A stretch of DNA of 64,000 bases, from assembly GCF_013343215.1 (NCBI RefSeq), contig NZ_CP039144.1, forward strand, positions 62,001 to 126,000, in the 5' to 3' direction. Below, one piece after another: positions 1-64,000 of this stretch. Origin of the DNA: Acinetobacter sp. 10FS3-1. GTDB taxonomy: Bacteria > Pseudomonadota > Gammaproteobacteria > Pseudomonadales > Moraxellaceae. The notes beneath the pieces were generated by a model. It saw only the letters and a list, made by a program, of their open reading frames with translations, did not search any database and was not told the DNA's origin. The position numbers and the translations under genes are program-made. Within the stretch, counting starts at the first letter, position 1. Each line of letters begins with the position of its first letter.

Positions 1-690
1 ATACCCTTTGGAAAACCCTTGCTCCCCTGCAATCTTGTATAGGTCGATTGCCATATCAATGTCTTTATCCACGCCGTTGCCTGTTTCGTACAGATAACCG
101 AGTGTATGCGCTGCATAGGCACTATTAGATCGTACAGCTTCTTTCAACCAACCAATCGCACGTTCCAGATTAGGTTCCGTGCAAAAACCGTGTAGATAAC
201 AGCGTCCAATAAAGAATTGAACCATTGATTCTTGGGTTTTTTCTTCGCGCTGAAACAAGTTTGCTAAGTAGTTTTGACCAATAGGGTTATCAATCAGTTT
301 TTGAATGCGATCTATAGCAGCTTGATTGCCGTATGTTAATGCCAATAGGTATTCATCTAGGGCTTCAAATAGATTGCCGTTTCTATGGTGTATATCAGCG
401 AAGCCAACCATAGCTTCCGGGTGATTGTGATTGGCTGCGGTATCCAGATATTTAAGAGCTTCGGTCTGGTCTAATTCTGTGCGCCATTTCCCTTTGCAAA
501 ACGCATCCCCAATAATGAAGTTCGCATTGATATGACCAAGATCAGCAGCTTGAGTGAAATAGGAAACGGCTTTTTTGAGATTAGTTTTATTTGGCTTCAC
601 CATAGATAAGCGAATACCCTTTTCGTACAGTTCACGAGCTTGCAGTATTTGTTGGTACTCTGCGCCGTCTTTTTCTTGCTTTGTGTGCAT
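1..690 (-). CDS. Sel1-repeat protein, 3' end outside window
   Basis: About 230 residues are visible from the ATG at 690; the C-terminus lies beyond base 1. Sel1-like (TPR-related) helical repeats are clear: residues about 36-60 (AVSYFTQAADLGHINANF), about 68-92 (EALKYLDTAANHNHPEAM) and again near the cut end (RAIGWLKEAVRSNSAYAAH, then a second copy). Sel1 arrays are protein-interaction scaffolds. There is no signal peptide, so it is probably cytoplasmic. It is divergent from the gene at 866. Family is secure, function unknown. Confidence 0.85.
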   Translation of the reverse strand, partial: MHTKQEKDGAEYQQILQARELYEKGIRLSMVKPNKTNLKKAVSYFTQAADLGHINANFIIGDAFCKGKWRTELDQTEALKYLDTAANHNHPEAMVGFADIHHRNGNLFEALDEYLLALTYGNQAAIDRIQKLIDNPIGQNYLANLFQREEKTQESMVQFFIGRCYLHGFCTEPNLERAIGWLKEAVRSNSAYAAHTLGYLYETGNGVDKDIDMAIDLYKIAGEQGFSKGY

Positions 691-801
691 GGGTTAAATA
701 CTCCTAATGACGCGCAAAAGTATAAATGCGTTTTTTGATTTATAACAGATAATTAAAAAATAAATATTCTATAAGCTGCTTATTCAGAAAATTTCGACTT
801 A

Positions 802-831
802 TTGACTTATGCCATGTTTCAATGATATAAA
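802..831 (+). promoter_or_regulatory. conserved-core promoter, no pseudoknot
   Basis: TTGACT at 802 is followed by the shared TATGCCATGTTTCA spacer and ATATAA/TATAAA about 17-18 bp later. The short leader to the ATG at 866 has no H1 or pseudoknot. Confidence 0.75.
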
Positions 832-865
832 TGTAAGTGTGTAAAAAGAAATTTCAGGTTTAAAA

Positions 866-1381
866 ATGACAGAAAAAGATAACAATATTGTTTCGTTCTC
901 TCGCGCTAAAGTTAGTAGTGATGAAACAAAAGTACAAAACCTGATTCGAGCTGTTAAGGGGTTTGGCTTCCAGACTTTTGAAAGCCCTGAACCACTGTCA
1001 TTTAACGTAGTTACAGGCAATAGCATAAAATCTGGTGTACACGTAGTACGTGTTGAGCTGAAAGAAAACGGTTGGTTCTTCAAGGCTGATTTGGCATCTT
1101 TAGATTATGGTTCCAACAACCCTGTAATCAATCGTGCTACTGCGCATAACCTGATTAATGAGGCTATGGGTAAATTACAAGAAGAATTTACCGGTGTTCA
1201 GATCAATGGAACTGAGTATCAGGGCGTATGGCAGATTCGTGACTTTGCTAATGAAGAGAATTTCACAATCCTGTTCATGCTTGGTGTCTCACGCAAAGAC
1301 AACACCAGTCCGATCTCTGTAATTCAGCACCTTGCTAGTGTGCCTAAAATTGCATTTAAACTCGTTCAAGACGGCGTTTAA
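866..1381 (+). CDS. hypothetical protein, 171 aa
   Basis: Soluble 171-residue protein with no signal peptide or membrane segment and no family I recognise. It starts MTEKDNNIVSF and has a mixed alpha/beta look, with a central GVHVVRVELKENGWFFKADL strand-rich part. Its own conserved-core promoter lies about 35 bp upstream and a strong terminator follows 35 bp after the stop, so it is a single-gene unit. Confidence 0.8.
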   Translation: MTEKDNNIVSFSRAKVSSDETKVQNLIRAVKGFGFQTFESPEPLSFNVVTGNSIKSGVHVVRVELKENGWFFKADLASLDYGSNNPVINRATAHNLINEAMGKLQEEFTGVQINGTEYQGVWQIRDFANEENFTILFMLGVSRKDNTSPISVIQHLASVPKIAFKLVQDGV

Positions 1382-1415
1382 TCAAAGAGTTGAATTATAT
1401 TTTCTTGAAAAACTA

Positions 1416-1438
1416 GGCGCGTAATGCGCCTTTTTTTT
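1416..1438 (+). terminator. rho-independent terminator
   Basis: GGCGC-gtaat-GCGCC followed by eight T. Confidence 0.9.
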
Positions 1439-1495
1439 GCTATATTTAAGTTGTCAGGTTGAGTTTCGCCTGTTGATTACAAGAGCAAGAATAAT

Positions 1496-1867
1496 ATGAA
1501 TGAAACACTAATAGCACCACAGCCCCATCTATTAAACGGTATCAAGTTTAAAGCTATTGGTCTATGTTCAGCATTAACCGTGGTAGCTTTGCTTTGGGCG
1601 TATAATCCCAATAGTGGTTTAGCTTACAAATCCTATTGGGCTGAGATTAAGAAATCTGATCTGGATAAGCCAGCATCGACCAGTCATGTCGTTATCCTTC
1701 GCTATTACCTACGCAAAACTCATGCTGATTACCTTGAGGAAGAACTTAATTCGCAACCGCAAATCACTAATCGGCATCTTATTGAGTATTTGGGAAAGGT
1801 CGCCACCATATATGATGAATACCAAATTGCCCGGCATCCGCGACGAGGTATTTTAAACCCCTCTTAG
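1496..1867 (+). CDS. small single-pass membrane protein
   Basis: 123 residues. A hydrophobic stretch at about residues 21-36 (AIGLCSALTVVALLWAY) suggests an N-terminal membrane anchor; the remainder is charged and soluble (KSYWAEIKKSDLDKP...). No Cys lipobox and no recognised domain. It has no conserved-core promoter and only a weak ribosome site (AAGAGCAAGA). The terminator at 1953 lies downstream. Confidence 0.65.
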   Translation: MNETLIAPQPHLLNGIKFKAIGLCSALTVVALLWAYNPNSGLAYKSYWAEIKKSDLDKPASTSHVVILRYYLRKTHADYLEEELNSQPQITNRHLIEYLGKVATIYDEYQIARHPRRGILNPS

Positions 1868-1952
1868 GATTCCACTTTGTCTGGCAAGTGGTAAATGTCC
1901 GTACCGAAAAGACATAACAGCACGAGTTAGAACTTCATACCGCAGCATAGTA

Positions 1953-1976
1953 AAAGCCCTCTTCGGAGGGCTTTAA
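1953..1976. terminator. bidirectional terminator with UUCG loop
   Basis: AAAGCCCTC-TTCG-GAGGGCTTT. It sits between convergent genes 1496 (+) and 1982 (-), with T-runs on both sides. Confidence 0.85.
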
Positions 1977-1981
1977 TATTT

Positions 1982-3052
1982 TTATAAAGTCTTAATTTTT
2001 TGGGCTTGTATTGCACTATTCATTACTTCTTTCAACTGGCTTAATGACTTGTGCATGGCAGCTTGATACTTTTTGTGCTCACGGTAACTAAGGTATATAT
2101 AAAAAGTAGACATGATGAAAGGAATAAAGAGAATTTTATAGGCCGACTGTTCGTAGAACGAAATGATCACCATCAGTATGAGGAAAATACCTCCCATAAT
2201 AGCCCCCAGGTTACGAGCATATTTAATTTTTGCGAGCTTTCGACTACAGTTAGCATGAAGGTAATCGGTAATCTGGCTTATACACTCAACTTTCTGGTTG
2301 ATTGCTCGCATATCCTGATTCAACTCTTTTAGGCGAGCTGTCAATCGCATTGCCGTCTCATATAATTGATCGGCGTAGCTTTTCACTTCCTTTTCTATAC
2401 GGCTTATGCTTCCAGTCATGGTGAGTAAGTATCGTGAATACTCAATTTCACGGCTATCCACTGTAAAAGAGCCTTTATAATCACGGCTAATCTGCTCTAA
2501 CTTCTTAGTCGCTTTCTCAAACAATTCACGCATAAGGATAGATTGACTTGAAATCTCACTGTAGAGATCAAAAGTATTCTTTGTGAGAGCTGTATAATTT
2601 GTATTGGAATGCGTTGCATGTAATAGACCATGCACAGACGATAAGTGGTTTACATAGTCTCTAGTCTGTTCTGTAAGGTTTTCCAGAATCTCAATAGTGA
2701 TGTGATGATCTAATGGAGTGATCGGCTCCTGAATCCCCATAAAATTATCGAAGTGATTTTTATAGATTTTAATATCAAGTAGCTGTAAGGCTTGAATCCG
2801 ATTTTCTAATAGCTCGTATTTTTGCTGAATATTGAGTGATTTTATTTGTTGAATCATCTTCCCTACTTCATCCAATGACTGTTGTAGGGGTAACGGCTTT
2901 ACCAGGATTTCAATGTGACTGTTCATAGTGGTACTTCTTATTTGGTATCCGTCTGACAGATCGGAGTTTGTATTCCATGCAGTGTATATTCTGTTAAGCA
3001 GTTTGTTAAGCATCCCTACTATTTTCATCAGTTTTTTTGAATGACGCATCAA
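1982..3052 (-). CDS. coiled-coil membrane protein, 356 aa
   Basis: Long helical, heptad-rich region (about residues 50-260), then two adjacent hydrophobic segments near residues 283-303 (GAIMGGIFLILMVIISF) and 307-325 (ILFIPFIMSTFYIYLSY), then a charged C-terminal tail. This is a C-terminally anchored coiled-coil topology. The start is uncertain: TTG-ATG are adjacent, giving MMRHSKK or MRHSKK. Unknown function; divergent from 3128. Confidence 0.7.
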   Translation of the reverse strand: MMRHSKKLMKIVGMLNKLLNRIYTAWNTNSDLSDGYQIRSTTMNSHIEILVKPLPLQQSLDEVGKMIQQIKSLNIQQKYELLENRIQALQLLDIKIYKNHFDNFMGIQEPITPLDHHITIEILENLTEQTRDYVNHLSSVHGLLHATHSNTNYTALTKNTFDLYSEISSQSILMRELFEKATKKLEQISRDYKGSFTVDSREIEYSRYLLTMTGSISRIEKEVKSYADQLYETAMRLTARLKELNQDMRAINQKVECISQITDYLHANCSRKLAKIKYARNLGAIMGGIFLILMVIISFYEQSAYKILFIPFIMSTFYIYLSYREHKKYQAAMHKSLSQLKEVMNSAIQAQKIKTL

Positions 3053-3127
3053 TAATTTTTCATGTACTATGCACTAGAAGTAAATAATTTTTTAAGCACC
3101 AGTCAGGGCTTTCGTAAAGTTAAAATT

Positions 3128-3544
3128 ATGAAAACTAATCTCAAGACACCGATGGAGTGGTTTAATTTCTCCACCTACCAGTTATTCAAAATCTGCCTAA
3201 TCATTAATTTTTTGGGTCATTGTGCTTTAGCAATCCCGGTACTTGGTTACGAAGCTTTAGACATAACGAAGAACAACTTTATTGTCTATCTGTTTGTCTC
3301 GCATATCATCACAGTCATTCTGGCTCAGTACCACGGTTATTCTAAAATTCCAGGTATATTCGGTGCGTGTACGACTTTATTTGGATTTCTACCGTATCTT
3401 GGATGGTTGATGCACCTGATTACTGCGGTACTTACTGGACCACTATCTGTTCGATTAGTAGTAGCATGTCCATTCTCAAAGAGACATAGACCCCTACAAG
3501 AGCGGATTGAAGCCAGGGAAAATAGAAAAAATGCTGCAATTTGA
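3128..3544 (+). CDS. small polytopic membrane protein
   Basis: I place the start at 3128 (MKTNLKTPMEWF), not at the in-frame ATG at 3062, because the 3062 version adds a polar stretch of no obvious value; 138 residues result. Three or four hydrophobic helices are visible (KICLIINFLGHCALAIPVL; FIVYLFVSHIITVILA; GACTTLFGFLPYLGWLMHLITAVLTG). The C-terminus is basic (KRHRPLQERIEARENRK). No family recognised. Confidence 0.6.
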   Translation: MKTNLKTPMEWFNFSTYQLFKICLIINFLGHCALAIPVLGYEALDITKNNFIVYLFVSHIITVILAQYHGYSKIPGIFGACTTLFGFLPYLGWLMHLITAVLTGPLSVRLVVACPFSKRHRPLQERIEARENRKNAAI

Positions 3545-3605
3545 TGATTATTTAGACAAAGAGTTTTAAAAAGGCGGGTTTTTTAAAATACCACCCTCTA
3601 GCATG

Positions 3606-3634
3606 TTGACTTATGCCATGTTTAAGGTAATAAT
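3606..3634 (+). promoter_or_regulatory. conserved-core promoter with no gene behind it
   Basis: TTGACT + TATGCCATGTTTAAGGT (17 bp) + AATAAT. No open reading frame with a start lies between this promoter and the terminator at 3816. Confidence 0.75.
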
Positions 3635-3640
3635 AGAGCA

Positions 3641-3838
3641 CATAGAGAGACGAACAATCCTCTAAAAAGATTTGATAAGAAATTGAATAAGATTTCTTTG
3701 AATAACCAGTTACCTTTAAGTCCTATTGGTTTCGGACTTTCAAAAGCTAGAAGCTAACCAGTTTATCCTAGAGTCTGCGCTTCAGACTACTAAAAACTCG
3801 AAGCAACTTCAAACGCCCCTTCTTCGGAAGGGGTTTTT
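3641..3838 (+). ncRNA. candidate small RNA (about 195 nt), self-contained unit
   Basis: A conserved-core promoter (3606-3634) and a strong UUCG-capped terminator (CCCCTTC-TTCG-GAAGGGG, 3816-3838) bracket about 195 nt that contain no ATG-initiated reading frame. Internal hairpins are visible: AAGTCC-loop-GGACTT near 3718-3740 and AGTCTG-cgctt-CAGACT near 3771-3788. It is not a pseudoknot leader. It could instead be a cassette that lost its gene. Confidence 0.5.
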
Positions 3839-3872
3839 CTTTGCCTGGGAAAAATTAAAGCACTTATTTAAA

Positions 3873-3956
3873 TTGACTTATGCCATGTTTTAAGGCTATA
3901 ATTTCAGGCATATAGAGCAAACTGCTCAACCGGTCAACCAACCGGATTAATTGGTA
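3873..3956 (+). promoter_or_regulatory. promoter + H1 + pseudoknot leader
   Basis: TTGACT at 3873, TATAAT at 3897-3902. H1 is GAGCA-aac-TGCTC. S1 is CCGGT/ACCGG. S2 is ACCA/TGGT, a compensated variant of the usual AAGCC/GGCTT. The ATG is at 3975. Confidence 0.85.
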
Positions 3957-3974
3957 ATCTAAAGGGTTAAGAAT

Positions 3975-4436
3975 ATGAATTTAAGCATTTGGGCGACTAC
4001 CGCCAACCACATTAACAATGCAGAGCAAGGAGCAAGCCCAGAGCTATTCTCCTATGGGGTTTCGCTTACTCCTGATTTACGTCAGAACTATACCCCGCAG
4101 AAGGCTATTCACTTGGTCAGCCTATTGTTGGCAGTGGTTTTTAGCCGTCATAATGTCGATGCTATTCTATCTACACCTTCCGCAGAGCTGCGTAGTGGTG
4201 TGGTGAATGATAGTGAAGCTCCGGTGAATCAACAGGTCATTTATATGACAGCAAAGACAATTGAAGACGAGTACCTGAAACTCAAATGGTCTTTGGAAGA
4301 TATGGTACGTTTTAATCTGCGAGTGCGCCGTTGGTTATCTGAACGTGAGACAGATACCGTGGATGGTATTGGTAAGGCAATTTATGGTCTGTTAAAAGAC
4401 CTGGATGCCAGAGTTCATTTTCAACAAGCTGCTTAA
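3975..4436 (+). CDS. hypothetical protein, 153 aa
   Basis: Soluble, mostly helical protein with no recognised family. Starts MNLSIWATTANHINNA; the middle contains a conserved-looking helix QKAIHLVSLLLAVVFSRH and ends DARVHFQQAA. The start is supported by its position 19 nt after the pseudoknot. Terminator at 4453; single-gene cassette. Confidence 0.8.
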   Translation: MNLSIWATTANHINNAEQGASPELFSYGVSLTPDLRQNYTPQKAIHLVSLLLAVVFSRHNVDAILSTPSAELRSGVVNDSEAPVNQQVIYMTAKTIEDEYLKLKWSLEDMVRFNLRVRRWLSERETDTVDGIGKAIYGLLKDLDARVHFQQAA

Positions 4437-4452
4437 AACAGATCAGATTGAA

Positions 4453-4478
4453 GATCGGCTATATGCCGGTCTTTTTTT
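4453..4478 (+). terminator. rho-independent terminator
   Basis: GATCGGC-tatat-GCCGGTC then seven T. Confidence 0.9.
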
Positions 4479-4502
4479 GCTCCAAGAAAAACCAAAGAAC
4501 CA

Positions 4503-4534
4503 GGTAGGCGTTAGGTTTTTTCAGTAGAAAAAAA
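4503..4534 (+). repeat. T/A element copy 1
   Basis: GGTAGGCGTTAGG, T-run, CAGTAG, A-run. Between the terminator at 4453 and the promoter at 4619. Confidence 0.8.
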
Positions 4535-4618
4535 CAATCTCAAATCAATAACCCCTTTTCAGGTATCACCTGACCTTAATTGCTGCAAATATATCTGTAT
4601 CAACCGGCTTGATTTTAA

Positions 4619-4702
4619 TTGACTTATGCCATGTTTTATAAGACAATGACTAGCATATAGAGCAGACCGCTCACCCGGATAAGCCACCGGATTAAAGGCT
4701 TA
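4619..4702 (+). promoter_or_regulatory. promoter + H1 + pseudoknot leader
   Basis: TTGACT, 17 bp, GACAAT. H1 GAGC-agacc-GCTC; S1 CCGG/CCGG; S2 TAAGCC/GGCTTA. AAGGA follows, ATG at 4719. Confidence 0.85.
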
Positions 4703-4718
4703 ATAAAGGATTCAAATA

Positions 4719-5837
4719 ATGACTACTCTTCGCATTCAACCAGAACAAAACCGCGTTTTATTCTTAGGCAACCATATTGGTGCAGACGCATTCGAGAACC
4801 ACATGCGCAACTATGTTGCAGTTGGCTCAACTCTATTCAATACCCTTGAAAACATCCGTGAAGCTGCTCAAGAGCAAGTGCTGATTGAAGATTTCAGCCT
4901 ATCTAATTATCTTTCTGAGTTCGGCTTTGGTCATCCGGTGGTGAACCAATGGTTCCAGTCAAAGATTTACACTCCTTTCGTAACTCACCTTGTCGCCACT
5001 ACCCAGACTGCCCTTTCTCATTTTTCAAACCGTGAAACATTATCTGACGATGATATGGCATATCTGGAAGCTTATTTAGACGAGTTGAACTATAGCCAGT
5101 TAAGCCAACTTCCAACCAAAGGTATAGAACCAATTACACAACTGAAAAACCATTTCAGAAATTCCAATATTGGTGTAATGGCTGATTTACAGATGGCTAT
5201 GGAAGATATGGATGATGATGAAGTTGAAAACACCATTTTTGGTTCTGAACCATTCGAGCAAACAATTGAACACCTTAAATCACTGCTTGAATGTTCAGCA
5301 TGGACGGTAGATCAGAAAATCAAAGTCGTTGATCTATTCCTTGAGAATGTGGGTGGGTTCCAAGACCTGATCACTCACGCTGAATCAGACACCTATTCGC
5401 CATTCCAGATCATTAAGGAAGCTATGGATGACACCCCATTTATGCAGTTTGTACTTGGTTATAATGGGGAAACTACTTTTAATTTATATGGTAATGTTTA
5501 CCCTGTTGTGCAGCGCGATATTCACTGTCTACATGGTTATGTTGTAGCTGATTTTGCTAATTCTAAAGCCAGAACAGAAGCAGAGTTAAAAGCTGAAACT
5601 ATGGCTACTGCTGACTTTATTGCGGGTGTTCTGGGTGACACTATTTTTGAAGCTTACTCTTACCTTGTTGATTTAGAAAAACATTCAGTTGATTCTATCT
5701 TCAACCGTTTCCGCGAAGTAAGCAAACAATCACATACTGTTTTAATGGATACCATCAAGGATGTTTTGGAGCCTTTTATTCCAGAACTAAATTTAAAACA
5801 GCTCCGTTTAACCTATATTAATAATGCAGCAGTATGA
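4719..5837 (+). CDS. hypothetical protein, 372 aa
   Basis: Large, acidic, mainly helical cytoplasmic protein. It has an acidic run near residues 165-175 (MAMEDMDDDEVENTIFG) and no Cys-rich, Walker or HTH motif. No family recognised. Single-gene cassette with its own promoter, pseudoknot and terminator (5850). It is the second largest pseudoknot-led product in the window after the one at 14188. Confidence 0.85.
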   Translation: MTTLRIQPEQNRVLFLGNHIGADAFENHMRNYVAVGSTLFNTLENIREAAQEQVLIEDFSLSNYLSEFGFGHPVVNQWFQSKIYTPFVTHLVATTQTALSHFSNRETLSDDDMAYLEAYLDELNYSQLSQLPTKGIEPITQLKNHFRNSNIGVMADLQMAMEDMDDDEVENTIFGSEPFEQTIEHLKSLLECSAWTVDQKIKVVDLFLENVGGFQDLITHAESDTYSPFQIIKEAMDDTPFMQFVLGYNGETTFNLYGNVYPVVQRDIHCLHGYVVADFANSKARTEAELKAETMATADFIAGVLGDTIFEAYSYLVDLEKHSVDSIFNRFREVSKQSHTVLMDTIKDVLEPFIPELNLKQLRLTYINNAAV

Positions 5838-5849
5838 TTAATATTTATA

Positions 5850-5882
5850 AAGAGTGGGTATTATAAATATCCACTCTTTTAT
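5850..5882 (+). terminator. rho-independent terminator
   Basis: AAAGAGTGG / CCACTCTTT around an AT-rich loop, ending in T-run. Confidence 0.8.
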
Positions 5883-6049
5883 TTTCATATTGATTAATCA
5901 TATTAAATAATAGGTGTTTTTAATTAGTATTGAATTGCCGTTTTTATCAATCGTAACTCTCTATTTTTGGTCAATTTAATGCGGTTTTTGTCGGAGACAA
6001 GTTGATCTGGTCGGTCTAAATCACATTTTAAGCTTTAAGTATGCGAGTT

Positions 6050-6069
6050 ATTTCTCATAGAAGAGAAAT
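6050..6069. promoter_or_regulatory. inverted repeat, possible operator
   Basis: ATTTCTC-atagaa-GAGAAAT, about 80 bp before the gene at 6152, in a 314-bp gap (5838-6151) that otherwise shows no conserved-core promoter and no other feature. Confidence 0.35.
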
Positions 6070-6151
6070 ACTTTGCCTTGCTTATTTGATGTTTAATTTA
6101 TATATTCAGATTGAAATTTAAAATCGTATCTGTCAGAGCGAATTATTTAAA

Positions 6152-6751
6152 ATGTATAATTTAATGCAATTGTCTTATTTTCTTAAAAACACTCCCCATT
6201 TGCGTGTTTTACTTCCCAATCAGATTAATGACAGAAGCTCGTTCAATGGAATGTTGAAGAATGGAATTAAAGAAGTTTTTATCATTATTCCTAACATCAA
6301 TGGACTTGTCATTCACCTAACCAATGTAAAATTCCACAACTCAATTAAAACTCTGAATGATGTAGTAAGCGTATGTGATACACATTCTTTCCTTGAGTTC
6401 GGACCAGAAAATATGTATCTGGAAGCGAATGGGGTTCAGATACTTGATAACAATGGCATATTGCTGTTTAAACAGGATGTTGAAAAATACCTTTGCCAAA
6501 CAGAACGTCCAGTTATAAATGAAGTCATCCATGAAACTTTGCTTGATTTGGCTGTGCGTATCAAATTTATAGAGAATAACCGCTCTAAAGCCATATCCAC
6601 CTCTATAGATTCCCTCATGAAGAAATGTGCTGAACCTGGACATGCCAATTGCAAAGGTTATGTAGATCGCTTTGTTGGAGTAGTCAACACCACCAAGCGA
6701 AACCGTTTGAATCGTAGCAACGCCCCTTTCCGGTCACGTATCGTTGGATGA
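6152..6751 (+). CDS. hypothetical protein, 199 aa
   Basis: Starts MYNLMQLSYFLKNTPHLRVLLP; the N-terminal half is beta-rich (EVFIIIPNINGLVIHL), and the C-terminal part is basic (TTKRNRLNRSNAPFRSRIVG), which might contact nucleic acid. No recognised family. It lacks the shared promoter, and the ribosome site is weak; ATG at 6164 is an alternative start. Confidence 0.6.
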   Translation: MYNLMQLSYFLKNTPHLRVLLPNQINDRSSFNGMLKNGIKEVFIIIPNINGLVIHLTNVKFHNSIKTLNDVVSVCDTHSFLEFGPENMYLEANGVQILDNNGILLFKQDVEKYLCQTERPVINEVIHETLLDLAVRIKFIENNRSKAISTSIDSLMKKCAEPGHANCKGYVDRFVGVVNTTKRNRLNRSNAPFRSRIVG

Positions 6752-6813
6752 ATGCACTTGCTAACACCTTTATTTAGTCCTAAATTGGCTTTAAAAAGAA
6801 CGAAGGAATAAAA

Positions 6814-7134
6814 ATGGACGGTCAGGATTCAAAAAAACGGTTCAAGCGTTATTTATTTAATCGTGCAGTGATCTTTTTAGGCATCATTGCCATCTTAATG
6901 TACGTCTTTGGTTTTTCCTGGAATGGCTTTGAAATCAAACTAATCGTCTTTGTCTTTGGCATCATGGCACTGGTAAGTAGTGGATTTTATTTTTTTCGCT
7001 ATCTGGATGCCAGAAATATGAGTGTTTTTGAATACCTAGATGAAACGCTTGGTGCAGATCGCCACCGCTATATCTGGTACATTGCCGGTGCTATTTGTTC
7101 GGGATTAATTGTCACGAAAATACTGATCGGATAG
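6814..7134 (+). CDS. small membrane protein, 106 aa
   Basis: Three transmembrane helices: residues about 13-30 (RAVIFLGIIAILMYVFGF), 36-56 (EIKLIVFVFGIMALVSSGFYF) and 88-104 (YIWYIAGAICSGLIVTKI). A good ribosome site (GAAGGA) lies before the ATG. It follows 6152 by 60 bp and may be co-transcribed with it. Function unknown. Confidence 0.75.
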   Translation: MDGQDSKKRFKRYLFNRAVIFLGIIAILMYVFGFSWNGFEIKLIVFVFGIMALVSSGFYFFRYLDARNMSVFEYLDETLGADRHRYIWYIAGAICSGLIVTKILIG

Positions 7135-7193
7135 CTCTTTATGAATTAAGCCCTGGAAGGGTTATTTTTACGTCTCCTGATTGCATAGAACTA

Positions 7194-7227
7194 GGTAGGC
7201 GTTAGGTTTTTTAAGTATAAAAAAATG
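7194..7227 (+). repeat. T/A element copy 2
   Basis: GGTAGGCGTTAGG, T-run, AAGTAT, A-run, ATG. The rest of the gap to 7444 holds only a possible 23-codon frame at 7287-7358 (MTNENYWAIKQ...) that I do not regard as a gene. Confidence 0.8.
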
Positions 7228-7443
7228 CGTTGATATTTTGAGAATTTTATCATTATATAACTGCCAGGCAAGAGAAACGATACTGCATGACCAACGAGAA
7301 TTATTGGGCTATTAAACAAGCAAATAAATTAAGTAGAAATAAGCTGTTTAATGGGTAAAAAACCTTTTAAATTCATTTGTTTTTCAAATTTTATCCTAAT
7401 TATAAACCGCATTTATCTAACCTAAAAATAGATTATTTCTATA

Positions 7444-7504
7444 TTGACTTATGCCATGTTTTGACCGATAATTTATACATCAAGAACGAACATTTAGTCG
7501 TTCT
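7444..7504 (+). promoter_or_regulatory. ssb promoter with 5' hairpin, no pseudoknot
   Basis: TTGACT, 17 bp, GATAAT (7467-7472). The leader carries only AGAACGA-acatttag-TCGTTCT (7483-7504); S1 and S2 are absent. A natural comparison for the pseudoknot leaders. Confidence 0.8.
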
Positions 7505-7528
7505 CCTAAACATAAAAGGATACAAAAT

Positions 7529-8080
7529 ATGCGTGGTGTTAATAAAGCCATCCTGATAGGTGTATTGGGTCGTGACCCAGAGACAAAAACTTTCCCAAAT
7601 GGGGGCTGTCTTACTCAATTCTCAATCGCAACTTCTGATAATTGGACTGACAAAAACACTGGTGAGCGTAAAGAGCAAACCGAGTGGCATCGTATCGTGC
7701 TGTATAACCGTTTAGGCGAGATCGCACAGCAGTACCTTCGCAAAGGTTCCAAAGTCTACATTGAGGGTTCTCTGCGTACCCGCCAGTGGACTGATCAGAA
7801 TGGTCAGGAGCGTTACACAACCGAAATCCGTGGTGAGCAAATGCAAATGCTTGATAGCGGGAATAGTGGCAACAATAACAACAATGGCGGTAACGGTGGT
7901 CAAGGTCAGAACTTTGGCGGTGGTTACGGCAACAATGGCGGTCAAGGCGGTGGCTTTGGTGGCGGTTATGGTAATCAGAACTTTGGCGGTGGTTACGGTG
8001 GCAGTGAAAATGGCAATAAAGGTCGCAATGCCCCGCCACAACCGGCTCCGGTGGATTTAAGTGATGACATCCCATTCTAA
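7529..8080 (+). CDS. ssb: single-stranded DNA-binding protein
   Basis: 183 residues. The N-terminal OB fold (about 1-112) begins [20 protein letters not shown] and includes the TEWHRIV and [16 protein letters not shown] strands typical of bacterial SSB. A Gly/Asn-rich flexible linker follows, then the acidic C-terminal tip DDIPF that recruits replication and repair partners. Closest in style to Acinetobacter SSB, which is the main taxonomic clue in this window. SSB coats single-stranded DNA during plasmid replication or transfer. Transcribed alone, terminator at 8105. Confidence 0.97.
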
Positions 8081-8104
8081 ACGATAATGATTCTCATTTG
8101 TAAT

Positions 8105-8130
8105 GATACCGATTTATCGGTATCTTTTTT
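8105..8130 (+). terminator. ssb terminator
   Basis: GATACCG-attta-CGGTATC followed by T-run. Confidence 0.9.
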
Positions 8131-8393
8131 ATTTTCAGACACTTAATTAAAAAACTTAACACTTTTAAATATATATGCACTTCCAGAAAATCATAATAAA
8201 AGGATTTCTGGTTTTTTCTTTTTTTAAATGCCGAAATATATAGTTTTTTGCACTTGGAAAAGATGGATATTTCCATTAAATTTTGTGCCGTAAGCATTGC
8301 TAATTTCAGTGGAGAGAGTTAGTGATGCACCTTTTTATACCCGCAAGATTTCTAACTGATCTGCGGTTTTTTTTTATATCTAGTTAAATGCAA
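8131..8393 (+). other. gap with two extra terminator-like hairpins
   Basis: CCAGAAA/TTTCTGG + T-run (about 8177-8214) and CCGC-aa-GAT / ATC-t-GCGG + T-run (about 8340-8372). Between them is a 19-codon frame at 8263-8322 (MDISIKFCAVSIANFSGES). This could be a tiny gene or debris; no promoter was identified. Confidence 0.3.
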
Positions 8394-8421
8394 AAAAGCC
8401 CAGACTATCTATCTGGGCTTT
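8394..8421. terminator. bidirectional terminator
   Basis: AAAAGCCCAGA-ctatcta-TCTGGGCTTTT; serves the minus-strand gene at 8437. Confidence 0.9.
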
Positions 8422-8436
8422 TTGTTTCAATCAAGA

Positions 8437-9078
8437 TCACTTGACTGCAATTGGAATTAATTCAGTTTTAACTTTCTTGTTTTGCTTTTTCACTTCCTCA
8501 CAACCATTCGATGTAGTTGTGATTTTAGTGATTGTCTGGCTATTAGGTTTGATTTTAAATTCCGTTTCGATGTATTTATCTTTTCTACAGTCGTCGTACA
8601 TCATGGTTCCAGAATTTTCGCCAGAAGCCAGAACTTGCAGCTTATCCCCTTTGAATACAACTAAACTATTTGCCCCAGAGATTGCTCCACCACCTGAACT
8701 GCTTTGTTCTAATTCAACAATATCCAGGAGTTTCCCTTTATAGTTAGTTTTATGCACTTTGAAGGTGTTAGACTGACCGCCAAATTCATCTAGGATTTGA
8801 GCTTTTTTAGCGTCTGGACGAGTTAAAATATAACCACCCCAAAAATTACGCGCAGCATTTTCAAATTCCACCCCAGATATATACGCTTCTTCTCCATTAA
8901 CAAGCGTGATTTTTTCTGTCTTTACAAGTTGGATGGCTTTTTTCGGCTCTGCTGTTGATTGTTGAGCGTTTACAAGCCATTGTAAAATCTGAGCTTTAGT
9001 TGGGGCGGCAGCGTGAGCACCTGTTAATCCTAAAGTTGCGAGAACCGTACTTAATATAAGTTTTTTAACTTTCAACAT
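8437..9078 (-). CDS. secreted/periplasmic protein, 213 aa
   Basis: Clear signal peptide MLKVKKLILSTVLATLGL with probable cleavage after AHA (about residue 24). The mature part is beta-rich, with a Gly/Ser stretch (SSSGGGAISG) and two Cys (DDCRKDK, NGCEEVK) that could form a disulfide. No family recognised. Monocistronic on the minus strand; no shared promoter signal. Confidence 0.75.
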   Translation of the reverse strand: MLKVKKLILSTVLATLGLTGAHAAAPTKAQILQWLVNAQQSTAEPKKAIQLVKTEKITLVNGEEAYISGVEFENAARNFWGGYILTRPDAKKAQILDEFGGQSNTFKVHKTNYKGKLLDIVELEQSSSGGGAISGANSLVVFKGDKLQVLASGENSGTMMYDDCRKDKYIETEFKIKPNSQTITKITTTSNGCEEVKKQNKKVKTELIPIAVK

Positions 9079-9215
9079 TGTTCATTCTTCATGTTTATTA
9101 ATGGATACCCATATAGATCGCTCTATATGAAAACTGATTTTAGGTTTATCAACTTCAATCACAATTGCAAAAAAGATGAAAACTAAGCCTAATTAATGCC
9201 TTGATTTCTCCTTCT

Positions 9216-9341
9216 TTAATTTGAATTAATACTGACTGTTTGAGCTTTATGAGGATTATTGGCTTGCACATAATCCCATAGCTTGAATACGGACTTAGCA
9301 CCTTCACCATTGGCTACAGCTTTGATTTCAATAACCGCCTA
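9216..9341 (-). pseudogene. C-terminal gene fragment
   Basis: A 41-codon open frame with no start reads AVIEIKAVANGEGAKSVF... and ends QTVSINSN-stop; an in-frame TAG precedes it. The codon pattern looks like protein coding. Probably the tail of a deleted gene; source family not identified. The rest of the 9079-9412 gap shows nothing else. Confidence 0.45.
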
Positions 9342-9412
9342 ATGGGATAGAATAACATAATATTTTCCTGAGATATAATTCGCCACACAGGTCGATTGGC
9401 ACATATTATACA

Positions 9413-9497
9413 TTGACTTATGCCATGTTTTGAAGATATGATTTACAACATATAGAGCAGATCGCTCAACAGGTAGAGCCACCTGATTAAAGGCTTT
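9413..9497 (+). promoter_or_regulatory. promoter + H1 + pseudoknot leader
   Basis: TTGACT, 18 bp, TATGAT. H1 GAGC-agatc-GCTC; S1 CAGGT/ACCTG; S2 GAGCC/GGCTT (one G-U). ATG at 9516. Confidence 0.85.
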
Positions 9498-9515
9498 AGA
9501 TTTAGGATAACATCT

Positions 9516-9884
9516 ATGATTATCGACAAAGAATTACATCAGTTCCCTTTCTTGCAAGTGACTTTCCAAGTGGACGATGATGGCCTTCAATTTAATGAAT
9601 GTTTGGTTTTTGATTTGCGTGATATTGCAAAGCAATTAAATACGCCAATTGAGGGTTTGGACACGGATTCAGAAGATTTCTTTCTTTTAATCGCTAGAGG
9701 GTATGTTGACTTCCGGTGTGCAGATCATATTTACAATCTAGTCTCTTCTCGTCAGATTGGCTTAACTTTTTCAAACAATGATTTTGAAGCTGAAATCGTT
9801 TATACAGAACAGATCACCCAGGAATACTTTGATCGCCTGGAAACAGGTCTGATTGCAAACCTATACACCTTTCCAGAAGAATAA
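9516..9884 (+). CDS. hypothetical acidic protein, 122 aa
   Basis: Small acidic soluble protein (MIIDKELHQFPFLQV...), alternating strands and helices, ending ETGLIANLYTFPEE. No recognised family. Single-gene cassette with pseudoknot leader and a terminator 15 bp after the stop. Confidence 0.8.
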   Translation: MIIDKELHQFPFLQVTFQVDDDGLQFNECLVFDLRDIAKQLNTPIEGLDTDSEDFFLLIARGYVDFRCADHIYNLVSSRQIGLTFSNNDFEAEIVYTEQITQEYFDRLETGLIANLYTFPEE

Positions 9885-9898
9885 TTGATGGATTTGGA

Positions 9899-9926
9899 TG
9901 GAAGTCGGTAAAGGCTTCCATTTTTT
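9899..9926 (+). terminator. rho-independent terminator
   Basis: TGGAAG-loop-CTTCCA then six T. Confidence 0.75.
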
Positions 9927-9943
9927 ATTTGGCTTGTTAAAAG

Positions 9944-9974
9944 GCAGGTGTTAGATTTTTTAATATAAAAAATG
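9944..9974 (+). repeat. T/A element copy 3
   Basis: GGCAGGTGTTAGA variant, T-run, AATAT, A-run, ATG. The terminal ATG opens a 22-codon frame (9972-10040, ...GRKLKQAA-stop) that ends before the next terminator; it may be the fused tail of a deleted cassette gene. Confidence 0.7.
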
Positions 9975-10052
9975 CTTTTGAAAAAGACTATAAACATCCG
10001 AGTTGTGGTACTTGGGCGTAAGCTGAAACAAGCAGCATAAACGTCACCCAAC

Positions 10053-10084
10053 AAAAAAGCCTTGTCGATCACAAGGCTTTTTTA
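10053..10084. terminator. bidirectional terminator
   Basis: AAAAAGCCTTGT-cgatc-ACAAGGCTTTTT; can end the minus-strand operon 11609-10157 as well as plus-strand reads. Confidence 0.9.
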
Positions 10085-10123
10085 TTTCTGCTTTTATTTT
10101 TCAACTGTGGGTTCTGGCAACCA

Positions 10124-10155
10124 AATAAGCGTTAGATTTTCCAGTAGAAAAAATG
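10124..10155 (+). repeat. T/A element copy 4
   Basis: AATAAGCGTTAGA, T-run, CCAGTAG, A-run, ATG. It abuts the 3' end of the minus-strand operon. Confidence 0.75.
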
Positions 10156-10156
10156 C

Positions 10157-10438
10157 TTAATTAATTCTCCACATTTCTTCCAACAATGTATGTCGTCTGA
10201 ATGGTGATTTATCCTTAAAATATTTACCGCGTGGCACTTTGGCATTAAGTGGTAGCTTTTGCAGATATTCTTGGAATGGAGCCTCTGAATTACCAGGTAA
10301 CTTTCCATTTTTTACAGTATGTGAAATCCGATACTCTTCAACAATCTTATCCATTGTCTGAGTTACATCGGTTTTTGTGAATTTATATTTTCTGAATTGA
10401 CGCATGGTATCCACGATATAGCCATCAATAATATTCAT
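10157..10438 (-). CDS. hypothetical protein, 93 aa (operon gene 3)
   Basis: Basic 93-residue protein (MNIIDGYIVDTMRQFRKYKF...). Its ATG directly follows the stop of the upstream DUF2786 gene (TAA-ATG), so it is translationally linked in a three-gene minus-strand operon. No recognised domain. The N-terminus faintly resembles that of the 417-aa protein at 20479 (I-x-GY-x-x-x-T-x-R), a weak observation. Confidence 0.7.
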   Translation of the reverse strand: MNIIDGYIVDTMRQFRKYKFTKTDVTQTMDKIVEEYRISHTVKNGKLPGNSEAPFQEYLQKLPLNAKVPRGKYFKDKSPFRRHTLLEEMWRIN

Positions 10439-11167
10439 TTAACTTCCCTGGGTTAATAAGGCTTGTTGTTTGCCTTTACCATGAACACCGATATGAAGGT
10501 CTACATTTCTGCCTTCCCTAAAGCCTTCCTGAGCGTATTTTGTCAAACCTTGTTTATTTCGTGAGTTTGGTGTCATGGTTGCACTTTTTGTTTTCTGGTG
10601 GACGTAAGATTTAACGCGATCAGCAAAAGCCTGTTCTTCCGGTGTCTTTTCCTGTTGTATGAGGTCCTTGATTTTTTCTCTTACAGCAATGACCCATCCC
10701 TGACAGAAAGCATCCCCTATGCGCACCTTATTTGCGTGTAAAAGGCGTTTTTGAGCAGCCTGTTCAGCAATAAAGTCTTTGCGCTGCTTTTTTAAAGCAC
10801 GGTACAACACAGTGAAGGTGTAAACCGCAATTTCCGTATTTTCCTTCGCACCGACAAAGTTGATAATCATTTTCTTATTGCTACCCATAAAGCGATTAAA
10901 CATCACCTCACATTCAAGCAGCACGGCAACGACCCGGATTAATTCTGCCGTCCAGTCGGGTACTTTTGTTTTGGTGTCAGCATTCACCTGAGCAGTGACA
11001 ATCTCACTCAGCTCTACATCATTCATGGAAAGGTTATGTTTTTTCATCAAAGCATGCGCCTGGCGCAAGGCCACTTGAGCTTCATTTGCGTTGCTTGACT
11101 TACTGAGATTTAAACACTTCTTTATTTTGGCAAGAACACTATCTTGATCAGCAGCTTGATTACTCAT
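10439..11167 (-). CDS. DUF2786 domain protein, 242 aa
   Basis: I start it at MSNQAADQD (11167), which has a GGATGAT ribosome site and overlaps the previous stop by a few bases; the longer frame to 11260 runs into the upstream gene. Residues about 11-52 (LAKIKKCLNLSKSSNANEAQ...HALMKKHNL) match the DUF2786 helical hairpin; the rest fits the C-terminal region usual in this family (AVYTFTVLYRALKKQRKDF; GDAFCQGWVIAVREKI). Family members occur on phages and plasmids; biochemical role unknown. Confidence 0.8.
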   Translation of the reverse strand: MSNQAADQDSVLAKIKKCLNLSKSSNANEAQVALRQAHALMKKHNLSMNDVELSEIVTAQVNADTKTKVPDWTAELIRVVAVLLECEVMFNRFMGSNKKMIINFVGAKENTEIAVYTFTVLYRALKKQRKDFIAEQAAQKRLLHANKVRIGDAFCQGWVIAVREKIKDLIQQEKTPEEQAFADRVKSYVHQKTKSATMTPNSRNKQGLTKYAQEGFREGRNVDLHIGVHGKGKQQALLTQGS

Positions 11168-11609
11168 TATCATCCTCTGAAAACTGTGGTTTGCCATTGT
11201 AATAAAGCGGTAGTGCACTAAAAACCAGATACTCTGTTGCGTTTGGGTCAATATAAGCACGTTTCATGGTATCAGCCGGCAGTTCATCACTTTTTTTTAC
11301 ATACCCGAAGATCACTGTGACCTGAGCTGCAAACGGCAGTGCATCTACAAAATCTAAGGCTTTCTGGTATTCACCCAATTTGAAGCATTTACCTTGCTCA
11401 ACACTCACACTAATGAGCTTTTTCATAAACTTAGTTTTTGTGGTTACATCCCTACTGACAAAATGGAGCGGGTTTTGGGGGTTATTGATATACCACCCAA
11501 TAAAACGCGCATCCTCCGGGATTTCCAGATCATGTTTAATATCATTAAATGGTGGGATTTCGCGGTGGTCGCGTGTAGGTGCAACTCTGCGCTGTAGTTC
11601 TTGTTCCAT
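11160..11609 (-). CDS. hypothetical protein, 149 aa (operon gene 1)
   Basis: Start set at MEQELQRRVAP (11609) rather than the longer frame to 11663, which would run back into the divergent promoter. Mixed alpha/beta, with an acidic tail ending EDDNE. Its stop overlaps the start of the DUF2786 gene by 8 nt, indicating coupling. Divergent from 11761 and possibly sharing its promoter region. No recognised family. Confidence 0.7.
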   Translation of the reverse strand: MEQELQRRVAPTRDHREIPPFNDIKHDLEIPEDARFIGWYINNPQNPLHFVSRDVTTKTKFMKKLISVSVEQGKCFKLGEYQKALDFVDALPFAAQVTVIFGYVKKSDELPADTMKRAYIDPNATEYLVFSALPLYYNGKPQFSEDDNE

Positions 11610-11662
11610 ATACAACCTAAAGGGCTTGCAATATCTTGTGAGGTTTATAATAACGCATTGCA

Positions 11663-11746
11663 TTGACTTATGCCATGTTCTATAAGATAATGACTAATAA
11701 TTAATAGGTATTTTCACCGTACCGGGATGCCACCCGATTAAAGGCT
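11663..11746 (+). promoter_or_regulatory. promoter + weak H1 + pseudoknot leader
   Basis: TTGACT, 17 bp, GATAAT. H1 is weak (GGT-attttc-ACC). S1 CGGG/CCCG; S2 only GCC/GGC. One of the less stable copies. ATG at 11761. Confidence 0.65.
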
Positions 11747-11760
11747 ATAAGGTTTATCAG

Positions 11761-12204
11761 ATGAAAAAGAATTTTGCTCATTATCGCACTATGTTTATCC
11801 AGTTGGCATCCTTCATGGATGTGAACTTGCACAGCTCTGTCAGTGAAAACTTCATGGACTTTATGACCCGGAAGCTAGATTTCACCGTGGCTATGCCAAG
11901 CCAGGATGCTATGTCCTTCTACGCGAACCTTTCTCAGAATCCTGAGAAGCTAAAACTGTTAGGTTTGACCAAAAGCAGTGACTTTCTGCGTGTACAGACT
12001 AAGCAGCTTTGGTATCGTGAGAATGCTAATTATGTGGCTCCTGAATTATTTGACGCTGAATATGATCTTTGGTTTGCCCACCAATTGAACAAACTGTTTG
12101 ATGACCAGGTTCTTAAAGGCGATTTCCAGAAAACACAATTTTTAAAAGCTATGTTTGCTGATTTAAAACAGCGAATAGGGCTTTCAATAACACATGCAGT
12201 CTGA
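11761..12204 (+). CDS. hypothetical protein, 147 aa
   Basis: Soluble helical protein (MKKNFAHYRTMFIQLASFMD...) ending QRIGLSITHAV. No recognised family. It is the first gene of a two-gene unit: the start codon of the HD hydrolase lies 8 nt past its stop, with a ribosome site inside its last codons. Confidence 0.8.
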   Translation: MKKNFAHYRTMFIQLASFMDVNLHSSVSENFMDFMTRKLDFTVAMPSQDAMSFYANLSQNPEKLKLLGLTKSSDFLRVQTKQLWYRENANYVAPELFDAEYDLWFAHQLNKLFDDQVLKGDFQKTQFLKAMFADLKQRIGLSITHAV

Positions 12205-12211
12205 GGATTTT

Positions 12212-12661
12212 ATGGCTACCGCAAAACTTGCTGAACAACTGGCTATCGAACGTCATTATGGACAATTTGATAAAGCCGGCGAGCCTTATATTAAACATCC
12301 TGAGCGTGTGGCGAATGCTGTTAATACCCCAGAGGAAAAAATGGCAGCGTGGATGCACGACCTCATAGAAGATACCGACACCACAGCAGATGAATTGCTA
12401 AAGTTGGGATTTCCAGTGACGGTCGTTGATGCGATCTTGTCACTGACTAAGCGACCGGGCGAATCCAGAGTTTCAGCAGCTCACCGCACCGCAGCAAACC
12501 GCATTGGGGTAGCTGTAAAATTAGCTGATGTTGCTGACAATATGAACTTAGACCGGTTGCCCCAGGTAACAGAAAAAGACCTGGCGCGGTTGGAAGAATA
12601 CAAGCAAGTCAAATTGATTTTAGAGGATGCGAAGGTCAACCGGTGGAATAACTTTCAATAA
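12212..12661 (+). CDS. HD-domain (p)ppGpp hydrolase-like protein
   Basis: 149 residues from ATG 12212 (GAGGA ribosome site 12203-12207; the ATG at 12194 is weaker). A short stand-alone HD domain: ERHYGQ...YIKHPERVA (first metal His, about residues 12-30), then AAWMHDLIEDTDT with the HD pair and ED motif (about 45-57), and VAVKLADVADNMNL (the late Asp, about 105-118). This is the pattern of SpoT/MESH1-like small alarmone hydrolases, which remove pyrophosphate from (p)ppGpp with Mn2+; other nucleotide substrates are possible. No synthetase domain is attached. Confidence 0.85.
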   Translation: MATAKLAEQLAIERHYGQFDKAGEPYIKHPERVANAVNTPEEKMAAWMHDLIEDTDTTADELLKLGFPVTVVDAILSLTKRPGESRVSAAHRTAANRIGVAVKLADVADNMNLDRLPQVTEKDLARLEEYKQVKLILEDAKVNRWNNFQ

Positions 12662-12687
12662 AAAAGCCCTTTTGAAAGGGCTTTTTG
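12659..12687 (+). terminator. rho-independent terminator
   Basis: AAAAAGCCCTTTTGAAAGGGCTTTTT-type hairpin directly after the HD gene. Confidence 0.9.
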
Positions 12688-12712
12688 TCAGTTCCAATAT
12701 TACAAAGAACTG

Positions 12713-12775
12713 TGCGACAAATTTACTATTCAATGTTGCGACAAGCCCAATAATTTGCATTCAACTATGCGACAA
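12713..12775 (+). repeat. three TGCGACAA direct repeats
   Basis: TGCGACAA at 12713, 12737 and 12768, each preceded by CAA/AAC-type sequence, irregular 24- and 31-bp spacing. In the gap between the HD terminator and the convergent gene at 12826. Possibly binding sites; no other support. Confidence 0.4.
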
Positions 12776-12825
12776 AATTTATGAACAAGATTTACCAGTT
12801 TCGTTATTTAGAACTCACACTTTTT

Positions 12826-13434
12826 TTATATTAATGATTGTTTGAACTGTTCAATCAGTTTTAAAGATTCGATTTCCTTTGCAGTAGGCTTCTTCTTATC
12901 CCTGAGTTTAGTTTCCAGATCAACAAGTTCATTAACTGCTTTAAAGTATCCACTTGATACATACTTCATAAGATTACGGATGTATTCATGATCTTCCAGA
13001 ATATTGTAGCCAGGCACATCAGAATACTTGCTGCTGTACACGAGATTGAAGTATTGCGCATCTTTGTCCTGTATGTCTTTCAGAGCGTTAAAGGCTGTGC
13101 TGCGTTGTTCAAAACTTCCATGTTCTACCAGGTATAAAGTTGCATACCGATTCCCCTGCTGATCAAGCTTGACCATATCTTTACGAACCTTCTCAGCAAC
13201 AGCCTGACGTTTTTTTTCTGCTTTCGCATAGTCGTATTGATCAATAAAGGCGATCATGTAATACGACATGATACAAAGCCAAATCCAGGGAATAGCCACC
13301 ACTAAAAGTAGTTTGTAGGCAAATTTGATCTCACGCGATTTGTATTCTGCTTTTTTTAACTGATCTTGCAGCTCTTGAGGTACATTATCTTCGTGTTCAT
13401 AGGTCTGCATTGGTGTTTCGAGGAACTTAATCAT
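12826..13434 (-). CDS. membrane-anchored protein, 202 aa
   Basis: One strong hydrophobic segment at about residues 41-66 (LLLVVAIPWIWLCIMSYYMIAF), flanked by a basic N-terminal cytoplasmic part and a long charged helical part. Starts MIKFLETPMQTYEHED. Overlaps the upstream gene by 4 nt (ATGA), so the pair is co-translated. No family recognised. Confidence 0.75.
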   Translation of the reverse strand: MIKFLETPMQTYEHEDNVPQELQDQLKKAEYKSREIKFAYKLLLVVAIPWIWLCIMSYYMIAFIDQYDYAKAEKKRQAVAEKVRKDMVKLDQQGNRYATLYLVEHGSFEQRSTAFNALKDIQDKDAQYFNLVYSSKYSDVPGYNILEDHEYIRNLMKYVSSGYFKAVNELVDLETKLRDKKKPTAKEIESLKLIEQFKQSLI

Positions 13435-13955
13435 TTTGCGACCTCAATATATTTCTCTTCGATCAGTTTCACACTTCCAAGCTCCATGCCTTTAGTTTTA
13501 AGAGCTTTGATTTCCGAGTGATCTAATCCTTTAAATTCTGGATTCTCTTTTTTTAGGGTTTCATCCGTTTTAAGTAGAGCTTCAATTACTTGAGGATTAT
13601 CTGTGTTGTATGCCAGAGCTTTAATCTTCTGAAATTCCGTTTTACTTGCATTGCCTGACATTCCCAACCAGATCAGGGCATCCTCATTGCCGGTGGCAGC
13701 TAGGTTTATTGCATGCTCAACATAAACTGGCTGATTTTCCAGGGATTGCTTTTTCTTGGTCTTATTACGTTTTTCAACTACGGCGCACAATGTTAATGTC
13801 ACAGAAATAATCATCAAAGCAAGACAGACGATAATAATTTTTCGACCCAAAAAAATTGAGTTCTGATGAACCAGAATTTTCTCGTGGGTTTGCTCAAGAT
13901 TGAGCTTATTCTTAGGTAGCTCAATAGAAGCTGCTTGCGATAATTCGCTTGTCAT
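13431..13955 (-). CDS. membrane-anchored protein, 174 aa
   Basis: First gene of the pair. One hydrophobic helix at about residues 38-60 (KIIIVCLALMIISVTLTLCAVV); the C-terminal half is helical and charged (GNEDALIWLGMSGNASKTEFQKIKAL, reminiscent of Sel1/TPR helices but not convincing). Likely forms a complex with the next product, judging only from coupling and matching topology. Confidence 0.75.
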   Translation of the reverse strand: MTSELSQAASIELPKNKLNLEQTHEKILVHQNSIFLGRKIIIVCLALMIISVTLTLCAVVEKRNKTKKKQSLENQPVYVEHAINLAATGNEDALIWLGMSGNASKTEFQKIKALAYNTDNPQVIEALLKTDETLKKENPEFKGLDHSEIKALKTKGMELGSVKLIEEKYIEVAK

Positions 13956-14028
13956 TTTTTCGCGTACTCTTAACCAGTAGTAACGATGCGCATTATGCCC
14001 TAAAACCGTTAAAATGCCTATACAAAGA

Positions 14029-14060
14029 GGTAAGCATTAGATTTTTTTAGTAAAAAAATG
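14029..14060 (+). repeat. T/A element copy 5
   Basis: AGGTAAGCATTAGA variant, T-run, AGT, A-run, ATG. Confidence 0.7.
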
Positions 14061-14086
14061 TCGAGGCTTCTCTAAGAGAGATCATG

Positions 14087-14168
14087 TTGACTTATGCCAT
14101 GTTTTACCGCTATAATCTCCACTATATCGAGCAGTTAAGCTCACCAGGAAGCCCCCTGATTATGGGTT
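14087..14168 (+). promoter_or_regulatory. promoter + H1 + pseudoknot leader
   Basis: TTGACT, TATAAT (14111-14116). H1 GAGC-agttaa-GCTC; S1 CAGG/CCTG; S2 AGCCC/GGGTT, register-shifted but still paired. ATG at 14188. Confidence 0.85.
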
Positions 14169-14187
14169 AATACAGGATTCAGAAATT

Positions 14188-16089
14188 ATGAATATGTCCG
14201 AATATGCCATCCAGTCGGTAGCCAAGTTTCAAGCCTTGCTTGAAGAGCATGACGCTTACATTTACACGTATGAAATGAGCTTTAAGTATCGTCTGGAAAA
14301 TGTGTTAAAAACGCTTCAATTCGACGATTCAGGCATTACAGCTATGGTGATGGTCAAAGACCTGTATGGTCAGTTTGGCAGTGCAGCGCATATTCGTATT
14401 AATGCCATTGATAATAAATTCGATAAAGTCCTTAAATTTCGCCAAGATTTACTAGAAGTCAAAGAGCTGATTCAGCAATCCCAGATCGTTGAACAGATGC
14501 AGCATATATCTGGTTTGATTGAGAATTACTTTAAGAAGGCTGATCAGGGTATTTCCCCGGATATGCGTAATCTCCTGGATGACCACGGCAAGGTAGTTGA
14601 TGTATATACAAAGACCCTGAAAAGCTCTAAGGACTTCGATGTTCTGGTATTCAATAAAGGGAAAAATGCTGTCGAAGGCAGTAAACTCGAATTATTCTCG
14701 CCGGTGTATGTATGGCGTGACTTCAACTCACTTCAAGCCCATCAGCATAAGTTTGAAGATGGTGTTTATTTCTGCTTCGTAGATCGCGTATTTGGGTTCG
14801 TCTATAAGAACGGTGAAAACCTCGTGGTTGTATCGGACACGATGGAATATAACTATCTGCGCCGTCATATCAGTGATCGTTTTATCCCTTCCAATAAGAA
14901 TAATACGGATGCCGGATATTACTTACCCTATCAGTTATTAAAGACCGAATATGGCAAGATGGACGTTCAGCTTTATAACTTTGAAACAGCCGAAGCATTT
15001 GCCAACCAGACCACTCCAAGCGTCTTGTGCGATATATCTGAGCTACCGGTAGAATCACTGGTCTATGTGGTGCTCATGTTTGAGCTATTGGTGAAGAAAT
15101 ATGGCTTCGCTACTGATCTTCTGGATGCAGAGCCAATCACCACGCATGGTACAAACCATATCTTTGATAAAGCCATCGAATACAAATCAAGTCAAAAGCT
15201 GATTACGGTGGATGAATTACGTCATAGTGTGTTTCATGCACTATTCCCCGAACAGAGCTACAGTGCTTACAATACACGCTTAGAAGAACGATTCTCCCAC
15301 TTGGTAGATCAACGCTTGCTGAATCTGGTTAAACATAATGGTCAGGTGTTCTGCCCTGATGAATCAGGTCGATACGTGCCGTTTACCGAAAAGATTAAAT
15401 ATAAGTACGGTGAGTTTAATAATACGGATGAATTAAAGCTTCTTGCGTTTGATTTGACGATGGTTGGTACGCCGGACCAGTTGGAAGAACTGCGTTACCG
15501 GGTGGCACGAAAGAACTATGCAGCTATGCTAGACATGCACACCAAATCGTACATGAGTGAGAAGCTGCCTGAAATCCGCAAATACCTGAAAAAGAAGTTC
15601 TATGACAACCTAGAAAACCTAGAAACGATCATGGGCTACCAGTCTATTCAGGTTCAAAATCATCTAGGTAGAGAAACACCGTGGTCCTTGATGGTGTCAG
15701 AACAATATGACCCTAAGATTAAGAGCTACCCACAATCACAATGGCTCCGCACTCATATCAGCGAGCGTGACCCTGGCTCGTCTGTATTACGTTGCTACGA
15801 AACAGGTTCAAAACGATTCCAGACCATCATGTTCAGAGTAGGTTCAGCAGAACAGTTAGCTTTCTTGTTGAATGTGCCAGTAAACAAGCTGCCTGACCCA
15901 TTAAAAGAATACCGTTATGATAGTTTCGACCGTCATTGCAAATTAGACCCTGTAGATCAGATCGAAAGTATCTGGGAGCAACGACTACTTGAATTTGAAG
16001 TTGTGGTCAGCAAATCGCATTACAACAGCATCCGTAAGAAAACTAACCCGCAGTATCTTGAAACGATTAAGGCAACTGCACAACTTTAA
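14188..16089 (+). CDS. large hypothetical protein, 633 aa
   Basis: Largest pseudoknot-led product. Soluble, rich in aromatic and charged residues; starts MNMSEYAIQSVAKFQALLEE and ends QYLETIKATAQL. No Walker, HTH, nuclease or transmembrane pattern found by eye. Possibly a multi-domain structural or enzymatic protein; not recognised. It is followed 63 bp later by 16153, probably in the same transcript. Confidence 0.85.
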   Translation: MNMSEYAIQSVAKFQALLEEHDAYIYTYEMSFKYRLENVLKTLQFDDSGITAMVMVKDLYGQFGSAAHIRINAIDNKFDKVLKFRQDLLEVKELIQQSQIVEQMQHISGLIENYFKKADQGISPDMRNLLDDHGKVVDVYTKTLKSSKDFDVLVFNKGKNAVEGSKLELFSPVYVWRDFNSLQAHQHKFEDGVYFCFVDRVFGFVYKNGENLVVVSDTMEYNYLRRHISDRFIPSNKNNTDAGYYLPYQLLKTEYGKMDVQLYNFETAEAFANQTTPSVLCDISELPVESLVYVVLMFELLVKKYGFATDLLDAEPITTHGTNHIFDKAIEYKSSQKLITVDELRHSVFHALFPEQSYSAYNTRLEERFSHLVDQRLLNLVKHNGQVFCPDESGRYVPFTEKIKYKYGEFNNTDELKLLAFDLTMVGTPDQLEELRYRVARKNYAAMLDMHTKSYMSEKLPEIRKYLKKKFYDNLENLETIMGYQSIQVQNHLGRETPWSLMVSEQYDPKIKSYPQSQWLRTHISERDPGSSVLRCYETGSKRFQTIMFRVGSAEQLAFLLNVPVNKLPDPLKEYRYDSFDRHCKLDPVDQIESIWEQRLLEFEVVVSKSHYNSIRKKTNPQYLETIKATAQL

Positions 16090-16152
16090 AATCAACCTTT
16101 GCCCTTCTGTAGAAACATAGAGGGGTTTTAATTTAACTATAGGAAAATAGAT

Positions 16153-16653
16153 ATGGGTATTGCTCACGAATTACCGCAACTGACCGATAAAATTGACTTA
16201 ATGGCTACTAAAGCTGCGCGTATTCCTGATGTTCTGTATATCCCGCTTCAAGCCTACCACCAGACTGAAACCTTCATTGAAGATTTCCTTGAGGGTTTAA
16301 CCAAAAAAGAAGTACAGGCATTAAATGATCAATGGAATGGCTTTGCAGACCTCTACAAGAGCTGCAAGAAACGCAATATCAAGCAGTTTGCCGAAGAGTT
16401 TGCCATTGATCTATGTCTGCATAATCCTTTTGCGTACCTGGTAAAAATTGAAACAGCTCAATCCATAAATTCGGTTGAATTTGTGAATGGTGAAGTTAAA
16501 GGATTCAGTTATTCTTGGAGTTCATCGTCTTGGGTTTGGCGTTTTGCGAAAGATATGGACCATGCTGTAGATCAGGCGGTTGAAATTGCCAAAGCCAATA
16601 TCGTAAAGCATGGAAAACGTCTTGAAGAAAAAGCCAAAGATTCCCAGGCATAA
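16153..16653 (+). CDS. hypothetical protein, 166 aa
   Basis: Helical, Lys/Glu-rich protein starting MGIAHELPQLTDKIDLM with a Trp/Ser-rich stretch (YSWSSSSWVWRF) near residues 115-130. It has no promoter of its own, so it is probably the second gene of the 14188 transcript; ribosome site TAGGAAA. No family recognised. Confidence 0.75.
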   Translation: MGIAHELPQLTDKIDLMATKAARIPDVLYIPLQAYHQTETFIEDFLEGLTKKEVQALNDQWNGFADLYKSCKKRNIKQFAEEFAIDLCLHNPFAYLVKIETAQSINSVEFVNGEVKGFSYSWSSSSWVWRFAKDMDHAVDQAVEIAKANIVKHGKRLEEKAKDSQA

Positions 16654-16676
16654 TTTTTCCCAAATTGGAATCAGTT

Positions 16677-16790
16677 ATGGTTTATGCTGAACAACAATAC
16701 TTAGACTTGTTACGTGATCTGTTAGACGCGCCGTTTAAGGATGGTAGAACAAATACCGGGAAAAGCTCCGCATATTGCAGGGCTTTTTGA
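16677..16790 (+). pseudogene. possible thymidylate-synthase N-terminal remnant
   Basis: ATG at 16677 opens a frame that reads EQQYLDLLRDLLDAPFKDG then RTNTG before running into a terminator hairpin (AAAGC...GCTTTTT, about 16759-16787). The pattern YLDLLRDxL...RTxTG is how ThyA proteins begin (YLDLLxDVL...DRTGTGT). Only about 27 codons survive, so it cannot be functional. The match is by eye and modest. Confidence 0.35.
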
Positions 16791-16807
16791 TTTCCAGTCG
16801 GAGTGAA

Positions 16808-16954
16808 TTAAAAGTTCAGACTAATACCTACCTGACCAGAGTTATTGTTACGGCTGTCAGCAGTTGCACCCATTTTGAAGGTTACAGACTGGATAGATTT
16901 GAAAGAAATCTCAACCACGGTAGAAGCACCTACAGCGAAGAGCCAACCACCTCA
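16808..16954 (-). pseudogene. outer-membrane beta-barrel C-terminal fragment
   Basis: Reading the minus strand, about 48 codons run GGWLFAVGASTVVEISFKSI... and end GQVGISLNF-stop. Alternating polar/hydrophobic strands and a terminal Phe are the signature of the last strands of an outer-membrane barrel (BamA recognition). No start or upstream part remains. A relic of a chromosomal-type gene. Confidence 0.55.
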
Positions 16955-16970
16955 TTTTAGGTTTTTATTA

Positions 16971-17096
16971 TTTCCTTATGCCATGTTTTAGGTGGTTAAT
17001 TTCTAATTTGAAACTGTACATTCCACCCTTAAAATGATAGAATAAAAACTTAGATAACAAACTGTTATAGCGGAAATGCCACCGTATTTTTGGCAT
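16971..17096 (+). promoter_or_regulatory. divergent promoter + H1 + pseudoknot leader
   Basis: TTTCCT replaces TTGACT; shared TATGCCATGTTTTA core; GTTAAT. H1 ATAACA-aac-TGTTAT; S1 GCGG/CCGT; S2 ATGCC/GGCAT (compensated). ATG at 17116. Confidence 0.75.
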
Positions 17097-17115
17097 AGAA
17101 AAAAGGGTATCTAAA

Positions 17116-17574
17116 ATGAATCAAGCTATCAATCTAAACTGCACTCCATTAAGCGAAACAGTGGGTCAAATCGCATTTATTATGGTAAATGGTAATCAAG
17201 CAAATGTTCTGCCTTGCGAATTTCTACGCAATGATTTCGTTACCCCACAAATTCGCCGTGTTCACCAGGGCTTGCAGTATTACCTCACAGTACGCTTTGA
17301 TCTGGAAAAAGCCTGGGGAAATGGCATCTACCAATGGGCTGAGAAATACGATAGCTACGTGTATGAAACTGGGGATGAAAATGCTGCCAACGCCGATCTT
17401 AAATTAACGGACTGGATTCAGCTTTCAGATCAGAAACTAATTGATGCTCTGAACAATAAAGCCTTCACCTATGAGCTGTTCATGGAACGAGCAAAAGAGG
17501 TCCAAGCAGAATCAGCAGAAAAGCTAAAAGTATTTGCTAATCAGAATGGATTTATCCCACTCCTAGAAGGCTAA
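17116..17574 (+). CDS. hypothetical protein, 152 aa
   Basis: Soluble protein starting MNQAINLNCTPLSETVGQIA, with strands first and helices later (KLIDALNNKAFTYELFMERAKEVQAESAEKLKVF). No family recognised. Single-gene cassette with terminator 15 bp after the stop. Confidence 0.8.
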   Translation: MNQAINLNCTPLSETVGQIAFIMVNGNQANVLPCEFLRNDFVTPQIRRVHQGLQYYLTVRFDLEKAWGNGIYQWAEKYDSYVYETGDENAANADLKLTDWIQLSDQKLIDALNNKAFTYELFMERAKEVQAESAEKLKVFANQNGFIPLLEG

Positions 17575-17589
17575 TCCTTCCAGAACCGA

Positions 17590-17622
17590 AAAGCCCTGCA
17601 AATGCGGGGCTTCTTTTTTTAA
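17590..17622 (+). terminator. rho-independent terminator
   Basis: AAGCCCTGC-aaat-GCGGGGCTT plus T-run. Confidence 0.85.
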
Positions 17623-17638
17623 AGAACCTAGAAAAACA

Positions 17639-17668
17639 GTAGGCGTTACATTTTTAATATAAAAAATA
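17639..17668 (+). repeat. T/A element copy 6
   Basis: GTAGGCGTTACA variant, T-run, AATAT, A-run. Confidence 0.75.
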
Positions 17669-17712
17669 ATTTATTATTCCTATAAATATCATATATATAA
17701 AATCAAAAAATA

Positions 17713-17794
17713 TTGACTTATGCCATGTTTTGAATATAAAATGAACAGTATAGGAATGAAATTCCTAACAGGTAAAGCCCCTGTTTTAAGGCTT
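17713..17794 (+). promoter_or_regulatory. promoter + H1 + pseudoknot leader
   Basis: TTGACT, TATAAA (17735-17740). H1 AGGAAT-gaa-ATTCCT replaces the GAGC stem entirely; S1 ACAGG/CCTGT; S2 AAGCC/GGCTT. Confidence 0.85.
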
Positions 17795-17807
17795 GGAGGA
17801 TGTGGTT

Positions 17808-18203
17808 ATGGATATGTTATTCAACATTAAAAAAGCACTTGGCGTAATAGTATCAGTTGAGCCAAGTAATACGACTGTTTTAGAAGCTAATGTGGTGGCT
17901 CATATCCTAGAGCAGCTACAGGAAAATGGTTTTAAACTTGAATTAACCAACAATGGCGAATATACCCATGCCTATATTGAAAATGAGTGGGGAAATGCCC
18001 TACTTCATCTTAGATCAGGTCACAAGGCAACAATCGTTGTCCTAGATTGTAATGGGGTTTCATTACGCTTGTATTTTGAATATAACGCTACAGATTCAAT
18101 TCTGGTAGACACTACAAGCAACAGCTTATATCTACTTGAAATAGCTCGTAGCTTCGTTAAAACGGCTTATAAGAAGTATCAGAATACCAGTTTGGCTGCA
18201 TAA
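17808..18203 (+). CDS. hypothetical protein, 131 aa
   Basis: Start at 17808 is chosen for the strong GGAGGA 8 nt upstream (17795-17800); the frame extends in vain to a TTG at 17793. Mixed alpha/beta soluble protein (MDMLFNIKKALGVIVSVEPS...), ending KKYQNTSLAA. No recognised family. Confidence 0.8.
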   Translation: MDMLFNIKKALGVIVSVEPSNTTVLEANVVAHILEQLQENGFKLELTNNGEYTHAYIENEWGNALLHLRSGHKATIVVLDCNGVSLRLYFEYNATDSILVDTTSNSLYLLEIARSFVKTAYKKYQNTSLAA

Positions 18204-18385
18204 GAGTGGCAGATCACTTTAGGGCATTTTTGGATACCTCTTTTTATTCATAATCCATTCATAATTAGTAAATTCTTCGCTTCAAAAATGCTGTTTCCTC
18301 CTGTGATTTATAAGTAATGCGTGGATTAAGTCACATTTGCTTGTGTTTTTTATGTAAAACATACGACCAAAAGCCATAGTTATCA

Positions 18386-18415
18386 TTATCTTATGCCATT
18401 TTTTTAGCATATAAT
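18386..18415 (+). promoter_or_regulatory. variant conserved-core promoter
   Basis: TTATCT + TATGCCATTTTTTTAGCA + TATAAT (18410-18415). No pseudoknot follows. The 18204-18385 gap upstream shows nothing I can assign. Confidence 0.7.
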
Positions 18416-18457
18416 AACCTATACAATTAATAATCACTCGTTAGTCGGAATTTAAAA

Positions 18458-18832
18458 ATGAAGAAGTTAATGAAAAGTGTTGCGGTGATTCTGGGATTAG
18501 GTTTAGTCGGTCTTACAACAACAAATGCTCAAACTCCAAAATCAAAAGCTCCTGGTGAGATTTGCTATGCCTTTAATTCTCAAGGCTTGCTTGGGGAATG
18601 GAAAGAAGAATTATTGGTTTCTAAAAAGAAACTGACAGATAAACAAGCTGCTGCATATATGCAGAAAAATCACGGTATGTCTGAAATCTACGATATAGAA
18701 GAATTGGACGAACTCGACTGTGATGCTGCTGTTACAAGCTACAGCTACGAACCAGGCTATTTGCACTACTACAAAGAGCCTAAAAAGGCACAGGCTCAAC
18801 CAGTTAAGAAAACCACCACAACTAACAAGTGA
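18458..18832 (+). CDS. secreted/periplasmic protein, 124 aa
   Basis: Signal peptide MKKLMKSVAVILGLGLVGLTT with likely cleavage after TNA (about residue 24). The mature domain has two Cys (GEICYAF, ELDCDAAV) and ends in a Lys/Thr-rich tail (QPVKKTTTTNK). No family recognised. It is an exported product that uses the conserved core without a pseudoknot. Confidence 0.8.
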   Translation: MKKLMKSVAVILGLGLVGLTTTNAQTPKSKAPGEICYAFNSQGLLGEWKEELLVSKKKLTDKQAAAYMQKNHGMSEIYDIEELDELDCDAAVTSYSYEPGYLHYYKEPKKAQAQPVKKTTTTNK

Positions 18833-18846
18833 TGGTAAATAAAAAC

Positions 18847-18873
18847 AGATCGGCTAGATGCCGGTCTTTTTTC
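18847..18873 (+). terminator. rho-independent terminator
   Basis: GATCGGC-tagat-GCCGGTC plus T-run, nearly the same hairpin as at 4453. Confidence 0.9.
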
Positions 18874-18888
18874 TCCGGTGAAATATAA

Positions 18889-18918
18889 GTAAGCGTTAGT
18901 TTTTCACTAGGAAAAAAT
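18889..18918 (+). repeat. T/A element copy 7
   Basis: GTAAGCGTTAGT, T-run, CACTAGG, A-run. Confidence 0.75.
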
Positions 18919-18945
18919 CAGGCATATTCAAAAATTAAAAATAAG

Positions 18946-18961
18946 TTGACTTATGCCATGT
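18946..18961 (+). promoter_or_regulatory. promoter cut off after the conserved core
   Basis: TTGACTTATGCCATG is intact but the next bases (TGGATGTAG...) provide no -10. On the minus strand the joined sequence carries about 24 sense-like codons (EAKEEAVSSESKDKEV...NHYIHMA-stop). Looks like a deletion junction. Confidence 0.55.
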
Positions 18962-19089
18962 GGATGTAGTGGTTGGTGATTACTTCAATCACTTCTTTGT
19001 CTTTGCTTTCGCTGCTTACGGCTTCTTCTTTAGCTTCCGTAAGCTATAAGCCGTATCCCCCTAGTGGGTTACGGCTCTATCTGTAGAGC

Positions 19090-19407
19090 CTAACCATCCC
19101 TTAATGCCTGATATTTCTGATATGCCCTTTTCAGGTTCTCATTTGGCTTGGACGGCGTATTGATCTGGTCAATAAGCCATTTAGCTGTACCAAAGTCTTT
19201 CACATGCCAGACGCTTTCTACAGCGTTATATGGCTGATCAAACAGGCTGTTGAAGTGCTGTCGCAGTATTTCATCACAACGGCGGTTCATGGTCATAATC
19301 AAAAAACTATTTAATGGCACACCAGACAGATCGGCTGCCTAGTTAAGTTTCTCGTATATTTCTTTCGATACCCGAATTGGCACTCTTTTGATTTCTTTAC
19401 GGCTCAT
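19090..19407 (-). pseudogene. ribbon-helix-helix DNA-binding gene with internal amber
   Basis: From ATG 19407 the frame reads MSRKEIKRVPIRVSKEIYEK, LN, then TAG (19339-19341), then AADLSGVPLNSFLIMTMNRR and on to 19090. IRVSKEIYEKLN-x-AADLSGVPLNSFLI is the ribbon-helix-helix pattern of Arc/HicB-type repressors: beta strand, helix A, turn, helix B. TAG stands where Gln (CAG) would fit. A translated remnant could start at the GTG at 19320 (76 aa) but would lack the DNA-contacting strand. Confidence 0.7.
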
Positions 19408-19497
19408 AGCCCTATCCTCACTACTTTCCGTACAGTAAATCATAATCTCAATTATTATTTTATATCTTTGTTTTATAAAGGTTTAATGGTGTCAAAA

Positions 19498-19514
19498 TGA
19501 CACCACCTGAATTT
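19498..19514. promoter_or_regulatory. perfect palindrome, candidate operator
   Basis: GGTGTCA-aaa-TGACACC, between the divergent RHH pseudogene (start 19407) and the gene at 19590. Arms of 7 bp with 3-bp spacer suit a dimeric repressor. Confidence 0.5.
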
Positions 19515-19589
19515 ATTTCTTCAATTTACAAGTCGTTGAGGTATATATTGTAAGTGTTACAGGCTGCCACCTGATTTTTGGTACTGAAT

Positions 19590-19982
19590 ATGCGCTATAC
19601 AGACATGGATAAAATATCCAAAAAATCCAGATTACGTGTAAGTTTTGCGATTGAACCTGTAGATCACTCTCGCCCCGAAGAAATCAAATCTGTTGAAGTA
19701 AATTTCTTGGGTCACATCATTATGTCGTTAAGAGAAGCTTTCCGTAAGGCTCGCAGTGAGTTTTCAACGGATGACCCACGTACAATCGTTCTATTAACCG
19801 ATCATGCGTTCTGTGTCATTAGAGAACAGGTGACGTTAAAGCAGCTCTTAGATTGCTGCATTACGATTGATATTGACGGCGTATCGCATTATTTAACGAT
19901 TACTGAATACAACTGGACCAATTTCATTCTGAAAGAGGATGAATTGCTTAGGCCACAATTTATGAAAAGCATGGCTGTTTAA
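19590..19982 (+). CDS. hypothetical protein, 130 aa
   Basis: Start at ATG 19590 (MRYTDMDKISKKSRLRVSF). Basic N-terminus, then a soluble alpha/beta domain. The leader (19559-19582) has a degenerate S1 (CAGG/CCTG) and nearly no S2, and the conserved-core promoter is missing, so it may be a decayed cassette or under control of the palindrome at 19498. No recognised family. Confidence 0.7.
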   Translation: MRYTDMDKISKKSRLRVSFAIEPVDHSRPEEIKSVEVNFLGHIIMSLREAFRKARSEFSTDDPRTIVLLTDHAFCVIREQVTLKQLLDCCITIDIDGVSHYLTITEYNWTNFILKEDELLRPQFMKSMAV

Positions 19983-19983
19983 A

Positions 19984-20469
19984 TTAATAAACAGCTCCTA
20001 CCGCCCACTGGTTAAACTTTTTGATGTTTGGGTTTTTACTTAGAACTACCCATCGCTTAATAACTGGATTCCAGATACCACCAAGCTCCTGTACCAGAGA
20101 GCTATCCCTTTCCGGCACATTCAATGCTATTGGATGACCATTGTGCTTCGCATCAAGCTCTTTATACAGCTTGCTATGGTACATAATGGCTGTTTCATCA
20201 ATTCTGGTCATTGAATCCTTATCCTGGCTCTCCATAACCATGACTGCACGTTTAAGCTTCATCTTGATCATTCGATTATCGGCTGATTTCAACTTGGATA
20301 CGCTGAACAGGTCAATGGTGTTGTAAAGCTCATTCTCAAAATAAGCCACCCCCTCGAATGGGAGTTTATTCACATAGCCATAGACGTAAGCAACAATGTT
20401 TTGCTTACGGTCCACAAAGACATTTAGTTTTTCAAATTCAATTATGGTTGGTGCTTTAGTTACCATCAC
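19984..20469 (-). CDS. DUF5710-like domain protein, 161 aa
   Basis: The C-terminal 45 residues (HPIALNVPERDSSLVQELGG then IWNPVIKRWVVLSKNPN) match the DUF5710 pattern: NVP-x-ERD...LGA-x-WD-x-x-x-K-x-W. The N-terminal 110 residues resemble the pre-repeat part of the 674-aa protein at 26963 (both handle a strand-rich YVYGYVNKLPFEGVAYF-type segment), though weakly. DUF5710 modules are common on plasmids, often attached to mobilisation or replication proteins; no activity is established. Second gene after 20479. Confidence 0.65.
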   Translation of the reverse strand: MMVTKAPTIIEFEKLNVFVDRKQNIVAYVYGYVNKLPFEGVAYFENELYNTIDLFSVSKLKSADNRMIKMKLKRAVMVMESQDKDSMTRIDETAIMYHSKLYKELDAKHNGHPIALNVPERDSSLVQELGGIWNPVIKRWVVLSKNPNIKKFNQWAVGAVY

Positions 20470-20478
20470 ACTTCCCCT

Positions 20479-21732
20479 TTATGCAGCAAGGTCTACTGAT
20501 TTGGCTTTACTTAAACCATTAAAGCCAAACTCATAAATCACTTCGGTATTGTCAAAATGGAACACCCATTGCACACGGCTTGAAAGCTGCATGTTTCTTT
20601 GGAATGCGATTCGCTGTTGCTCAAGGTGTTTTTGGGTTTCTTTTGAAAATGCGATTTTGTACTTGTAGCAGCCGGAAATCGTATTAAAGTATTTTTCGAT
20701 TAGTTCCAGGAATATTGCGACCTGGTGCTGCGGTAAATTAAGCAGACGTACAAAATGGCGGTTTTTATTTGAAGAAAGATTGCCAAAGAACTCAGCACAA
20801 TTGATTTGGTAATTAATATCGTTTTTTTTGCGCTTACTCCATTTGGTTTTATCCAGATGAAAATGAACTCTATATGGCTTTAACAGATTAAGCATATTCA
20901 GCTTTGTGCCATTGGCGGTTGTAAATAACGGCGCATCCATAACTGCAAGCAGTTGATATGAAGTTAATTGCAGTGGAGTGAGTTCATTAAAGAGAATGGT
21001 GCGGTTAATACGGCTTAGAATTGGATGATTCGTTCCACGTTGCCATGAGTTAATACGTTTCAGCAATGCGCTACAAAGTTTGCTATGTATGTGCTGCCAT
21101 CGAGGACTTGTCTTCTTGTCGATCAGATTATCTTTGTTTACAGGAAGCGGGAACTTTGGAACAACGATACCGCTAAAGCCATATATCGTGATATCCAGAA
21201 TATCCGAGCGATTAACGCCGTTGCAGATCACAAGGTTACTCAGGTGTAAATCCAATTCTTTGATGTAATGCTGACGTTTATCTGCCACTGGTTGCGAACA
21301 CTGATCGAATACGCTGTTTACCAGGTAATAGGCATTTTTATCCTGGAAAGTCCAGTTAATGTCTTTTAAATCAGCATTTAATTGAATATCATTAATAAAA
21401 ATTGGGGTACTAATATCAAACAGTCTTAGTTTGAGGTTATGAATAACCTCCTGTTTGACATTAATAAAAGAAATTGTTTTACGAGGGATAATTGAGATTA
21501 TATTTTTGGAGTGATTAATTTGGTAGTACGGTAAATAACATACAGATAAATATTTTGCGGGATGAAAGTCGTCAGGTAAATCATTCGCCAAACAATCAAT
21601 TACCAGATCACTAACTATATTTTTTCCATTGTGCACAGAATAATTGAGATTCAGGTTTATTCTGGAAAAACCCAAAGTATTAATATGTCGAAGTGTATTG
21701 GCGACATATCCAATCAATATATGAATACTCAT
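20479..21732 (-). CDS. hypothetical protein, 417 aa
   Basis: Starts MSIHILIGYVANTLRHINTL; soluble, Asn- and Lys-rich, with the stretch NELTPLQLTSYQLLAVMDAP in the middle and a basic region KWSKRKKNDINYQ near residue 300. No recognised motif. First gene of a minus-strand pair with the DUF5710-like gene (9-bp gap). The upstream leader on the minus strand has only a vague resemblance to the H1/pseudoknot pattern. Confidence 0.75.
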   Translation of the reverse strand: MSIHILIGYVANTLRHINTLGFSRINLNLNYSVHNGKNIVSDLVIDCLANDLPDDFHPAKYLSVCYLPYYQINHSKNIISIIPRKTISFINVKQEVIHNLKLRLFDISTPIFINDIQLNADLKDINWTFQDKNAYYLVNSVFDQCSQPVADKRQHYIKELDLHLSNLVICNGVNRSDILDITIYGFSGIVVPKFPLPVNKDNLIDKKTSPRWQHIHSKLCSALLKRINSWQRGTNHPILSRINRTILFNELTPLQLTSYQLLAVMDAPLFTTANGTKLNMLNLLKPYRVHFHLDKTKWSKRKKNDINYQINCAEFFGNLSSNKNRHFVRLLNLPQHQVAIFLELIEKYFNTISGCYKYKIAFSKETQKHLEQQRIAFQRNMQLSSRVQWVFHFDNTEVIYEFGFNGLSKAKSVDLAA

Positions 21733-21815
21733 ATACCTACACCCTTATTATGTTCTATTTAAGCCTGTGGCTCTTTGCTTGGCTAACTGCTCAAGCGATT
21801 TTTAAAAGGAGCTGA

Positions 21816-22363
21816 TTACTCAGCTACCTTTTGTCGAATTAGTTTAACACGTTCAATCTCTTCTTGGGTATGAGCAACGCCAGTGTCATTCATATCAATA
21901 TATAGATCGAGTACGTCTTTATAATTCTGGTAATCATAAATTGCAACATGGATGTTATGATTATCTAGGGCAAAACTTGTATCTGCCAAATCATCAATAT
22001 CAATACCACCGAAAATCGTGATTTCTTTATTTTTAAATGCTTCGATTGCAGTAAGGCGTTGCAAAGCCAACCACAAATATTCAAAGTAATGGTTTTAGCC
22101 TGGCGGGGCAAAACACCACGCATTAGGGCTTCAATATATTTCTGTTGATCTAGCTTGGTCCAAACATGACCACGTTGAAACTCAGGGTTTAGCTCATAAC
22201 CATTATAGCGTTCACCCCATTTTTTAATGCGTTCCATCAGCATATCGGCTTCAATATCTACCGGGTGACGAGGTTCTTCACGTTTTTTAATAACAGTCTT
22301 GAGCAATTCAACACGCTCTTTTTTAGTTTATGCTGTTTTAATCTTTTCGATCAAGTTCATCAT
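21816..22363 (-). pseudogene. decayed DUF262 gene
   Basis: From ATG 22363: MMNLIEKIKTA, TAA (22328-22330), then TKKERVELLKTVIKKREEPR. It then matches the intact DUF262 protein at 33262 (ELNPEFQRGHVWTKLDQQKY vs MIPDFQRGVVWSEEKQIYF). At about 22075 a deletion plus frameshift removes roughly 25 residues including the C-VDGLQR motif, after which a second frame resumes LQRLTAIEAFKNKEITIF and ends at 21816. Two independent lesions, so a true pseudogene. Confidence 0.8.
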
Positions 22364-22425
22364 TTTATTATCCTGCTTACTTAAATATGTATTATTTGTC
22401 GATGTGGAGATTATGTCATTTTATA

Positions 22426-22509
22426 TTGACTTATGCCATGTTTTATTGATATTATTTTTTCACACCAGAGCAAAATAGCTCGACAGGATAACCACCTGAT
22501 TAAAGGTTA
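22426..22509 (+). promoter_or_regulatory. promoter + H1 + pseudoknot leader
   Basis: TTGACT, TATTAT. H1 GAGC-aaaata-GCTC; S1 CAGG/CCTG; S2 TAACC/GGTTA (compensated). ATG at 22531. Confidence 0.85.
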
Positions 22510-22530
22510 ATACTCAAAGGGAAAATAAAC

Positions 22531-23055
22531 ATGGCTAATATCTGCACCAACCAACTTATTCTTTCAAACGAAGCATTCAAAAAGATTGCTCACTTGTTCA
22601 CTCAGCCTGAATTTGATTACGAAAAACCATACTTGGATTTTGCTCGTATTGCTCCTATTCCAGAGGGCGGTTCTGCTGAATTTTATTGGGGTGTTCGTTG
22701 CCGTCCTTATGATACCGAAGTTCGCCAGGACGAGCGAGAAGATGGCTTTACCACCGTTGTATTCAATACTCACTGGAAAGCCCCACATGCAGCGATTGAA
22801 GCACTGGTGCGCCAATACAAGATTGAAGCTGAATTATTTTCATTTGAGCCAGGCAATCAATATACCTGTATCGCTAAATACGAATTTGAAGATGGATTTA
22901 ACCCAGAAACAGATAGCGTAGATGATTTTCTAATGATCGACATTGACCAAGATGATATCAACGATACATGCTTACAGATATTCGGCATGACCTATGCTGA
23001 ATATACTGGTGAAGATGAAGGTTACGAGGATAATGACGATCTAACCACCCTGTAA
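22531..23055 (+). CDS. Api92/YubB-like ferredoxin-fold protein
   Basis: 174 residues beginning MANICTNQLILSNEAFKKIA and continuing LDFARIAPIPEGGSAEFYWGVRC, FNTHWKAPHAAIEAL. This order (short strand after M-x-N-x-C-x-N, an I-x-P-x-PE loop, W-x-x-P before a helix) resembles the DUF1281/YubB group of plasmid and phage proteins with a ferredoxin-like fold (not an iron-sulfur ferredoxin). The C-terminal tail is very acidic (GEDEGYEDNDDLTTL). Role unknown. Confidence 0.6.
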   Translation: MANICTNQLILSNEAFKKIAHLFTQPEFDYEKPYLDFARIAPIPEGGSAEFYWGVRCRPYDTEVRQDEREDGFTTVVFNTHWKAPHAAIEALVRQYKIEAELFSFEPGNQYTCIAKYEFEDGFNPETDSVDDFLMIDIDQDDINDTCLQIFGMTYAEYTGEDEGYEDNDDLTTL

Positions 23056-23062
23056 ATTCTAT

Positions 23063-23142
23063 TTAACTTATGCCATTTTCAATTCAATATTGGGAATGGC
23101 TTTTTTATTAACCAAAACGGATACCACCGTATTTCATGGTAT
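23063..23142 (+). promoter_or_regulatory. promoter core overlapping a terminator, then pseudoknot
   Basis: TTAACT + TATGCCAT core + CAATAT. The same GCCATT pairs with AATGGC followed by TTTTTT (about 23073-23107), a plausible terminator for the previous gene. S1 ACGG/CCGT; S2 ATACC/GGTAT (compensated); no H1 seen. Confidence 0.65.
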
Positions 23143-23159
23143 GGATTGAGGATGATTAG

Positions 23160-23558
23160 ATGATAGATTCACACTCATTGGCTTTAGGGTTAGCCCTGAT
23201 AGTGATCGTTCTTGCGGGTTGGTATGTCCTATCTTCAAAGGATATTACTGAATTTGCCGAAGAACGACGCAATAAGAAACAGCGAGAACAAGAACAACAA
23301 AAGCCAGCAGCTCGACCGCCCAAATCAAATGCAACCAGATCACACGTTCCACCTACCGCTTCTTCCAACACTACAGTAAGCAATAGTAATAATAATGCTT
23401 TCACAGATGCGGTGATTCTTTCTCAATTAATGGACGATCACCACGACCATAAAAGTTCTCCGGTGTGTAATCACCCTCCTGTGAAATCAAGTAGCTCAAG
23501 TTCCAATTCTGGTTATTGGGGGTCAAATAGCGATTCAGGGTCATCATCCTGCGATTAA
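23160..23558 (+). CDS. single-pass membrane protein with Ser-rich tail
   Basis: 132 residues. An N-terminal anchor at about 6-24 (LALGLALIVIVLAGWYVLS), a Lys/Glu/Gln segment (EERRNKKQREQEQQK), then low-complexity Pro/Ser/Asn sequence and a His cluster (DDHHDHKSS) ending SDSGSSSCD. A cytoplasmic disordered tail on a short anchor is likely. It has a pseudoknot leader. Confidence 0.7.
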   Translation: MIDSHSLALGLALIVIVLAGWYVLSSKDITEFAEERRNKKQREQEQQKPAARPPKSNATRSHVPPTASSNTTVSNSNNNAFTDAVILSQLMDDHHDHKSSPVCNHPPVKSSSSSSNSGYWGSNSDSGSSSCD

Positions 23559-23573
23559 ATACCTGATTAATTT

Positions 23574-23600
23574 AAAAGCATCCATTTGGGTGCTTTTTTT
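23574..23600 (+). terminator. rho-independent terminator
   Basis: AAAAGCATCC-attt-GGGTGCTTTT and further T. Confidence 0.85.
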
Positions 23601-23643
23601 GTCTTGTAACATTGTGTAAATTTTATATCTGATTAAAAAAACA

Positions 23644-23663
23644 ACAAACAATCATTTGTTTGT
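23644..23663. promoter_or_regulatory. palindromic site shared with the tetR leader
   Basis: ACAAACAA-tcat-TTGTTTGT. The 20-mer from 23648 differs by one base from that at 44397, just before the TetR-family gene. About 70 bp upstream of the promoter at 23732. Confidence 0.55.
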
Positions 23664-23731
23664 TTCACATAAACAGACTTATCTTTTTGTTTTAAAATGG
23701 TTTATTAGTAAAACATGGGGGTGGTTGGCAA

Positions 23732-23760
23732 TTGACCTATGCAAACTTTGTTTATACATT
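23732..23760 (+). promoter_or_regulatory. promoter for the 23814-24433 pair
   Basis: TTGACC, 17 bp, TACATT. The start TTGACCTATGC resembles the conserved core but CATG is replaced by AAAC. No pseudoknot follows. Confidence 0.6.
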
Positions 23761-23813
23761 GTGTAACAGCAGATTGTTTATCGCACATTAGATAATTAAT
23801 ACAGGGTCAGTAA

Positions 23814-24116
23814 ATGAAAAAAATACTTTTTGGCATTTGTCTAAGTTTATTAGCAGTGGCTTCCCACGCTACCACGCCGTCCGTAAAGCAAATCAAACAA
23901 CCGGTTCAATCAGTTAATTCAAATACCTACCTGAAACAGCAAATTCAGAAAAAACGTCTGGACGAAAAAGTATGGCTCAAACAAGCTGATAACTTTATCG
24001 GTTTAAAGCGCACAACCAAGACAGTTCAACCCCCTGCTACTAAACACCTTAAAGTTATAGATCACGGCGATATGCTAACGGCTCAAAACCTTCAAAATTC
24101 GTTGGGTAGTATCTAA
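23814..24116 (+). CDS. secreted/periplasmic protein, 100 aa
   Basis: Signal peptide MKKILFGICLSLLAVASHA with predicted cleavage after SHA; the mature part is basic and Gln/Thr-rich. Its TAA overlaps the next ATG (TAATG), so it is co-translated with 24116. No family recognised. It lies behind the possible TetR-type operator at 23644. Confidence 0.8.
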   Translation: MKKILFGICLSLLAVASHATTPSVKQIKQPVQSVNSNTYLKQQIQKKRLDEKVWLKQADNFIGLKRTTKTVQPPATKHLKVIDHGDMLTAQNLQNSLGSI

Positions 24117-24433
24117 TGAAATGCTTGCTGCTGAATTTCTATCTACTGCTTTGCATAGGTGTTCACGCAACTACTTTCACGGTACATTCCATCAGTATTG
24201 ACAAGATAGGTGCTGATGCTGTTCTAATGAGTGGTATGTGCTTGTTGTGGTTGATCGGCTGTATGGTTTCAATGGTTGTGGTGACTAGAACCTATATGAT
24301 GACCTATACAAATCAAGCTTCATCACAGGTCAAGGTCAAGCAATTCAAGTCTAATAATCGTCTGTATTCATCCCTATTAGCGTTAAACACTATATTTACC
24401 GGTATCGCTTTGGCCTCCTTCTTATTCCACTAA
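24116..24433 (+). CDS. membrane protein, 105 aa
   Basis: A signal-like first helix (CLLLNFYLLLCIGVHA), then two hydrophobic segments (about 37-58 VLMSGMCLLWLIGCMVSMVVV; about 83-102 YSSLLALNTIFTGIALASFLF). Partner of the secreted protein encoded just upstream. The pair might act together in the envelope; no family recognised. Confidence 0.75.
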   Translation: MKCLLLNFYLLLCIGVHATTFTVHSISIDKIGADAVLMSGMCLLWLIGCMVSMVVVTRTYMMTYTNQASSQVKVKQFKSNNRLYSSLLALNTIFTGIALASFLFH

Positions 24434-24508
24434 CACCCTGATTTCCAAGTTCAGGTGCAATATAAATGCTTTACTATAAGAAATACACTCAAAATCCCGA
24501 ACCCCACA

Positions 24509-24593
24509 TTGACTTATGCCATGTTTTAAGGTTATAATTCCTACCATATAGAGCAGATCGCTCGCCAGGTAAAGTCACCTAATTAAAGACTTA
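24509..24593 (+). promoter_or_regulatory. promoter + H1 + pseudoknot leader
   Basis: TTGACT, TATAAT. H1 GAGC-agatc-GCTC; S1 AGGT/ACCT; S2 AAGTC/GACTT (compensated). ATG at 24611. Confidence 0.9.
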
Positions 24594-24610
24594 GAACAGG
24601 ATTTATAACA

Positions 24611-25345
24611 ATGAATGCAATCGCAGAAATTCAAGCTACTAAACCATTCTCATTAGGACAGTACGCTGTTGAAAACCACCTAAACCGTGAAGCTTTAGAA
24701 AACTTTTTATTAGGCTTCTTGCAAGCTAAATACCGCAAGCCTTTCACTGAGCGGTCCGGCGCAGCTTTTTACCAGGCTATGTCTAAGGTTTCCACCAGTA
24801 CCCATAAAGACCTCCTGAAATTAACAGGCAACTTATTCTCAAGCAGTCGTTCTGCACACCTTAACCTGTTTGTCAGAGCCAATGAAGTTGTGAATAACAC
24901 TCGCCCTGTTACTCAGGCTTATGACCAGATCAATGCCGTAATCAATTTTGATTTCTTGTTTGTAGCCCATTTGATTCAGCATCTTCAAAATCTGGATGAC
25001 AATGGATGGCTAGACAAAGAGTTTGATCTTGAACGTCAGGCAAACCTTGTTTCCAATATTAAGCAAGAGCTTGTACTGGCTATGGGGCATGCTTACGAGA
25101 TTTATCAGCAGCATATTGAGGGTCAAGTGGACCTATCTGAGTTCAAGCTGCAATTGGAGCACTTATATAAAGAGCAAAACCCATTTGATTTGTTCTATTC
25201 CTCAATCAAGACCAAACTGTATCACCCTAACGCAAAGCAGTATTTATTGAAGTTCTATGACCGCAAAGAAACTGAGATCGCCTATCACGGTTTTAGCGGG
25301 GCTATAGCACAAAGAGCGATAGAAGAACTGTTCTTTACTCCCTGA
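24611..25345 (+). CDS. hypothetical protein, 244 aa
   Basis: Almost entirely helical soluble protein (MNAIAEIQATKPFSLGQYAV...). Aromatic-rich helices (NFDFLFVAHLIQHLQ, NPFDLFYSSIKTKLYH). No motif recognised. Single-gene cassette with a terminator 16 bp after the stop. Confidence 0.8.
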   Translation: MNAIAEIQATKPFSLGQYAVENHLNREALENFLLGFLQAKYRKPFTERSGAAFYQAMSKVSTSTHKDLLKLTGNLFSSSRSAHLNLFVRANEVVNNTRPVTQAYDQINAVINFDFLFVAHLIQHLQNLDDNGWLDKEFDLERQANLVSNIKQELVLAMGHAYEIYQQHIEGQVDLSEFKLQLEHLYKEQNPFDLFYSSIKTKLYHPNAKQYLLKFYDRKETEIAYHGFSGAIAQRAIEELFFTP

Positions 25346-25359
25346 TCATTGACTTGGGA

Positions 25360-25389
25360 ATAAGGGTGCTAGATCAGCACCCTTTTTTG
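25360..25389 (+). terminator. rho-independent terminator
   Basis: AAGGGTGCT-agatc-AGCACCCTTTTTT. Confidence 0.9.
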
Positions 25390-25413
25390 GCATATTGTTT
25401 CAGTGCCATTGGC

Positions 25414-25605
25414 ATGATCGAAGTATTGCGTCAGGTGAATGCGAAGGATAAAGCTCGCTATTTCGCTCTTGTGGAGGATGAACGCCACCCAATTAGCAAA
25501 TGCCTATACGATCACTTAGGCACAATGGCAGAGCGTACAGACACCATTCACACCACACAACAATGGGGGCAAGCAGCTCCCTATTTTTTTACCTTTAGCC
25601 CATGA
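25414..25605 (+). CDS. possible small protein or gene remnant, 63 aa
   Basis: MIEVLRQVNAKDKARYFALV continues as plausible coding sequence to TTQQWGQAAPYFFTFSP. It sits between a terminator and a T/A element with no promoter and no ribosome site. More likely the 3' part of a lost gene than an expressed one. Confidence 0.35.
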   Translation: MIEVLRQVNAKDKARYFALVEDERHPISKCLYDHLGTMAERTDTIHTTQQWGQAAPYFFTFSP

Positions 25606-25610
25606 AAAAC

Positions 25611-25644
25611 GGTAGGCGTTAAGATTTTTTTAATAAAAAAACAT
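25611..25644 (+). repeat. T/A element copy 8
   Basis: GGTAGGCGTTAAGA, T-run, AAT, A-run. Confidence 0.8.
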
Positions 25645-25675
25645 GCAAATTAATTTTTTAAACCACCGCCTTACA

Positions 25676-25759
25676 TTGACTTATGCCATGTTTTAGGTAA
25701 TAATAATTGTATTCGGAATACTTCATTCCAAGCAGAAAAGCTACTGCATTAATGGCTTA
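25676..25759 (+). promoter_or_regulatory. promoter + H1 + pseudoknot leader
   Basis: TTGACT, 17 bp, AATAAT. H1 GGAAT-acttc-ATTCC; S1 GCAG/CTGC; S2 AAGCT/GGCTT (closing U-G). ATG at 25776. Confidence 0.85.
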
Positions 25760-25775
25760 GATACAGGATTATAAA

Positions 25776-26195
25776 ATGCCTACTTTAACCACCGTTGTTC
25801 TTGTTTCAACTAATGCTAAAAAAACTAAAGGTGTTCTGGTTGATTCAATTAACGATTTCAAATCTGAGGTTTCTCGCGGTGTTCTTTTCAGCACCACAAA
25901 CATATCTGCTGCATGGGTGAATATGGTTATGGAAAACCAACCTAAAGCTGTCGAGCTGTTCAATCAATATATCAGCCGTCACCCATACCTTAAAGATTAC
26001 TACGAAGTTAGCGCAGATCAGCAAAGTATCAAAGTTACAGAACGTGGTGAAAATGCACTGACCTTTAACAGTCATCTGGGCTACTTCCGCAGCATGGGTA
26101 TTTTGAGCTTCCAGAATATCTTTACAAGCAAACCAGACAGCAAGCCGATTGACTATAGCCATAGTGCCGCTTGGATGATCACCTCTCTAATTTAA
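25776..26195 (+). CDS. hypothetical protein, 139 aa
   Basis: Soluble alpha/beta protein (MPTLTTVVLVSTNAKKTKGV...), ending SAAWMITSLI. No recognised family. First gene of a likely two-gene unit with 26254; a GC-rich hairpin without a long T-run lies between them. Confidence 0.8.
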   Translation: MPTLTTVVLVSTNAKKTKGVLVDSINDFKSEVSRGVLFSTTNISAAWVNMVMENQPKAVELFNQYISRHPYLKDYYEVSADQQSIKVTERGENALTFNSHLGYFRSMGILSFQNIFTSKPDSKPIDYSHSAAWMITSLI

Positions 26196-26198
26196 TCA

Positions 26199-26215
26199 CC
26201 GGGGGTTCGCCCCCT
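26199..26215 (+). other. intercistronic hairpin
   Basis: CGGGGG-ttcg-CCCCC; weak T-run (CTTCTCCTTTTC). May attenuate or protect the 3' end rather than stop transcription. Confidence 0.5.
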
Positions 26216-26253
26216 TCTCCTTTTCAAATTTTAATAATTCAGGATAAATAAAC

Positions 26254-26922
26254 ATGATGTTCAAAGAATCGGTTACTCCTAAACGCCCTGCAAGCAACGC
26301 AATTGAATCTTTCCCTAAAATGCGTATTGGAGCTGTTTTATCTGCGGTATTAGGTTACACACCAGATCAGTTCGCAGAGCTTAAAATTAAACCATACAAT
26401 CGGTCTAGTGATTACGACAATCACATGGCTAAAGTGATTGCTCAATCGGATGTTAAAAACTGTCCTAAATGGGCTGAAATGCACGAGTTCGCACATGACC
26501 TCAACGATATAAACCTAAATAGCACTTTGCTTGATGAAGTGCATTTTAATCTGGTTAATACCTATGAATTGATGGATGCGTATATTCGCCAGTTCAAGAT
26601 TTTTGAACTAACTTCAAGTGATGAATTGGTGTTTTATGCGTTTGAAGATCAGGAACAAGAACCAGACTTTAACTTCTACCAATTGTTCTTACTCAATGAG
26701 ATCAACCGTATGGTAGAAGAACAGCGCGATATCTTTTCTGGCATCAATGGTAGCTCATTTATGGCAGTCGTCTTGAGCAATGTTCGACACGGTTTCAAAA
26801 GACGAAAGCTGACCCAACAATGCTTCGATTTGATTGTCAGCCTTCAATGTGGTCTAGCCACAGTCGCCCAAGAATATCAACAGGAATGGGATGGTGAAGA
26901 ATGGACAGTTGATAACGCCTAA
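26254..26922 (+). CDS. hypothetical protein, 222 aa
   Basis: Helical soluble protein (MMFKESVTPKRPASNAIESF...), acidic C-terminus (EWDGEEWTVDNA). AGGATAA ribosome site; no promoter of its own, so probably read from 25676. No family recognised. Convergent with 26963. Confidence 0.8.
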   Translation: MMFKESVTPKRPASNAIESFPKMRIGAVLSAVLGYTPDQFAELKIKPYNRSSDYDNHMAKVIAQSDVKNCPKWAEMHEFAHDLNDINLNSTLLDEVHFNLVNTYELMDAYIRQFKIFELTSSDELVFYAFEDQEQEPDFNFYQLFLLNEINRMVEEQRDIFSGINGSSFMAVVLSNVRHGFKRRKLTQQCFDLIVSLQCGLATVAQEYQQEWDGEEWTVDNA

Positions 26923-26931
26923 GCCTTGAAT

Positions 26932-26964
26932 AAAAAAGCCCTCAAATGAATGAGGGCTTTTTTT
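26932..26964. terminator. bidirectional terminator
   Basis: AAAAAGCCCTCA-aatgaa-TGAGGGCTTTTT between convergent genes. Confidence 0.9.
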
Positions 26965-28987
26965 ACCGGGTAAATACTTTCAAAGCCTTAAATTTTGGAT
27001 GTGATTTATATACCCAGAACTTCTTTTCTTCTTCATCCCATGAAATTTTATATTTCTCTACGATCTCGTGGCTCCCTTTAGGCATATTTAGGTACACCTT
27101 CGGATTATTCACCGGCAACCAATGATCAAATACGTGCGGGTTTGGGTGATCAGAAGGGATATATAACCGTTTTTCCTTCTCACTGTAATATGCACCCAAT
27201 TCCAGAAGCCTTTTTTCTTCCCTATAGTAATAGTTCAATAGGTGATCTGGGTGAATATCTGCACTATTAAAATCATTCTTTGTGACCGCTTCTCTTTGTG
27301 CAAAGACTGATGCAGTTGGAGCCGGGTTTGATACAACTTTTGGTTCATCTAGCGGTTCAAATACAGCTTCCGTTTTCACTTGGACCGATACAGCTTTCTT
27401 AACTGGTTTTGGTGTAGCTTTTTTTGGCTCTTTAGGTGGTGGCATCTGTTTAACTGGTTTTGGCTGTGCAAATTTTTCCAGTTCATCCTTGCTTAGATGA
27501 TGGCTCATATAGACAAAGAATTTTTCTCTATCCCGGTCAAACATAATTCCTAAACGGTTGACGGTTTTAGGGCTGTAGAACCCTTCAAGGAAAACTCGCT
27601 GATTATTCTCCGGGAGCCAGTACGAAATTGCTTCCAGATCGCTATTTGCTGTCGTATAAAATAACCATGTTCCATGCCGGTTCTTAAATGCTCCTAATTC
27701 ACTTACTGCTACTTCTTCGTGATATGACACATTCAAACGGAGTGTATTTTCATTCTCTACGATAAATTCTTTAATGGAGTTGAGTTTAGGGTGTGACCCA
27801 TAGCAGTAGCATTTTCGGGTTTTTGGGTCCCAGATAAGGTCATACTGCTTCTGGATTTCATAGGTTAGAGTAAGTGGTATATCCAAATCTATACGTGGAT
27901 TATTTTTAGGTAGCCAGTGTTTATACTTTGACAAGGAGGTAGTGCGTGTATTCACTCGCCAACCATGTTCTTTGCTGTAGAACGCCCCTATTTTCTTTGC
28001 ATCTTCCTTTTCCGGGATGCTGACGTTGAGCTGTACATACTGTGGCGTAATCGGTATATCCAGATTGCGAGTGAAAGCACTTATATCATCTGGTCCTTCA
28101 CCCGATTCGTCTTGCTTGTTATCAATCCACTTTGAAAAAAGGGCAAAGTTAGGGTGAGTATCTTCTATGGTCCATTTCTTGATTGCTGTATCCCATTTTG
28201 CACCTAAACCTTTGGCTTCATCTTTTTCAATAAAGGGAACATTCAAGATCACTTTATGCGGTAAATTACTGAATATTTTTTCCATGTACAGATCAGTAAA
28301 GCATTTAGTGTAGTTCTCGCCTTTCTCATACACACTGTCTGTAAAGTCCGAATAATCGGCATGTTGTACACATTCAATATGTCTGGCGATATAAGCCTTA
28401 ACAGTTTCCTGTTGTGCTTTACCCAGATCGCCACCATGAAAGAGATAATGCTCTTTTTTATCAATATCCATGCCATAGATGAACATGAAGTTTTGTCGGT
28501 CTAGCCTAAACCGCCCATAGCAAATGATTTCAGGCTTACTGATATCTTCTTTGTAATAGATATTGACCTTGAGTTCGGTAAAGCACGGCGTATATTCAAC
28601 CCCGCCTCTAATGCTGCGGTACAAGCTTTCTAATTCTTGGTATTTTTTTGTGCCGTAGTCCATCCAGTCGATTAACGTGCGGTCTACTACCTTATCGGCC
28701 TTCAATTTAGATAGAACTTGTTTATAAACCCCATTAGCAATATGTCTTGCTTCTTGAGCGTTAAAAATTCTCTCAGGATAACATTTCAATTCTAGTGCTT
28801 TATTATCCTGTTTAGAGATCAGGCATTCAAAAAAATACCCATTAAACAGCCCGGCAGCTTCGACAATTAAATGGCTGTCATATAAACACTCACTAGGCTT
28901 CATCAGCGACATTCTGGATAGACGCACAGATAGTATATCGGGTTCCGACATATTAATTCTATTGGCTTTCAGATTTGATAAAGGCAT
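26963..28987 (-). CDS. multi-repeat DUF5710-like protein, 674 aa
   Basis: After an N-terminal region (about 1-245) come seven related modules of about 45 residues. The best is at about 250-292: ILNVPFIEKDEAKGLGAKWD then TAIKKW, the DUF5710 consensus. Others start VQLNVSIPEKEDAKKIGAFY, RIDLDIPLTL, TLRLNVSYHEEVAVSELGAF, RVFLEGFYSP, LLNYYYREEKRLLELGAYYS and KVYLNMPKGSHE; several are joined by a W-LP-x-NNP linker. A Pro/Lys-rich spacer (about 500-540) separates modules 5 and 6. Tandem modules suggest repeated binding of a ligand or polymer; activity unknown. Alternative start MSEPD at 28951. Confidence 0.75.
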   Translation of the reverse strand: MPLSNLKANRINMSEPDILSVRLSRMSLMKPSECLYDSHLIVEAAGLFNGYFFECLISKQDNKALELKCYPERIFNAQEARHIANGVYKQVLSKLKADKVVDRTLIDWMDYGTKKYQELESLYRSIRGGVEYTPCFTELKVNIYYKEDISKPEIICYGRFRLDRQNFMFIYGMDIDKKEHYLFHGGDLGKAQQETVKAYIARHIECVQHADYSDFTDSVYEKGENYTKCFTDLYMEKIFSNLPHKVILNVPFIEKDEAKGLGAKWDTAIKKWTIEDTHPNFALFSKWIDNKQDESGEGPDDISAFTRNLDIPITPQYVQLNVSIPEKEDAKKIGAFYSKEHGWRVNTRTTSLSKYKHWLPKNNPRIDLDIPLTLTYEIQKQYDLIWDPKTRKCYCYGSHPKLNSIKEFIVENENTLRLNVSYHEEVAVSELGAFKNRHGTWLFYTTANSDLEAISYWLPENNQRVFLEGFYSPKTVNRLGIMFDRDREKFFVYMSHHLSKDELEKFAQPKPVKQMPPPKEPKKATPKPVKKAVSVQVKTEAVFEPLDEPKVVSNPAPTASVFAQREAVTKNDFNSADIHPDHLLNYYYREEKRLLELGAYYSEKEKRLYIPSDHPNPHVFDHWLPVNNPKVYLNMPKGSHEIVEKYKISWDEEEKKFWVYKSHPKFKALKVFTR

Positions 28988-29052
28988 ATCAATTTAACTT
29001 TCAGTTTCCGCAATCCCACTAATAAACCACTATATAACACAATTAAAATCAA

Positions 29053-29345
29053 ATGACTAATGCCATGTTTTATGTTTTTTTGATAATGATGTACACAAGA
29101 AAAATTTAGTGATGTGATTAAATTTAATTTAGCCAATAATGAGTATTATAATTCTCAACATATACCGCAAAAGTGTAATAAACACTGCCCGGTAAAAATG
29201 TCTGGTTTCCTGTGGATTTTTAACTATTTAGAATACTTTACAGTTAAGCTCATGTTTGAGCTACCCCTTGCCAGATCAATTTTCTGGTATATAAACCACC
29301 TTTGACAGAGCCTTTGACCATACTACAAGCTGCTTAACCCTTTAC
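29053..29345 (+). other. gap with a decayed conserved-core promoter
   Basis: ATGACTAATGCCATGTTTTA at 29053, with GATAAT displaced to about 21 bp. No pseudoknot. Before the terminator at 29346 the only frames are short; a 35-codon hydrophobic one at 29198-29305 (MSGFLWIFNYLEYF...) has no ribosome site. Probably a dead cassette, or a short RNA. Confidence 0.4.
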
Positions 29346-29366
29346 CCTGCTAAATGCAGGTTTTTT
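29346..29366 (+). terminator. rho-independent terminator
   Basis: CCTGC-taaat-GCAGG and six T. Confidence 0.85.
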
Positions 29367-29381
29367 AATGCCTGGGAACCA

Positions 29382-29414
29382 AGTAAGCGTTAGATTTTTT
29401 AGGTATAAAAAAAT
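29382..29414 (+). repeat. T/A element copy 9
   Basis: AGTAAGCGTTAGA, T-run, AGGTAT, A-run, ATG. Confidence 0.8.
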
Positions 29415-29442
29415 GCTTCCAAATTTAAGTGTTTGGCTTTCA

Positions 29443-29525
29443 TTGACTTATGCCATGTTTTGCGAATATAATTATGTATATACAAGGCATATTGCCACCA
29501 CGGAAAGCCACCGTATTAAAGGCTG
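29443..29525 (+). promoter_or_regulatory. promoter + H1 + pseudoknot leader
   Basis: TTGACT, TATAAT. H1 GGC-atatt-GCC; S1 ACGG/CCGT; S2 AGCC/GGCT. GGAAGGA then ATG at 29543. Confidence 0.85.
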
Positions 29526-29542
29526 ATTCGGAAGGATGCACA

Positions 29543-30253
29543 ATGAGAATAATTCCATGCAGCTCAACCTCAAATGTTCAGAATGAAATTGCATGTCAGG
29601 TTGATATTGATTTTTTCAAAACTAAGAACGGCAAATTCCCTTTAGACCGCAGTTTTGAGAAGTCTCGTACTGAAACGTACATGGTGATCTTTGAAAACAC
29701 CCCAGAAGGCGTACAGAAGGCAAATGCGGTGTTATTTAATCACCTATTGCGCCAAGTCATGCCGAAGCAGTCTGTTCAAGCTATGCAGCATTTTGGCTAT
29801 GATTCCTTGAATCCAGAACAAACCATCACTGATCAGCAGACTTTTCAGAAATTCCTTTCCCAGATGATGTTTATGTATATCGGTGGGTCCGAGGAATATG
29901 CGTCTTATCATGCCTTTAAGACCAAGCGTACCACTGTCCCATATATTTTCGCGCATGCCAGTTCTGTTCCAGAATATATCGACGAATTTTATAACCACGG
30001 CGCAGACATAGGTTTCTATTGGAATGTACCCCCTACTGAATACTTAACGGCAGATCAGATCGCTGCATATCGTGACCATTCGACTGTTGAAGAACAAGCT
30101 AATTTTGAGAGTGTGATTGATGCTCCTAATTTCAATGGCTCTTATCTAGTCGCTCCTGAATTGTTGACCATGCAATTCAAAATGAATGCAGTTCAAGATT
30201 TTGTACCTATGAACATCATTCAACAGTGCTCAATATTGAAAATGTCAGTCTGA
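29543..30253 (+). CDS. hypothetical protein, 236 aa (paralogue of 32344)
   Basis: The start at 29543 (MRIIPCSSTSNVQNE) has GGAAGGA upstream; the longer frame to 29450 would lie inside the promoter. Shares a segment with the 32344 product (VIFENTPEGVQKANAVLFNH vs VIYENSAHGVAVANAHLFAF) and a common C-terminal block (FVPMNII vs WVPSFNVI), so the two are diverged copies. Soluble; function unknown. Confidence 0.8.
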   Translation: MRIIPCSSTSNVQNEIACQVDIDFFKTKNGKFPLDRSFEKSRTETYMVIFENTPEGVQKANAVLFNHLLRQVMPKQSVQAMQHFGYDSLNPEQTITDQQTFQKFLSQMMFMYIGGSEEYASYHAFKTKRTTVPYIFAHASSVPEYIDEFYNHGADIGFYWNVPPTEYLTADQIAAYRDHSTVEEQANFESVIDAPNFNGSYLVAPELLTMQFKMNAVQDFVPMNIIQQCSILKMSV

Positions 30254-30259
30254 TTCACC

Positions 30260-30283
30260 GCCCTGCTACTGCGGGGCTTTTTA
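30260..30283 (+). terminator. rho-independent terminator
   Basis: GCCCTGC-tact-GCGGGGC and T-run. Confidence 0.85.
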
Positions 30284-30298
30284 ATGCCTGGGAACCAG

Positions 30299-30331
30299 GT
30301 AGGCGTTAAGATTTTTAAAATAAAAAAATAT
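30299..30331 (+). repeat. T/A element copy 10
   Basis: GGTAGGCGTTAAGA, T-run, AAAAT, A-run. Confidence 0.8.
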
Positions 30332-30414
30332 GTATAAAATTTTAAGCATTTGATTTAATTTGATTTACAACAATAGCTTTGAATTACTTTTATTTCCATG
30401 AGGATATAATAAGC

Positions 30415-30768
30415 ATGGTTACTTACTCTATTGCACCAGATGAATCAATCAAGAATCCAACTGTAGATCAGGTAATTAGCAACTGCATTCATGTAGATAG
30501 CAGCAATGAAGCACGTTTATATCGTGAAGCCTATATCGACTGGCACAAAAAACGTAGTCAATTAAGAACTACCGAAAGCGATCTGGTTGATCGAAATGAT
30601 ACCCATTGGGATTATATTTCGGCTAAAATCACACGCTCAAATTTACTGGGTTTCGTCAAAAGAACTGTAACGGACAAGGCTCGCCGTAAACGCTTGATTG
30701 AACTATTTGATTTGAATACTGTTCCAGTAAAACCAGTGCACTTTAAACGTCAAGTTCATGCAGCGTGA
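30415..30768 (+). CDS. hypothetical protein, 117 aa
   Basis: Start at ATG 30415 (MVTYSIAPDESIKN) after a GAGGAT site. Basic helical protein (KKRSQLRTTESDL..., KARRKRLIELF). No conserved-core promoter upstream. Its end overlaps the start region of 30782. No family recognised. Confidence 0.7.
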   Translation: MVTYSIAPDESIKNPTVDQVISNCIHVDSSNEARLYREAYIDWHKKRSQLRTTESDLVDRNDTHWDYISAKITRSNLLGFVKRTVTDKARRKRLIELFDLNTVPVKPVHFKRQVHAA

Positions 30769-30781
30769 AGGATTGAACTCT

Positions 30782-30985
30782 ATGTACCAAAAGGGTGAAA
30801 AACTCGTATTTACCGATGCAGATGCAATCGACGCAATTCTTGAGTTTGAAGAATCGACAGAGAAACCCTTTCTCCAAATCTGGTACAAGCTACCTCATGG
30901 CGGTGAAGGTTCTTTGTTTTCATGGGATGATTTTCGCAAAGCTCGACCAGATGAAGTGGAAGCAGGTCATCGAATCCTGAAATGA
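30782..30985 (+). CDS. small acidic protein, 67 aa
   Basis: Start at 30782 (MYQKGEKLVFTDADAID) is preferred for GAAGGA 11 nt upstream; 30758 is an alternative in frame. Compact alpha/beta (FLQIWYKLPHGGEGSLFSWD). Linked to 30415 by proximity; a terminator follows. Confidence 0.7.
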   Translation: MYQKGEKLVFTDADAIDAILEFEESTEKPFLQIWYKLPHGGEGSLFSWDDFRKARPDEVEAGHRILK

Positions 30986-30989
30986 TGCA

Positions 30990-31016
30990 AAAGCTCCGGT
31001 TTTCGGGGCTTTTTTA
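30990..31016 (+). terminator. rho-independent terminator
   Basis: AAGCTCCG-gttt-TCGGGGCTTTTTT. Confidence 0.85.
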
Positions 31017-31029
31017 TGCCCGGTAAAGA

Positions 31030-31061
31030 AGTAGACGTTAGATTTTTAGTAGAAAAAAATG
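31030..31061 (+). repeat. T/A element copy 11
   Basis: AGTAGACGTTAGA, T-run, AGTAG, A-run, ATG. Confidence 0.75.
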
Positions 31062-31119
31062 TGTTGATTTTTTAGTGCTAGAATGACAGTCCTGGCATCC
31101 AAATTTAGAGGTTTCAACC

Positions 31120-31359
31120 ATGCAGGATGAAGAAAAAGAAATAGCATTGATGGCGGGTCGTGTGCTCCAACAAGCGGGAATTGCAGCAGCTCGCAAAGGT
31201 ACAGTGATGTATGTAGCAAATGACACCATAATGAGTAAGGAGCCAAATAAGCCCCCTGTGGAGATCAAGAAGCTCACCGGTCGCAATCCCCAATTAGCCC
31301 ATAAAATTAAGGCGGGTGTCACCTATAAGCTTAAAAAAAGAAAGTTTGAATCCGAATAA
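31120..31359 (+). CDS. small basic protein, 79 aa
   Basis: MQDEEKEIALMAGRVLQQAG then a Lys-rich C-terminal half ending KLKKRKFESE. GAGGT ribosome site at 31108. No conserved-core promoter was found. Could be nucleic-acid binding from charge alone; no family recognised. Confidence 0.7.
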   Translation: MQDEEKEIALMAGRVLQQAGIAAARKGTVMYVANDTIMSKEPNKPPVEIKKLTGRNPQLAHKIKAGVTYKLKKRKFESE

Positions 31360-31399
31360 TTTCATGCTAGATGCAACCTAGATATTGCCCGATATTTTA

Positions 31400-31483
31400 T
31401 TGACTTATGCCATTTTTTGAATAATAATCCTGTATATACAGAGCAGCAAGCTCACGCAGAAAAGCCACTGCATTAAAGGCTTA
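31400..31483 (+). promoter_or_regulatory. promoter + H1 + pseudoknot leader
   Basis: TTGACT, 17 bp, AATAAT. H1 GAGC-agcaa-GCTC; S1 GCAG/CTGC; S2 AAGCC/GGCTT. ATG at 31501 opens a broken frame. Confidence 0.85.
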
Positions 31484-31500
31484 TACTTAGGAAAAACAAT

Positions 31501-31591
31501 ATGACTATTCAAATTGATGCAAGATCAGGAGTATTGCATCAAGTCTATGCCTAAAGCTGATGGCTCTTTATATCGTATTTTACCGTGGTAA
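31501..31591 (+). pseudogene. frameshifted short gene after an intact leader
   Basis: From the ATG the frame reads MTIQIDARSGVLHQVYA-stop. A second frame starting within it reads QDQEYCIKSMPKADGSLYRI then LPW-stop and looks like the true C-terminus, so about 30 codons of a shrunken gene remain with one frameshift. The promoter and pseudoknot upstream are still well formed. Confidence 0.5.
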
Positions 31592-31611
31592 CAGATCAGA
31601 TTTAAAATCCA

Positions 31612-31656
31612 ATTAACCGGCATTTAGCCACCACAGGAAGCGACCTGATTAAACGA
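31612..31656 (+). promoter_or_regulatory. promoterless, degenerate pseudoknot leader
   Basis: S1 CAGG/CCTG is kept with the GATTAAA linker, but the S2 strands (AGCG vs CGAA) no longer pair. No TTGACT upstream; presumably read from the promoter at 31400. Confidence 0.5.
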
Positions 31657-31677
31657 AATACTCAGAGGAAATAAACC

Positions 31678-32010
31678 ATGACTACATCAAATGCAACTGC
31701 ACCAGTTCAACCAATCTTTGTTCTTGTAACTTACCAACGCCGTAATGGTGATACCGCAACTTCCGCATTGAAAGCTTTTAAAATTGAGCATGGCAATATT
31801 GAGCAAGGCTTGATTGAAATTGACGAGAATATGTTTGACTTGTTCAACTATTGGGATGGTGAAAAATATGCTGACCGTGACATGGGCGACTATTCAGATA
31901 TCAAGGAGCCGTTAAAATCCTTCTGGATTTCACATGAGGAAATCATGTATTACGATCATCACGTAGAAATTCCAGAATTTGAGTATGAAGTGTTGATTAA
32001 GTACCTATGA
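31678..32010 (+). CDS. hypothetical acidic protein, 110 aa
   Basis: MTTSNATAPVQPIFVLVTYQ...; alpha/beta, strongly acidic (ENMFDLFNYWDGEKYADRDM). GAGGAAAT ribosome site. Likely second gene of the transcript starting near 31430. No family recognised. Confidence 0.8.
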   Translation: MTTSNATAPVQPIFVLVTYQRRNGDTATSALKAFKIEHGNIEQGLIEIDENMFDLFNYWDGEKYADRDMGDYSDIKEPLKSFWISHEEIMYYDHHVEIPEFEYEVLIKYL

Positions 32011-32043
32011 TTAAAAAATACCCAATAATTGAGCAGTATATAA

Positions 32044-32063
32044 ACAAACAACCGTTTGTATTT
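32044..32063. promoter_or_regulatory. partial copy of the tetR-type site
   Basis: ACAAACAA-ccgt-TTGTATTT: the left arm is identical to that at 23644, the right arm is half conserved. Confidence 0.4.
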
Positions 32064-32173
32064 TGTTTTTATATCAACGGCTATTGAAGCTAAATATTCC
32101 CTTTGATATAAATGCTCCACCCTTTATATGTATTAGTGTTCAACACACATTAAGCATTACTACTATTCAGAAG

Positions 32174-32215
32174 AAAGCCTTTCTGTTCTCGCGGAAAGGC
32201 TTTTTTTTGTTGCTG
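32174..32215 (+). terminator. rho-independent terminator
   Basis: AAAGCCTTTC-tgttctcgcg-GAAAGGCTTT and T-run. It is 160 bp after the 31678 stop; the region between holds the site at 32044 and no gene. Confidence 0.85.
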
Positions 32216-32242
32216 CAAGAAAATATATAGGCTGTATTTATA

Positions 32243-32327
32243 TTGATCTATGCCATGTTTTAAGCATATAATTCATTCACACAGGGCAAATAGCTCACCC
32301 CGGCAGAGCCACCGGATTAAAGGCTTA
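32243..32327 (+). promoter_or_regulatory. promoter + H1 + pseudoknot leader
   Basis: TTGATC variant -35, TATAAT. H1 GGGC-aaata-GCTC; S1 CCGG/CCGG; S2 GAGCC/GGCTT. ATG at 32344. Confidence 0.85.
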
Positions 32328-32343
32328 TGTATAGGTAAAAATT

Positions 32344-33045
32344 ATGAATACTCAATCTTTAGCTTCTCAGCTAATCGTAGCACCGACTTCAAAAAATGAA
32401 GTTGCCGTATTATTTAATATGTGTTTAGCAAACTTTGAATATGATTCTGAACCCACAGATCGCCTGTACGAATCCAATAGTCATACAGTGGCAGTAATCT
32501 ATGAAAACTCAGCTCATGGGGTCGCCGTTGCCAATGCTCACCTCTTTGCGTTTTTCTTAAAGTTCATTGAACCTCAAGATATACACGGTGAATTGCGCGA
32601 ATCATTGTCTGTTCCACTACTGACCGATCGTACAGAGCCATTCAGCAATATTGAAGAATACAAACTCTACTTGGAACAGCTTGGATATGGTTTAGGACAT
32701 TGTGGTTTTATTGGTGAGGTATTTGGTCATGCGCTGACTAATGATGAAGAACGCTCAACCACTACCCTTGCTTCTCTTGATTACATGAATGAATTTACCA
32801 AAGAATGTTCGTATTGCGCCATAGCAGTCGATTCATTAGTAGGAAACAAGAAGCAGCTTAATCAACTGATGATTAGTGCCTTACGTCATCCAGGAAGCTT
32901 CCCTGGATTTATACTCCCTTTGCATAAAGTTGACTGTATTGCGCTTGGGGAACCAATGATCAACCCAGAATGGATTGCCGAATCTATAGAGTTGCCTACC
33001 GGTGATTGGGTTCCATCATTTAATGTCATTGAGCTGATTACTTAA
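32344..33045 (+). CDS. hypothetical protein, 233 aa (paralogue of 29543)
   Basis: MNTQSLASQLIVAPTSKNEV... Related to the 29543 product across the VIYENSAHGVAVANAHLFAF block and the C-terminal WVPSFNVIEL block; the middle is more diverged. Soluble, acidic. No known family. Single-gene cassette; no clear terminator follows. Confidence 0.8.
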   Translation: MNTQSLASQLIVAPTSKNEVAVLFNMCLANFEYDSEPTDRLYESNSHTVAVIYENSAHGVAVANAHLFAFFLKFIEPQDIHGELRESLSVPLLTDRTEPFSNIEEYKLYLEQLGYGLGHCGFIGEVFGHALTNDEERSTTTLASLDYMNEFTKECSYCAIAVDSLVGNKKQLNQLMISALRHPGSFPGFILPLHKVDCIALGEPMINPEWIAESIELPTGDWVPSFNVIELIT

Positions 33046-33152
33046 TCAGGATAAGGGCTGAAAATTATCGTTTTCCTGTAAAATATTTATAAATCATATA
33101 GTTGACTATTACACTACATCCTTATACACAATATGTTTAACTTAGATCAACA

Positions 33153-33250
33153 TTGACTTATGCCATGTTTTATGGGAAACTACTAAATAGTTTAGTGTAA
33201 AACTAAACTCTAAATATTGCATAGATTCAGGAGCCGACCTGATTAATCGG
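33153..33250 (+). promoter_or_regulatory. promoter + long H1 + pseudoknot leader
   Basis: TTGACT and conserved core, but the -10 is poor. H1 AGTTTAG-tgtaaaa-CTAAACT; S1 CAGG/CCTG; S2 CCGA/TCGG (compensated). ATG only 12 nt after S2. Confidence 0.8.
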
Positions 33251-33261
33251 ACGAGGGAAAA

Positions 33262-33882
33262 ATGGCTAAAGTACAAATTTCAAAAGAAGAAGAATTGGCT
33301 CGTGAAGCGAACCGCGAGCGCGTAAATTCGATTATCAAACCACTAGATCGTCCTGGCTATACTTGCGATTTCTCTATGCGCAATGTACGTGAGCTGATTG
33401 TAGCTCTGCTAAAAGATGAATCTGAACTTGATATGATTCCAGACTTTCAGCGTGGCGTAGTGTGGTCTGAGGAAAAACAAATTTACTTCGTAGAATGTAT
33501 GCTGCGCAACCTATTGCCACGTTCAGCTTTCAACCTGACTTTCAACATGCCGTACTTCTATAGCCCGGTTAAACGCCGTGAGACTGATATTCCAACCAAA
33601 TATCAGAAATTGATCTGTGTTGACGGTTTACAACGCTTCACAGCGATTGAGAACTTTGTACAAGGCAAATTCAAAGTGTTTGATAACCAGATCGGTGCTG
33701 ACGATCTGCGTTGGACTCAGTTTGATCTAGGTCGTAAAACTTTCACTATTAATGTATTTGAATATGATAATACTCAGGACATACTTAACCTGTACCTCAA
33801 CATGAATACAGGTGGTATTGCACACGCTGACACTGAGATCATGCGTGTAAGAGAAATGCTTGCTGAATACCAAAAATCTTAA
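33262..33882 (+). CDS. DUF262 (ParB-like fold) protein, 206 aa
   Basis: The N-terminal half has the DUF262 hallmarks: MIPDFQRGVVWSEEKQIYFV (about 54-73; the family's P-x-FQR-x-x-VW) and LICVDGLQRFTAIENF (about 114-129; the family's DGQQR motif, here with Leu for the first Gln). DUF262 forms the N-terminal half of GmrSD-type nucleases and also occurs alone. With 206 residues there is no C-terminal HNH domain, so nuclease activity is doubtful. A decayed paralogue is at 21816-22363. Confidence 0.85.
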   Translation: MAKVQISKEEELAREANRERVNSIIKPLDRPGYTCDFSMRNVRELIVALLKDESELDMIPDFQRGVVWSEEKQIYFVECMLRNLLPRSAFNLTFNMPYFYSPVKRRETDIPTKYQKLICVDGLQRFTAIENFVQGKFKVFDNQIGADDLRWTQFDLGRKTFTINVFEYDNTQDILNLYLNMNTGGIAHADTEIMRVREMLAEYQKS

Positions 33883-33889
33883 CAATTTT

Positions 33890-33913
33890 ATGGCTCCACA
33901 GAGCCATTTTTTT
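33890..33913 (+). terminator. rho-independent terminator
   Basis: ATGGCTC-caca-GAGCCAT plus T-run. Confidence 0.9.
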
Positions 33914-33951
33914 CAGGTGCATTACGCCCTGCTTGATACAGGAAATAACAA

Positions 33952-34596
33952 ATGAGAAATGAAGAACTCATTAAATTTTTTATATTGGCTATGAAAAACG
34001 AATACCCCAATGTTTTTAGCCCCAAACGCTTTGAATTGGTTACACCTACTCAGTTTAATGATGAAGTAATGCAGCGACAATGGCGTGGGTTTCAACTTTG
34101 TTATGAGCATTTAGGTGATATTCTAAGCAACCATCAAAATTCGACACATCGGGTTCCAGGGAATCAACATAAGAATCAACCAAAGGAAATTCGTGCTGTT
34201 TATGACGGTGAAATAAAGATTTTCCTACATCAGAATCGAATGGGCTTGTACTACGTGCCAAAAGATCAAAAAGCTCAATCTTGGTCTTATACGACTGAAA
34301 CATTGACGATGCAACGCGCAAGAGCACTACTTCAAAACATCCTTCATGCCGGACGTATAAACCTTGCTGAATGGAAAGCCAATGAAGAACCTTTTGATCA
34401 GAATTTTCTTATTGGTTTGGCAGAAGGTCGTAAATCTCATGTTTGGAGTGGAAACGACACCTACTGCAAAGCATGGTCACAAAACGGTTTAAAACCTTCC
34501 AAATACAAACTTACTACCATTGCACCAGTGCGTGATGAAGTTTGCCAAAATTGTATTCGCCACATACCTCGTGCGGTCAATATTCAATTTGCATGA
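33952..34596 (+). CDS. hypothetical protein, 214 aa
   Basis: Soluble basic protein starting MRNEELIKFFILAMKNEYPN. Near the C-terminus a spaced Cys set (DTYCKAWSQNG... DEVCQNCIRHI) could bind zinc. No conserved-core promoter; it follows the DUF262 terminator by 40 bp, so read-through or a promoter I cannot see drives it. No recognised family. Confidence 0.75.
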   Translation: MRNEELIKFFILAMKNEYPNVFSPKRFELVTPTQFNDEVMQRQWRGFQLCYEHLGDILSNHQNSTHRVPGNQHKNQPKEIRAVYDGEIKIFLHQNRMGLYYVPKDQKAQSWSYTTETLTMQRARALLQNILHAGRINLAEWKANEEPFDQNFLIGLAEGRKSHVWSGNDTYCKAWSQNGLKPSKYKLTTIAPVRDEVCQNCIRHIPRAVNIQFA

Positions 34597-34648
34597 TTAA
34601 ATTAATGAAGACTATTCCATTAGTCCTCATTGTTTCACCAGTGAACTA

Positions 34649-34681
34649 GGTAGGCGTTAGATTTTTTAATAGAAAAAAATG
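34649..34681 (+). repeat. T/A element copy 12
   Basis: GGTAGGCGTTAGA, T-run, AATAG, A-run, ATG. The 70 bp after it resemble those after copy 20 (both contain CTCACTTTATAGATAAAT). Confidence 0.85.
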
Positions 34682-34760
34682 TTCCCCAATTTTGAAGCAA
34701 GGTATTCAGACCATGCAGTAAACCTCACTTTATAGATAAATGTTTGATTATGACATTACA

Positions 34761-34843
34761 TTGACTTATGCCATGTTTTATAGGATAATTAATAACATAT
34801 AGAGCGTTAAGCTCACACGGAAAAGTCACCGTATTATTGGCTT
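34761..34843 (+). promoter_or_regulatory. promoter + H1 + pseudoknot leader
   Basis: TTGACT, 17 bp, GATAAT. H1 GAGC-gttaa-GCTC; S1 ACGG/CCGT; S2 AAGTC/GGCTT (one U-G). ATG at 34864. Confidence 0.85.
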
Positions 34844-34863
34844 GAATAAAGAGGGTTAAAAAA

Positions 34864-35208
34864 ATGTCAAAACGCTTTCTTGTTACCAACGCTTTAATGT
34901 TTATCCAAAACCATTACGCAGAGCAGCTTTTCCGTAAAGTCGGTGAAGTCACCATTGATGGTGAAACTGCGCGTGTTATTGAAACCTTAAACTGTGACAA
35001 CTATACCCAGATCGGCACACCTGGCTCACAGGAAAGCTACCTGTTCGATCTGGATGGTATCTTTTACGTTGTGCCTGAATCATGGGCGAAAGAAAAGATT
35101 TTACGCATTACTGACAGCATAACTTCACCAAGTTTCACGTTTGTAGAAGCTGAAAATATAATTGATTTGGCGGTTACTGCCACTTCTGATGAACGTCCTG
35201 CTGCATAA
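34864..35208 (+). CDS. hypothetical protein, 114 aa
   Basis: MSKRFLVTNALMFIQNHYAE...; alpha/beta soluble protein ending TATSDERPAA. Followed after 11 bp by the small membrane protein 35220, with which it is probably co-transcribed. No family recognised. Confidence 0.8.
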   Translation: MSKRFLVTNALMFIQNHYAEQLFRKVGEVTIDGETARVIETLNCDNYTQIGTPGSQESYLFDLDGIFYVVPESWAKEKILRITDSITSPSFTFVEAENIIDLAVTATSDERPAA

Positions 35209-35219
35209 GGGGCGTTTAC

Positions 35220-35432
35220 ATGATTCGTTTAACTATTTTCTTTTTTCTGGGTGCGGTAATTGCCGACTACTATAACCTTCTACCGCTTGAATTTGCACAA
35301 GATTTACACCGGATTATTGGAGAGCTTAAAGGCTTTCTGGACATGGGAATAAAAGCTGTTGAGGACTATGCGATTCAGCTTGCTTTCACCTTTGTAGGGT
35401 TATGTTTAGTTTATTTTTTAGCTCATTTTTAA
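35220..35432 (+). CDS. small membrane protein, 70 aa
   Basis: Hydrophobic N-terminus (MIRLTIFFFLGAVIADYYNL) and C-terminus (IQLAFTFVGLCLVYFLAHF) flank an amphipathic middle (DLHRIIGELKGFLDMGIKAV): two membrane helices. Small holin-like size, but nothing else supports that role. Confidence 0.7.
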   Translation: MIRLTIFFFLGAVIADYYNLLPLEFAQDLHRIIGELKGFLDMGIKAVEDYAIQLAFTFVGLCLVYFLAHF

Positions 35433-35466
35433 TTGATTTATAACGCTTCTTTGGAATTTTTAACCA

Positions 35467-35490
35467 TTGGACGTATGCCATAATTTGCTT
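35467..35490 (+). promoter_or_regulatory. decayed conserved-core promoter
   Basis: TTGGAC + GTATGCCATAATTTGC. No gene follows before the T/A element at 35596; the 35433-35865 gap holds no other supported feature. Confidence 0.4.
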
Positions 35491-35595
35491 ATCATTTCCC
35501 TACCTTCATGGATTTGATACCCTTTAAATCCATTAATATTTATAAAGATTTGGTTTCGGGAGATAGCCAGGTCTTTTTTTTGTCCGGTGAAAACT

Positions 35596-35628
35596 GGTAG
35601 GCGTTAGAATTTTTTAATAGAAAAAATA
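35596..35628 (+). repeat. T/A element copy 13
   Basis: GGTAGGCGTTAGAA, T-run, AATAG, A-run. Confidence 0.8.
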
Positions 35629-35865
35629 TTTTGAGTTTATATCGGTAAAAATCATAAAGCCCATTCTGGGCGCTTCTCAGGTTGTTTATACTGGGTTTGT
35701 ACGAACCAGACAAATTTCTACTATTGAAACTGCTCAAAAAAACACCCTATCATGGCTTTTTAAGCTTCAAAACTATGCAAATTGCATTAAATTTTAGGGC
35801 GCATTAGTTCGCCTAAATAAGCAGTACCCCAATTGTTTTTAATGGGTTATTAATGGGAAAACAAA

Positions 35866-36138
35866 ATGAAAAGCCACTTATTTGAACCGCATGTGCTTCA
35901 CAATGCGACAGGTAATTATTTTGTGGATGTACCGGTACGTTGCACACCTAAGTTTCTGATCACTTCCGCAGGGAAACGCTTTCGTAAACTCGACAAACCA
36001 ACAGAATCCGGTGCTGTAGCTGTATGTGAAGGCAAAAATAACGTCTACCTCTACCCGAAACGCTTTGCCCCAAAGGAGTATTTCGACCAGATCAGAACGC
36101 AGCTTTGGCAGAAAGAAGTACGCGAAAGTCTCTGCTAA
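35866..36138 (+). CDS. small basic protein, 90 aa
   Basis: MKSHLFEPHVLHNATGNYFV...; basic (SAGKRFRKLDK), strand-rich. No conserved-core promoter nearby. It immediately precedes the 168-bp tandem repeat array, the first copy of which begins inside its terminator T-run. A DNA-binding role is conceivable from charge and position only. Confidence 0.65.
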   Translation: MKSHLFEPHVLHNATGNYFVDVPVRCTPKFLITSAGKRFRKLDKPTESGAVAVCEGKNNVYLYPKRFAPKEYFDQIRTQLWQKEVRESLC

Positions 36139-36143
36139 ACCAT

Positions 36144-36168
36144 AACCCGCGCCAAGCGGGTTTTTTAT
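36144..36168 (+). terminator. rho-independent terminator
   Basis: ACCCGC-gccaa-GCGGGT and T-run. Confidence 0.9.
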
Positions 36169-36834
36169 AAACTAAAATGTCTAAAATACAGTGACCAAAA
36201 CCACATTAAATGATCTAAATTGATCAAAATTTTACTCCACCAAAAACCATATACCATTAATTAAATCATATACTTATAATCAATGTCATTTAATGAAATA
36301 AATCTCGGTGACCTTGCCACGGTTGGGGGCTTTTATAAACTAAAATGTCTAAAACACAGTGACCAAAACCACATTAAATGATCTAAATTGATCAAAATTC
36401 TACTCCATCAAAAACCATATAATATTATTTAAATCATATACTTATAATCAATATCATTTAATGGAATAAATCTCGGTGACCTTGCCACGGTTGGGGGCTT
36501 TTATAAACTAAAATGTCTAAAACACAGTGACCAAAACCACATTAAATGATCTAAATTGATCAAAATTTTACTCCATCAAAAACCATATAATATTATTTAA
36601 ATCATATACTTATAATCAATATCATTTAATGGAATAAATCTCGGTGACCTTGCCACGGTTGGGGGCTTTTATAAACTAAAATGTCTAAAACACAGTGACC
36701 AAAACCACATTAAATGATCTAAATTGATCAAAATTTTACTCCATCAAAAACCATATAATATTATTTAAATCATATACTTATAATCAATATCATTTAATGG
36801 AATAAATCTCGGTGACCTTGCCACGGTCGAGGTC
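36163..36834. repeat. four 168-bp tandem direct repeats
   Basis: Copies begin at TTTTATAAACTAAAATG: 36163, 36331, 36499 and 36667, exactly 168 bp apart. Copies 2-4 are nearly identical; copy 1 has about ten differences. Each unit holds CATTAAATGAT and, about 75 bp later, its inverse ATCATTTAATG, two TGATC sites, and a GC-rich end (CTCGGTGACCTTGCCACGG). No reading frame fits. No iteron of 17-22 bp is visible. Function unknown: centromere, origin-associated array or repeated small RNA are options. Confidence 0.9.
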
Positions 36835-36870
36835 TTTAATGCCTTCAATTTTGCTTCACCCTCTCTAATA

Positions 36871-36953
36871 TTGACTTATGCCATGTTTTACAGATATAAT
36901 TCTATCATCCAGATCACTTGATCAAAGCAGTAGAGCCACTGCATTAAAGGCTT
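36871..36953 (+). promoter_or_regulatory. promoter + H1 + pseudoknot leader
   Basis: TTGACT, TATAAT. H1 GATC-actt-GATC; S1 GCAG/CTGC; S2 AGCC/GGCT. ATG at 36973. Confidence 0.85.
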
Positions 36954-36972
36954 GATATTAGGATTCCAGACA

Positions 36973-37587
36973 ATGAATTTTCCGTTACCACCTCTTTACC
37001 TTCGCTTTGATGTTCCGACCTGTCTTATTAACCATAACCGACTGATCAATGGCTCAATGGCAATTACCCAGGGCGATAAAATCTCGATTGCAGTGTGCAC
37101 ACCGGCAGCCCATGAATATCAGCAATATGCTGTTGCTTATGTTTATTCACAATTGATGCAACTGATCTATCCAGATCATGCTCTGGAACCAATGGATATA
37201 AGTTTCAGTCTGCCTAATACCAAGCATGGTGAACGCTTTGCAAATCACTATGAACTCAAAAAGTTCATCACTCAGAACGATATGGAAATTTTAACTGACG
37301 AATCAGGAAATGATTATTTTTGCCATACTTTCTTGCCTAGTTGCGTATGGACTGGCGACCACTACCAAACGAACCCTGTGGGCTTTGGTGAGGTGGAATT
37401 TTGTGGTGCTATAAATCAACACGAATACGATGCTACCCCAGAATCACTGCGTATTGATGTTGCTGCGCTAGTGAATGCTGTGAAATTCCCGATGATCAAT
37501 ACCGTGATAATGGGTGAATGTTTTGAATGGAAAACTCTACCAAAATGCTTAGGTTTTAATTGGAATGGGTCGGCAATAGTTGACTAA
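36973..37587 (+). CDS. hypothetical protein, 204 aa
   Basis: Start at 36973 (MNFPLPPLYLRFDVPTCLIN), with TTAGGATT upstream; the longer frame to 36952 begins inside S2. Strand-rich, His/Cys-containing soluble protein. It may be distantly related to the 29543/32344 pair by length and layout, but I see no convincing shared block. Single-gene cassette. Confidence 0.75.
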   Translation: MNFPLPPLYLRFDVPTCLINHNRLINGSMAITQGDKISIAVCTPAAHEYQQYAVAYVYSQLMQLIYPDHALEPMDISFSLPNTKHGERFANHYELKKFITQNDMEILTDESGNDYFCHTFLPSCVWTGDHYQTNPVGFGEVEFCGAINQHEYDATPESLRIDVAALVNAVKFPMINTVIMGECFEWKTLPKCLGFNWNGSAIVD

Positions 37588-37755
37588 ATTTTGACACATT
37601 CGGCAATTGGAAAGATTGCCGTTTCCATCAATAATAGTCCCTGTATTTAATGGTAAGTATTTGTTTTGCAAGGAAATGATCGGCGACCCTGGTTTGCGTT
37701 TCAGAAACACTACTGTTGGTTCAGATGATTCCAAGCGAACCCCAGGCAAGCGCAT
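37549..37755 (-). CDS. doubtful small ORF, 68 aa
   Basis: MRLPGVRLESSEPTVVFLKR... with a CRMC pair near the C-terminus. It overlaps 39 bp of the 36973 gene and has no ribosome site. Possibly part of a foreign fragment filling 37590-37750; a plus-strand frame covers the same stretch. Low confidence. Confidence 0.25.
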   Translation of the reverse strand: MRLPGVRLESSEPTVVFLKRKPGSPIISLQNKYLPLNTGTIIDGNGNLSNCRMCQNLVNYCRPIPIKT

Positions 37756-37787
37756 TTAAACTTTATGAGCTGTAAGGATACGGCTCC

Positions 37788-37910
37788 ACCAGATTCTCTA
37801 AGACTAAGAAGCTGAACCAGTTTTATCAGCCATTAGACCACAACCCTAATGGTTCTTTTTATTCAAATTTCAGACCGTAGCTACCCCCAAAAGCACACGG
37901 TCTTTTTTTT
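37788..37910 (+). ncRNA. structured region ending in a terminator
   Basis: Contains AGAAGCTGAACCAGTTTTAT, close to AGAAGCTAACCAGTTTAT in the RNA candidate at 3641, then AACCATTAG-type pairing, then GACCGT-loop-ACGGTC with eight T (37872-37910). No promoter of the shared type is visible. May be a remnant of a related RNA. Confidence 0.3.
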
Positions 37911-37921
37911 GCCCGGTAAAA

Positions 37922-37952
37922 GGTAGGCGTTAGGTTTTTAATAAAAAAAATG
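37922..37952 (+). repeat. T/A element copy 14
   Basis: GGTAGGCGTTAGG, T-run, AAT, A-run, ATG. Confidence 0.8.
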
Positions 37953-38031
37953 GTGGAATGCCTTTATTTGTCTATGTAGTATAATCCCTTTACTTATTAA
38001 TAATTTAAGATAAAAAAATTGGTTTCTCGTG

Positions 38032-38114
38032 TTGACTTATGCCATGTTTTAACCCATAATAGATTACATAGAGAGCAGAACGCTCAAACGGAAAAGTCAC
38101 CGTAATAAAGACTT
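38032..38114 (+). promoter_or_regulatory. promoter + H1 + pseudoknot leader
   Basis: TTGACT, 17 bp, CATAAT. H1 GAGC-agaac-GCTC; S1 ACGG/CCGT; S2 AAGTC/GACTT (compensated). ATG at 38134. Confidence 0.9.
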
Positions 38115-38133
38115 AAATTAAGGGTATAAAATC

Positions 38134-38556
38134 ATGTCATTATATCAAGTTATCAGTTGTCAATACACTGGCGTTAAAGACGAGTTCTATCCTCACATTA
38201 TAGCTGCTTTGGATAAGAGCACTACCTACGTGACCGAAATCAGCGTACCTGGTTCAGATCGCAAAGGTTGGCACATCCAAACTGACGAATTTGATCTGGG
38301 CGATCTGGGTATTGAAATCCGTACTATGGGTTGCGGTGCAGGGGTGTTTGAGCCATCTTGCAGCGAAGTCCTAGTGTTCCCTACAGAATGGTTCAATATG
38401 GACGCTATAGGCCGCATGGATAGCATGGTAGTACCGGTCGAAGATGAACTGGCAAACAAAGCGTTTGAGAAGCATGTAGACCACTCTGAGAACAAAACAT
38501 ACTACTACATGGGTGGTGTGATCCTGTTCCGTGAAGAAGTTGAGGACGAGGACTAA
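38134..38556 (+). CDS. hypothetical acidic protein, 140 aa
   Basis: MSLYQVISCQYTGVKDEFYP...; strongly acidic with Cys at three places (GCGAGVFEPSCSEV) and tail EEVEDED. Soluble. No recognised family. Single-gene cassette, terminator at 38604. Confidence 0.8.
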   Translation: MSLYQVISCQYTGVKDEFYPHIIAALDKSTTYVTEISVPGSDRKGWHIQTDEFDLGDLGIEIRTMGCGAGVFEPSCSEVLVFPTEWFNMDAIGRMDSMVVPVEDELANKAFEKHVDHSENKTYYYMGGVILFREEVEDED

Positions 38557-38603
38557 CCATCCTCTCCCGCTCCACCCGAATTTAAGCAGTTTCCCTCTTT
38601 ACA

Positions 38604-38632
38604 ACCTCTGACCCTATACAGAGGTTTTTTTT
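38604..38632 (+). terminator. rho-independent terminator
   Basis: ACCTCTG-accctata-CAGAGGT and eight T. Confidence 0.9.
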
Positions 38633-38658
38633 CGCCTGGAAAAAGCCCCATAAAAATC

Positions 38659-38692
38659 TATAGGCGTTAGTTTTTTTAAAAATAAAAAAATG
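38659..38692 (+). repeat. T/A element copy 15
   Basis: ATAGGCGTTAGT, T-run, AAAAAT, A-run, ATG. Confidence 0.75.
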
Positions 38693-38723
38693 ATTTGAAG
38701 TGTAGATTAGCAGTTTAACAATA

Positions 38724-38753
38724 TTGACTTATGCCATGTTTTTAATCCATAAT
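38724..38753 (+). promoter_or_regulatory. conserved-core promoter, no assigned gene
   Basis: TTGACT, TATGCCATG core, CATAAT. No H1 or pseudoknot. What follows up to the next promoter (38892) is about 135 bp with only a 28-codon frame. Confidence 0.7.
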
Positions 38754-38808
38754 TTCAGACACTTCGGGCGGAACCATGACAAGCGATCTGCCTTAGCAAA
38801 TCGGTTAA

Positions 38809-38895
38809 ATGAATATGGAGTGGCAAAGTAAGCGACTCTTTTTTCGCTTCCTATTTCTATTTAGTTTTTATGCTATGATTTGGCAACAATGTTGA
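38809..38895 (+). CDS. possible 28-aa hydrophobic peptide
   Basis: MNMEWQSKRLFFRFLFLFSF then YAMIWQQC-stop; the TGA overlaps the TTGACT of the next promoter. A basic start followed by a hydrophobic run suits a membrane peptide, but no ribosome site is seen. May be a remnant. Confidence 0.25.
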   Translation: MNMEWQSKRLFFRFLFLFSFYAMIWQQC

Positions 38896-38922
38896 CTTAT
38901 GCCATGATTATTTAAACATGGT
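38892..38922 (+). promoter_or_regulatory. promoter of the ASCH-like gene, with inverted repeat
   Basis: TTGACTTATG then CCATG-attatttaaa-CATGG, which makes the CATG part of the conserved core one arm of an inverted repeat. The -10 is poor. Confidence 0.5.
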
Positions 38923-38954
38923 CCAGATATAGCAAAAAGAATATTCGGTAACGT

Positions 38955-39650
38955 ATGAATTATAATGAACGCCCTATTCTCTTTAATGCAGATATGGTAA
39001 ATAGCCTATTAGCAGGGAGAAAGACCCAGACTAGACGCGCCCTGTCACCCGCGAATATCCGTGACATTTACATCGGTTCCAAGCTAGGTGAATGCCATCC
39101 ACTTGATCAGCTCACAGAAAATGATATGGGCTATGTCCTTTCATTCTGTCCTTTTGGTCAGATTGGCGATAAGCTGTATGTCCGTGAGACGTATGCGGTT
39201 GTAGGCGACCCTGGCAAGATTCCATGTCCACGCCGTAACTTAGTGTACCGTGCGGATTATCCGAATTGTGTCAGTGACCACTTTGATCGTGACAGCATTC
39301 CCCCTGTTCAGGATGTTCGCTTTACCCCATCTATTCACATGCCTAAATGGGCTGCTCGTATTCAGCTACAGATCACCAATGTTCGCCTTGAGAAAGTCGT
39401 GAATATCTCTGCTCAGGACGCAATTGCCGAGGGTATTGAACCTGTTGAGTTAGAATCCTCACGGTATGCCGGTTCGCACACTGCTTACCGCGATTACGAA
39501 TATAAAGGTGGCATCACTCGTAACTGTCCGATTGATTCATTCAAGACCTTGTGGCGATCTACAGGTGGTAAATGGGATGAATCTGTATATGTATGGGCGA
39601 TTGATTTCAAAGTGGTGAGTACCACAGGCAGATTACATCAGGAAGATTAA
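38955..39650 (+). CDS. ASCH-like phage/plasmid protein, 231 aa
   Basis: Begins MNYNERPILFNADMVNSLLA, GRKTQTRR, then FCPFGQIGDKLYVRETYAVV, YRADY, SIHMPKWAARIQLQITNVRL, AQDAIAEGI and ends WDESVYVWAIDFKVV. This ordered motif set (RPILF...GRKTQTRR; CP-x-G-x-GD-x-L-x-VRE-x-W; PSIHMP-x-WA-R; A-x-AIAEGI; W-x-x-x-P/Y-x-VW) is a familiar ASCH-related protein of phages and prophages, presumed to bind RNA or modified nucleotides. No activity proven. Overlapping operon with 39654. Confidence 0.85.
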   Translation: MNYNERPILFNADMVNSLLAGRKTQTRRALSPANIRDIYIGSKLGECHPLDQLTENDMGYVLSFCPFGQIGDKLYVRETYAVVGDPGKIPCPRRNLVYRADYPNCVSDHFDRDSIPPVQDVRFTPSIHMPKWAARIQLQITNVRLEKVVNISAQDAIAEGIEPVELESSRYAGSHTAYRDYEYKGGITRNCPIDSFKTLWRSTGGKWDESVYVWAIDFKVVSTTGRLHQED

Positions 39651-39653
39651 GTA

Positions 39654-41030
39654 ATGGATACCAAAACCAAAGACCCAGTTACCCCTAAAAGACATGAAAT
39701 CTATTTGGATAGACGTTATTACAACATCCCTTCTGGAATAGAAAACAGGCAGAGTGTATTCCTGAATAGAACACCTGAATATCTGGTACAGGAACAAGGT
39801 TGGTTCCCTTATTATTTCACGCATGAATTAGATCAGCAGTCCGATCAGCAGTATGAACAGGTAGTAAAACAGTGGTTACTAGAAAACAAGCTGCCAGTTG
39901 ATCTATTCACTATCGAAACACGCGAAGTCTACCCTCTGTATAAATACAATGCGTACATGCAGCGTTGGGAGGGTCACGGCTTTAGCGAATCCCGCCTGGA
40001 AGTTTTCACACCGACTGTTGAAAAGACTTCTTTGTTGGGGAAAGTGAAATCTAAGGTAGAGCATCTTTTTTCAAGCACTGAGACAGAACCAGAACATAAG
40101 GGTATTTATCTGTCGAGCCGTGTAAACGCCAGTGAATACGAACCTACGCGCATCACTATTCTATATAATCCAAGTATGGCTCGCCATAAAGCAGAGCCGT
40201 TGTATATACAGGGCATTATCCAGATCGGTAAAGCGACCTACACGGATGTAACTCGTGAATATCCTTTTGAGCTGATGCGTTTTGATTGGCTACCCCTAAT
40301 CAAGCAGTATTTTTTAGATTATGAAAAACTTCCCTATCTAATCGCCAAAGGGGTCAATGATTCGCTCATTAGGACCGTTTCACATGCCTTCGATAATCTG
40401 GACGACCTCATTCAAGCAGCTCACGAAATTGCTGAGTTGGGTTATCTGTCTACCCCAGACAACCGTTTACAGGTACTACCTGATAACAGTCCGTTTTTAG
40501 CAATACGGTGTAATGGAGCCAGTATCTATCTGGATAAACATGGTGATGTAAAGCCTTACGAAATTGAGAAGTTCAATCGCATTCAGAATATTTTGGCTCA
40601 AGGGGAAATCCTGACCTCAAAAGACCCGGTATTTGATCTGGCTGGTAGCTCATACAAGCTCGCATTTAAGCCTTTAGATCAGCTTCATGTCATCGACAAT
40701 CCAGAACTGAAATGGGTGCAAAGAAACCTTCAAAAGCCCCAAAAAACCTATTGGGTTCTTGAAGCTCACTATTCTGGGAAAATTGAAGATCAGGCAATGG
40801 TCTGGCACACCCCGCGCTCAGATGAAGCCCCTGAATCCCTCGCAGCTTATTTATCGGGTATGGCTTATGTCGCAAGCGAAAAAAGCCCAAGCCAAAGCTG
40901 CTTAGAGCTTATTGATCAATCAGGAAGTGGCATCAAGCCAGAAGAAATTGAAGCCTTTAAAACCGATATAGAGAGTTTGGTGAAACACTATCTCTACGTT
41001 TTGAAAAAGCATATAGAACAGAATGGGTGA
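39654..41030 (+). CDS. hypothetical protein, 458 aa
   Basis: MDTKTKDPVTPKRHEIYLDR...; large soluble protein, Tyr/Gln/Glu-rich, helical C-terminus (EIEAFKTDIESLVKHYLYVL). The start lies 4 bp past the ASCH gene stop, so it is co-transcribed. Mid-region VFTPTVEKTSLLGKVKSKVE looks like a linker. No family recognised. Confidence 0.8.
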   Translation: MDTKTKDPVTPKRHEIYLDRRYYNIPSGIENRQSVFLNRTPEYLVQEQGWFPYYFTHELDQQSDQQYEQVVKQWLLENKLPVDLFTIETREVYPLYKYNAYMQRWEGHGFSESRLEVFTPTVEKTSLLGKVKSKVEHLFSSTETEPEHKGIYLSSRVNASEYEPTRITILYNPSMARHKAEPLYIQGIIQIGKATYTDVTREYPFELMRFDWLPLIKQYFLDYEKLPYLIAKGVNDSLIRTVSHAFDNLDDLIQAAHEIAELGYLSTPDNRLQVLPDNSPFLAIRCNGASIYLDKHGDVKPYEIEKFNRIQNILAQGEILTSKDPVFDLAGSSYKLAFKPLDQLHVIDNPELKWVQRNLQKPQKTYWVLEAHYSGKIEDQAMVWHTPRSDEAPESLAAYLSGMAYVASEKSPSQSCLELIDQSGSGIKPEEIEAFKTDIESLVKHYLYVLKKHIEQNG

Positions 41031-41133
41031 ATAACATGGTGACGGATGAAACTACAATAGAAGAAAGCCTGGAATCTGCCTGATTACTGCGATTCCCTAA
41101 ATAGGTTAGTTTAGGCTGACCTTTTTATAGGGA

Positions 41134-41219
41134 TTGACTTATGCCATGTTTAAAGGGTATAATTCTGTATATACAAAGGGCATTAAGTCCACACGGAAAA
41201 CCACCGTATTAAAGGTTTA
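41134..41219 (+). promoter_or_regulatory. promoter + H1 + pseudoknot leader
   Basis: TTGACT, TATAAT. H1 GGGC-attaa-GTCC; S1 ACGG/CCGT; S2 AAACC/GGTTT (compensated). ATG at 41237. Confidence 0.9.
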
Positions 41220-41236
41220 GATTAAGGATTTTTCAA

Positions 41237-41893
41237 ATGCAATTAACATCAGCACTACTTTCAGCAAACTTTGGTATGTCAGCTCCAAACGTCCGTATTT
41301 ACGAGTTGTTCAGCAACATTCAAAGCAAAGACCTGACGCATGGCGATCATGTTTTAACGCCGTATTTTACCCAAGTATCAATTAAAGCGGTGTGCTGTGA
41401 TGAAGAAGATGCAACGGTTCCAAGCAAAATAGTTTCACACTTGGATGTAGCGGGTACTGTGGTGTTGCCTTCGATTGACCCGGCTAAACCAGTTCATTTT
41501 ACTTTCAATCGTTTATTCCGTTTTGACGAGCTTGTATCACAGATTGACGACCATTTAAGCGGTAAGCACTACGTTAAGCTATCGTCTCAAGACCTGGCTG
41601 TGTACCACGTAAAAATGTTTGCTGTTCAGGTTCAGGCATACTTGCTTCGCCTGTTGATTAATCTGGGTTATGACCAGATCACACAGTCTAAAGTGGTGGC
41701 TTCATGGTTAGGTACTGCTACAGCAGAGAAAGACCTTCTGGAACCGCACGAGGTTGAGGTAGGTAAAGACGTAGCTTATGTGACACATGAAGTAAGCCAG
41801 TTTGTACATTCTCAGGTGCTTTCACAGCTTATCGGCATGTTGACTGTGGAATATGCTCAGGACAAACGACCGAATCAGCTATACATTGCCTAA
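41237..41893 (+). CDS. hypothetical protein, 218 aa
   Basis: MQLTSALLSANFGMSAPNVR...; strand-rich first half (VSIKAVCCDEEDATVPSKIV), helical second half (VYHVKMFAVQVQAYLLRLLI). It has the same size and layout as the 59714 product, but no secure sequence match. A possible transposon end begins 3 bp after its stop, which may have replaced the original terminator. Confidence 0.8.
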   Translation: MQLTSALLSANFGMSAPNVRIYELFSNIQSKDLTHGDHVLTPYFTQVSIKAVCCDEEDATVPSKIVSHLDVAGTVVLPSIDPAKPVHFTFNRLFRFDELVSQIDDHLSGKHYVKLSSQDLAVYHVKMFAVQVQAYLLRLLINLGYDQITQSKVVASWLGTATAEKDLLEPHEVEVGKDVAYVTHEVSQFVHSQVLSQLIGMLTVEYAQDKRPNQLYIA

Positions 41894-41895
41894 TA

Positions 41896-41960
41896 TTGAC
41901 ATCCTCACCCCCTTTAACGAGGGTGATTCCTACTGCTAGACGCTTATGCCCAAGCGCAAG
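41896..41960 (-). mobile_element. solo IS200/IS605-like right end
   Basis: On the plus strand: TTGACATCCTC then ACCC-cctttaacga-GGGT and GATTCCTAC. Read on the minus strand this is GGAATC, a hairpin, GAGGATGTCAA, the usual right-end form of IS200/IS605/IS1341-type elements. No tnpA or tnpB is present, so it is a scar or a non-autonomous relic. Left limit not determined. Confidence 0.5.
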
Positions 41961-41975
41961 AATGGTAAATAAACA

Positions 41976-41996
41976 AAACCCGCATTAAGCGGGTTG
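41976..41996. terminator. bidirectional terminator
   Basis: AACCCGC-atta-AGCGGGTT with A/T runs both sides; ends the minus-strand gene at 42019. Confidence 0.8.
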
Positions 41997-42018
41997 TTTT
42001 GGTTCGATCACCTTAGCA

Positions 42019-43458
42019 TTAAGGTTTAGGGGGAACAAATGGAGGGATAGAGACACCATATTTTTTTGCCACAACATCCTGACAAGCGTTCCATGCAGTT
42101 GCCAAAAGTAAATCTGAATAATATTCACGCTCACTTGAAGTATTACCAATTGGCTTTTTGAACGCTTCATTAATCATCATTTCTCGCGTACCTAAACCAC
42201 CAAAGGTTTGCACTTTATATTCTCGTGCTTCTTTCAACAGTTCCGCTTTAGACTTCCCAGATTGGCGGTCGTACATCATTTCCATTGAATAGGTTGCAAC
42301 AGAACTGCATGTATCCATAAGTTCCTTAACAAATTTATCTGTATCTGCTTGCTTCGCAGCATCGGCCTTTGCCTTCGCTCTTGCAGCATTCAATGCTGCC
42401 GTTGCCTTCACCCCTGTTTTTAAATCCAATAGTGGGAATCTAGGTTTTCCAGTATTTTCTTGCGGGAGGTATGGGATGAACTCAGATAGATCACGGTTAT
42501 TCTTTCCTGGATATTTTTTTTCATTTTGTGCGATCAACCATTGTGCTTCTTTATGCCCCATATCGGCAGCAGTTTTGAATTGATTATAAGCTTCTTTGGT
42601 TCTACTGCCAGTACCTTTAAACATATAAGCCATGCCATGATAAAACGCGGTTTCAGGCAAATGTTTTGGATTGTTAGAGGAAGTGTTTTGTCTGAACATG
42701 AAGATAGCATTATTAATGTCCAAATTCGTGTTTTTAACACCAGTAGTAGAGAGAATAGCTAAAGTATCAAAAGCAGCTCCAACATCTCGATAATAGGTTT
42801 GAAATATTTTCAATCCTTTTTCTTCATCTTTCGTGCGAGCAACGCCGTCGAAGTAACAGCGTCCAACCAGATAAATTTCATGGTCATTCGCCTTGTTCGC
42901 CTTGTATTTATTTTCTACTTCGTCACACACCTTTTGAGGTTCATAAGGCGCATTGAAGTAACCATTTCCGGTATAACGCGCATAGTTCCAGTTAAACCAC
43001 GCAATTTCTTTTGAATCATGACTACCACTGGCGATAAATTGAGAATGAGTAACTGGTCGGCTACGCTTTTTTTCTATCTCAATATACTTTTGAGCTTCGT
43101 TTTGCTTGCCAATACGTGAATAGGCTTGATAAGCCCAGAAATTCAATACCGGGTCCTTTATGTTAAGAATAGGCTCAATCTCATTAAGCCCTTTTTGGAA
43201 GGATGCAGTACCCTCATAAGGGTTTAGAAAATATTGTTGAGCGAGATAGATTTGAGCTTCTTTCGAGCCTTTATTTTTGGCTTCCTCAAGACCTCGTTTC
43301 TGATAGTGGAAAGCTTTTTCTTTCTCCAAAGTCTTTAAATAAAGCGCATGAGCATCTTTTGGCGACTTATATTTATTCTCTTTTATTTTGTATTCATCAG
43401 CAAAAGTAGTCGTAACCGACAGCCCCATAGCAAGTAATAAAATTGTCTTTTTAAACAT
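42019..43458 (-). CDS. periplasmic Sel1/TPR-repeat protein, 479 aa
   Basis: Signal peptide MFKKTILLLAMGLSVTTTFA with cleavage after FA (about residue 20). Helical repeats follow: EEAKNKGSKEAQIYLAQQYF, VLNFWAYQAYSRIGKQNEAQ, ETAFYHGMAYMFKGTGSRTK and AYNQFKTAADMGHKEAQWLI, a canonical Sel1 repeat around residues 275-310. The C-terminal part (about 370-479) is a separate Lys/Ala-rich helical segment with Cys residues and a Pro-rich tail (IPPFVPPKP). Probably an exported scaffold. Alone on the minus strand. Confidence 0.8.
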   Translation of the reverse strand: MFKKTILLLAMGLSVTTTFADEYKIKENKYKSPKDAHALYLKTLEKEKAFHYQKRGLEEAKNKGSKEAQIYLAQQYFLNPYEGTASFQKGLNEIEPILNIKDPVLNFWAYQAYSRIGKQNEAQKYIEIEKKRSRPVTHSQFIASGSHDSKEIAWFNWNYARYTGNGYFNAPYEPQKVCDEVENKYKANKANDHEIYLVGRCYFDGVARTKDEEKGLKIFQTYYRDVGAAFDTLAILSTTGVKNTNLDINNAIFMFRQNTSSNNPKHLPETAFYHGMAYMFKGTGSRTKEAYNQFKTAADMGHKEAQWLIAQNEKKYPGKNNRDLSEFIPYLPQENTGKPRFPLLDLKTGVKATAALNAARAKAKADAAKQADTDKFVKELMDTCSSVATYSMEMMYDRQSGKSKAELLKEAREYKVQTFGGLGTREMMINEAFKKPIGNTSSEREYYSDLLLATAWNACQDVVAKKYGVSIPPFVPPKP

Positions 43459-43665
43459 TTGTCATCCCTGGTAAATCAAAAGTGGTAATGGTTTATTAAA
43501 ACTAAAAAATGATGAAAACAATAGGCACATTTTGCCTGACCCAACCCGCCTAGTCACTTGTATTTTGTACTTTTCTCGCCATTTTTGGCTCATTTTTCTC
43601 TGCTCAGAGCCAGTAAATCCCACCTTAATCAGCCAATAACAGGAGTTTTAACTCCCTAAAAACAA

Positions 43666-43781
43666 GTAAAGCCGCTCACTTTATTGTTATTAATGTGATG
43701 AAACTCTCAAGTATAAGATTTTTTTACATTTTTCATGTTAAATTGGAGGCTTTTCATCCTTTATTAAATTGGTCGGCTTTA
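43666..43781. repeat. widely spaced 9-bp inverted repeat
   Basis: GTAAAGCCG (about 43666) and CGGCTTTAC (about 43773), nearly 100 bp apart, in the 43459-43835 gap. Might loop DNA or be chance. The rest of the gap shows nothing I can name. Confidence 0.3.
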
Positions 43782-43787
43782 CTAACA

Positions 43788-43819
43788 TTGACTAGAAAGC
43801 ATGAAGTTTTAACGATAAT
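43788..43819 (+). promoter_or_regulatory. promoter, distant variant of the conserved core
   Basis: TTGACT + AGAAAGCATGAAGTTTTAAC (20 bp) + GATAAT. GCATG and TTTTA are kept, spacing is longer; no pseudoknot. Confidence 0.5.
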
Positions 43820-43835
43820 TAAATAAGGAAATGAC

Positions 43836-44198
43836 ATGAACGGTGTAGTGAACCCGATCATAGGAACCTTAATAGAGCTTGATCATAAACTTAAAAAATT
43901 GATCGAAAACACCATGCCAGGACATGAATGTTGGAATCGCTCTCTTACTGAATCCTCTACCTTCCCAAAGCGAAAACCAAGACCCTATATTAGTGCAAGT
44001 GAATACGTGCCAGTTATGAAAGAAATCAAAGGAGGTTTTAGCAGCAGCCTGGTCAAACTTCTAGTCCGTAAACCAGATGGCTCACTTATACCGTATCAGG
44101 GATTCTACGTTAAGCAGTACGGCAGTCATCATTGCCAATGGCATAACCAAAGACACCCCATTGAGGGAGTCATTGGATGGAAACCTTTGCTTGATTAA
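43836..44198 (+). CDS. hypothetical protein, 120 aa
   Basis: MNGVVNPIIGTLIELDHKLK...; helical start then a basic, strand-rich part with His/Trp/Cys (GSHHCQWHNQRH). AATAAGGAA ribosome site. Soluble. No recognised family. Terminator at 44235. Confidence 0.75.
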   Translation: MNGVVNPIIGTLIELDHKLKKLIENTMPGHECWNRSLTESSTFPKRKPRPYISASEYVPVMKEIKGGFSSSLVKLLVRKPDGSLIPYQGFYVKQYGSHHCQWHNQRHPIEGVIGWKPLLD

Positions 44199-44234
44199 AG
44201 AAGCGAAAGCAAAACGGACCCAAACCTAAAAAGT

Positions 44235-44258
44235 TGCCCTCTTCGGAGGGCTTCTTTA
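44235..44258 (+). terminator. rho-independent terminator, UUCG loop
   Basis: GCCCTC-TTCG-GAGGGC then TTCTTT. Confidence 0.8.
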
Positions 44259-44393
44259 ATTAAAACAAAGACAAGCAGCTTACTCTTTAGGTTTTAAGAA
44301 CTTATAGAACTATTTAGTTTACCTCAAACCATATAAAGAATATGGATTACCCCTAATTGGTTGAATAAGCAAGCAATTCAAAGTAGAATCGCC

Positions 44394-44413
44394 CAAAACA
44401 ATCGTTTGTTTGT
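44394..44413. promoter_or_regulatory. candidate TetR operator (autoregulation)
   Basis: CAAAACAA-tcgt-TTGTTTGT, 20 bp upstream of the TetR start at 44433. From AACAATC onward it matches the palindrome at 23644 except for one base. Confidence 0.55.
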
Positions 44414-44432
44414 TTCTGATGGAGTATATCTC

Positions 44433-44984
44433 GTGACCAAAAGCCCTGAACGGATTATACAAAACTCTATCACACTGTTTAAAGAGAAGGGTTTTAACGC
44501 AACCAGTGTGAATGACATAGCCACCGCAACCGGTATGTTAAAAGGAAGTTTGTATAACCATTTTAAAGGCAAGGAAGAAATTTTAAAGAAAGTAATTGAA
44601 ACAGTTGAGCTGAGTTTTTTTGAATACATTAAAATCAACGACAACAAAGACGTTCAAGAAATTTTAAAATGGACAGCACAGTTTTTCTTAGATAACGAAT
44701 GCTGCTTGCTTGCAAATCTTCTGAATGAAAAATTACCAGAAGAAGCTAAAAATGATGTTGTTGGATTTTTCCAACGATGGAAGGACAAAATTGTTATCGC
44801 AATGGATGACCTTATTCCATTAGACAAAAAGAAATCGTTTGCTCAAGACGTTATTGTGGCGTTTGAGGGCGGTATCATCATGAAGCGTATCGAAGGTAGT
44901 AATGAACCTATTGAGCGTTACTTGGAACGCCTTAACCGTCTATATGACCAGCTAAAACTTGAAGCAAATCCAAATGCTGCATAA
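44433..44984 (+). CDS. TetR/AcrR-family transcriptional regulator
   Basis: Start at GTG 44433, chosen for GGAG 9 nt upstream; the track's TTG at 44361 would place the operator inside the gene. 183 residues. N-terminal helix-turn-helix: ERIIQNSITLFKEKGFNATS then VNDIATATGMLKGSLYNHFK, GKEEIL (about 5-50), the classic TetR arrangement with the YNHF recognition-helix end. The remainder is a helical ligand/dimerisation domain with two adjacent Cys (NECCLLANLL), a possible redox or electrophile sensor. Ligand unknown. Confidence 0.9.
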   Translation: MTKSPERIIQNSITLFKEKGFNATSVNDIATATGMLKGSLYNHFKGKEEILKKVIETVELSFFEYIKINDNKDVQEILKWTAQFFLDNECCLLANLLNEKLPEEAKNDVVGFFQRWKDKIVIAMDDLIPLDKKKSFAQDVIVAFEGGIIMKRIEGSNEPIERYLERLNRLYDQLKLEANPNAA

Positions 44985-44988
44985 ACAA

Positions 44989-45018
44989 AAAAAGTGTGAT
45001 TTTTAGATCACACTTTTT
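44989..45018. terminator. bidirectional terminator
   Basis: AAAAAAGTGTGAT-ttttag-ATCACACTTTTTT between convergent genes 44433 and 45040. Confidence 0.9.
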
Positions 45019-45039
45019 TGGTCCAAGAATTAAAACTAC

Positions 45040-45954
45040 TTATGCAGCTTCAATCTCAAATTGTTTTACCAACTCTAATTGCTTATCCCAGAACTGGCTC
45101 CACAGATCGCAGTATTTCAAACAAGCCTCAGTGATATAGTCATAGTCCTGTTCAGTACATGCTTGTGCCAGAATCAGCCATAAATCTTCTTCATGGTCGT
45201 CATCGGCAGCTTCCGCTTCGGCATCAGAAGAAACGCCGTGTACGAAATAATAGCCAGTGCTCACATCAATACCTAAAGCTTTAGTCGCTTGGCGTAGTGG
45301 TGGGCTATAAAGAATCACCTCTTCTTCCGCTACGGCGAGCAAGGCAGCTACCAGTTTGTAATCTACATAGCTTTCTTCAAGAGCAGCGCGTACTTGATCA
45401 GAGATTGCAGAAGGTTGGAAGGTAGTACGTTCTTCAATGGTGACATTAAATTCGTCCACCATATCTTCGTATAACGGATAGTGTGCGTATGCCGGATTAC
45501 CTTTGTAATAATTATCCTTGTCAAAACCTGGTCGAAAACCAAATTCATCTAAGATATTCAAACTTAATAAGACACGCGGATACATTTTTGAACCAGGAGC
45601 TAAACGAGGTTCTAGCTGCTTGGTTTGGAATTGTGCCATTAACAGTGCATCAGTAAATATCTGCACGATTGCATGACGGTATTCTAGGTGAATAAGCTTC
45701 ATTGCTTCTTTACCCAATTTACCGCTATTTAAGATTCCAATTGCCGGGTGGTGAGCCACCTTATGTTCAGCAATTTTTGCTTTTATATATTCAATAAATT
45801 TTAGGTTCTTTTCCCAGGTTGCAGCATCAACACTTGCTTGCATACCGGCTAAAGCTTTTAGGCGTGGGGAATCTAAATCTACAAAACGCTTTTGCACTGT
45901 GCTTCTCCGTTTCTCAAACACTACCCTTTTATCAATCCAGTGCTTGATTCCCAA
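45040..45954 (-). CDS. haem-oxygenase-like (diiron oxidase) fold candidate
   Basis: 304 residues, helical. Potential metal ligands are spaced as in the haem-oxygenase-like diiron oxidase group: HLEYRHAIVQIFTDALLMAQ (about 97-116), VAALLAVAEEEVILYSPPLR (about 200-219), then YYFVHGVSSDAEAEAADDDH followed by EEDLW (about 233-258). That group includes iron-dependent oxygenases acting on small metabolites. I cannot align it to a specific member, and loose similarity to other helical bundles remains possible. Minus strand; no partner gene visible. Confidence 0.5.
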   Translation of the reverse strand: MGIKHWIDKRVVFEKRRSTVQKRFVDLDSPRLKALAGMQASVDAATWEKNLKFIEYIKAKIAEHKVAHHPAIGILNSGKLGKEAMKLIHLEYRHAIVQIFTDALLMAQFQTKQLEPRLAPGSKMYPRVLLSLNILDEFGFRPGFDKDNYYKGNPAYAHYPLYEDMVDEFNVTIEERTTFQPSAISDQVRAALEESYVDYKLVAALLAVAEEEVILYSPPLRQATKALGIDVSTGYYFVHGVSSDAEAEAADDDHEEDLWLILAQACTEQDYDYITEACLKYCDLWSQFWDKQLELVKQFEIEAA

Positions 45955-46123
45955 TCAACCGCTATTACCATTTTGCTTGAATGATGAAACAAAAAAAACG
46001 GTCGTCTGGTAAATATTAACGAGCAGGATATTAAATGTTTTCCTAACAAAGTTAAATAAGACCTAGAACAAAAAATTAAGTAATTACACTAATTTGTGTG
46101 ATTAGTATTTGTATATACAGAAA

Positions 46124-46147
46124 AACCCTCAAAATGAGGGCTTTATA
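46124..46147. terminator. terminator downstream of rep
   Basis: ACCCTC-aaaat-GAGGGC with flanking A/T; ends the minus-strand rep gene. The 45955-46123 stretch shows nothing else. Confidence 0.7.
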
Positions 46148-46183
46148 TTGAACTTTTTACAGTCTGTGGAATATTACATGGTT

Positions 46184-47062
46184 TTAATGTAGAGCATATT
46201 TAACACGCGGAGTTTTCTTACGGATTGCAAAACTAATGTCACTTGTTCTGCGGTTTTCGCGGTATAGGTGATAGTCAGCATGCAGATCGGTATGCTTATT
46301 GATTAAGCCTACAGATTCGTCCACTACACGAGTTTTAAGGTTGCTCCATATCTTATACTCGTTCATTCCCAGACCGATCAGATCACGAAAATCCTGAATA
46401 CTAAAGGTCAAACTGTTCACACTTGCTTTATTGCTACATAGGAATAGTTCATACAAATGCAGGGCATATTTTGATTGCAGCTTCACAGTCAGGTTGAGGT
46501 CGATCTCTGTTTTTGGTGAATGCTGAAACTCATGCAAGCATGCTTCTGAGAACTTGAAGAATACAGCTCCACCCTGTCCTACACGCTCATAACGCATGTC
46601 ATCGAAAAATAGCTCATGCTTATTTGTAATGAGGTTGTAGAAGGTCTTTGACGACAATGAGGTTATCGCATCAATTAAGCCCTTATACGCCGTCGAGCGG
46701 TCAATACCATACAGTTGAGCGTACAAGCCAATATTAAGCTTATATTGATCTAAAGTGCTGTCATTTGCTTTCTGGAAAGCATGGATAGCCAGGTTGAGAA
46801 CACGCTGCTCTACCAACGATAAATCATGCGGGAATTTTATCAGGGTATCAGGCTTGCATATAATCATAGTGATATCGCCATACAGGTGTAACAAGTTTAA
46901 TTCTATACAATATTTCCAAGTTTGCACATGAAGGCTCACAAAAAGCCTAAATACCGATAATCTGTATGAGTTATTAAAGGAATTTTGCAATTTTTCTATG
47001 GCTAATTTATGTCTTAAACCCTTAAATTGGTCTAAGTAGTGGTTATTGATGGTTACAGCCAT
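46184..47062 (-). CDS. rep: Rep_3-family replication initiator
   Basis: 292 residues as drawn. Winged-helix Rep_3 signatures: HDLSLVEQRVLNLAIHAFQK (about 79-98), YAQLYGIDRSTAYKGLIDAI (helix-turn-helix, about 115-134), YERVGQGGAVFFKFS and LQSKYALHLYELFLCS (about 203-220). Rep_3 proteins bind iterons and start theta replication of plasmids. The family usually begins close to I-x-KP-DTLIKFPHDLSLVEQR, so ATG 46867 could be the true start; the extra 65 N-terminal residues look coding but are unusual. No iterons are obvious in either flank. Confidence 0.85.
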   Translation of the reverse strand: MAVTINNHYLDQFKGLRHKLAIEKLQNSFNNSYRLSVFRLFVSLHVQTWKYCIELNLLHLYGDITMIICKPDTLIKFPHDLSLVEQRVLNLAIHAFQKANDSTLDQYKLNIGLYAQLYGIDRSTAYKGLIDAITSLSSKTFYNLITNKHELFFDDMRYERVGQGGAVFFKFSEACLHEFQHSPKTEIDLNLTVKLQSKYALHLYELFLCSNKASVNSLTFSIQDFRDLIGLGMNEYKIWSNLKTRVVDESVGLINKHTDLHADYHLYRENRRTSDISFAIRKKTPRVKYALH

Positions 47063-47276
47063 TATGAATTGAATGGAAAAACTATTACCATGTTGGTTAT
47101 ATTGGCAGTCGCTATTTGCTCTGTTTTTTAAGTATTTTCCTGTGGGGTAATACTAAGAAGATTCAAAATTACGTCTTTTTATAAAAGGTGTGATTAAGTC
47201 GTGAAAAACGCCTTAATATTCGAGAAAATTATGGATTAATTGAGGATTTTAGTTACTTTAAACTACAGTCCTTTTA

Positions 47277-47305
47277 TTGACTAATGCCATGTTTTTATTT
47301 AGATT
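47277..47305 (+). promoter_or_regulatory. conserved-core promoter, no pseudoknot
   Basis: TTGACTAATGCCATGTTTTT + TAGATT. The 47063-47276 stretch between rep and this promoter is AT-rich without clear direct repeats. Confidence 0.65.
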
Positions 47306-47368
47306 TAAGGTAATGAAAGTTTTAATGCACTCATAGTTCATGGTGCTAAAATATATAGAGAAAATTAT

Positions 47369-48091
47369 ATGACAGAAGTAGCAGCTCAAGAAAAAAGTAA
47401 ACTGTACTTTGTATTCCCGAATACTGTAGATGCAGAGACTATTAACAACTTCAATGTTGCAGACTTGAAGATCACTCCGGCTATGTACTCGAATTATGCT
47501 TTTGTCATTTCGACTACTCCAACCGAGCATTCAGACAATTTCCTGAATAAAGTGGATTCCCATACTGATATCATCAATAACGTGCAAAACTTATTGAATC
47601 TGGAAACGGTTTTCAGTGGAATCAATAAAGCTATCCGTGAAGGGAATTTCCACGGCGCAGTAAGTCGTATTCAACACTCTGACAATGACGGTGGTTCTAA
47701 ATCTGTGATTGTCACTCAATGCGTTGTAGTGAAAACCTCATTGAATGATCACAACTTCTTCTTCAAGATTTTCTTGCGTACTGCCCCTTTTACGGCGTTC
47801 ATTGACCAGGAATCAGGTAAGTTGGTTGCAGATCAGGAAACTGTAAGCAATATCACTATTGATGATGTGTTGGAACCAGAATTGTACTTGACTGATAATC
47901 ATGGCAACCAGTTCCATCCAGAATCTTTCTTTAATATGCGTAAACATGGTATTCGTAATTCAGAATTTAATCTGAGTTCCGAAGTTCTGAAACGCGGTGT
48001 GACACAAACTCTATTACAAGATCAGCAAGCATGGGGCATCATTGTTCGCCAAGCTATTCCGCAGATTTTGGAAAAACAGGCTGTCGCATAA
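47369..48091 (+). CDS. hypothetical protein, 240 aa
   Basis: MTEVAAQEKSKLYFVFPNTV...; alpha/beta soluble protein, Asn-rich, ending IRQAIPQILEKQAVA. First gene on the plus strand after rep, divergent from it. No recognised family. Terminator at 48121. Confidence 0.8.
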   Translation: MTEVAAQEKSKLYFVFPNTVDAETINNFNVADLKITPAMYSNYAFVISTTPTEHSDNFLNKVDSHTDIINNVQNLLNLETVFSGINKAIREGNFHGAVSRIQHSDNDGGSKSVIVTQCVVVKTSLNDHNFFFKIFLRTAPFTAFIDQESGKLVADQETVSNITIDDVLEPELYLTDNHGNQFHPESFFNMRKHGIRNSEFNLSSEVLKRGVTQTLLQDQQAWGIIVRQAIPQILEKQAVA

Positions 48092-48120
48092 ACAAATACT
48101 ACTTGCGCTGTAGTATCTTC

Positions 48121-48147
48121 GACCGCTCGTTTGAGTGGTCTTTTGGT
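48121..48147 (+). terminator. rho-independent terminator
   Basis: GACCGCTC-gttt-GAGTGGTC with T-rich tail (one G-U). Confidence 0.75.
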
Positions 48148-48169
48148 TTTATATCCCCGGAAAACTTAT

Positions 48170-49582
48170 ATGAACACTACACCTGATACATCAGACGGTT
48201 TTTATTCGCCTGGAATCTATAACATCCTCATTCCAGGATATGACACAAGCATCCCTGAAACACATGCTAATTTTTTTGATAAACTGCCTGTAGGCTGTAT
48301 TCCATTGGTGTCCTTTGGTCATCTAAATGAAAAACAAGTAGAAAAGGTTTTGAACCATTATCGAATCAAATCTGTTGAAATCGAAGCCAAACATTTAATG
48401 GGGTATAGGCAATTAAAATACATGAATGGTATATGGGCTAATGAGAAAGTTCTTTTAAACCCTTTTGCATTCCCTATCCCAGAAGAACACCTTTTAGACA
48501 ATAGTGTTCAAAATTACTTATTCTCGTATGATTATAAAGATGATTTAAAGATCGAAAACCATATCGGTATTATTGCGCACAATAAAAAAGCTATCCCGAT
48601 CACAGTCTATTACTGCAAAGAGCTAGATCGCCCTACTACTGATCTAGCTTATCACCAAACACTGCTCAAAGTGATTCACGAGCAATTACAACAACGAAAG
48701 AAAGTGCTTGATATCTATAGCCCACAGAATGTTAAAGACATGAAAATAGGCTTTGGCTTCGGGGATTACTTTTTTATCTATAAAGAGGATGAAGATAATA
48801 TTCCTAAGTTTTTAACGGCTCCTACCCTAGATATTCAGGGGATTCTCAAACATTATCGTCAGCTTGTTTCAAAGAAAGGTGATACCGCAAAGTATTTCAT
48901 CCATGTTTGCGGAATGGCTATGTCCTTTAAAGCAGATCAAATTAGCGCAGATGGTAAGATTGTTAATGAAGACGAATTAAGTGATTTGTTTAAACGATTA
49001 AACAAAGCTTTGGCAGATGGCGTATTACCTACTGCAAACCTACTTATTCTCAATAAGGAATGGAGTGTTCACCAGATCAAATTTGCTAATCCAAGCGATT
49101 TTGACTTGAGCATTCCTTCTAAGCTCTATTGGGTGAAAAACAACTCACTTTCTTGGAGTTTATACGGTAGCCAAGCAACCGGAGACGTTGAGCTATTTTT
49201 CTTCCGCATTGCGCCGCTTCAGGATATTGAGAATGAGAAATACTCTGACCTTCTCTCACCAAAATTTAAAGATATTATTAAGGTTCCAGAACCCTTAACT
49301 CCATTAGAAGATGAAGAAAATAAAGGGTGTGAAGAATTTAGATTCAAAAATAGTGCTGAATATTTATCATTAAACCATGACCCAGAACATAAAACTAATT
49401 TAAGCTGTTGTGTGATTTCTGAATCGTGTGATGATGAAGATTACATTATTGCTGTAGATCAGTCCGGCAATAAATACTGCAAAATGGCTGATGAAAACCA
49501 TCCTGATGTGATTAGCTTCAAAGAATATATTGAAGAAATGGTGATGGATTTATTTACTACCTACCACGCCAACAACAGTTAA
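48170..49582 (+). CDS. hypothetical protein, 470 aa
   Basis: Start at ATG 48170 (MNTTPDTSDGFYSPG) because the longer frame to 48131 lies in the terminator hairpin. Large soluble protein; similar in style to 49782 (an internal GYDTSIPETHANFF / H-x-VKV-x-HL-x-x-Y layout and closing repeats of K-x-x-EIEA) and perhaps related, but not provably. Acidic C-terminus. No motif of known function. Confidence 0.8.
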   Translation: MNTTPDTSDGFYSPGIYNILIPGYDTSIPETHANFFDKLPVGCIPLVSFGHLNEKQVEKVLNHYRIKSVEIEAKHLMGYRQLKYMNGIWANEKVLLNPFAFPIPEEHLLDNSVQNYLFSYDYKDDLKIENHIGIIAHNKKAIPITVYYCKELDRPTTDLAYHQTLLKVIHEQLQQRKKVLDIYSPQNVKDMKIGFGFGDYFFIYKEDEDNIPKFLTAPTLDIQGILKHYRQLVSKKGDTAKYFIHVCGMAMSFKADQISADGKIVNEDELSDLFKRLNKALADGVLPTANLLILNKEWSVHQIKFANPSDFDLSIPSKLYWVKNNSLSWSLYGSQATGDVELFFFRIAPLQDIENEKYSDLLSPKFKDIIKVPEPLTPLEDEENKGCEEFRFKNSAEYLSLNHDPEHKTNLSCCVISESCDDEDYIIAVDQSGNKYCKMADENHPDVISFKEYIEEMVMDLFTTYHANNS

Positions 49583-49602
49583 TTCAGCATCAACAGCCTA
49601 GT

Positions 49603-49632
49603 AAAAATCCTTCCTTTATGGAGGGATTTTTT
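49603..49632 (+). terminator. rho-independent terminator
   Basis: AAAATCCTTCC-tttat-GGAGGGATTTTTT. Confidence 0.9.
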
Positions 49633-49781
49633 ACTATTGGAATTACTGCTAATACACTAGAGTTAGGTGTGATAACGCTTTAATCTGCTTTTAAAAAAGG
49701 CACTTAAAGCATTTGACGAACACACGATTATGCAATAAAACTAATGGCTCTTTTCAGCTCGCAATACGCAAAGTTATTCGT

Positions 49782-50777
49782 ATGAGCTGTATATACAAAC
49801 ATAAATGCTATTTCGGATACCAAAGAATGTTCCAGGCTCCACAAGACCACGAGATTAATTATTCTAATTTGGCTCAATTAGGCGATCACCAATACCATGT
49901 TGCTCAAGACAAGTCCGCATACCATAAACAAGGCTTGCTTAACCTGTTTGTAAAAGGTCATGTCCACGCTATTCAAGTGAAAGCAATCGCAACAGAATTA
50001 AACTACCCTTCTGATCTAATCAAAGTGCGCCATTTGGTCGCTTATGAGAATTACACCCGCGACAAGACCGTAGAAAAACCAGAATGGGTCTTTACTGGCT
50101 ACTCACTACATCCACATTACGAAACTCTGGTTATCAATGGTCGTGCAGTGGCGAAAGAAGCCCTATATGTTGAACAACATGACCAGGATATTGCTTGTAG
50201 CGCAAAGCCGGTTCCAGTCACCGCATTATTCTACTGTGGTCTTAAATCACCATTAGACAGCACAGAATATCTACAAGCTCTTATTGAACTAGATATGCAG
50301 ACTATTATGAATCACTATGGCGAAGTGCCGGCTCCATACGAGCTACATCACTTTGCTAATGAAAAAGAGCTTGCAGCTTTCGAGCGTCCTTTATTTATTG
50401 AAGTCATGGATAAAGAGACAGGTGAATTTGTCTTTGCAAGCATGCCAACAACCGATATTGATCAGGTGATCGACCAGATCAAAGCGATTGCGGAATCTGG
50501 TGTTTATGCTAATGGCCGTGAGATCAGTTACAACGAAGATGGCAGACCGTATGTTGCATTGAATTATGACAGTCAAAGCATAGACTTTAACCAATACGGC
50601 GATTTTGGTGAACGTGAGTACCTGGTTCAGCGTATTATCACTGCCATGAAGCGTGGTTATGCTCCACGTATCAGTCAGCTTGATAACGACAGCCATTGGT
50701 TTAATTTCAGCCGTGAATCACTTGGTAATAGCTTGTTTGTGAAATTACCGGTATTTACTGAGCTTGATCATATCTAA
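49782..50777 (+). CDS. hypothetical protein, 331 aa
   Basis: Start uncertain: 49782 (MSCIYKHKCYFGYQRM) or 49827 (MFQAPQDHEINYSN); the longer frame to 49713 is unlikely. Contains HVHAIQVKAIATELNYPSDL and VRHLVAYENYTRDKTV near the N-terminus, comparable to the VEKVLNHYRIKSVEIEAKHL segment of 48170, so the two may be neighbours by duplication. Possible promoter TTGACG...TAAAAC at 49712. Soluble, function unknown. Confidence 0.75.
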   Translation: MSCIYKHKCYFGYQRMFQAPQDHEINYSNLAQLGDHQYHVAQDKSAYHKQGLLNLFVKGHVHAIQVKAIATELNYPSDLIKVRHLVAYENYTRDKTVEKPEWVFTGYSLHPHYETLVINGRAVAKEALYVEQHDQDIACSAKPVPVTALFYCGLKSPLDSTEYLQALIELDMQTIMNHYGEVPAPYELHHFANEKELAAFERPLFIEVMDKETGEFVFASMPTTDIDQVIDQIKAIAESGVYANGREISYNEDGRPYVALNYDSQSIDFNQYGDFGEREYLVQRIITAMKRGYAPRISQLDNDSHWFNFSRESLGNSLFVKLPVFTELDHI

Positions 50778-50801
50778 TAAGCATTTGCTTGGTAAAACTA
50801 T

Positions 50802-50826
50802 AAAAAGGAGCATTAGTCTCCTTTTT
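50802..50826 (+). terminator. rho-independent terminator
   Basis: AAAAAGGAG-cattagt-CTCCTTTTT. Confidence 0.9.
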
Positions 50827-50945
50827 ATTGGTATGGTTTCGCTTAAAAAACAAATAAGGTTTTTCCTATGGTGGAAAAAGGATTCACTTCTCACCCTACA
50901 GTGACAAACCTTCCACCTTTAGAGCGGTTTTTGACATTCTATTGA

Positions 50946-51031
50946 TTGAACTTATGCCATGTTTTAAGTAGTATTTTCATGTCGTTTAAATACGAAAAAT
51001 ATACATGGTAGAGCCACCAGAATTTAGGCTC
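50946..51031 (+). promoter_or_regulatory. promoter + pseudoknot leader
   Basis: TTGAAC variant, conserved core, TAGTAT. No clear H1. S1 TGG/CCA; S2 GAGCC/GGCTC (compensated). ATG at 51051. Confidence 0.75.
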
Positions 51032-51050
51032 ATTTTTTGGAAATGAAAAT

Positions 51051-51464
51051 ATGACTTTTAATCGTGATCAGCTACAGATGATCTTTGACCTTCAAGATGG
51101 ACAGTCTGTTGTTTTAAACCAGAAGCATAGTGAAGCACTCCTGGTTAAACTCGCCAATAATGGCTTTGATCATACCTTCTTACTGGTTGATAACTACGTC
51201 ATGGGTGAAACTCAGATCAATTTTGATGAATTGTCAATGGAGGGATTTAACAATGGCGATTTTGTTATGGCTGTCGTAAATGATACGGTTCTTACTGACC
51301 TTGCTAAACTGTTATTCCATTACTGCACTGGTACAGAAATCCATATTTTAAAAAACCTGAATAACCCTAACCCGGTAGTGCTAACAGATCAGCAACGCCG
51401 GAGCCTAGTGGAACGCTTTGCACCTGTCGCTATTTATGCCAATGAAATACAAAAGCGGGTTTAA
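51051..51464 (+). CDS. hypothetical protein, 137 aa
   Basis: MTFNRDQLQMIFDLQDGQSV...; alpha/beta soluble protein, ends FAPVAIYANEIQKRV. No recognised family. Single-gene cassette. Confidence 0.8.
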   Translation: MTFNRDQLQMIFDLQDGQSVVLNQKHSEALLVKLANNGFDHTFLLVDNYVMGETQINFDELSMEGFNNGDFVMAVVNDTVLTDLAKLLFHYCTGTEIHILKNLNNPNPVVLTDQQRRSLVERFAPVAIYANEIQKRV

Positions 51465-51525
51465 CCAGGTTAAATTCAGATCAAAGCCACTGTTTAAACA
51501 GTAGTTTTTTAAATACAAACAACTT

Positions 51526-51557
51526 GGTATGCGTTAAATTTTTTAATAAAAAAAATG
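51526..51557 (+). repeat. T/A element copy 16
   Basis: GGTATGCGTTAAA variant, T-run, AAT, A-run, ATG. Confidence 0.7.
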
Positions 51558-51572
51558 CCTACAGCCAGAGTA

Positions 51573-51600
51573 AAAAAGCACCGTTCATCGGGGCTTTTTT
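51573..51600 (+). terminator. terminator not preceded by a gene
   Basis: AAAAGC-a-CCG-ttcat-CGG-g-GCTTTT. It lies after element copy 16 with no gene between, as if a cassette body had been deleted. Confidence 0.8.
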
Positions 51601-51650
51601 ATTACCAGGTGGATAGCACGACACTTGTTGTCGTAGAGGTTGATTCTATG

Positions 51651-51734
51651 TTGACTTATGCCATGTTTAAGCCCATAATAAACCACATACGGAGCAGAAA
51701 GCTCACCAGGTAAAGCCACCTGATTAATGGCTTA
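51651..51734 (+). promoter_or_regulatory. promoter + H1 + pseudoknot leader
   Basis: TTGACT, CATAAT. H1 GAGC-agaaa-GCTC; S1 CAGGT/ACCTG; S2 AAGCC/GGCTT. ATG at 51751. Confidence 0.9.
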
Positions 51735-51750
51735 AATTTAGGGTTGCCCC

Positions 51751-52314
51751 ATGACAAAATATCATTACTTACATTTAGAAAAAGTTTATTTGGGTCTTGG
51801 TTTTGGTTTGAACCAAGTTGGCTTAGAGAAACTTCAAGCGCGTGGCTTATACCAGGGTCACACCATTCTCAGCTTATCGAATCAAATCTTTGAAACTTGG
51901 GCTATGCGTAATGCTGCATTCATCATGTATTTTGCAAACACCCCGGACGGCTTTGTTTTTGGTTTGGAAAACTCTGTTAAATCCATTGAAGAAACCTGGA
52001 ATGACTTTGCTCAACACTGGAACCAGGAAGCTCAAGAATACTTCAATGGAAAGGGTGCTAATCGCCCTCGTTCAATTAACAGCCTTCGCGGTCTATTTAT
52101 TTTCAGCAAGGACGATAATCGCGCTGTAAATGACAATGCCCTGCTGCAAGCTGTACTTGAAAACAGACTTACTTTTGAAGGCTTTAAAAAGCGCATCGAG
52201 CACTTACACAAGTCAGCAGAGCAATACCTTAAAGACTTTGTTAAGCGTCACCACCTAGATCAGATTGTCGATACGTCTGATCAAGACAATATTGTTTTCG
52301 CTGAATACAAATAA
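51751..52314 (+). CDS. hypothetical protein, 187 aa (tandem paralogue A)
   Basis: MTKYHYLHLEKVYLGLGFGL then NQVGLEKLQARGLYQGHTI. About half identical to the next gene (52426): shared GLNQ-x-GLEKLQARG, TW-x-MRN-x-AF, NTPDGF-x-F, SIE-x-x-WN-x-x-AQHW and RI/RVEHL...H-x-DQI-x-DT-x-D. A recent tandem duplication. Helical soluble protein of unknown function. Confidence 0.85.
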   Translation: MTKYHYLHLEKVYLGLGFGLNQVGLEKLQARGLYQGHTILSLSNQIFETWAMRNAAFIMYFANTPDGFVFGLENSVKSIEETWNDFAQHWNQEAQEYFNGKGANRPRSINSLRGLFIFSKDDNRAVNDNALLQAVLENRLTFEGFKKRIEHLHKSAEQYLKDFVKRHHLDQIVDTSDQDNIVFAEYK

Positions 52315-52325
52315 ACGGTTCCTGT

Positions 52326-52406
52326 ACCCGCCCTGGCGGGTAAACCCACCCATACTTTAAACCAGAGTAGATCGCTCAAGCGGAACAGCAACCGCATTAA
52401 AAGCTG
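52326..52406 (+). promoter_or_regulatory. intercistronic hairpin + promoterless pseudoknot
   Basis: Hairpin ACCCGCC-ct-GGCGGGT, then H1 GAGT-agatc-GCTC, S1 GCGG/CCGC, S2 CAGC/GCTG (compensated). No promoter. ATG at 52426. Confidence 0.8.
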
Positions 52407-52425
52407 ATATACTGAGGATAAACCC

Positions 52426-53019
52426 ATGTCATACCTACCATACCCATCTTTAGATAAAGCCTTATCTGGTCTTTGTTTTGGCTTAAACCAAACCGGTTTA
52501 GAGAAGCTTCAAGCGCGTGGCATATTTACAGACCACACCATCAGAAGCCTTGCTGATGAAGTTATGAGCACCTGGCGCATGCGTAATGATGCCTTTTTCA
52601 TTCGCTTTAATGACACGCCAGACGGCTTCGGCTTCGTTTATGAAAGCCATATCATATCCATTGAAGATGCCTGGAACGAATACGCTCAACATTGGGTAGC
52701 TTATGCAGAAGATTATTTTAGCGGTGAGTGGTCTAAACGCCAAACGGTATATAGGGCATATCCTGATGGTAAACCTCCACGTACCATCAAAACTTTAATG
52801 GGTTTCCTTCCTTTTGCTGCTGATCGTGGTCTGTACGATAGACCTTTGCTTGAAGCCGTGATAGACAATAAACTGACTTTTGATCTATACAAGGCGCGTG
52901 TAGAGCACTTGCAGAAGTTGGCAGAGAACCATATCAAACGTCATGCCAAACGCTTCCACCTTGACCAGATTACTGATACCACTGACCCAGATCACCCGGT
53001 TTTTACTGAAATTGAATAA
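52426..53019 (+). CDS. hypothetical protein, 197 aa (tandem paralogue B)
   Basis: MSYLPYPSLDKALSGLCFGL, then NQTGLEKLQARGIFTDHTIR. Duplicate of 51751 with about ten extra residues before PPRTIKTLMGFL. It has its own pseudoknot but relies on the upstream promoter, so the leader travelled with the gene in the duplication. Confidence 0.85.
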   Translation: MSYLPYPSLDKALSGLCFGLNQTGLEKLQARGIFTDHTIRSLADEVMSTWRMRNDAFFIRFNDTPDGFGFVYESHIISIEDAWNEYAQHWVAYAEDYFSGEWSKRQTVYRAYPDGKPPRTIKTLMGFLPFAADRGLYDRPLLEAVIDNKLTFDLYKARVEHLQKLAENHIKRHAKRFHLDQITDTTDPDHPVFTEIE

Positions 53020-53030
53020 CTGGTTACAGT

Positions 53031-53055
53031 ACCCGCTCCGGCGGGTATACCTTTT
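53031..53055 (+). terminator. hairpin, probable terminator
   Basis: ACCCGC-tccg-GCGGGT followed by ATACCTTTTTA. Confidence 0.6.
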
Positions 53056-53097
53056 TATGGTACTTAAATTCAATTTTCTACAATGCCTTAGAAAATA

Positions 53098-53127
53098 GTA
53101 GGCGTTAGATTTTTTAATAAAAAAATA
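53098..53127 (+). repeat. T/A element copy 17
   Basis: GTAGGCGTTAGA, T-run, AAT, A-run. Confidence 0.8.
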
Positions 53128-53158
53128 TACGCAAATAATTGTTTCTTATAGAATTATA

Positions 53159-53242
53159 TTGACTTATGCCATGTTTTGAACGATAATAGACAACATACAG
53201 AGCAGATAGCTCGCCAGGTTAAGCCACCTGATTACTGGCTTA
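53159..53242 (+). promoter_or_regulatory. promoter + H1 + pseudoknot leader
   Basis: TTGACT, 17 bp, GATAAT. H1 GAGC-agata-GCTC; S1 AGGT/ACCT; S2 TAAGCC/GGCTTA. ATG at 53262. Confidence 0.9.
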
Positions 53243-53261
53243 AATTTAGGGTATAAAAATC

Positions 53262-53957
53262 ATGTCAGTACAAAATCTTTCTCTTGCAGCACTTAACAAA
53301 AATACACGTTTTGCTCAAACCAACAAATTCACTATATTGGCTCAATTAGTCGATGCTGGTGCAAAAATCGGTACAACTTCTGCCCCTACCCGCGAAGAAT
53401 ATGAAGCTTTGCTTGATAAAGCGAGCGAAGGCTTCCCAGGCGTGAGCTTGCAGTCTCTTGATATTATGGCGAATGCGTGGACGCAATTAGTTGTTATCTA
53501 CATGAAAAACTTTTTTCATCTCACATTTGCCGAAAAAGGTACGCAAGATTTTAAAGATTTTTCGAGTTTGCTTCGTTCCAGTGATGTTGTGGAGCATGGT
53601 GTGAAGGTCATCAATTTAGAAAAAGAGCATTTTTTACTGCCATGTCATAACGTGCAAAGAGAATTGCCATTTAATAATTTGGAAATGACCCTTGCAATCA
53701 ATTACGGTGCTTTTGAGCAGATCATTAATAGCGTTCATTACTTCAAAGAAATGGACACCAGTGCTGCGCATTATTGCGGTCTAAGTCGTGATGATCACGC
53801 TCAGGTCATTGATCTGATAGAAGAATTTGCACAACACCAATACGACTTTTTGTACGACCTTTTGTGGGGTACTTATGACGAAAGAAAAAGCTCGCCTTCA
53901 TACGCTCAACGTAACCAAGTCTTAAACATCGACCACCTATTTAAACTGTTAAGATAA
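53262..53957 (+). CDS. hypothetical protein, 231 aa
   Basis: MSVQNLSLAALNKNTRFAQT...; helical soluble protein with YCGLSRDDHAQVIDLIEEFA near residue 175. Same length class as 57738 but no clear sequence match. Single-gene cassette. Confidence 0.8.
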   Translation: MSVQNLSLAALNKNTRFAQTNKFTILAQLVDAGAKIGTTSAPTREEYEALLDKASEGFPGVSLQSLDIMANAWTQLVVIYMKNFFHLTFAEKGTQDFKDFSSLLRSSDVVEHGVKVINLEKEHFLLPCHNVQRELPFNNLEMTLAINYGAFEQIINSVHYFKEMDTSAAHYCGLSRDDHAQVIDLIEEFAQHQYDFLYDLLWGTYDERKSSPSYAQRNQVLNIDHLFKLLR

Positions 53958-53964
53958 CCCATTC

Positions 53965-54010
53965 GGCGGGGAAACCCGCCACCCATCCAGACCGCTCCTG
54001 CGGTTTTTTT
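53965..54010 (+). terminator. double hairpin terminator
   Basis: GGCGGG-gaaa-CCCGCC, then ACCGC-tcct-GCGGT and T-run. Confidence 0.9.
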
Positions 54011-54031
54011 TGTTGCCTGGCCTGGCAACTA

Positions 54032-54063
54032 GGTAGGCGTTAGGTTTTTTAGTAAAAAAAATG
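54032..54063 (+). repeat. T/A element copy 18
   Basis: GGTAGGCGTTAGG, T-run, AGT, A-run, ATG. Confidence 0.85.
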
Positions 54064-54105
54064 AATTAATTTTCTTTAGAATTTTTCGATCTGAATTTAA
54101 CAGCA

Positions 54106-54327
54106 ATGCTTTCCGCCCCCTTGTTTAACTTGCAGGGTATTTATCGCCTTGAACAGCTCCTTAGTGAATTACATTCAGGCAATTACGAAGTCTCATTAAA
54201 TGGTTCGCATGGTGCGATCTGTGGTGCTAATGATAATCCGCATGAACCAGACCCGATCAGCTTTACAGCAGAAGTTGGAGTGCTGTTGTTCTTTGATCTG
54301 GACACCGCAAGCAGCTTACCAAGTTAA
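54106..54327 (+). CDS. possible small protein, 73 aa
   Basis: MLSAPLFNLQGIYRLEQLLS... NGSHGAICGANDNPHEPDPI; reads like protein but lacks promoter, leader and ribosome site, so it may be a truncated cassette gene. A bidirectional terminator follows. Confidence 0.45.
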   Translation: MLSAPLFNLQGIYRLEQLLSELHSGNYEVSLNGSHGAICGANDNPHEPDPISFTAEVGVLLFFDLDTASSLPS

Positions 54328-54338
54328 TTGCAGAATAA

Positions 54339-54368
54339 AAAAAGGAAGCTTATCTAGCTTCCTTTTTA
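54339..54368. terminator. bidirectional terminator
   Basis: AAAAAGGAAGCT-tatct-AGCTTCCTTTTT. Confidence 0.9.
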
Positions 54369-54377
54369 TTATTCACA

Positions 54378-54647
54378 TCAACTGTTGTGCCACTCTATCC
54401 ACGGTTTAGCCATTGCTTCCTGTTTGGCTTTATCAATTCTCTTATTGATATTAATGATCAACGCAATAAAGATAACCAGAAAAACCAGGCTTAATATTGC
54501 GATAAATTGCATTGAAGCATGTTCTTTATGAGCATACTCCATAAAGCTACTTACCCCCATAAATAGCATTAAGCTCAAAGCCACAATAGCGCAGCCTTTG
54601 AAGTGACGTTTTTCGCTTTCTAAGTTTTTTATAAAACCTTCGTACAT
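54378..54647 (-). CDS. small membrane protein, 89 aa
   Basis: MYEGFIKNLESEKRHFKGCA; two transmembrane helices (about 19-36 AIVALSLMLFMGVSSFME; about 45-66 MQFIAILSLVFLVIFIALII) and a basic C-terminal tail. It is the only minus-strand gene here with a complete pseudoknot leader, which supports its reality. Confidence 0.8.
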   Translation of the reverse strand: MYEGFIKNLESEKRHFKGCAIVALSLMLFMGVSSFMEYAHKEHASMQFIAILSLVFLVIFIALIININKRIDKAKQEAMAKPWIEWHNS

Positions 54648-54664
54648 TTCTTCTTCCCCATAAC

Positions 54665-54742
54665 AAGCCAGAAATACGGTGGCTTTTCCGTTTAATCATA
54701 ACGATTCCTATACATTATATATTGTCTTATGCCATGTTTCAA
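54665..54742 (-). promoter_or_regulatory. minus-strand promoter + pseudoknot leader
   Basis: TTGAAA (54742-54737), 17 bp, TATAAT (54719-54714). The spacer contains CATGGCATAA, the conserved core inverted. S1 ACGG/CCGT; S2 AAGCC/GGCTT. ATG at 54647. Confidence 0.8.
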
Positions 54743-54750
54743 ATAATATT
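54722..54750 (+). promoter_or_regulatory. plus-strand promoter sharing the same core
   Basis: TTGTCT + TATGCCATGTTTCAAAT + AATATT. It faces the gene at 54931; no pseudoknot on this side. Confidence 0.6.
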
Positions 54751-54844
54751 TATAACAATACAAACAATTACAGATATAACTTCATTTTTGTTGTAATAAG
54801 CCACTATATGAAACTTTTTTATTTGATATATTTGAAAACACCAA

Positions 54845-54915
54845 AACTATTAAAATAGTTATATATTTTTATAGTTTAATAGTTTAATAGTTTTATGTTT
54901 TTATAGTTTCCTATT
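54845..54915 (+). repeat. AT-rich palindrome and TAATAGTTT repeats
   Basis: AACTATT-aa-AATAGTT (54845-54860), then ATAGTTTAATAGTTTAATAG and two further TATAGTTT-type copies, ending shortly before the ATG at 54931. Could be an operator set. Confidence 0.5.
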
Positions 54916-54930
54916 TTTTATGGTGGATAT

Positions 54931-55353
54931 ATGGCAGAGTTAAAGACAGAAATGCTTATGAGTGATGTACAGAAGAACATTCTTCTGCTGAATATCGTTC
55001 AGTTGGATTTGTTTTTCACTTTCGGTTTGCGTCAAACAAAATGGTTCTTTGAAAAAGATTACAACCGCGTATTAGCAATAGTTCCAGAGGGTGCAGCAAT
55101 TGAAGGCATTAATAGTTTTGGTCGCATCCAAGCCCGAAATACTGCGGATAAAAAACGCTATGGCTTCTTCCCGCACAATTGCACCTGGTCACAATCAACT
55201 GAATATAATGGAGGTGGTGAGGTAATAAAAATTTCTGATTTAAAGAATATATATGATTCTTTTAATTTAAAAGATTATACACTAGATGCTTTAACTCACA
55301 TTCCTAAACAGTTCCGGGATTTTTATGTTGAAATGTCACAACAGCCCTCTTGA
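54931..55353 (+). CDS. hypothetical protein, 140 aa
   Basis: MAELKTEMLMSDVQKNILLL...; helical N-terminus, then a Trp/Phe/Gly-rich middle (TKWFFEKDYNRVLAIVPEGA). No recognised family. GGTGGATAT ribosome site. Unlike its neighbours it sits behind a long AT-rich leader with repeated TAATAGTTT motifs. The terminator overlaps its stop. Confidence 0.75.
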   Translation: MAELKTEMLMSDVQKNILLLNIVQLDLFFTFGLRQTKWFFEKDYNRVLAIVPEGAAIEGINSFGRIQARNTADKKRYGFFPHNCTWSQSTEYNGGGEVIKISDLKNIYDSFNLKDYTLDALTHIPKQFRDFYVEMSQQPS

Positions 55354-55370
55354 TTGAGGGTTTTATTTTT
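55345..55370 (+). terminator. terminator overlapping the stop codon
   Basis: CCCTC-ttgatt-GAGGG and TTTTATTTTT. Confidence 0.85.
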
Positions 55371-55413
55371 CTCTTAAAAGCGACACAAAATGACGTTTAT
55401 ATCATTTTTATAA

Positions 55414-55498
55414 TTTCCTTATGCCATGTTTCAAGGATATAATTAGTAGTATATAGAGTGGAAAGCTCAAGCGGGAAAGCCACCGTAGTAAAGGCTTA
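55414..55498 (+). promoter_or_regulatory. promoter (variant -35) + H1 + pseudoknot
   Basis: TTTCCT, conserved core, TATAAT. H1 GAGT-ggaaa-GCTC; S1 GCGG/CCGT; S2 AAGCC/GGCTT. ATG at 55518. Confidence 0.85.
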
Positions 55499-55517
55499 GA
55501 ATAAGGTCATAAAAATC

Positions 55518-56138
55518 ATGTCATTCTCACTATCACAGGCAGTTAGCCGCATTGCCTTTAACCCAACCATCAAAAATATAATGATTGTAAAATTATTCCA
55601 GGTGGATTCTGCAACAAAAAAATGCCAGAAGGAATACGCTACCAAAGTTACTTCACGTAATAAGTTTAATGCTTTGATACCAACTCAAGATATGAGCCAG
55701 ATAACAGCCTTTAATATGGAAATCATTGCTCACGCTACCGGTGTAGCTCGTCACAAGGTACTGGATATCTGTGTTAATGGCTCAATTACAGCACAAAGCA
55801 TTCATGACATTGCTTCGCTAAAATTCATGGTTCAACGCCGTAATGCTATCTGTGATTTGGTCATCAAAGAAATAGCAAGAGCACAATTCATAATAATTCA
55901 GAGTGAAATCAATTCAGGAAAAAATTACAACGACCTGTTTAGCAACAAAACCTTCCAGGAATGGTATTACACATTTAAAAAGCCATTACACCCACAAACA
56001 GAGGGTCTTATAGACAATACAAATTTAGTTGATGCGACCTACCAGATCGTACACTGTGGCTATTTTGAAATGACCAACTACCTGTTAGACCTTGTTGAAG
56101 AAGAGCACAAAGCTCGTTTTTATCCAAACGCTACCTAG
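55518..56138 (+). CDS. hypothetical protein, 206 aa (tandem paralogue C)
   Basis: MSFSLSQAVSRIAFNPTIKN. Clearly related to the next gene: shared A-TG-x-AR-x-KV, QINSGK/EINSGK-x-Y, SNKT-x-EW, KP-x-TEGL-x-x-x-T-x-VDATYQIV. Helical; unknown function. Single-gene cassette with its own terminator. Confidence 0.85.
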   Translation: MSFSLSQAVSRIAFNPTIKNIMIVKLFQVDSATKKCQKEYATKVTSRNKFNALIPTQDMSQITAFNMEIIAHATGVARHKVLDICVNGSITAQSIHDIASLKFMVQRRNAICDLVIKEIARAQFIIIQSEINSGKNYNDLFSNKTFQEWYYTFKKPLHPQTEGLIDNTNLVDATYQIVHCGYFEMTNYLLDLVEEEHKARFYPNAT

Positions 56139-56170
56139 TAAATCACTCCCCGGACTGCGGGGATTCCCAA

Positions 56171-56197
56171 AACTCCTGTACTGTAGGAGTTTTTTTA
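56171..56197 (+). terminator. rho-independent terminator
   Basis: AACTCCTGTA-c-TGTAGGAGTT-type stem and T-run; preceded by CCCCG/CGGGG. Confidence 0.85.
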
Positions 56198-56210
56198 TGC
56201 CTAGCCACAT

Positions 56211-56244
56211 GGTAGGCGTTAGGTTTTTTATATAATAAAAAAAT
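56211..56244 (+). repeat. T/A element copy 19
   Basis: GGTAGGCGTTAGG, T-run, ATATAAT, A-run. Confidence 0.85.
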
Positions 56245-56285
56245 ACTTTGATTATTTTAAGTCTATGATTTCTATATTGACTATG

Positions 56286-56368
56286 TTGACTTATGCCATG
56301 TTTCAAACCTATAATGAAGGCTCAGACGAACAACGTCAAACAGAAAAAGCCACTGTAATAATGGCTTA
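56286..56368 (+). promoter_or_regulatory. promoter + H1 + pseudoknot leader
   Basis: TTGACT, TATAAT. H1 GACG-aacaa-CGTC; S1 ACAG/CTGT; S2 AAGCC/GGCTT. ATG at 56388. Confidence 0.9.
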
Positions 56369-56387
56369 GAATAAGGGTTTAAAAATT

Positions 56388-56966
56388 ATGTTACTTTCAA
56401 CAGCTATCGGTCAGGTTCGCCGTAACCCAGGTATCACACATTTACTTGATTTGCATTTATTCACTGTGGATTTCACTACTAAGCGCGTTACCGATCACTC
56501 AACCAAAGTAAACGTCCTTGCCAGGATTAATGCTATGGTTCCACCTCAAGATTTAAACATTCTGGTTGGCTTTAAATTTGACATTATTGCCAATGCTACA
56601 GGCATTGCTCGCCAGAAGGTCGTTAATTTCCGTGCTCAAGACGAAATCTATAAAGATTCACTCACTCAAATAGCTGTATTGCCAAGTGAGGAAGAACGCC
56701 GTGATGCACTGTGCAATCTGGTTTTAAAGAGCATGGCGCGTATGCAATATTTAATGATCATGGCTCAGATTAATTCTGGCAAAGACTACAGTGAACTGCA
56801 AAGCAATAAAACCTATGAGGAATGGCAGCGCGACAGACCATTGAAGCCAGATACCGAAGGCTTGGTGGATAGCACCCATATCGTTGATGCGACATACCAG
56901 ATCGTTTCAGCCTTATATATTGATGCTGTAACCTACCTGTTAAACATAATTGTGGCTGATAAATAG
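56388..56966 (+). CDS. hypothetical protein, 192 aa (tandem paralogue D)
   Basis: MLLSTAIGQVRRNPGITHLL; diverged duplicate of 55518 with the same block order. In this pair both copies kept a full cassette, including promoter, H1, pseudoknot and terminator, unlike the 51751/52426 pair. Confidence 0.85.
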   Translation: MLLSTAIGQVRRNPGITHLLDLHLFTVDFTTKRVTDHSTKVNVLARINAMVPPQDLNILVGFKFDIIANATGIARQKVVNFRAQDEIYKDSLTQIAVLPSEEERRDALCNLVLKSMARMQYLMIMAQINSGKDYSELQSNKTYEEWQRDRPLKPDTEGLVDSTHIVDATYQIVSALYIDAVTYLLNIIVADK

Positions 56967-57025
56967 TTAGCGACAAAGACCGCAGCTTAACAACCCCACC
57001 CTGCCTGGCGGACTGGGGTTCCAGA

Positions 57026-57053
57026 AAGAAGCTCCTGACAGGGGGCTTCTTTT
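57026..57053 (+). terminator. rho-independent terminator
   Basis: AAGAAGCTCC-tgaca-GGGGGCTTCTTTT. Confidence 0.85.
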
Positions 57054-57071
57054 ATAAACTCCTGATAAACA

Positions 57072-57154
57072 TTGACTTATGCCATGTTTTAAGCCATAAT
57101 AAACCACATACAGAGCAGAACGCTCAACAGGTAGAGCCACCTGATTATTTGCTT
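57072..57154 (+). promoter_or_regulatory. promoter + H1 + weakened pseudoknot
   Basis: TTGACT, CATAAT. H1 GAGC-agaac-GCTC; S1 CAGGT/ACCTG; S2 reduced to AGC/GCT. Confidence 0.8.
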
Positions 57155-57173
57155 AATTTTAGGGTATAAAATC

Positions 57174-57470
57174 ATGTCTTTATTGAATCAAATTGAAGAA
57201 GTCAAACAAGCTTTAGAAACAGCTCAAGTACCAAGTGATCTAATTTTACGTTTCGCTAATAGTCACAAACTTGCTCAGATCATCCGTAAATACGACAATG
57301 CGATTGTCGCTCAGGTTCCTGATCACCTGGCACAAAACCTTGCTGCTGACTATGCTAACTTTCGTGCTAAGGGCTACACTTTGGCAGAAGCAACATACAG
57401 TGCAATCTGCACTATGTTTAACTACGAAAAACTCGTAGTTAAGGAAAGAGTTTACGGTTACGCCCAATAA
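57174..57470 (+). CDS. small helical protein, 98 aa
   Basis: MSLLNQIEEVKQALETAQVP... ending VVKERVYGYAQ. Helical, soluble, no recognised family. Terminator 12 bp after the stop. Confidence 0.8.
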   Translation: MSLLNQIEEVKQALETAQVPSDLILRFANSHKLAQIIRKYDNAIVAQVPDHLAQNLAADYANFRAKGYTLAEATYSAICTMFNYEKLVVKERVYGYAQ

Positions 57471-57482
57471 GACGAACTCAGG

Positions 57483-57512
57483 ATGCCTTCAACATGAAGG
57501 CATTTTTTTTGG
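57483..57512 (+). terminator. rho-independent terminator
   Basis: ATGCCTTC-aacat-GAAGGCAT and T-run. Confidence 0.9.
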
Positions 57513-57525
57513 AGCCGGAGAAAAT

Positions 57526-57558
57526 GGTAGGCGTTAGATTTTTTAGTATAAAAAAATG
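57526..57558 (+). repeat. T/A element copy 20
   Basis: GGTAGGCGTTAGA, T-run, AGTAT, A-run, ATG; the flank after it matches that of copy 12. Confidence 0.85.
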
Positions 57559-57637
57559 TTCCCGAATTTTGGAGCCGGGTGATTGGACTGTGTAGCAAAT
57601 CTCACTTTATAGATAAATTTTTAAAAGTTAATTAATG

Positions 57638-57721
57638 TTGACTTATGCCATGTTTCAAGCCATAATTAACGACATAGGGAACGAAGTGTTCCCCACGGAA
57701 GAGCCACCGTAGTAAAGGCTT
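57638..57721 (+). promoter_or_regulatory. promoter + H1 + pseudoknot leader
   Basis: TTGACT, CATAAT. H1 GGGAAC-gaagt-GTTCCC; S1 ACGG/CCGT; S2 AGCC/GGCT. GAGGG then ATG at 57738. Confidence 0.9.
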
Positions 57722-57737
57722 GAATGAGGGTAATAAT

Positions 57738-58415
57738 ATGCTACACAATAACACTATGCCGTTTGGCTTCTCTTCTTTCAATTCGCGCATGAGCACATTA
57801 GTTGCGAATGCTTGGCTTTCAACTTATCGCTATCACGCTTCTGAGCGCGATCAGTCAGGTGTATACGAAGTATCACCTATAGCTTCACGCCTTGACTTGG
57901 AAACTGCGAATAAAATCGCGTATGAAGTTAGTTCTTCAATTCATCAAACCCTATCTGATATTTTGTGCTTTGCTGATTGCTACAAAAAGCATGAAGGTTT
58001 AAGCCGTCCTAATGCGACCCATATCATGCGTGACGACCAGACTGTATTTTTACATGGTCTGTTACTGCTTGGATTGGATACCGACATTGCCCCGCAATTC
58101 GCTGTACAGTTGCACAAGCGATCTATGCAACTTATCACTCCTATAGAGCTGTTACTTGGCTTAAACCTGAATGCGTTTAAACGCATTTATGACATTGCCA
58201 AAGTAGGCGGTTTTAAATCCCTGACGGTTGAAGCCCAACAGAGTGTTTTAGACTTTGCAGCCAAGCAAATCAAACAGATTCGTAGCTATCTTCGTAGCAG
58301 TGGTGAATCGCTAGGTGTGGATGCTGATGTGATTGAGCAGATCAGCAAGGAGTATAAGCATGATCTGGGCTACAAGGTCACGATTGAGGAATGCACCAAA
58401 TCGGCTGCTGCATAA
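57738..58415 (+). CDS. hypothetical protein, 225 aa
   Basis: Start at 57738 (MLHNNTMPFGFSSFNS), supported by GAGGG 8 nt upstream; the longer frame to 57720 begins in S2. Helical soluble protein with an Ala-rich C-terminus (IEECTKSAAA). No recognised family. Confidence 0.8.
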   Translation: MLHNNTMPFGFSSFNSRMSTLVANAWLSTYRYHASERDQSGVYEVSPIASRLDLETANKIAYEVSSSIHQTLSDILCFADCYKKHEGLSRPNATHIMRDDQTVFLHGLLLLGLDTDIAPQFAVQLHKRSMQLITPIELLLGLNLNAFKRIYDIAKVGGFKSLTVEAQQSVLDFAAKQIKQIRSYLRSSGESLGVDADVIEQISKEYKHDLGYKVTIEECTKSAAA

Positions 58416-58432
58416 GCAGCCAATCTGGAAGC

Positions 58433-58454
58433 CCTGCGTAATGCGGGGTTTTTT
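58433..58454 (+). terminator. rho-independent terminator
   Basis: CCCTGC-gtaat-GCGGGG and six T. Confidence 0.9.
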
Positions 58455-58476
58455 AATACCTACAGCCAGGGAACCA

Positions 58477-58510
58477 GGTAGGCGTTAGGTTTTTTCAGTA
58501 GAAAAAAATG
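58477..58510 (+). repeat. T/A element copy 21
   Basis: GGTAGGCGTTAGG, T-run, CAGTAG, A-run, ATG; only 30 bp before the next promoter. Confidence 0.85.
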
Positions 58511-58539
58511 TTCCCGATTTTCTTGGAGACAGGTTTATA

Positions 58540-58622
58540 TTGACTTATGCCATGTTTTTAGCCATAATCAAGCATATATAGAGCAGAAAGCTCACCCGGA
58601 AAAGCCACCGGATTAAAGGCTT
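58540..58622 (+). promoter_or_regulatory. promoter + H1 + pseudoknot leader
   Basis: TTGACT, CATAAT. H1 GAGC-agaaa-GCTC; S1 CCGG/CCGG; S2 AAGCC/GGCTT. AAGGAA then ATG at 58640. Confidence 0.9.
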
Positions 58623-58639
58623 AGATAAGGAATAGAAAT

Positions 58640-58897
58640 ATGACAACGCATGAAGAAAAAATACGCTTGGACATGATCAATTTTGCTCGTAACTCTTGCA
58701 CCGTTACAACCAATTCGCTTTTAAGCACTGTAAACCTACAATGCAACGTAGATAGCGAAGTTTCACACCTCTTGCAAGATCACGAAGCTGATGAATTTAT
58801 CCGTAAAGTGGATGCTATTTATAATGAAGGGGGCTTGTTTTATGAGCAAGCCGAATACTTGGTTGCTCACGAATACTTAGACCTCCTACAGCCATAA
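58640..58897 (+). CDS. small acidic protein, 85 aa
   Basis: MTTHEEKIRLDMINFARNSC...; helical acidic protein. First gene of a two-gene unit with 58980. No recognised family. Confidence 0.8.
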   Translation: MTTHEEKIRLDMINFARNSCTVTTNSLLSTVNLQCNVDSEVSHLLQDHEADEFIRKVDAIYNEGGLFYEQAEYLVAHEYLDLLQP

Positions 58898-58915
58898 AAG
58901 CCTAATAACTCCATA

Positions 58916-58943
58916 CCATGCGGTGCAGTGTACTCCGCATGGT
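58916..58943 (+). other. intercistronic hairpin without T-run
   Basis: ACCATGCGG-loop-CCGCATGGT between 58640 and 58980; more likely RNA processing or stability than termination. Confidence 0.6.
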
Positions 58944-58979
58944 TACTATGATAATTACTTGATGAAAGGGTGAAAAAAT

Positions 58980-59528
58980 ATGCCGGCACAATCTTTTTTC
59001 TATGAAACTTCGCATTCAAATTTTGGAATAATGTTTCAGAATGATGCTGAACAATATATTGAAGTCATCCAAGATATTCAGGCTCAAGCCAAAGCCCTTG
59101 ATGAATCAAACAAGGATATTTACCGGGTGATTGCTCAATTCTCTTCAAGTGAAGATGGCATTCAAATCTTTGTAGCCCCGCATGTGCGCTATGTTGAGCT
59201 TGCTGAGACGGTTCTGGAATGCTTCAAAGCTAGTGGAAAGGTTTACTTCAAAAATAAGCACAACCAACATCGCCAGATCAGAAAGCAAGGGTTTTTAAGC
59301 GAACTTCAAAAAATTATTCACATTTCTAATGGTAATAAAAAGAATGAAGTGGCTAAGACCGTGGCACTGATCAAAGAACATTTTGAAAAACAAGCAGCAA
59401 AACTGGATAAGGCTGTAGAAAGTATCGCCCTTAAATACAATTTAGGTGTGGTGAAGCATCAGGAATACATTGCCGGACTAGCTCACACATGGATTGAAGA
59501 GCAATCACCTGAACCAAAGGCAGTCTAA
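58980..59528 (+). CDS. hypothetical protein, 182 aa
   Basis: MPAQSFFYETSHSNFGIMFQ...; helical, basic middle (KNKHNQHRQIRKQGFL), ends EEQSPEPKAV. Ribosome site GAAAGGGTGA. No own promoter, so it depends on the 58540 promoter. No recognised family. Confidence 0.8.
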   Translation: MPAQSFFYETSHSNFGIMFQNDAEQYIEVIQDIQAQAKALDESNKDIYRVIAQFSSSEDGIQIFVAPHVRYVELAETVLECFKASGKVYFKNKHNQHRQIRKQGFLSELQKIIHISNGNKKNEVAKTVALIKEHFEKQAAKLDKAVESIALKYNLGVVKHQEYIAGLAHTWIEEQSPEPKAV

Positions 59529-59551
59529 TATTTAAGAATGGAAAACAATAC

Positions 59552-59576
59552 CCTACCCTGACAAGGTTAGGTTTTA
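59552..59576 (+). terminator. weak rho-independent terminator
   Basis: CCTA-c-CCT-gaca-AGG-t-TAGG and TTTTAATTT. Confidence 0.55.
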
Positions 59577-59612
59577 ATTTGTCGAATTGCAGATTGATAG
59601 CACTCATTTACA

Positions 59613-59696
59613 TTGACTTATGCCATGTTTAATGATTATAATTCTTTGCATCAAAGGCACTAAGCCAAACCGGATAAGTCACCGGATTAAAGATTT
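59613..59696 (+). promoter_or_regulatory. promoter + H1 + pseudoknot leader
   Basis: TTGACT, TATAAT. H1 GGC-actaa-GCC; S1 CCGG/CCGG; S2 AAGTC/GATTT. ATG at 59714. Confidence 0.85.
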
Positions 59697-59713
59697 AGAT
59701 TGAGGGTAAAATA

Positions 59714-60379
59714 ATGTTTTTAGAAGCTATCCAGAATCAAGCTGAAAACTCGCAAAGCAATGAATACAGCTTTCCTATGCTAGTTGCATCAAAGGTTAAT
59801 TTTTTTGATGGTGCGTTCACTCAAACTCAAATTTTCAGCAAAATTATTGCAGAGAAAAAACAGAGTGTTGATGTGCTCGATACTGATGACATTTACATTG
59901 AAATCACCGGACAGGTAGCTGATCTACCGTTCCATGCTCGCAGTAGTTCACTGTTTTATTGGACTGCTTTAAGGGATTACCCTACGCATAATGCGTGTAA
60001 GCTCGCTTCTCTTACGCTCCACAGTCTGCGTGTAGCATTATTTGTTCAGGTGGCGAAGAACCTTCCTCAAAGCAAGTTGGTTGCTCCTGTGCGCCAGAGC
60101 AATTTCTTGGATGCTGTGGATGCGTGTTACCCGAACATTGACCTGTCAGACGAAACGACAGCGATTGAGCATGCAAATATGCTAATTGGTAAGGCAAAGT
60201 TTAATTTAGCCAATCTTGAACGTCCGTCTACAAGTTTTGAAGATGATTTATTCAAGACAGTTGATCGTGCTGTATATCAAGCAGCAGAGCTACTGTTTGA
60301 AAAAATGAATGAAGCTATCTCAACTGAGCGAGTAAACAAAATCCGTCAAGCTGTGTACCTTACCCGCTTCACTTACTAA
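59714..60379 (+). CDS. hypothetical protein, 221 aa
   Basis: MFLEAIQNQAENSQSNEYSF...; strand-rich start, then helices (NACKLASLTLHSLRVALFVQ). Layout comparable to 41237. Soluble; no recognised family. Followed by a GC-rich hairpin and a promoterless leader for a broken gene. Confidence 0.8.
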   Translation: MFLEAIQNQAENSQSNEYSFPMLVASKVNFFDGAFTQTQIFSKIIAEKKQSVDVLDTDDIYIEITGQVADLPFHARSSSLFYWTALRDYPTHNACKLASLTLHSLRVALFVQVAKNLPQSKLVAPVRQSNFLDAVDACYPNIDLSDETTAIEHANMLIGKAKFNLANLERPSTSFEDDLFKTVDRAVYQAAELLFEKMNEAISTERVNKIRQAVYLTRFTY

Positions 60380-60386
60380 ACCGATC

Positions 60387-60448
60387 ACTCAGGCGGGATA
60401 CCCTGCCTGAGATACCTCATAACTACAGGTCGCCACCTGATTAAAGGC
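60387..60448 (+). promoter_or_regulatory. intercistronic hairpin + promoterless pseudoknot
   Basis: CTCAGGC-loop-GCCTGAG, then S1 CAGGT/ACCTG and S2 GCC/GGC. No promoter. Confidence 0.7.
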
Positions 60449-60468
60449 AATATTCAGGAATTATAATC

Positions 60469-60606
60469 ATGTCTAAATTCAATGTAGCACTCGACAACTT
60501 AATCCATCTTTCGGAGAGCGTTTAAATCCGATTCAGTACATCACCACCCTATTTTGGTGAAGAAGCTAAAATTCGCTTATTAAACCTATTCGATATTGGG
60601 TTCTAA
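60469..60606 (+). pseudogene. short gene with in-frame TAA
   Basis: MSKFNVALDNLIHLSESV, TAA (60523-60525), then in the same frame IRFSTSPPYFGEEAKIRLLN and a few more to TAA 60604. Both halves look coding, so a point nonsense mutation (or sequencing error) in a shrunken cassette gene is likely; read-through is possible but unsupported. Confidence 0.5.
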
Positions 60607-60625
60607 GCCCAGATCAGCAGCCGGA

Positions 60626-60650
60626 ACCGCGTCAATAGATGCGGTTTTTT
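60626..60650 (+). terminator. rho-independent terminator
   Basis: ACCGC-gtcaatagat-GCGGT and six T. Confidence 0.85.
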
Positions 60651-60686
60651 ATTACCTTAGATTTTGATTGAAAAGGCTTGGCACAC

Positions 60687-60719
60687 GGTAGGCGTTAGGT
60701 TTTTTAATATAAAAAAATA
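60687..60719 (+). repeat. T/A element copy 22
   Basis: GGTAGGCGTTAGG, T-run, AATAT, A-run. Confidence 0.85.
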
Positions 60720-60798
60720 GTTCAGATTTTTCAGGAACACATGCCAGGTCAGTATGCAAATTAATTGCTTCGGCAATGTAGATAAATGATGTTTTATA

Positions 60799-60882
60799 TT
60801 GACTTATGCCATGTTTTAACCCATAATTAAACACATACAGAGCAGATAGCTCACACGGATAAGCCACCGTAGTAAAGGCTTA
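60799..60882 (+). promoter_or_regulatory. promoter + H1 + pseudoknot leader
   Basis: TTGACT, CATAAT. H1 GAGC-agata-GCTC; S1 ACGG/CCGT; S2 TAAGCC/GGCTTA. ATG at 60899. Confidence 0.9.
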
Positions 60883-60898
60883 GGTTTAGGAGTTTCTT

Positions 60899-61282
60899 AT
60901 GCAATACGCAATTTTCTCTGATTTAGACATTTTACAGCGTCATATTTGCTCAAACCTTGATTGGAACGGCAAGAATGAAAGCCAAGTCGTTTTTGTGGAT
61001 GAAGAAGAAGCTCCTGTAGCTTTGCTTTGCAATGACCTTGATACTGCGTTCAAGTCAACTGCTGTATGGGTGGACGGCGTGAAATTAGCAGACGGCATTA
61101 TCAACCCTGAAAATGCCCTGTACATTACCGCTCTCCGCAATATTGAGCCAAACATGGTTGAGTTTTCTCAACAGCATAAATACCTAGTAATCGCTGATGT
61201 GAATGGTGAGCTAGACCTACACCACTTAGTTAAATCAAGTCAGCTTGAGCTAGTGGATACCATCTTAGAGGACGATGAATAA
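60899..61282 (+). CDS. hypothetical acidic protein, 127 aa
   Basis: MQYAIFSDLDILQRHICSNL...; alpha/beta, acidic, ending VDTILEDDE. Soluble. No recognised family. Followed by two strong hairpins. Confidence 0.8.
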   Translation: MQYAIFSDLDILQRHICSNLDWNGKNESQVVFVDEEEAPVALLCNDLDTAFKSTAVWVDGVKLADGIINPENALYITALRNIEPNMVEFSQQHKYLVIADVNGELDLHHLVKSSQLELVDTILEDDE

Positions 61283-61301
61283 AACCTCACCCTATACCCT
61301 C

Positions 61302-61374
61302 AGAGGTTCAGGTTATGATTCTCCTGAACCTCTCTTTAACCCCCCTGCCACTATTTAGGTCAGGGGTTTTTTTT
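61302..61374 (+). terminator. tandem hairpins, second a strong terminator
   Basis: AGAGGTTCAGG / CCTGAACCTCT (61302-61333), then CCCCTG / CAGGGG with eight T (61342-61374). Confidence 0.9.
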
Positions 61375-61404
61375 ACCTATTTTTTGTGAAGCCCTGGTGA
61401 ACTT

Positions 61405-61438
61405 GGTAGGCGTTAGATTTTTTAAAGTAAAAAAAATG
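61405..61438 (+). repeat. T/A element copy 23
   Basis: GGTAGGCGTTAGA, T-run, AAAGT, A-run, ATG. Confidence 0.85.
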
Positions 61439-61506
61439 ATTGAATATTTAGGGATATAGCCGATGGCGCGGATTACAACTCAGTGATTAATCTGGAACAG
61501 ATTGTA

Positions 61507-61598
61507 TTGACTTATGCCATGTTTGAGGCGATAATTTCCACATACTAATGAATCGGCTCAATATGCCAAAACGGTCGCACTCACCGAATTATGAGTGC
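61507..61598 (+). promoter_or_regulatory. promoter + H1 + pseudoknot with fully changed S2
   Basis: TTGACT, GATAAT. H1 GGC-tcaatat-GCC; S1 CGGT/ACCG; S2 GCACTC/GAGTGC, six compensated pairs with none of the usual sequence. ATG at 61618. Confidence 0.9.
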
Positions 61599-61617
61599 TT
61601 AGGGGAAAAAATTTTAA

Positions 61618-62125
61618 ATGTCAGCAGTAGCACATATTTGTCCGGTAGCAGTTGACGCTCCGGTTTACCAGATAGAAAGAACAACTGATTTATCAATGGC
61701 TCAGTTCCTTGCTCAAATCAAATCACTATTGAACAATGATTTCTTTGCGCCAGTGATTACACCTGAACAATGGGCTTCTAAAGCCTTGATCGGCACTGAT
61801 CTGGACCAGATATGCGAACACCTTTCTGAGAGCACATATACCTTTAATGACCTCACCGGTGAAGTAGTATTCAAAACCCATGATGATGACAAAGCTCTTC
61901 TGGATTTTGAAAACATTGGTGGTCATTTCAAACTAGCGGTAAAGTCTGAACATAGCCTTAAGCCTAAAGGACACCCAAACATAAACCTGAACATTATTCC
62001 GTTGTTCTTATGGTTTGCGCTTCATTGAATCAATTGAAACTCGCATTCACAACATGGTTGCGTTGCGTATTTTGAAAAACCAAGACGACTTCTCAAAACT
62101 GCTTGCGAAGCACCGTTTTAAATAA
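61618..62125 (+). pseudogene. gene with C-terminal frameshift
   Basis: The ATG frame encodes 136 aa (MSAVAHICPVAVDAPVYQIE...) and ends IIPLFLWFALH at 62028. The +1 frame across the same point reads FRCSYGLRFIESIETRIHNM then VALRILKNQDDFSKLLAKHR to TAA 62125 and is clearly coding, so the ancestral product was about 168 aa. The shift lies between about 61993 and 62026. A 136-aa product may still be made. No recognised family. Confidence 0.65.
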
Positions 62126-62191
62126 TGACTAATGATTAGGGTAGATGCCACTACCTTACCTTATAACTAATGATTGAAGGATAAGAGCGAT

Positions 62192-63274
62192 ATGCCAAGC
62201 TTTATCTCAACTGGAAAAAAACTCAAAGTGCTTACTAGCTCTATTTGGTCTAACAACCAACAGGCTTTATTTGGTATAGCACCATCGAACACCAATTTAG
62301 AATCTGGTCCACAAACCAGTGTGCAATGTTTCGCCGTGGTAGAAGATATTAATTTGAAGCCGGAAACCATGACGATCTATTTGCTCGTGAACACACAATT
62401 CAAAAGCATTAATGAAAATGGCGTAGACGATGAACAGGTCAAAATGAAGGACTGCGAAATCAAGATCGCTCGCAGCTTTGATCTGACCCAAATCCATTCT
62501 GGCGAGCTTAACTACAACCAATTGCATGCACTTGGAAAAGACTTTGCAACTGAGGTGTTAAAATACGCCCAATTTGCGTTATTTTCTGAGTTAGGCAAAG
62601 CTGATGCCTTACCTTTAGGTATCTATGAAAACCTGATTTTCAACCCAGAAAATATTAGTATTAATCTGGATGCAAGCGAGAATAAAGTGAACTTAACGCC
62701 CTTTATTCATTACTATCGCTTACTCAATATACCGCGTATGCACCTAATTGATCAGTTTATTAAATTTGCCAAAAAAAAAGGTGAAATGAGCTTCACCGTT
62801 GATCAAATGCGTTTCTGCTTGTCGGAACAACCTTGTCTGGGTGTATTAAATAATTGCAAACATAGTGCAGCCAAACCAGTCGATTTACGCCATCCACACT
62901 TACTGGATATTCATATCAAAGGTGAAACTGCCTTGCAAGAAATGTTTAAGTCTGTACTTTATGACTTAACCATGAATGGCAATAACCGAAAATCACATGA
63001 ATATGAGTTATTCAGTGATTTACTGCATACAAATAATTTTAATGAAGCATTCCTGAGCCATGTTCAACCCACAAACGAATCTATCTCTAATACTTTAGAT
63101 CAGATGAACTACGCATTATTTAACTTTAGCAATGCTCAAAAAAACCTGGACAAAATTGAAGATAATATTCATAAGCAGCACTATCAATACAATCTTGCCT
63201 GGTTTGCAGCAACATTAGGGTATATCGAAGCGGCCGTGGAATCATGCTGCCACGTATATACAGTTAAAAAATGA
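62192..63274 (+). CDS. hypothetical protein, 360 aa, possible +1-frame extension
   Basis: Start at ATG 62192 (MPSFISTGKKLKVLTSSIWS) with AAGGATAAGAG upstream; the TTG at 62174 is less likely. Soluble protein; the C-terminal half is helical (NALNQMNYALFNFSNAQ-like, QKNLDKIEDNIHKQ). It ends VKK-TGA, but the +1 frame continues ENDEQAPFAMKQLDQQPISV then SGAAIPV to 63356, again coding-like. No promoter between it and 61618, so it is probably co-transcribed. Confidence 0.75.
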   Translation: MPSFISTGKKLKVLTSSIWSNNQQALFGIAPSNTNLESGPQTSVQCFAVVEDINLKPETMTIYLLVNTQFKSINENGVDDEQVKMKDCEIKIARSFDLTQIHSGELNYNQLHALGKDFATEVLKYAQFALFSELGKADALPLGIYENLIFNPENISINLDASENKVNLTPFIHYYRLLNIPRMHLIDQFIKFAKKKGEMSFTVDQMRFCLSEQPCLGVLNNCKHSAAKPVDLRHPHLLDIHIKGETALQEMFKSVLYDLTMNGNNRKSHEYELFSDLLHTNNFNEAFLSHVQPTNESISNTLDQMNYALFNFSNAQKNLDKIEDNIHKQHYQYNLAWFAATLGYIEAAVESCCHVYTVKK

Positions 63275-63369
63275 AAATGACGAACAGGCTCCTTTTGCTA
63301 TGAAGCAGCTAGATCAGCAACCAATCAGCGTATCGGGTGCAGCAATTCCGGTGTAATCCTCACCCACCT

Positions 63370-63397
63370 AAAAAGAGCAACCTGTTTGCTCTTTTTT
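63370..63397 (+). terminator. rho-independent terminator
   Basis: AAAAAGAGCAA-cctgt-TTGCTCTTTTTT. Confidence 0.9.
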
Positions 63398-63404
63398 TAT
63401 CGCA

Positions 63405-63493
63405 AGAACCTACGCCAACAAGAATATGAAGAAATTCGGGAACGTAGAAATAGTATAAATAAAAAGGCTGAAACTTCTGATGTACCATTCTAA
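63405..63493 (+). pseudogene. C-terminal fragment with SSB-like tip
   Basis: Open frame without start: KNLRQQEYEEIRERRNSINK then KAETSDVPF-stop. The last residues resemble the SSB C-terminal tip (D-D/V-P-F). Only about 29 codons remain, after a terminator, so probably debris. Confidence 0.3.
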
Positions 63494-63529
63494 AAATTCC
63501 TAAGCACCCACGGCGTAAGTTGGTTTTTA

Positions 63530-63614
63530 TTGACTTATGCCATGTTTTAGCAGTATAATTCATATATACAGAGCAGATAGCTCACACGGAAAAGCCCCCG
63601 CAATAAAAGGCTTA
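63530..63614 (+). promoter_or_regulatory. promoter + H1 + pseudoknot leader
   Basis: TTGACT, TATAAT. H1 GAGC-agata-GCTC; S1 CGG/CCG; S2 AAGCC/GGCTT. ATG at 63633. Confidence 0.85.
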
Positions 63615-63632
63615 TCGTTCAGGGTTAAAATT

Positions 63633-64000
63633 ATGTCAGTCCAAGCAATTCGTATCCACCTTACAACCTTTCTAGGATGCCTAAACAGTGATGTTCTTTC
63701 TAGTCAGTTCAACCTAGATGAAATCAGCGAGCATTCTGACCGCTTGGAAAACTCCCAAGCAAAACTGATTGAAATAATTGCAGCTATGCAGTTCTCAGGC
63801 ATTATCGCAGCTACAGGATATGGTAAGGTTCTTTTATCTCCAAGTGCGAAAGAACAAGGCTTGTGGCAAGTAACAACCTTCAATGACAACCACATACCGC
63901 TTGGTGATCTTGGCAACCAGAATTTAACCACGGCGTTAGAACAATTCTTTGAAGAAATCAGCTTAGATTTGAATGTAGAAGAATTTTGCAGCCAGTTTTC
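63633..64000 (+). CDS. hypothetical protein, 3' end outside window
   Basis: MSVQAIRIHLTTFLGCLNSD...; about 122 codons are visible and open to the window edge. Mixed helix and strand, acidic end (FFEEISLDLNVEEFCSQF). It has a full promoter and pseudoknot leader, so it is a standard cassette gene. Family not recognised. Confidence 0.75.
   Translation, partial: MSVQAIRIHLTTFLGCLNSDVLSSQFNLDEISEHSDRLENSQAKLIEIIAAMQFSGIIAATGYGKVLLSPSAKEQGLWQVTTFNDNHIPLGDLGNQNLTTALEQFFEEISLDLNVEEFCSQF

Follow-up and report, generated by a model that had tools for sequence, protein, structure and literature searches.

A recurrent 5' hairpin and predicted H-type pseudoknot in the mRNA leaders of dozens of genes on one Acinetobacter plasmid

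The window analysed here, a stretch of 64,000 nucleotides, lies within a 395-kb contig of Acinetobacter sp. 10FS3-1, and tested segments match the A. indicus B18 plasmids pB18-1 and pB18-3. Of the 30 window proteins that were scanned, 27 had no Pfam match. Protein searches for orthologues returned 3, 1 and 3 relatives, not counting the protein from the window itself. Dozens of genes of this one replicon, mostly unrelated to one another, are preceded by leaders combining a hairpin with a pseudoknot, about 60 of which were counted on the whole contig.

Most window leaders stand behind a promoter core, TTGACTTATGCCATGTTT (example copy at 3873-3890, + strand), which occurs 39 times on the + strand of the window at up to two mismatches, 28 times exactly. 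The sequence-only reading had placed a leader after almost every core; a majority do carry one, but the share is only about three quarters (30 of 39; 24 of the 28 exact cores), since the cores at 802, 3606, 7444, 18946, 29053, 38724, 38892, 47277 and 54722 have none. Its estimate of about 35 leaders comes close to the 33 that we found, 32 on the + strand and one on the - strand, and together with the contig-wide count this bears out the idea of one element common to dozens of plasmid genes. Besides the 30 + strand leaders behind listed cores, one follows a core with three mismatches (23063) and one, at 52356, is coreless, which makes the leader a module of its own. A start codon on the leader's own strand was found downstream of 32 of the 33. 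When both strands of the contig were scanned for pseudoknots, 58 of 105 promoter-like sites scored at least 18 as against 6.0% of 3000 random stretches, and 43 scored at least 22 as against 0.6%.

Read from its 5' end, the leader consists of a 4-bp hairpin (H1), a few nucleotides, an H-type pseudoknot, a spacer, the Shine-Dalgarno (SD) sequence and the start codon. Within the pseudoknot, a stem S1 of about 4 bp is followed by a loop (L1) of 1-3 nt, a stem S2 of about 5 bp, a junction of 0-1 nt and an AUUAAA-like loop (L3) of 5-7 nt. In 61 leaders, and within the ranges allowed in the pseudoknot scan, which bound all three lengths, L1 measures 2 nt in 42, 1 nt in 13 and 3 nt in 6, the S1/S2 junction 1 nt in 46 and 0 in 15, and L3 6 nt in 46, 5 nt in 9 and 7 nt in 6. 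The predicted fold has the classical H-type geometry that had been proposed, with two crossing helices, both of which covary, a short loop over S2 and a longer one over S1. Its placement is nearly constant: the pseudoknot ends a median of 18 nt before the start codon (quartiles 17-19; n=59, no start having been found for two of the 61 leaders), and the 12-22 nt originally given holds for 53 of the 59 but not for six outliers at 2, 4, 7, 10, 10 and 40 nt. The distance from pseudoknot to SD is 5-7 nt in 46 of 58 leaders. Of the 39 leaders in which a fixed motif list located both the -10 box and the 5' hairpin, 34 have 11-12 nt between the two. The knot does not include the SD, so that folding need not hide it. 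Accessibility of the SD in nested folds, a method blind to the pseudoknot itself, was 0.489 compared with 0.452 in shuffled leaders (difference 0.038, s.e. 0.029, n=58), a gain that is neither clear nor significant.

The individual leaders are given here with bit scores from covariance model R1 and on the + strand unless stated otherwise. S2 reads AAGCC/GGCTT before ORF 4719 (4652-4710; S1 4675-4678/4687-4690, S2 4681-4685/4697-4701; 63.2 bits), ORF 51751 (51684-51742; S1 CAGG/CCTG; 66.1 bits), ORF 53262 (53192-53250; S1 CAGG/CCTG; 59.2 bits), ORF 55518 (55448-55506; S1 GCGG/CCGT, outer pair G-U; 61.5 bits), its paralogue ORF 56388 (56317-56376; S1 ACAG/CTGT; 36.3 bits), ORF 58640 (58573-58631; S1 CCGG/CCGG; 69.6 bits, the best match) and ORF 60899 (60832-60890; S1 ACGG/CCGT; 65.8 bits), as well as behind the core at 17713 (17747-17802; S1 CAGG/CCTG; 27.3 bits), before the start codon at 63633 (63563-63622; S1 ACGG/CCGC with an outer mismatch; 47 bits), in a leader with no ORF of 40 codons directly behind it (31433-31491; S1 GCAG/CTGC; 61.7 bits) and in the sole - strand leader, that of ORF 54378-54647 (54656-54714; hairpin AATC/GATT, S1 ACGG/CCGT, arms read by eye; 42.9 bits, outside the model-building rows). 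One G-U pair enters S2 in the leaders of ORF 9516 (9447-9505; S1 CAGG/CCTG, S2 GAGCC/GGCTT; 60 bits), ORF 32344 (32276-32335; S1 CCGG/CCGG, S2 GAGCC/GGCTT; 54.9 bits), ORF 34864 (34794-34852; S1 ACGG/CCGT, S2 AAGTC/GGCTT; 60.8 bits) and ORF 59714 (59647-59705; S1 CCGG/CCGG, S2 AAGTC/GATTT; 56.5 bits), and in those with starts at 36973 (36904-36962; S1 GCAG/CTGC, S2 GAGCC/GGCTT; 41.8 bits) and 57738 (57671-57730; 5' hairpin of GGGAAC/GTTCCC type, S1 ACGG/CCGT, S2 GAGCC/GGCTT; 46.2 bits).

Other S2 strings are found before ORF 3975 (3907-3965; S1 CCGG/CCGG, S2 ACCAA/TTGGT; 51.9 bits), ORF 17116 (17047-17105; ATGCC/GGCAT; 42.4 bits, outside the model-building rows), ORF 22531 (22459-22518; TAACC/GGTTA; 43.7 bits), ORF 23160 (23086-23151, behind the three-mismatch core; ATACCA/TGGTAT; 19.5 bits), ORF 24611 (24543-24601; AAGTC/GACTT; 53.6 bits), ORF 38134 (38065-38123; S1 ACGG/CCGT, again AAGTC/GACTT; 65.5 bits), ORF 41237 (41170-41227; AAACC/GGTTT; 55.7 bits), ORF 51051 (50981-51040; S1 TGGT/ACCA, S2 GAGCC/GGCTC; 28.8 bits) and ORF 52426, whose leader is the coreless one (52356-52415; S1 GCGG/CCGC, S2 CAGC/GCTG; 39.6 bits, outside the model-building rows). 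Two more were missed by the model and come from the pseudoknot scan, namely those of ORF 33262 (33190-33255; an atypical, longer 5' hairpin, S1 CAGG/CCTG, S2 GCCGA/TCGGA with four good pairs, CCGA/TCGG) and ORF 61618 (61545-61610; S1 CGGT/ACCG, S2 GCACTC/GAGTGC). All eleven S2 variants that the sequence-only reading had named are present at their genes. The remaining leaders are those of ORF 14188 (14121-14178; S1 CAGG/CCTG, S2 AGCCC/GGGTT; 31.4 bits), ORF 25776 (25708-25767; S1 GCAG/CTGC, S2 AAGCT/GGCTT; 39.5 bits), the start codon at 29543 (29477-29534; S1 ACGG/CCGT, S2 AAGCC/GGCTG, outer pair A-G; 49.4 bits), ORF 57174 (57105-57163; S1 CAGG/CCTG, S2 imperfect; 56.6 bits, scan score 18) and, weakly, ORF 11761 (11694-11756; 19.7 bits, scan score 15).

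In alignment A1, whose 61 leaders were picked by pairing score so that its statistics lean toward structure, 82.7% of 785 cells are paired as against 69.5% after shuffling, and 102 are doubly changed as against 34.3. In a less biased test on 81 leaders chosen by promoter alone, with arm columns fixed after the alignment had been viewed, own arms paired better than swapped ones with z of 9.6, 12.3 and 10.9 for the three helices (both arms present in 70, 77 and 77 of the 81 rows), none of 2000 permutations being as good; where only differing partners were compared, own arms were better in 63-76% of comparisons and worse in 12-21%. Tested helix by helix against a tree-aware null in an anchored set of 59 leaders, likewise less biased, in an analysis devised after the single-pair outcomes, S2 was equalled by 0 of 1000 runs both in pairing and in the G statistic, H1 by 1 and 0, and S1 by 4 and 10. 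The 39 doubly changed cells of S1 exceed the null maximum of 38, beating every run; those of S2 (34, null maximum 52) and H1 (39, maximum 44) fall within the null range. Among single pairs, none fell below E 1 in the 81-promoter alignment, and only one reached E of about 0.05 (0.045-0.06) in the anchored set, whose 59 of 87 leaders were selected by a motif combining loop bases with two positions in the 3' arm of S1 and include one row (p170939) that is probably no leader. That set yields 31 different pairs of S2 strings, which are fixed-column readings and include imperfect and out-of-register ones. The compensated changes described for S1 and H1 as well as S2 are real in that each helix beats both swapped arms and the tree-aware null, and the covariation is confirmed at the level of helices, but not at that of single pairs, which mostly fail the tree-aware null. 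Unpaired bases are kept across A1 (A53 in 55 of 61 leaders, A58 in 60, U60 in 57; A61 and A62 are also conserved), and the inner S1 pair is the only nearly fixed stem position. That stems diverge while loop bases stay points to selection for shape.

The prospect that a known RNA family would already cover the element was not borne out: none of 4227 Rfam families reached the gathering score anywhere in the window, and nothing relevant appeared up to E 5 in the region 55400-63700. The covariance model, which does not contain S1, gave matches at E of at most 0.01 in 33 of 175 Acinetobacter genomes including the source genome, with 31 candidates scored per genome under strict filters by which weak members can be missed; the best match outside the source genome reached 31 bits as against 69.6 for the best leader. 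The six best outside matches were variants of one recurring stretch, none with an intact S1 by eye and several with broken hairpin pairs, and a contig with three matches (G136 contig 72) showed neither core nor leader series. From these we judge the outside matches to be chance or unrelated. Copies of the core also occur in 8 viral stretches, in 16 stretches of genome contigs and, singly, in 9 other genomes of the genus out of 119; none of these 33 loci has a downstream leader by eye, and the model, run over 24 of them, gave 3 weak matches at E no higher than 1, the strongest with 19.9 bits. A degenerate pseudoknot pattern, in which the S2 arms are complementary by design, matched viral contigs twice: one match (L110, 22.2 bits) has an ATG about 15 nt downstream and an SD-like GGAGG, yet no S1 pairing was seen, and the second, a partial match (L111, 17.4 bits), lacks an ATG or SD context. 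A phage collection gave no match or matches at E of at least 3 only, no viral contig carrying a plasmid protein was found, and a plasmid collection matched pB18-1 and pB18-3 only, its remaining rows having E of at least 2. Hence, no convincing relative was found beyond this plasmid lineage, and a literature search (top-ranked titles and beginnings of abstracts) returned no paper on these leaders. The SAS/ESAS elements of cluster K mycobacteriophages, a 13-bp fixed sequence GGGATAGGAGCCC and a 17-bp inverted repeat with a consensus, are similar in being short elements that recur where translation of a subset of genes begins, about half of them preceded by an inverted repeat (PMC3203893). They differ in that the cited part of that report describes no pseudoknot (PMC3203893), and neither the SAS sequence nor the inverted repeat was seen by eye in alignment A1.

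What might such a leader do? We tentatively favour, at slightly less than an even chance, an intrinsic device that docks the ribosome, perhaps through ribosomal protein S1, and protects the mRNA. The promoter core would supply coordinated transcription of the plasmid genes; the transcript, judging from the -10 box, would start some 5-6 nt upstream of the 4-bp hairpin, which would guard the mRNA end against 5'-end-dependent decay; and the pseudoknot would dock the 30S subunit beside the mRNA channel exit, raising or setting translation initiation with no need for a dedicated ligand. Protein S1, reported to bind pseudoknots, may be the docking partner. S1-domain proteins are absent from the plasmid contig (C2), all 12 matches being on contig C1, so any such role would rest on host S1. 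The docking reading draws on helices kept by compensated change, selection for shape, nearly fixed placement, an SD outside the knot and the coreless leader at 52356. Several observations count against it: constant loop bases would not be expected if the element did nothing but dock, unless these bases engage in tertiary contacts, the SD is not significantly more accessible than in shuffled leaders, and nine of the 39 cores are leaderless. Moreover, leader pseudoknots in other systems repress.

Docking is also favoured by two published precedents. The tisB mRNA of E. coli likewise has a 5'-proximal pseudoknot in its leader, reportedly needed for binding of S1 and the 30S subunit, and the same source names rpsO as an S1-bound knot (PMC7708055); the tisB standby site, however, is separated by about 100 nt from a sequestered ribosome-binding site (RBS) downstream of it, whereas here the knot is mostly 5-7 nt from an SD outside it. 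In the IncI-alpha plasmid ColIb-P9, a plasmid mRNA likewise carries a pseudoknot upstream of its RBS, and translation of repZ depends on it (PMC8383071). That case concerns one gene under an antisense-RNA switch, whereas the present knots are compact and local, precede dozens of genes and have no known antisense RNA. The repZ pseudoknot presumably forms by long-range loop pairing.

The main rival is a translational operator, in which one plasmid-encoded RNA-binding protein would read knot shape and loop bases and repress or activate the whole set post-transcriptionally, much as with T4 gp32 or ribosomal-protein leaders; we consider it possible, if doubtful. In its favour, the same element recurs ahead of dozens of one replicon's genes, most of them unrelated, and sits at the edge of the ribosome site, and the unpaired bases A53, A58, U60, A61 and A62 are conserved; a new RNA-binding protein could also hide among the many proteins without a Pfam match. 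Variable stems, on the other hand, speak against recognition by stem sequence, though a factor could still read shape or the conserved loop bases, and no candidate emerged among the families searched (ProQ/FinO, with no match anywhere in the genome, and S1-domain proteins on the plasmid contig). The T4 gene 32 and rpsO leaders, in which a pseudoknot serves as translational operator, belong to single genes with known binding proteins, and none is known here. The parallel with T4 gene 32 drawn by the sequence-only reading is a loose one: the plasmid ssb gene (7529-8080) does have a core and a 5' hairpin, yet the scan gave only a sub-threshold, A-U-only alternative to the pseudoknot there, with a score of 17.0, and 17 is attained by 10% of random stretches. 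In a broader form, which we hold to be rather unlikely, one plasmid-encoded or host factor would read the shape of some 60 leaders with diverged stems and, with the replicon-specific promoter core, set the translation of a large share of the largely uncharacterised plasmid genes as a replicon-wide post-transcriptional regulon.

It is improbable that the leader is mainly an mRNA stabiliser or insulator, whose hairpin and knot would shelter the 5' end and hold the SD free of upstream sequence, with translation rate not the target. The largely constant distance of the hairpin from the -10 box and the many genes with a core promoter of their own would suit it, but stability alone does not demand the near-constant spacing of pseudoknot and SD, the gain in SD accessibility is not significant, and the coreless leader at 52356 lies between two genes and may not be a 5' end. 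Far less probable still is a riboswitch. Small H-type knots with an A-rich loop adjoin the RBS in preQ1-I and SAM-II, so that topology, position and conserved loop bases are all reminiscent of an aptamer for a small molecule; the plasmid leaders, unlike these, lack both a match to the Rfam family models (at gathering score over the window, up to E 5 in 55400-63700) and fixed aptamer stems, only the inner S1 pair being nearly invariant, and dozens of copies precede mostly unrelated genes. Finally, it is hardly credible that these are binding sites in the DNA or simply reflect recent gene duplication, for although the leaders are mutually related and adjoin a conserved DNA core, crossing arms cannot form one DNA cruciform, just 3 paralogous pairs occur among 70 proteins downstream of leaders, nearly all window leaders are followed by a start codon on the same strand, and stem cells hold 16 G-U against 3 A-C (counting helices in which no more than one cell departs from Watson-Crick pairing; 23 against 7 under a laxer rule, 17 against 4 on A1), an excess expected if sense-strand RNA folds, which supports an element acting as RNA rather than DNA.

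Leader pseudoknots are known as single cases, and what is striking here is their number, about 60 on one replicon. With their differing and mostly self-matching stems, these leaders amount to a natural mutagenesis series from which the free and the constrained bases of an H-type knot can be read, and the effect on initiation of a pseudoknot beside the ribosome site becomes directly testable. The family further suggests that a large plasmid may run its own layer of RNA-level control.

In an alignment of 61 leaders, comprising 13 pairs, 82.7% of the cells are paired, as against 69.5% after shuffling and 22-44% when the arms are slid, and double changes occur at 12 of the 13 pairs, a number also reached by 66 of 500 shuffles. 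Since these rows had been selected by pairing, a separate, pairing-independent arm-swap test was made on all 81 forward-strand promoters with at most two mismatches to the conserved core, TTGACTTATGCCATGTTT, at 15-186 kb of the plasmid contig NZ_CP039144.1 (C2); arms were read by alignment column, and each leader's own arms were compared with those of other leaders. Own arms formed strong helices in 50 of 70 cases for the 5' hairpin (H1), 50 of 77 for stem S1 and 44 of 77 for stem S2, whereas the best of 2000 permutations with swapped arms reached 35, 25 and 23, respectively. Relatedness was taken into account by re-dealing substitutions along a FastTree tree. Against this null most single pairs fail (none passes in one alignment and one pair, E 0.045-0.06, in the other), with helix pairs among the top-ranked. 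Sums by helix were equalled, for pairing and G respectively, in 0 and 0 of 1000 null runs for S2, 1 and 0 for H1, and 4 and 10 for S1, while S2 shifted by one column as a control was equalled in 27 to 314 of 1000. The strong covariation claimed by the sequence-only reading therefore holds for whole helices, but not for most single pairs.

Three paralogous protein pairs were compared. The reading frames starting at window positions 55518 and 56388 encode proteins of 43% identity, and their leaders differ in S1, with GCGG/CCGU in the former and ACAG/CUGU in the latter; a second pair has CCGG/CCGG and ACGG/CCGU, and in the third the outer S1 pair is mismatched in one member. The leader helices are constrained as RNA, not DNA: non-Watson-Crick cells in well-formed helices are G-U in 16 cases and A-C in three (one-sided binomial approximately 0.002, the cells not being independent), and a constraint at the DNA level would be indifferent to strand.

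The hairpin lies 11-12 nt from the -10 box in 34 of the 39 leaders in which both were recognised by a preset set of motifs and, if transcription starts about 7 nt past the -10 box, it opens the transcript. Among the 61 aligned leaders, L1 is 2 nt long in 42, the junction 1 nt in 46 and L3 6 nt in 46; 57 have G-C as their inner S1 pair, and the constant unpaired bases, numbered by alignment column, are A53 (55/61), A58 (60/61), U60 (57/61), A61 (53/61) and A62 (51/61). The SD is outside the pseudoknot, 5-7 nt from it in 46 and 7-11 nt from the start codon in 48 of 58 leaders, three without a start or SD being set aside. In nested folds of these 58, SD accessibility does not clearly exceed that of shuffled leaders (0.489 versus 0.452, difference 0.038, s.e. 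0.029). The pseudoknot ends 12-22 nt before the start, as had been proposed, in 53 of 59 leaders (median 18), but not in the others; similarly, a leader follows 30 of the 39 forward-strand cores in the window (at most two mismatches), so that the "almost every" of the sequence-only reading amounts to roughly three quarters.

After 105 promoter-like sites on C2, a pseudoknot scan scored at least 18 in 58 and, at a higher cut, at least 22 in 43, versus 6.0% and 0.6% of 3000 random stretches. A covariance model of hairpin and S2 without S1, trained on 61 rows (score at least 17.5, C2 15-186 kb), returned 67 C2 rows with E<=0.1, including one place counted twice as two overlapping loci, and 62 at E<=0.01, E-values being rough because calibration was shortened. 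Its 32 matches in the window include a partial one at 60432 that was left out of the leader count. Leaders outside the training rows include those at 17047 (+), 52356 (+, without core) and 54656 (-), each with a start codon just downstream; S1, a feature absent from the model, pairs in all three, with an outer G-U at 17047. Another core-less leader, with a hairpin, an imperfect S1 and S2 GAGC/GCTC, stands before an ATG directly after a terminator-like hairpin (C2, about 181980-182080). The plasmid ssb gene (window 7444-8080) has a promoter core and 5' hairpin; its leader contains no pseudoknot above the scan threshold, and a weak UUUA/UAAA alternative is present.

C2 comprises 395,494 bases, of which the window covers 62001-126000. 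Window 3600-5000 is 100% identical to Acinetobacter indicus B18 plasmid pB18-1, the promoters and leaders from 36871 onwards recur on pB18-3 of the same strain (printed sequences compared by eye), and about 36300-36870 is the junction of sequence split in B18 between the end of pB18-1 and pB18-3. Possibly, C2 is a cointegrate of pB18-1 and pB18-3. Pfam matches at E<=0.01 were obtained for three of 30 window proteins scanned (ssb, GmrSD_N and DUF1281_C), and when three of the proteins were searched in a collection of 5.8 billion sequences, the relatives recovered, not counting the query itself, numbered 3, 1 and 3. pB18-3 carries annotated type I-F CRISPR effector genes (cas3f-csy1-csy2-csy3-cas6f, 39078-46000), with no adaptation genes among the annotations listed for its positions 1-84177, and C2 has tandem A-rich repeats of AAATAG-like units at about 217850-218090 (-).

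The window has no Rfam match; no description was found in the literature searched, and in the sequence collections searched convincing members of the family come only from this plasmid lineage. In a viral contig (IMGVR_UViG_3300018875_000003), positions 2612-2676 match the model's S2 and AUUAAA-like loop (22.2 bits) but leave S1 unpaired; an ATG preceded by an SD-like GGAGG follows after about 15 nt. This may be a chance match or a distant relative. Leader pseudoknots as a kind are already known, but our searches turned up no description of some 60 related ones dispersed over a single replicon.

We tentatively rank first, at slightly under even chances, a role in which the pseudoknot would be an intrinsic docking point for the ribosome, alongside protection of the 5' end, because the pseudoknot ends approximately at the mRNA exit from the 30S subunit and leaves the SD outside. 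This ranking also draws on two reports: ribosomal protein S1 is reported to bind H-type pseudoknots (PMC7708055), and translation of the plasmid gene repZ needs a pseudoknot before its RBS (PMC8383071). An operator for a trans-acting protein comes second, as a somewhat less likely reading. The computed results favour neither of the two: SD accessibility in nested folds is not clearly raised, and searches for two kinds of RNA-binding protein gave no S1-domain protein on C2 and no ProQ match in the genome.

As for the promoters, the core at window 54722-54739 sits between two divergent genes, its reverse complement lying on the minus strand just upstream of TATAAT, ahead of the minus-strand leader 54656-54714; because of this arrangement, the core may function as the operator of a DNA-binding protein acting in both directions. 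A candidate activator of the core promoters is encoded elsewhere on C2, beyond the window: a protein of about 230 aa with an RNA polymerase alpha C-terminal domain match (C2 53607-53762, minus strand, 36.1 bits), likewise annotated in pB18-1. Since 94 of the 95 copies of the core in the genome (at most two mismatches) are on this single contig, 89 of these 94 on the forward strand, the core probably defines a replicon-specific transcription regulon.
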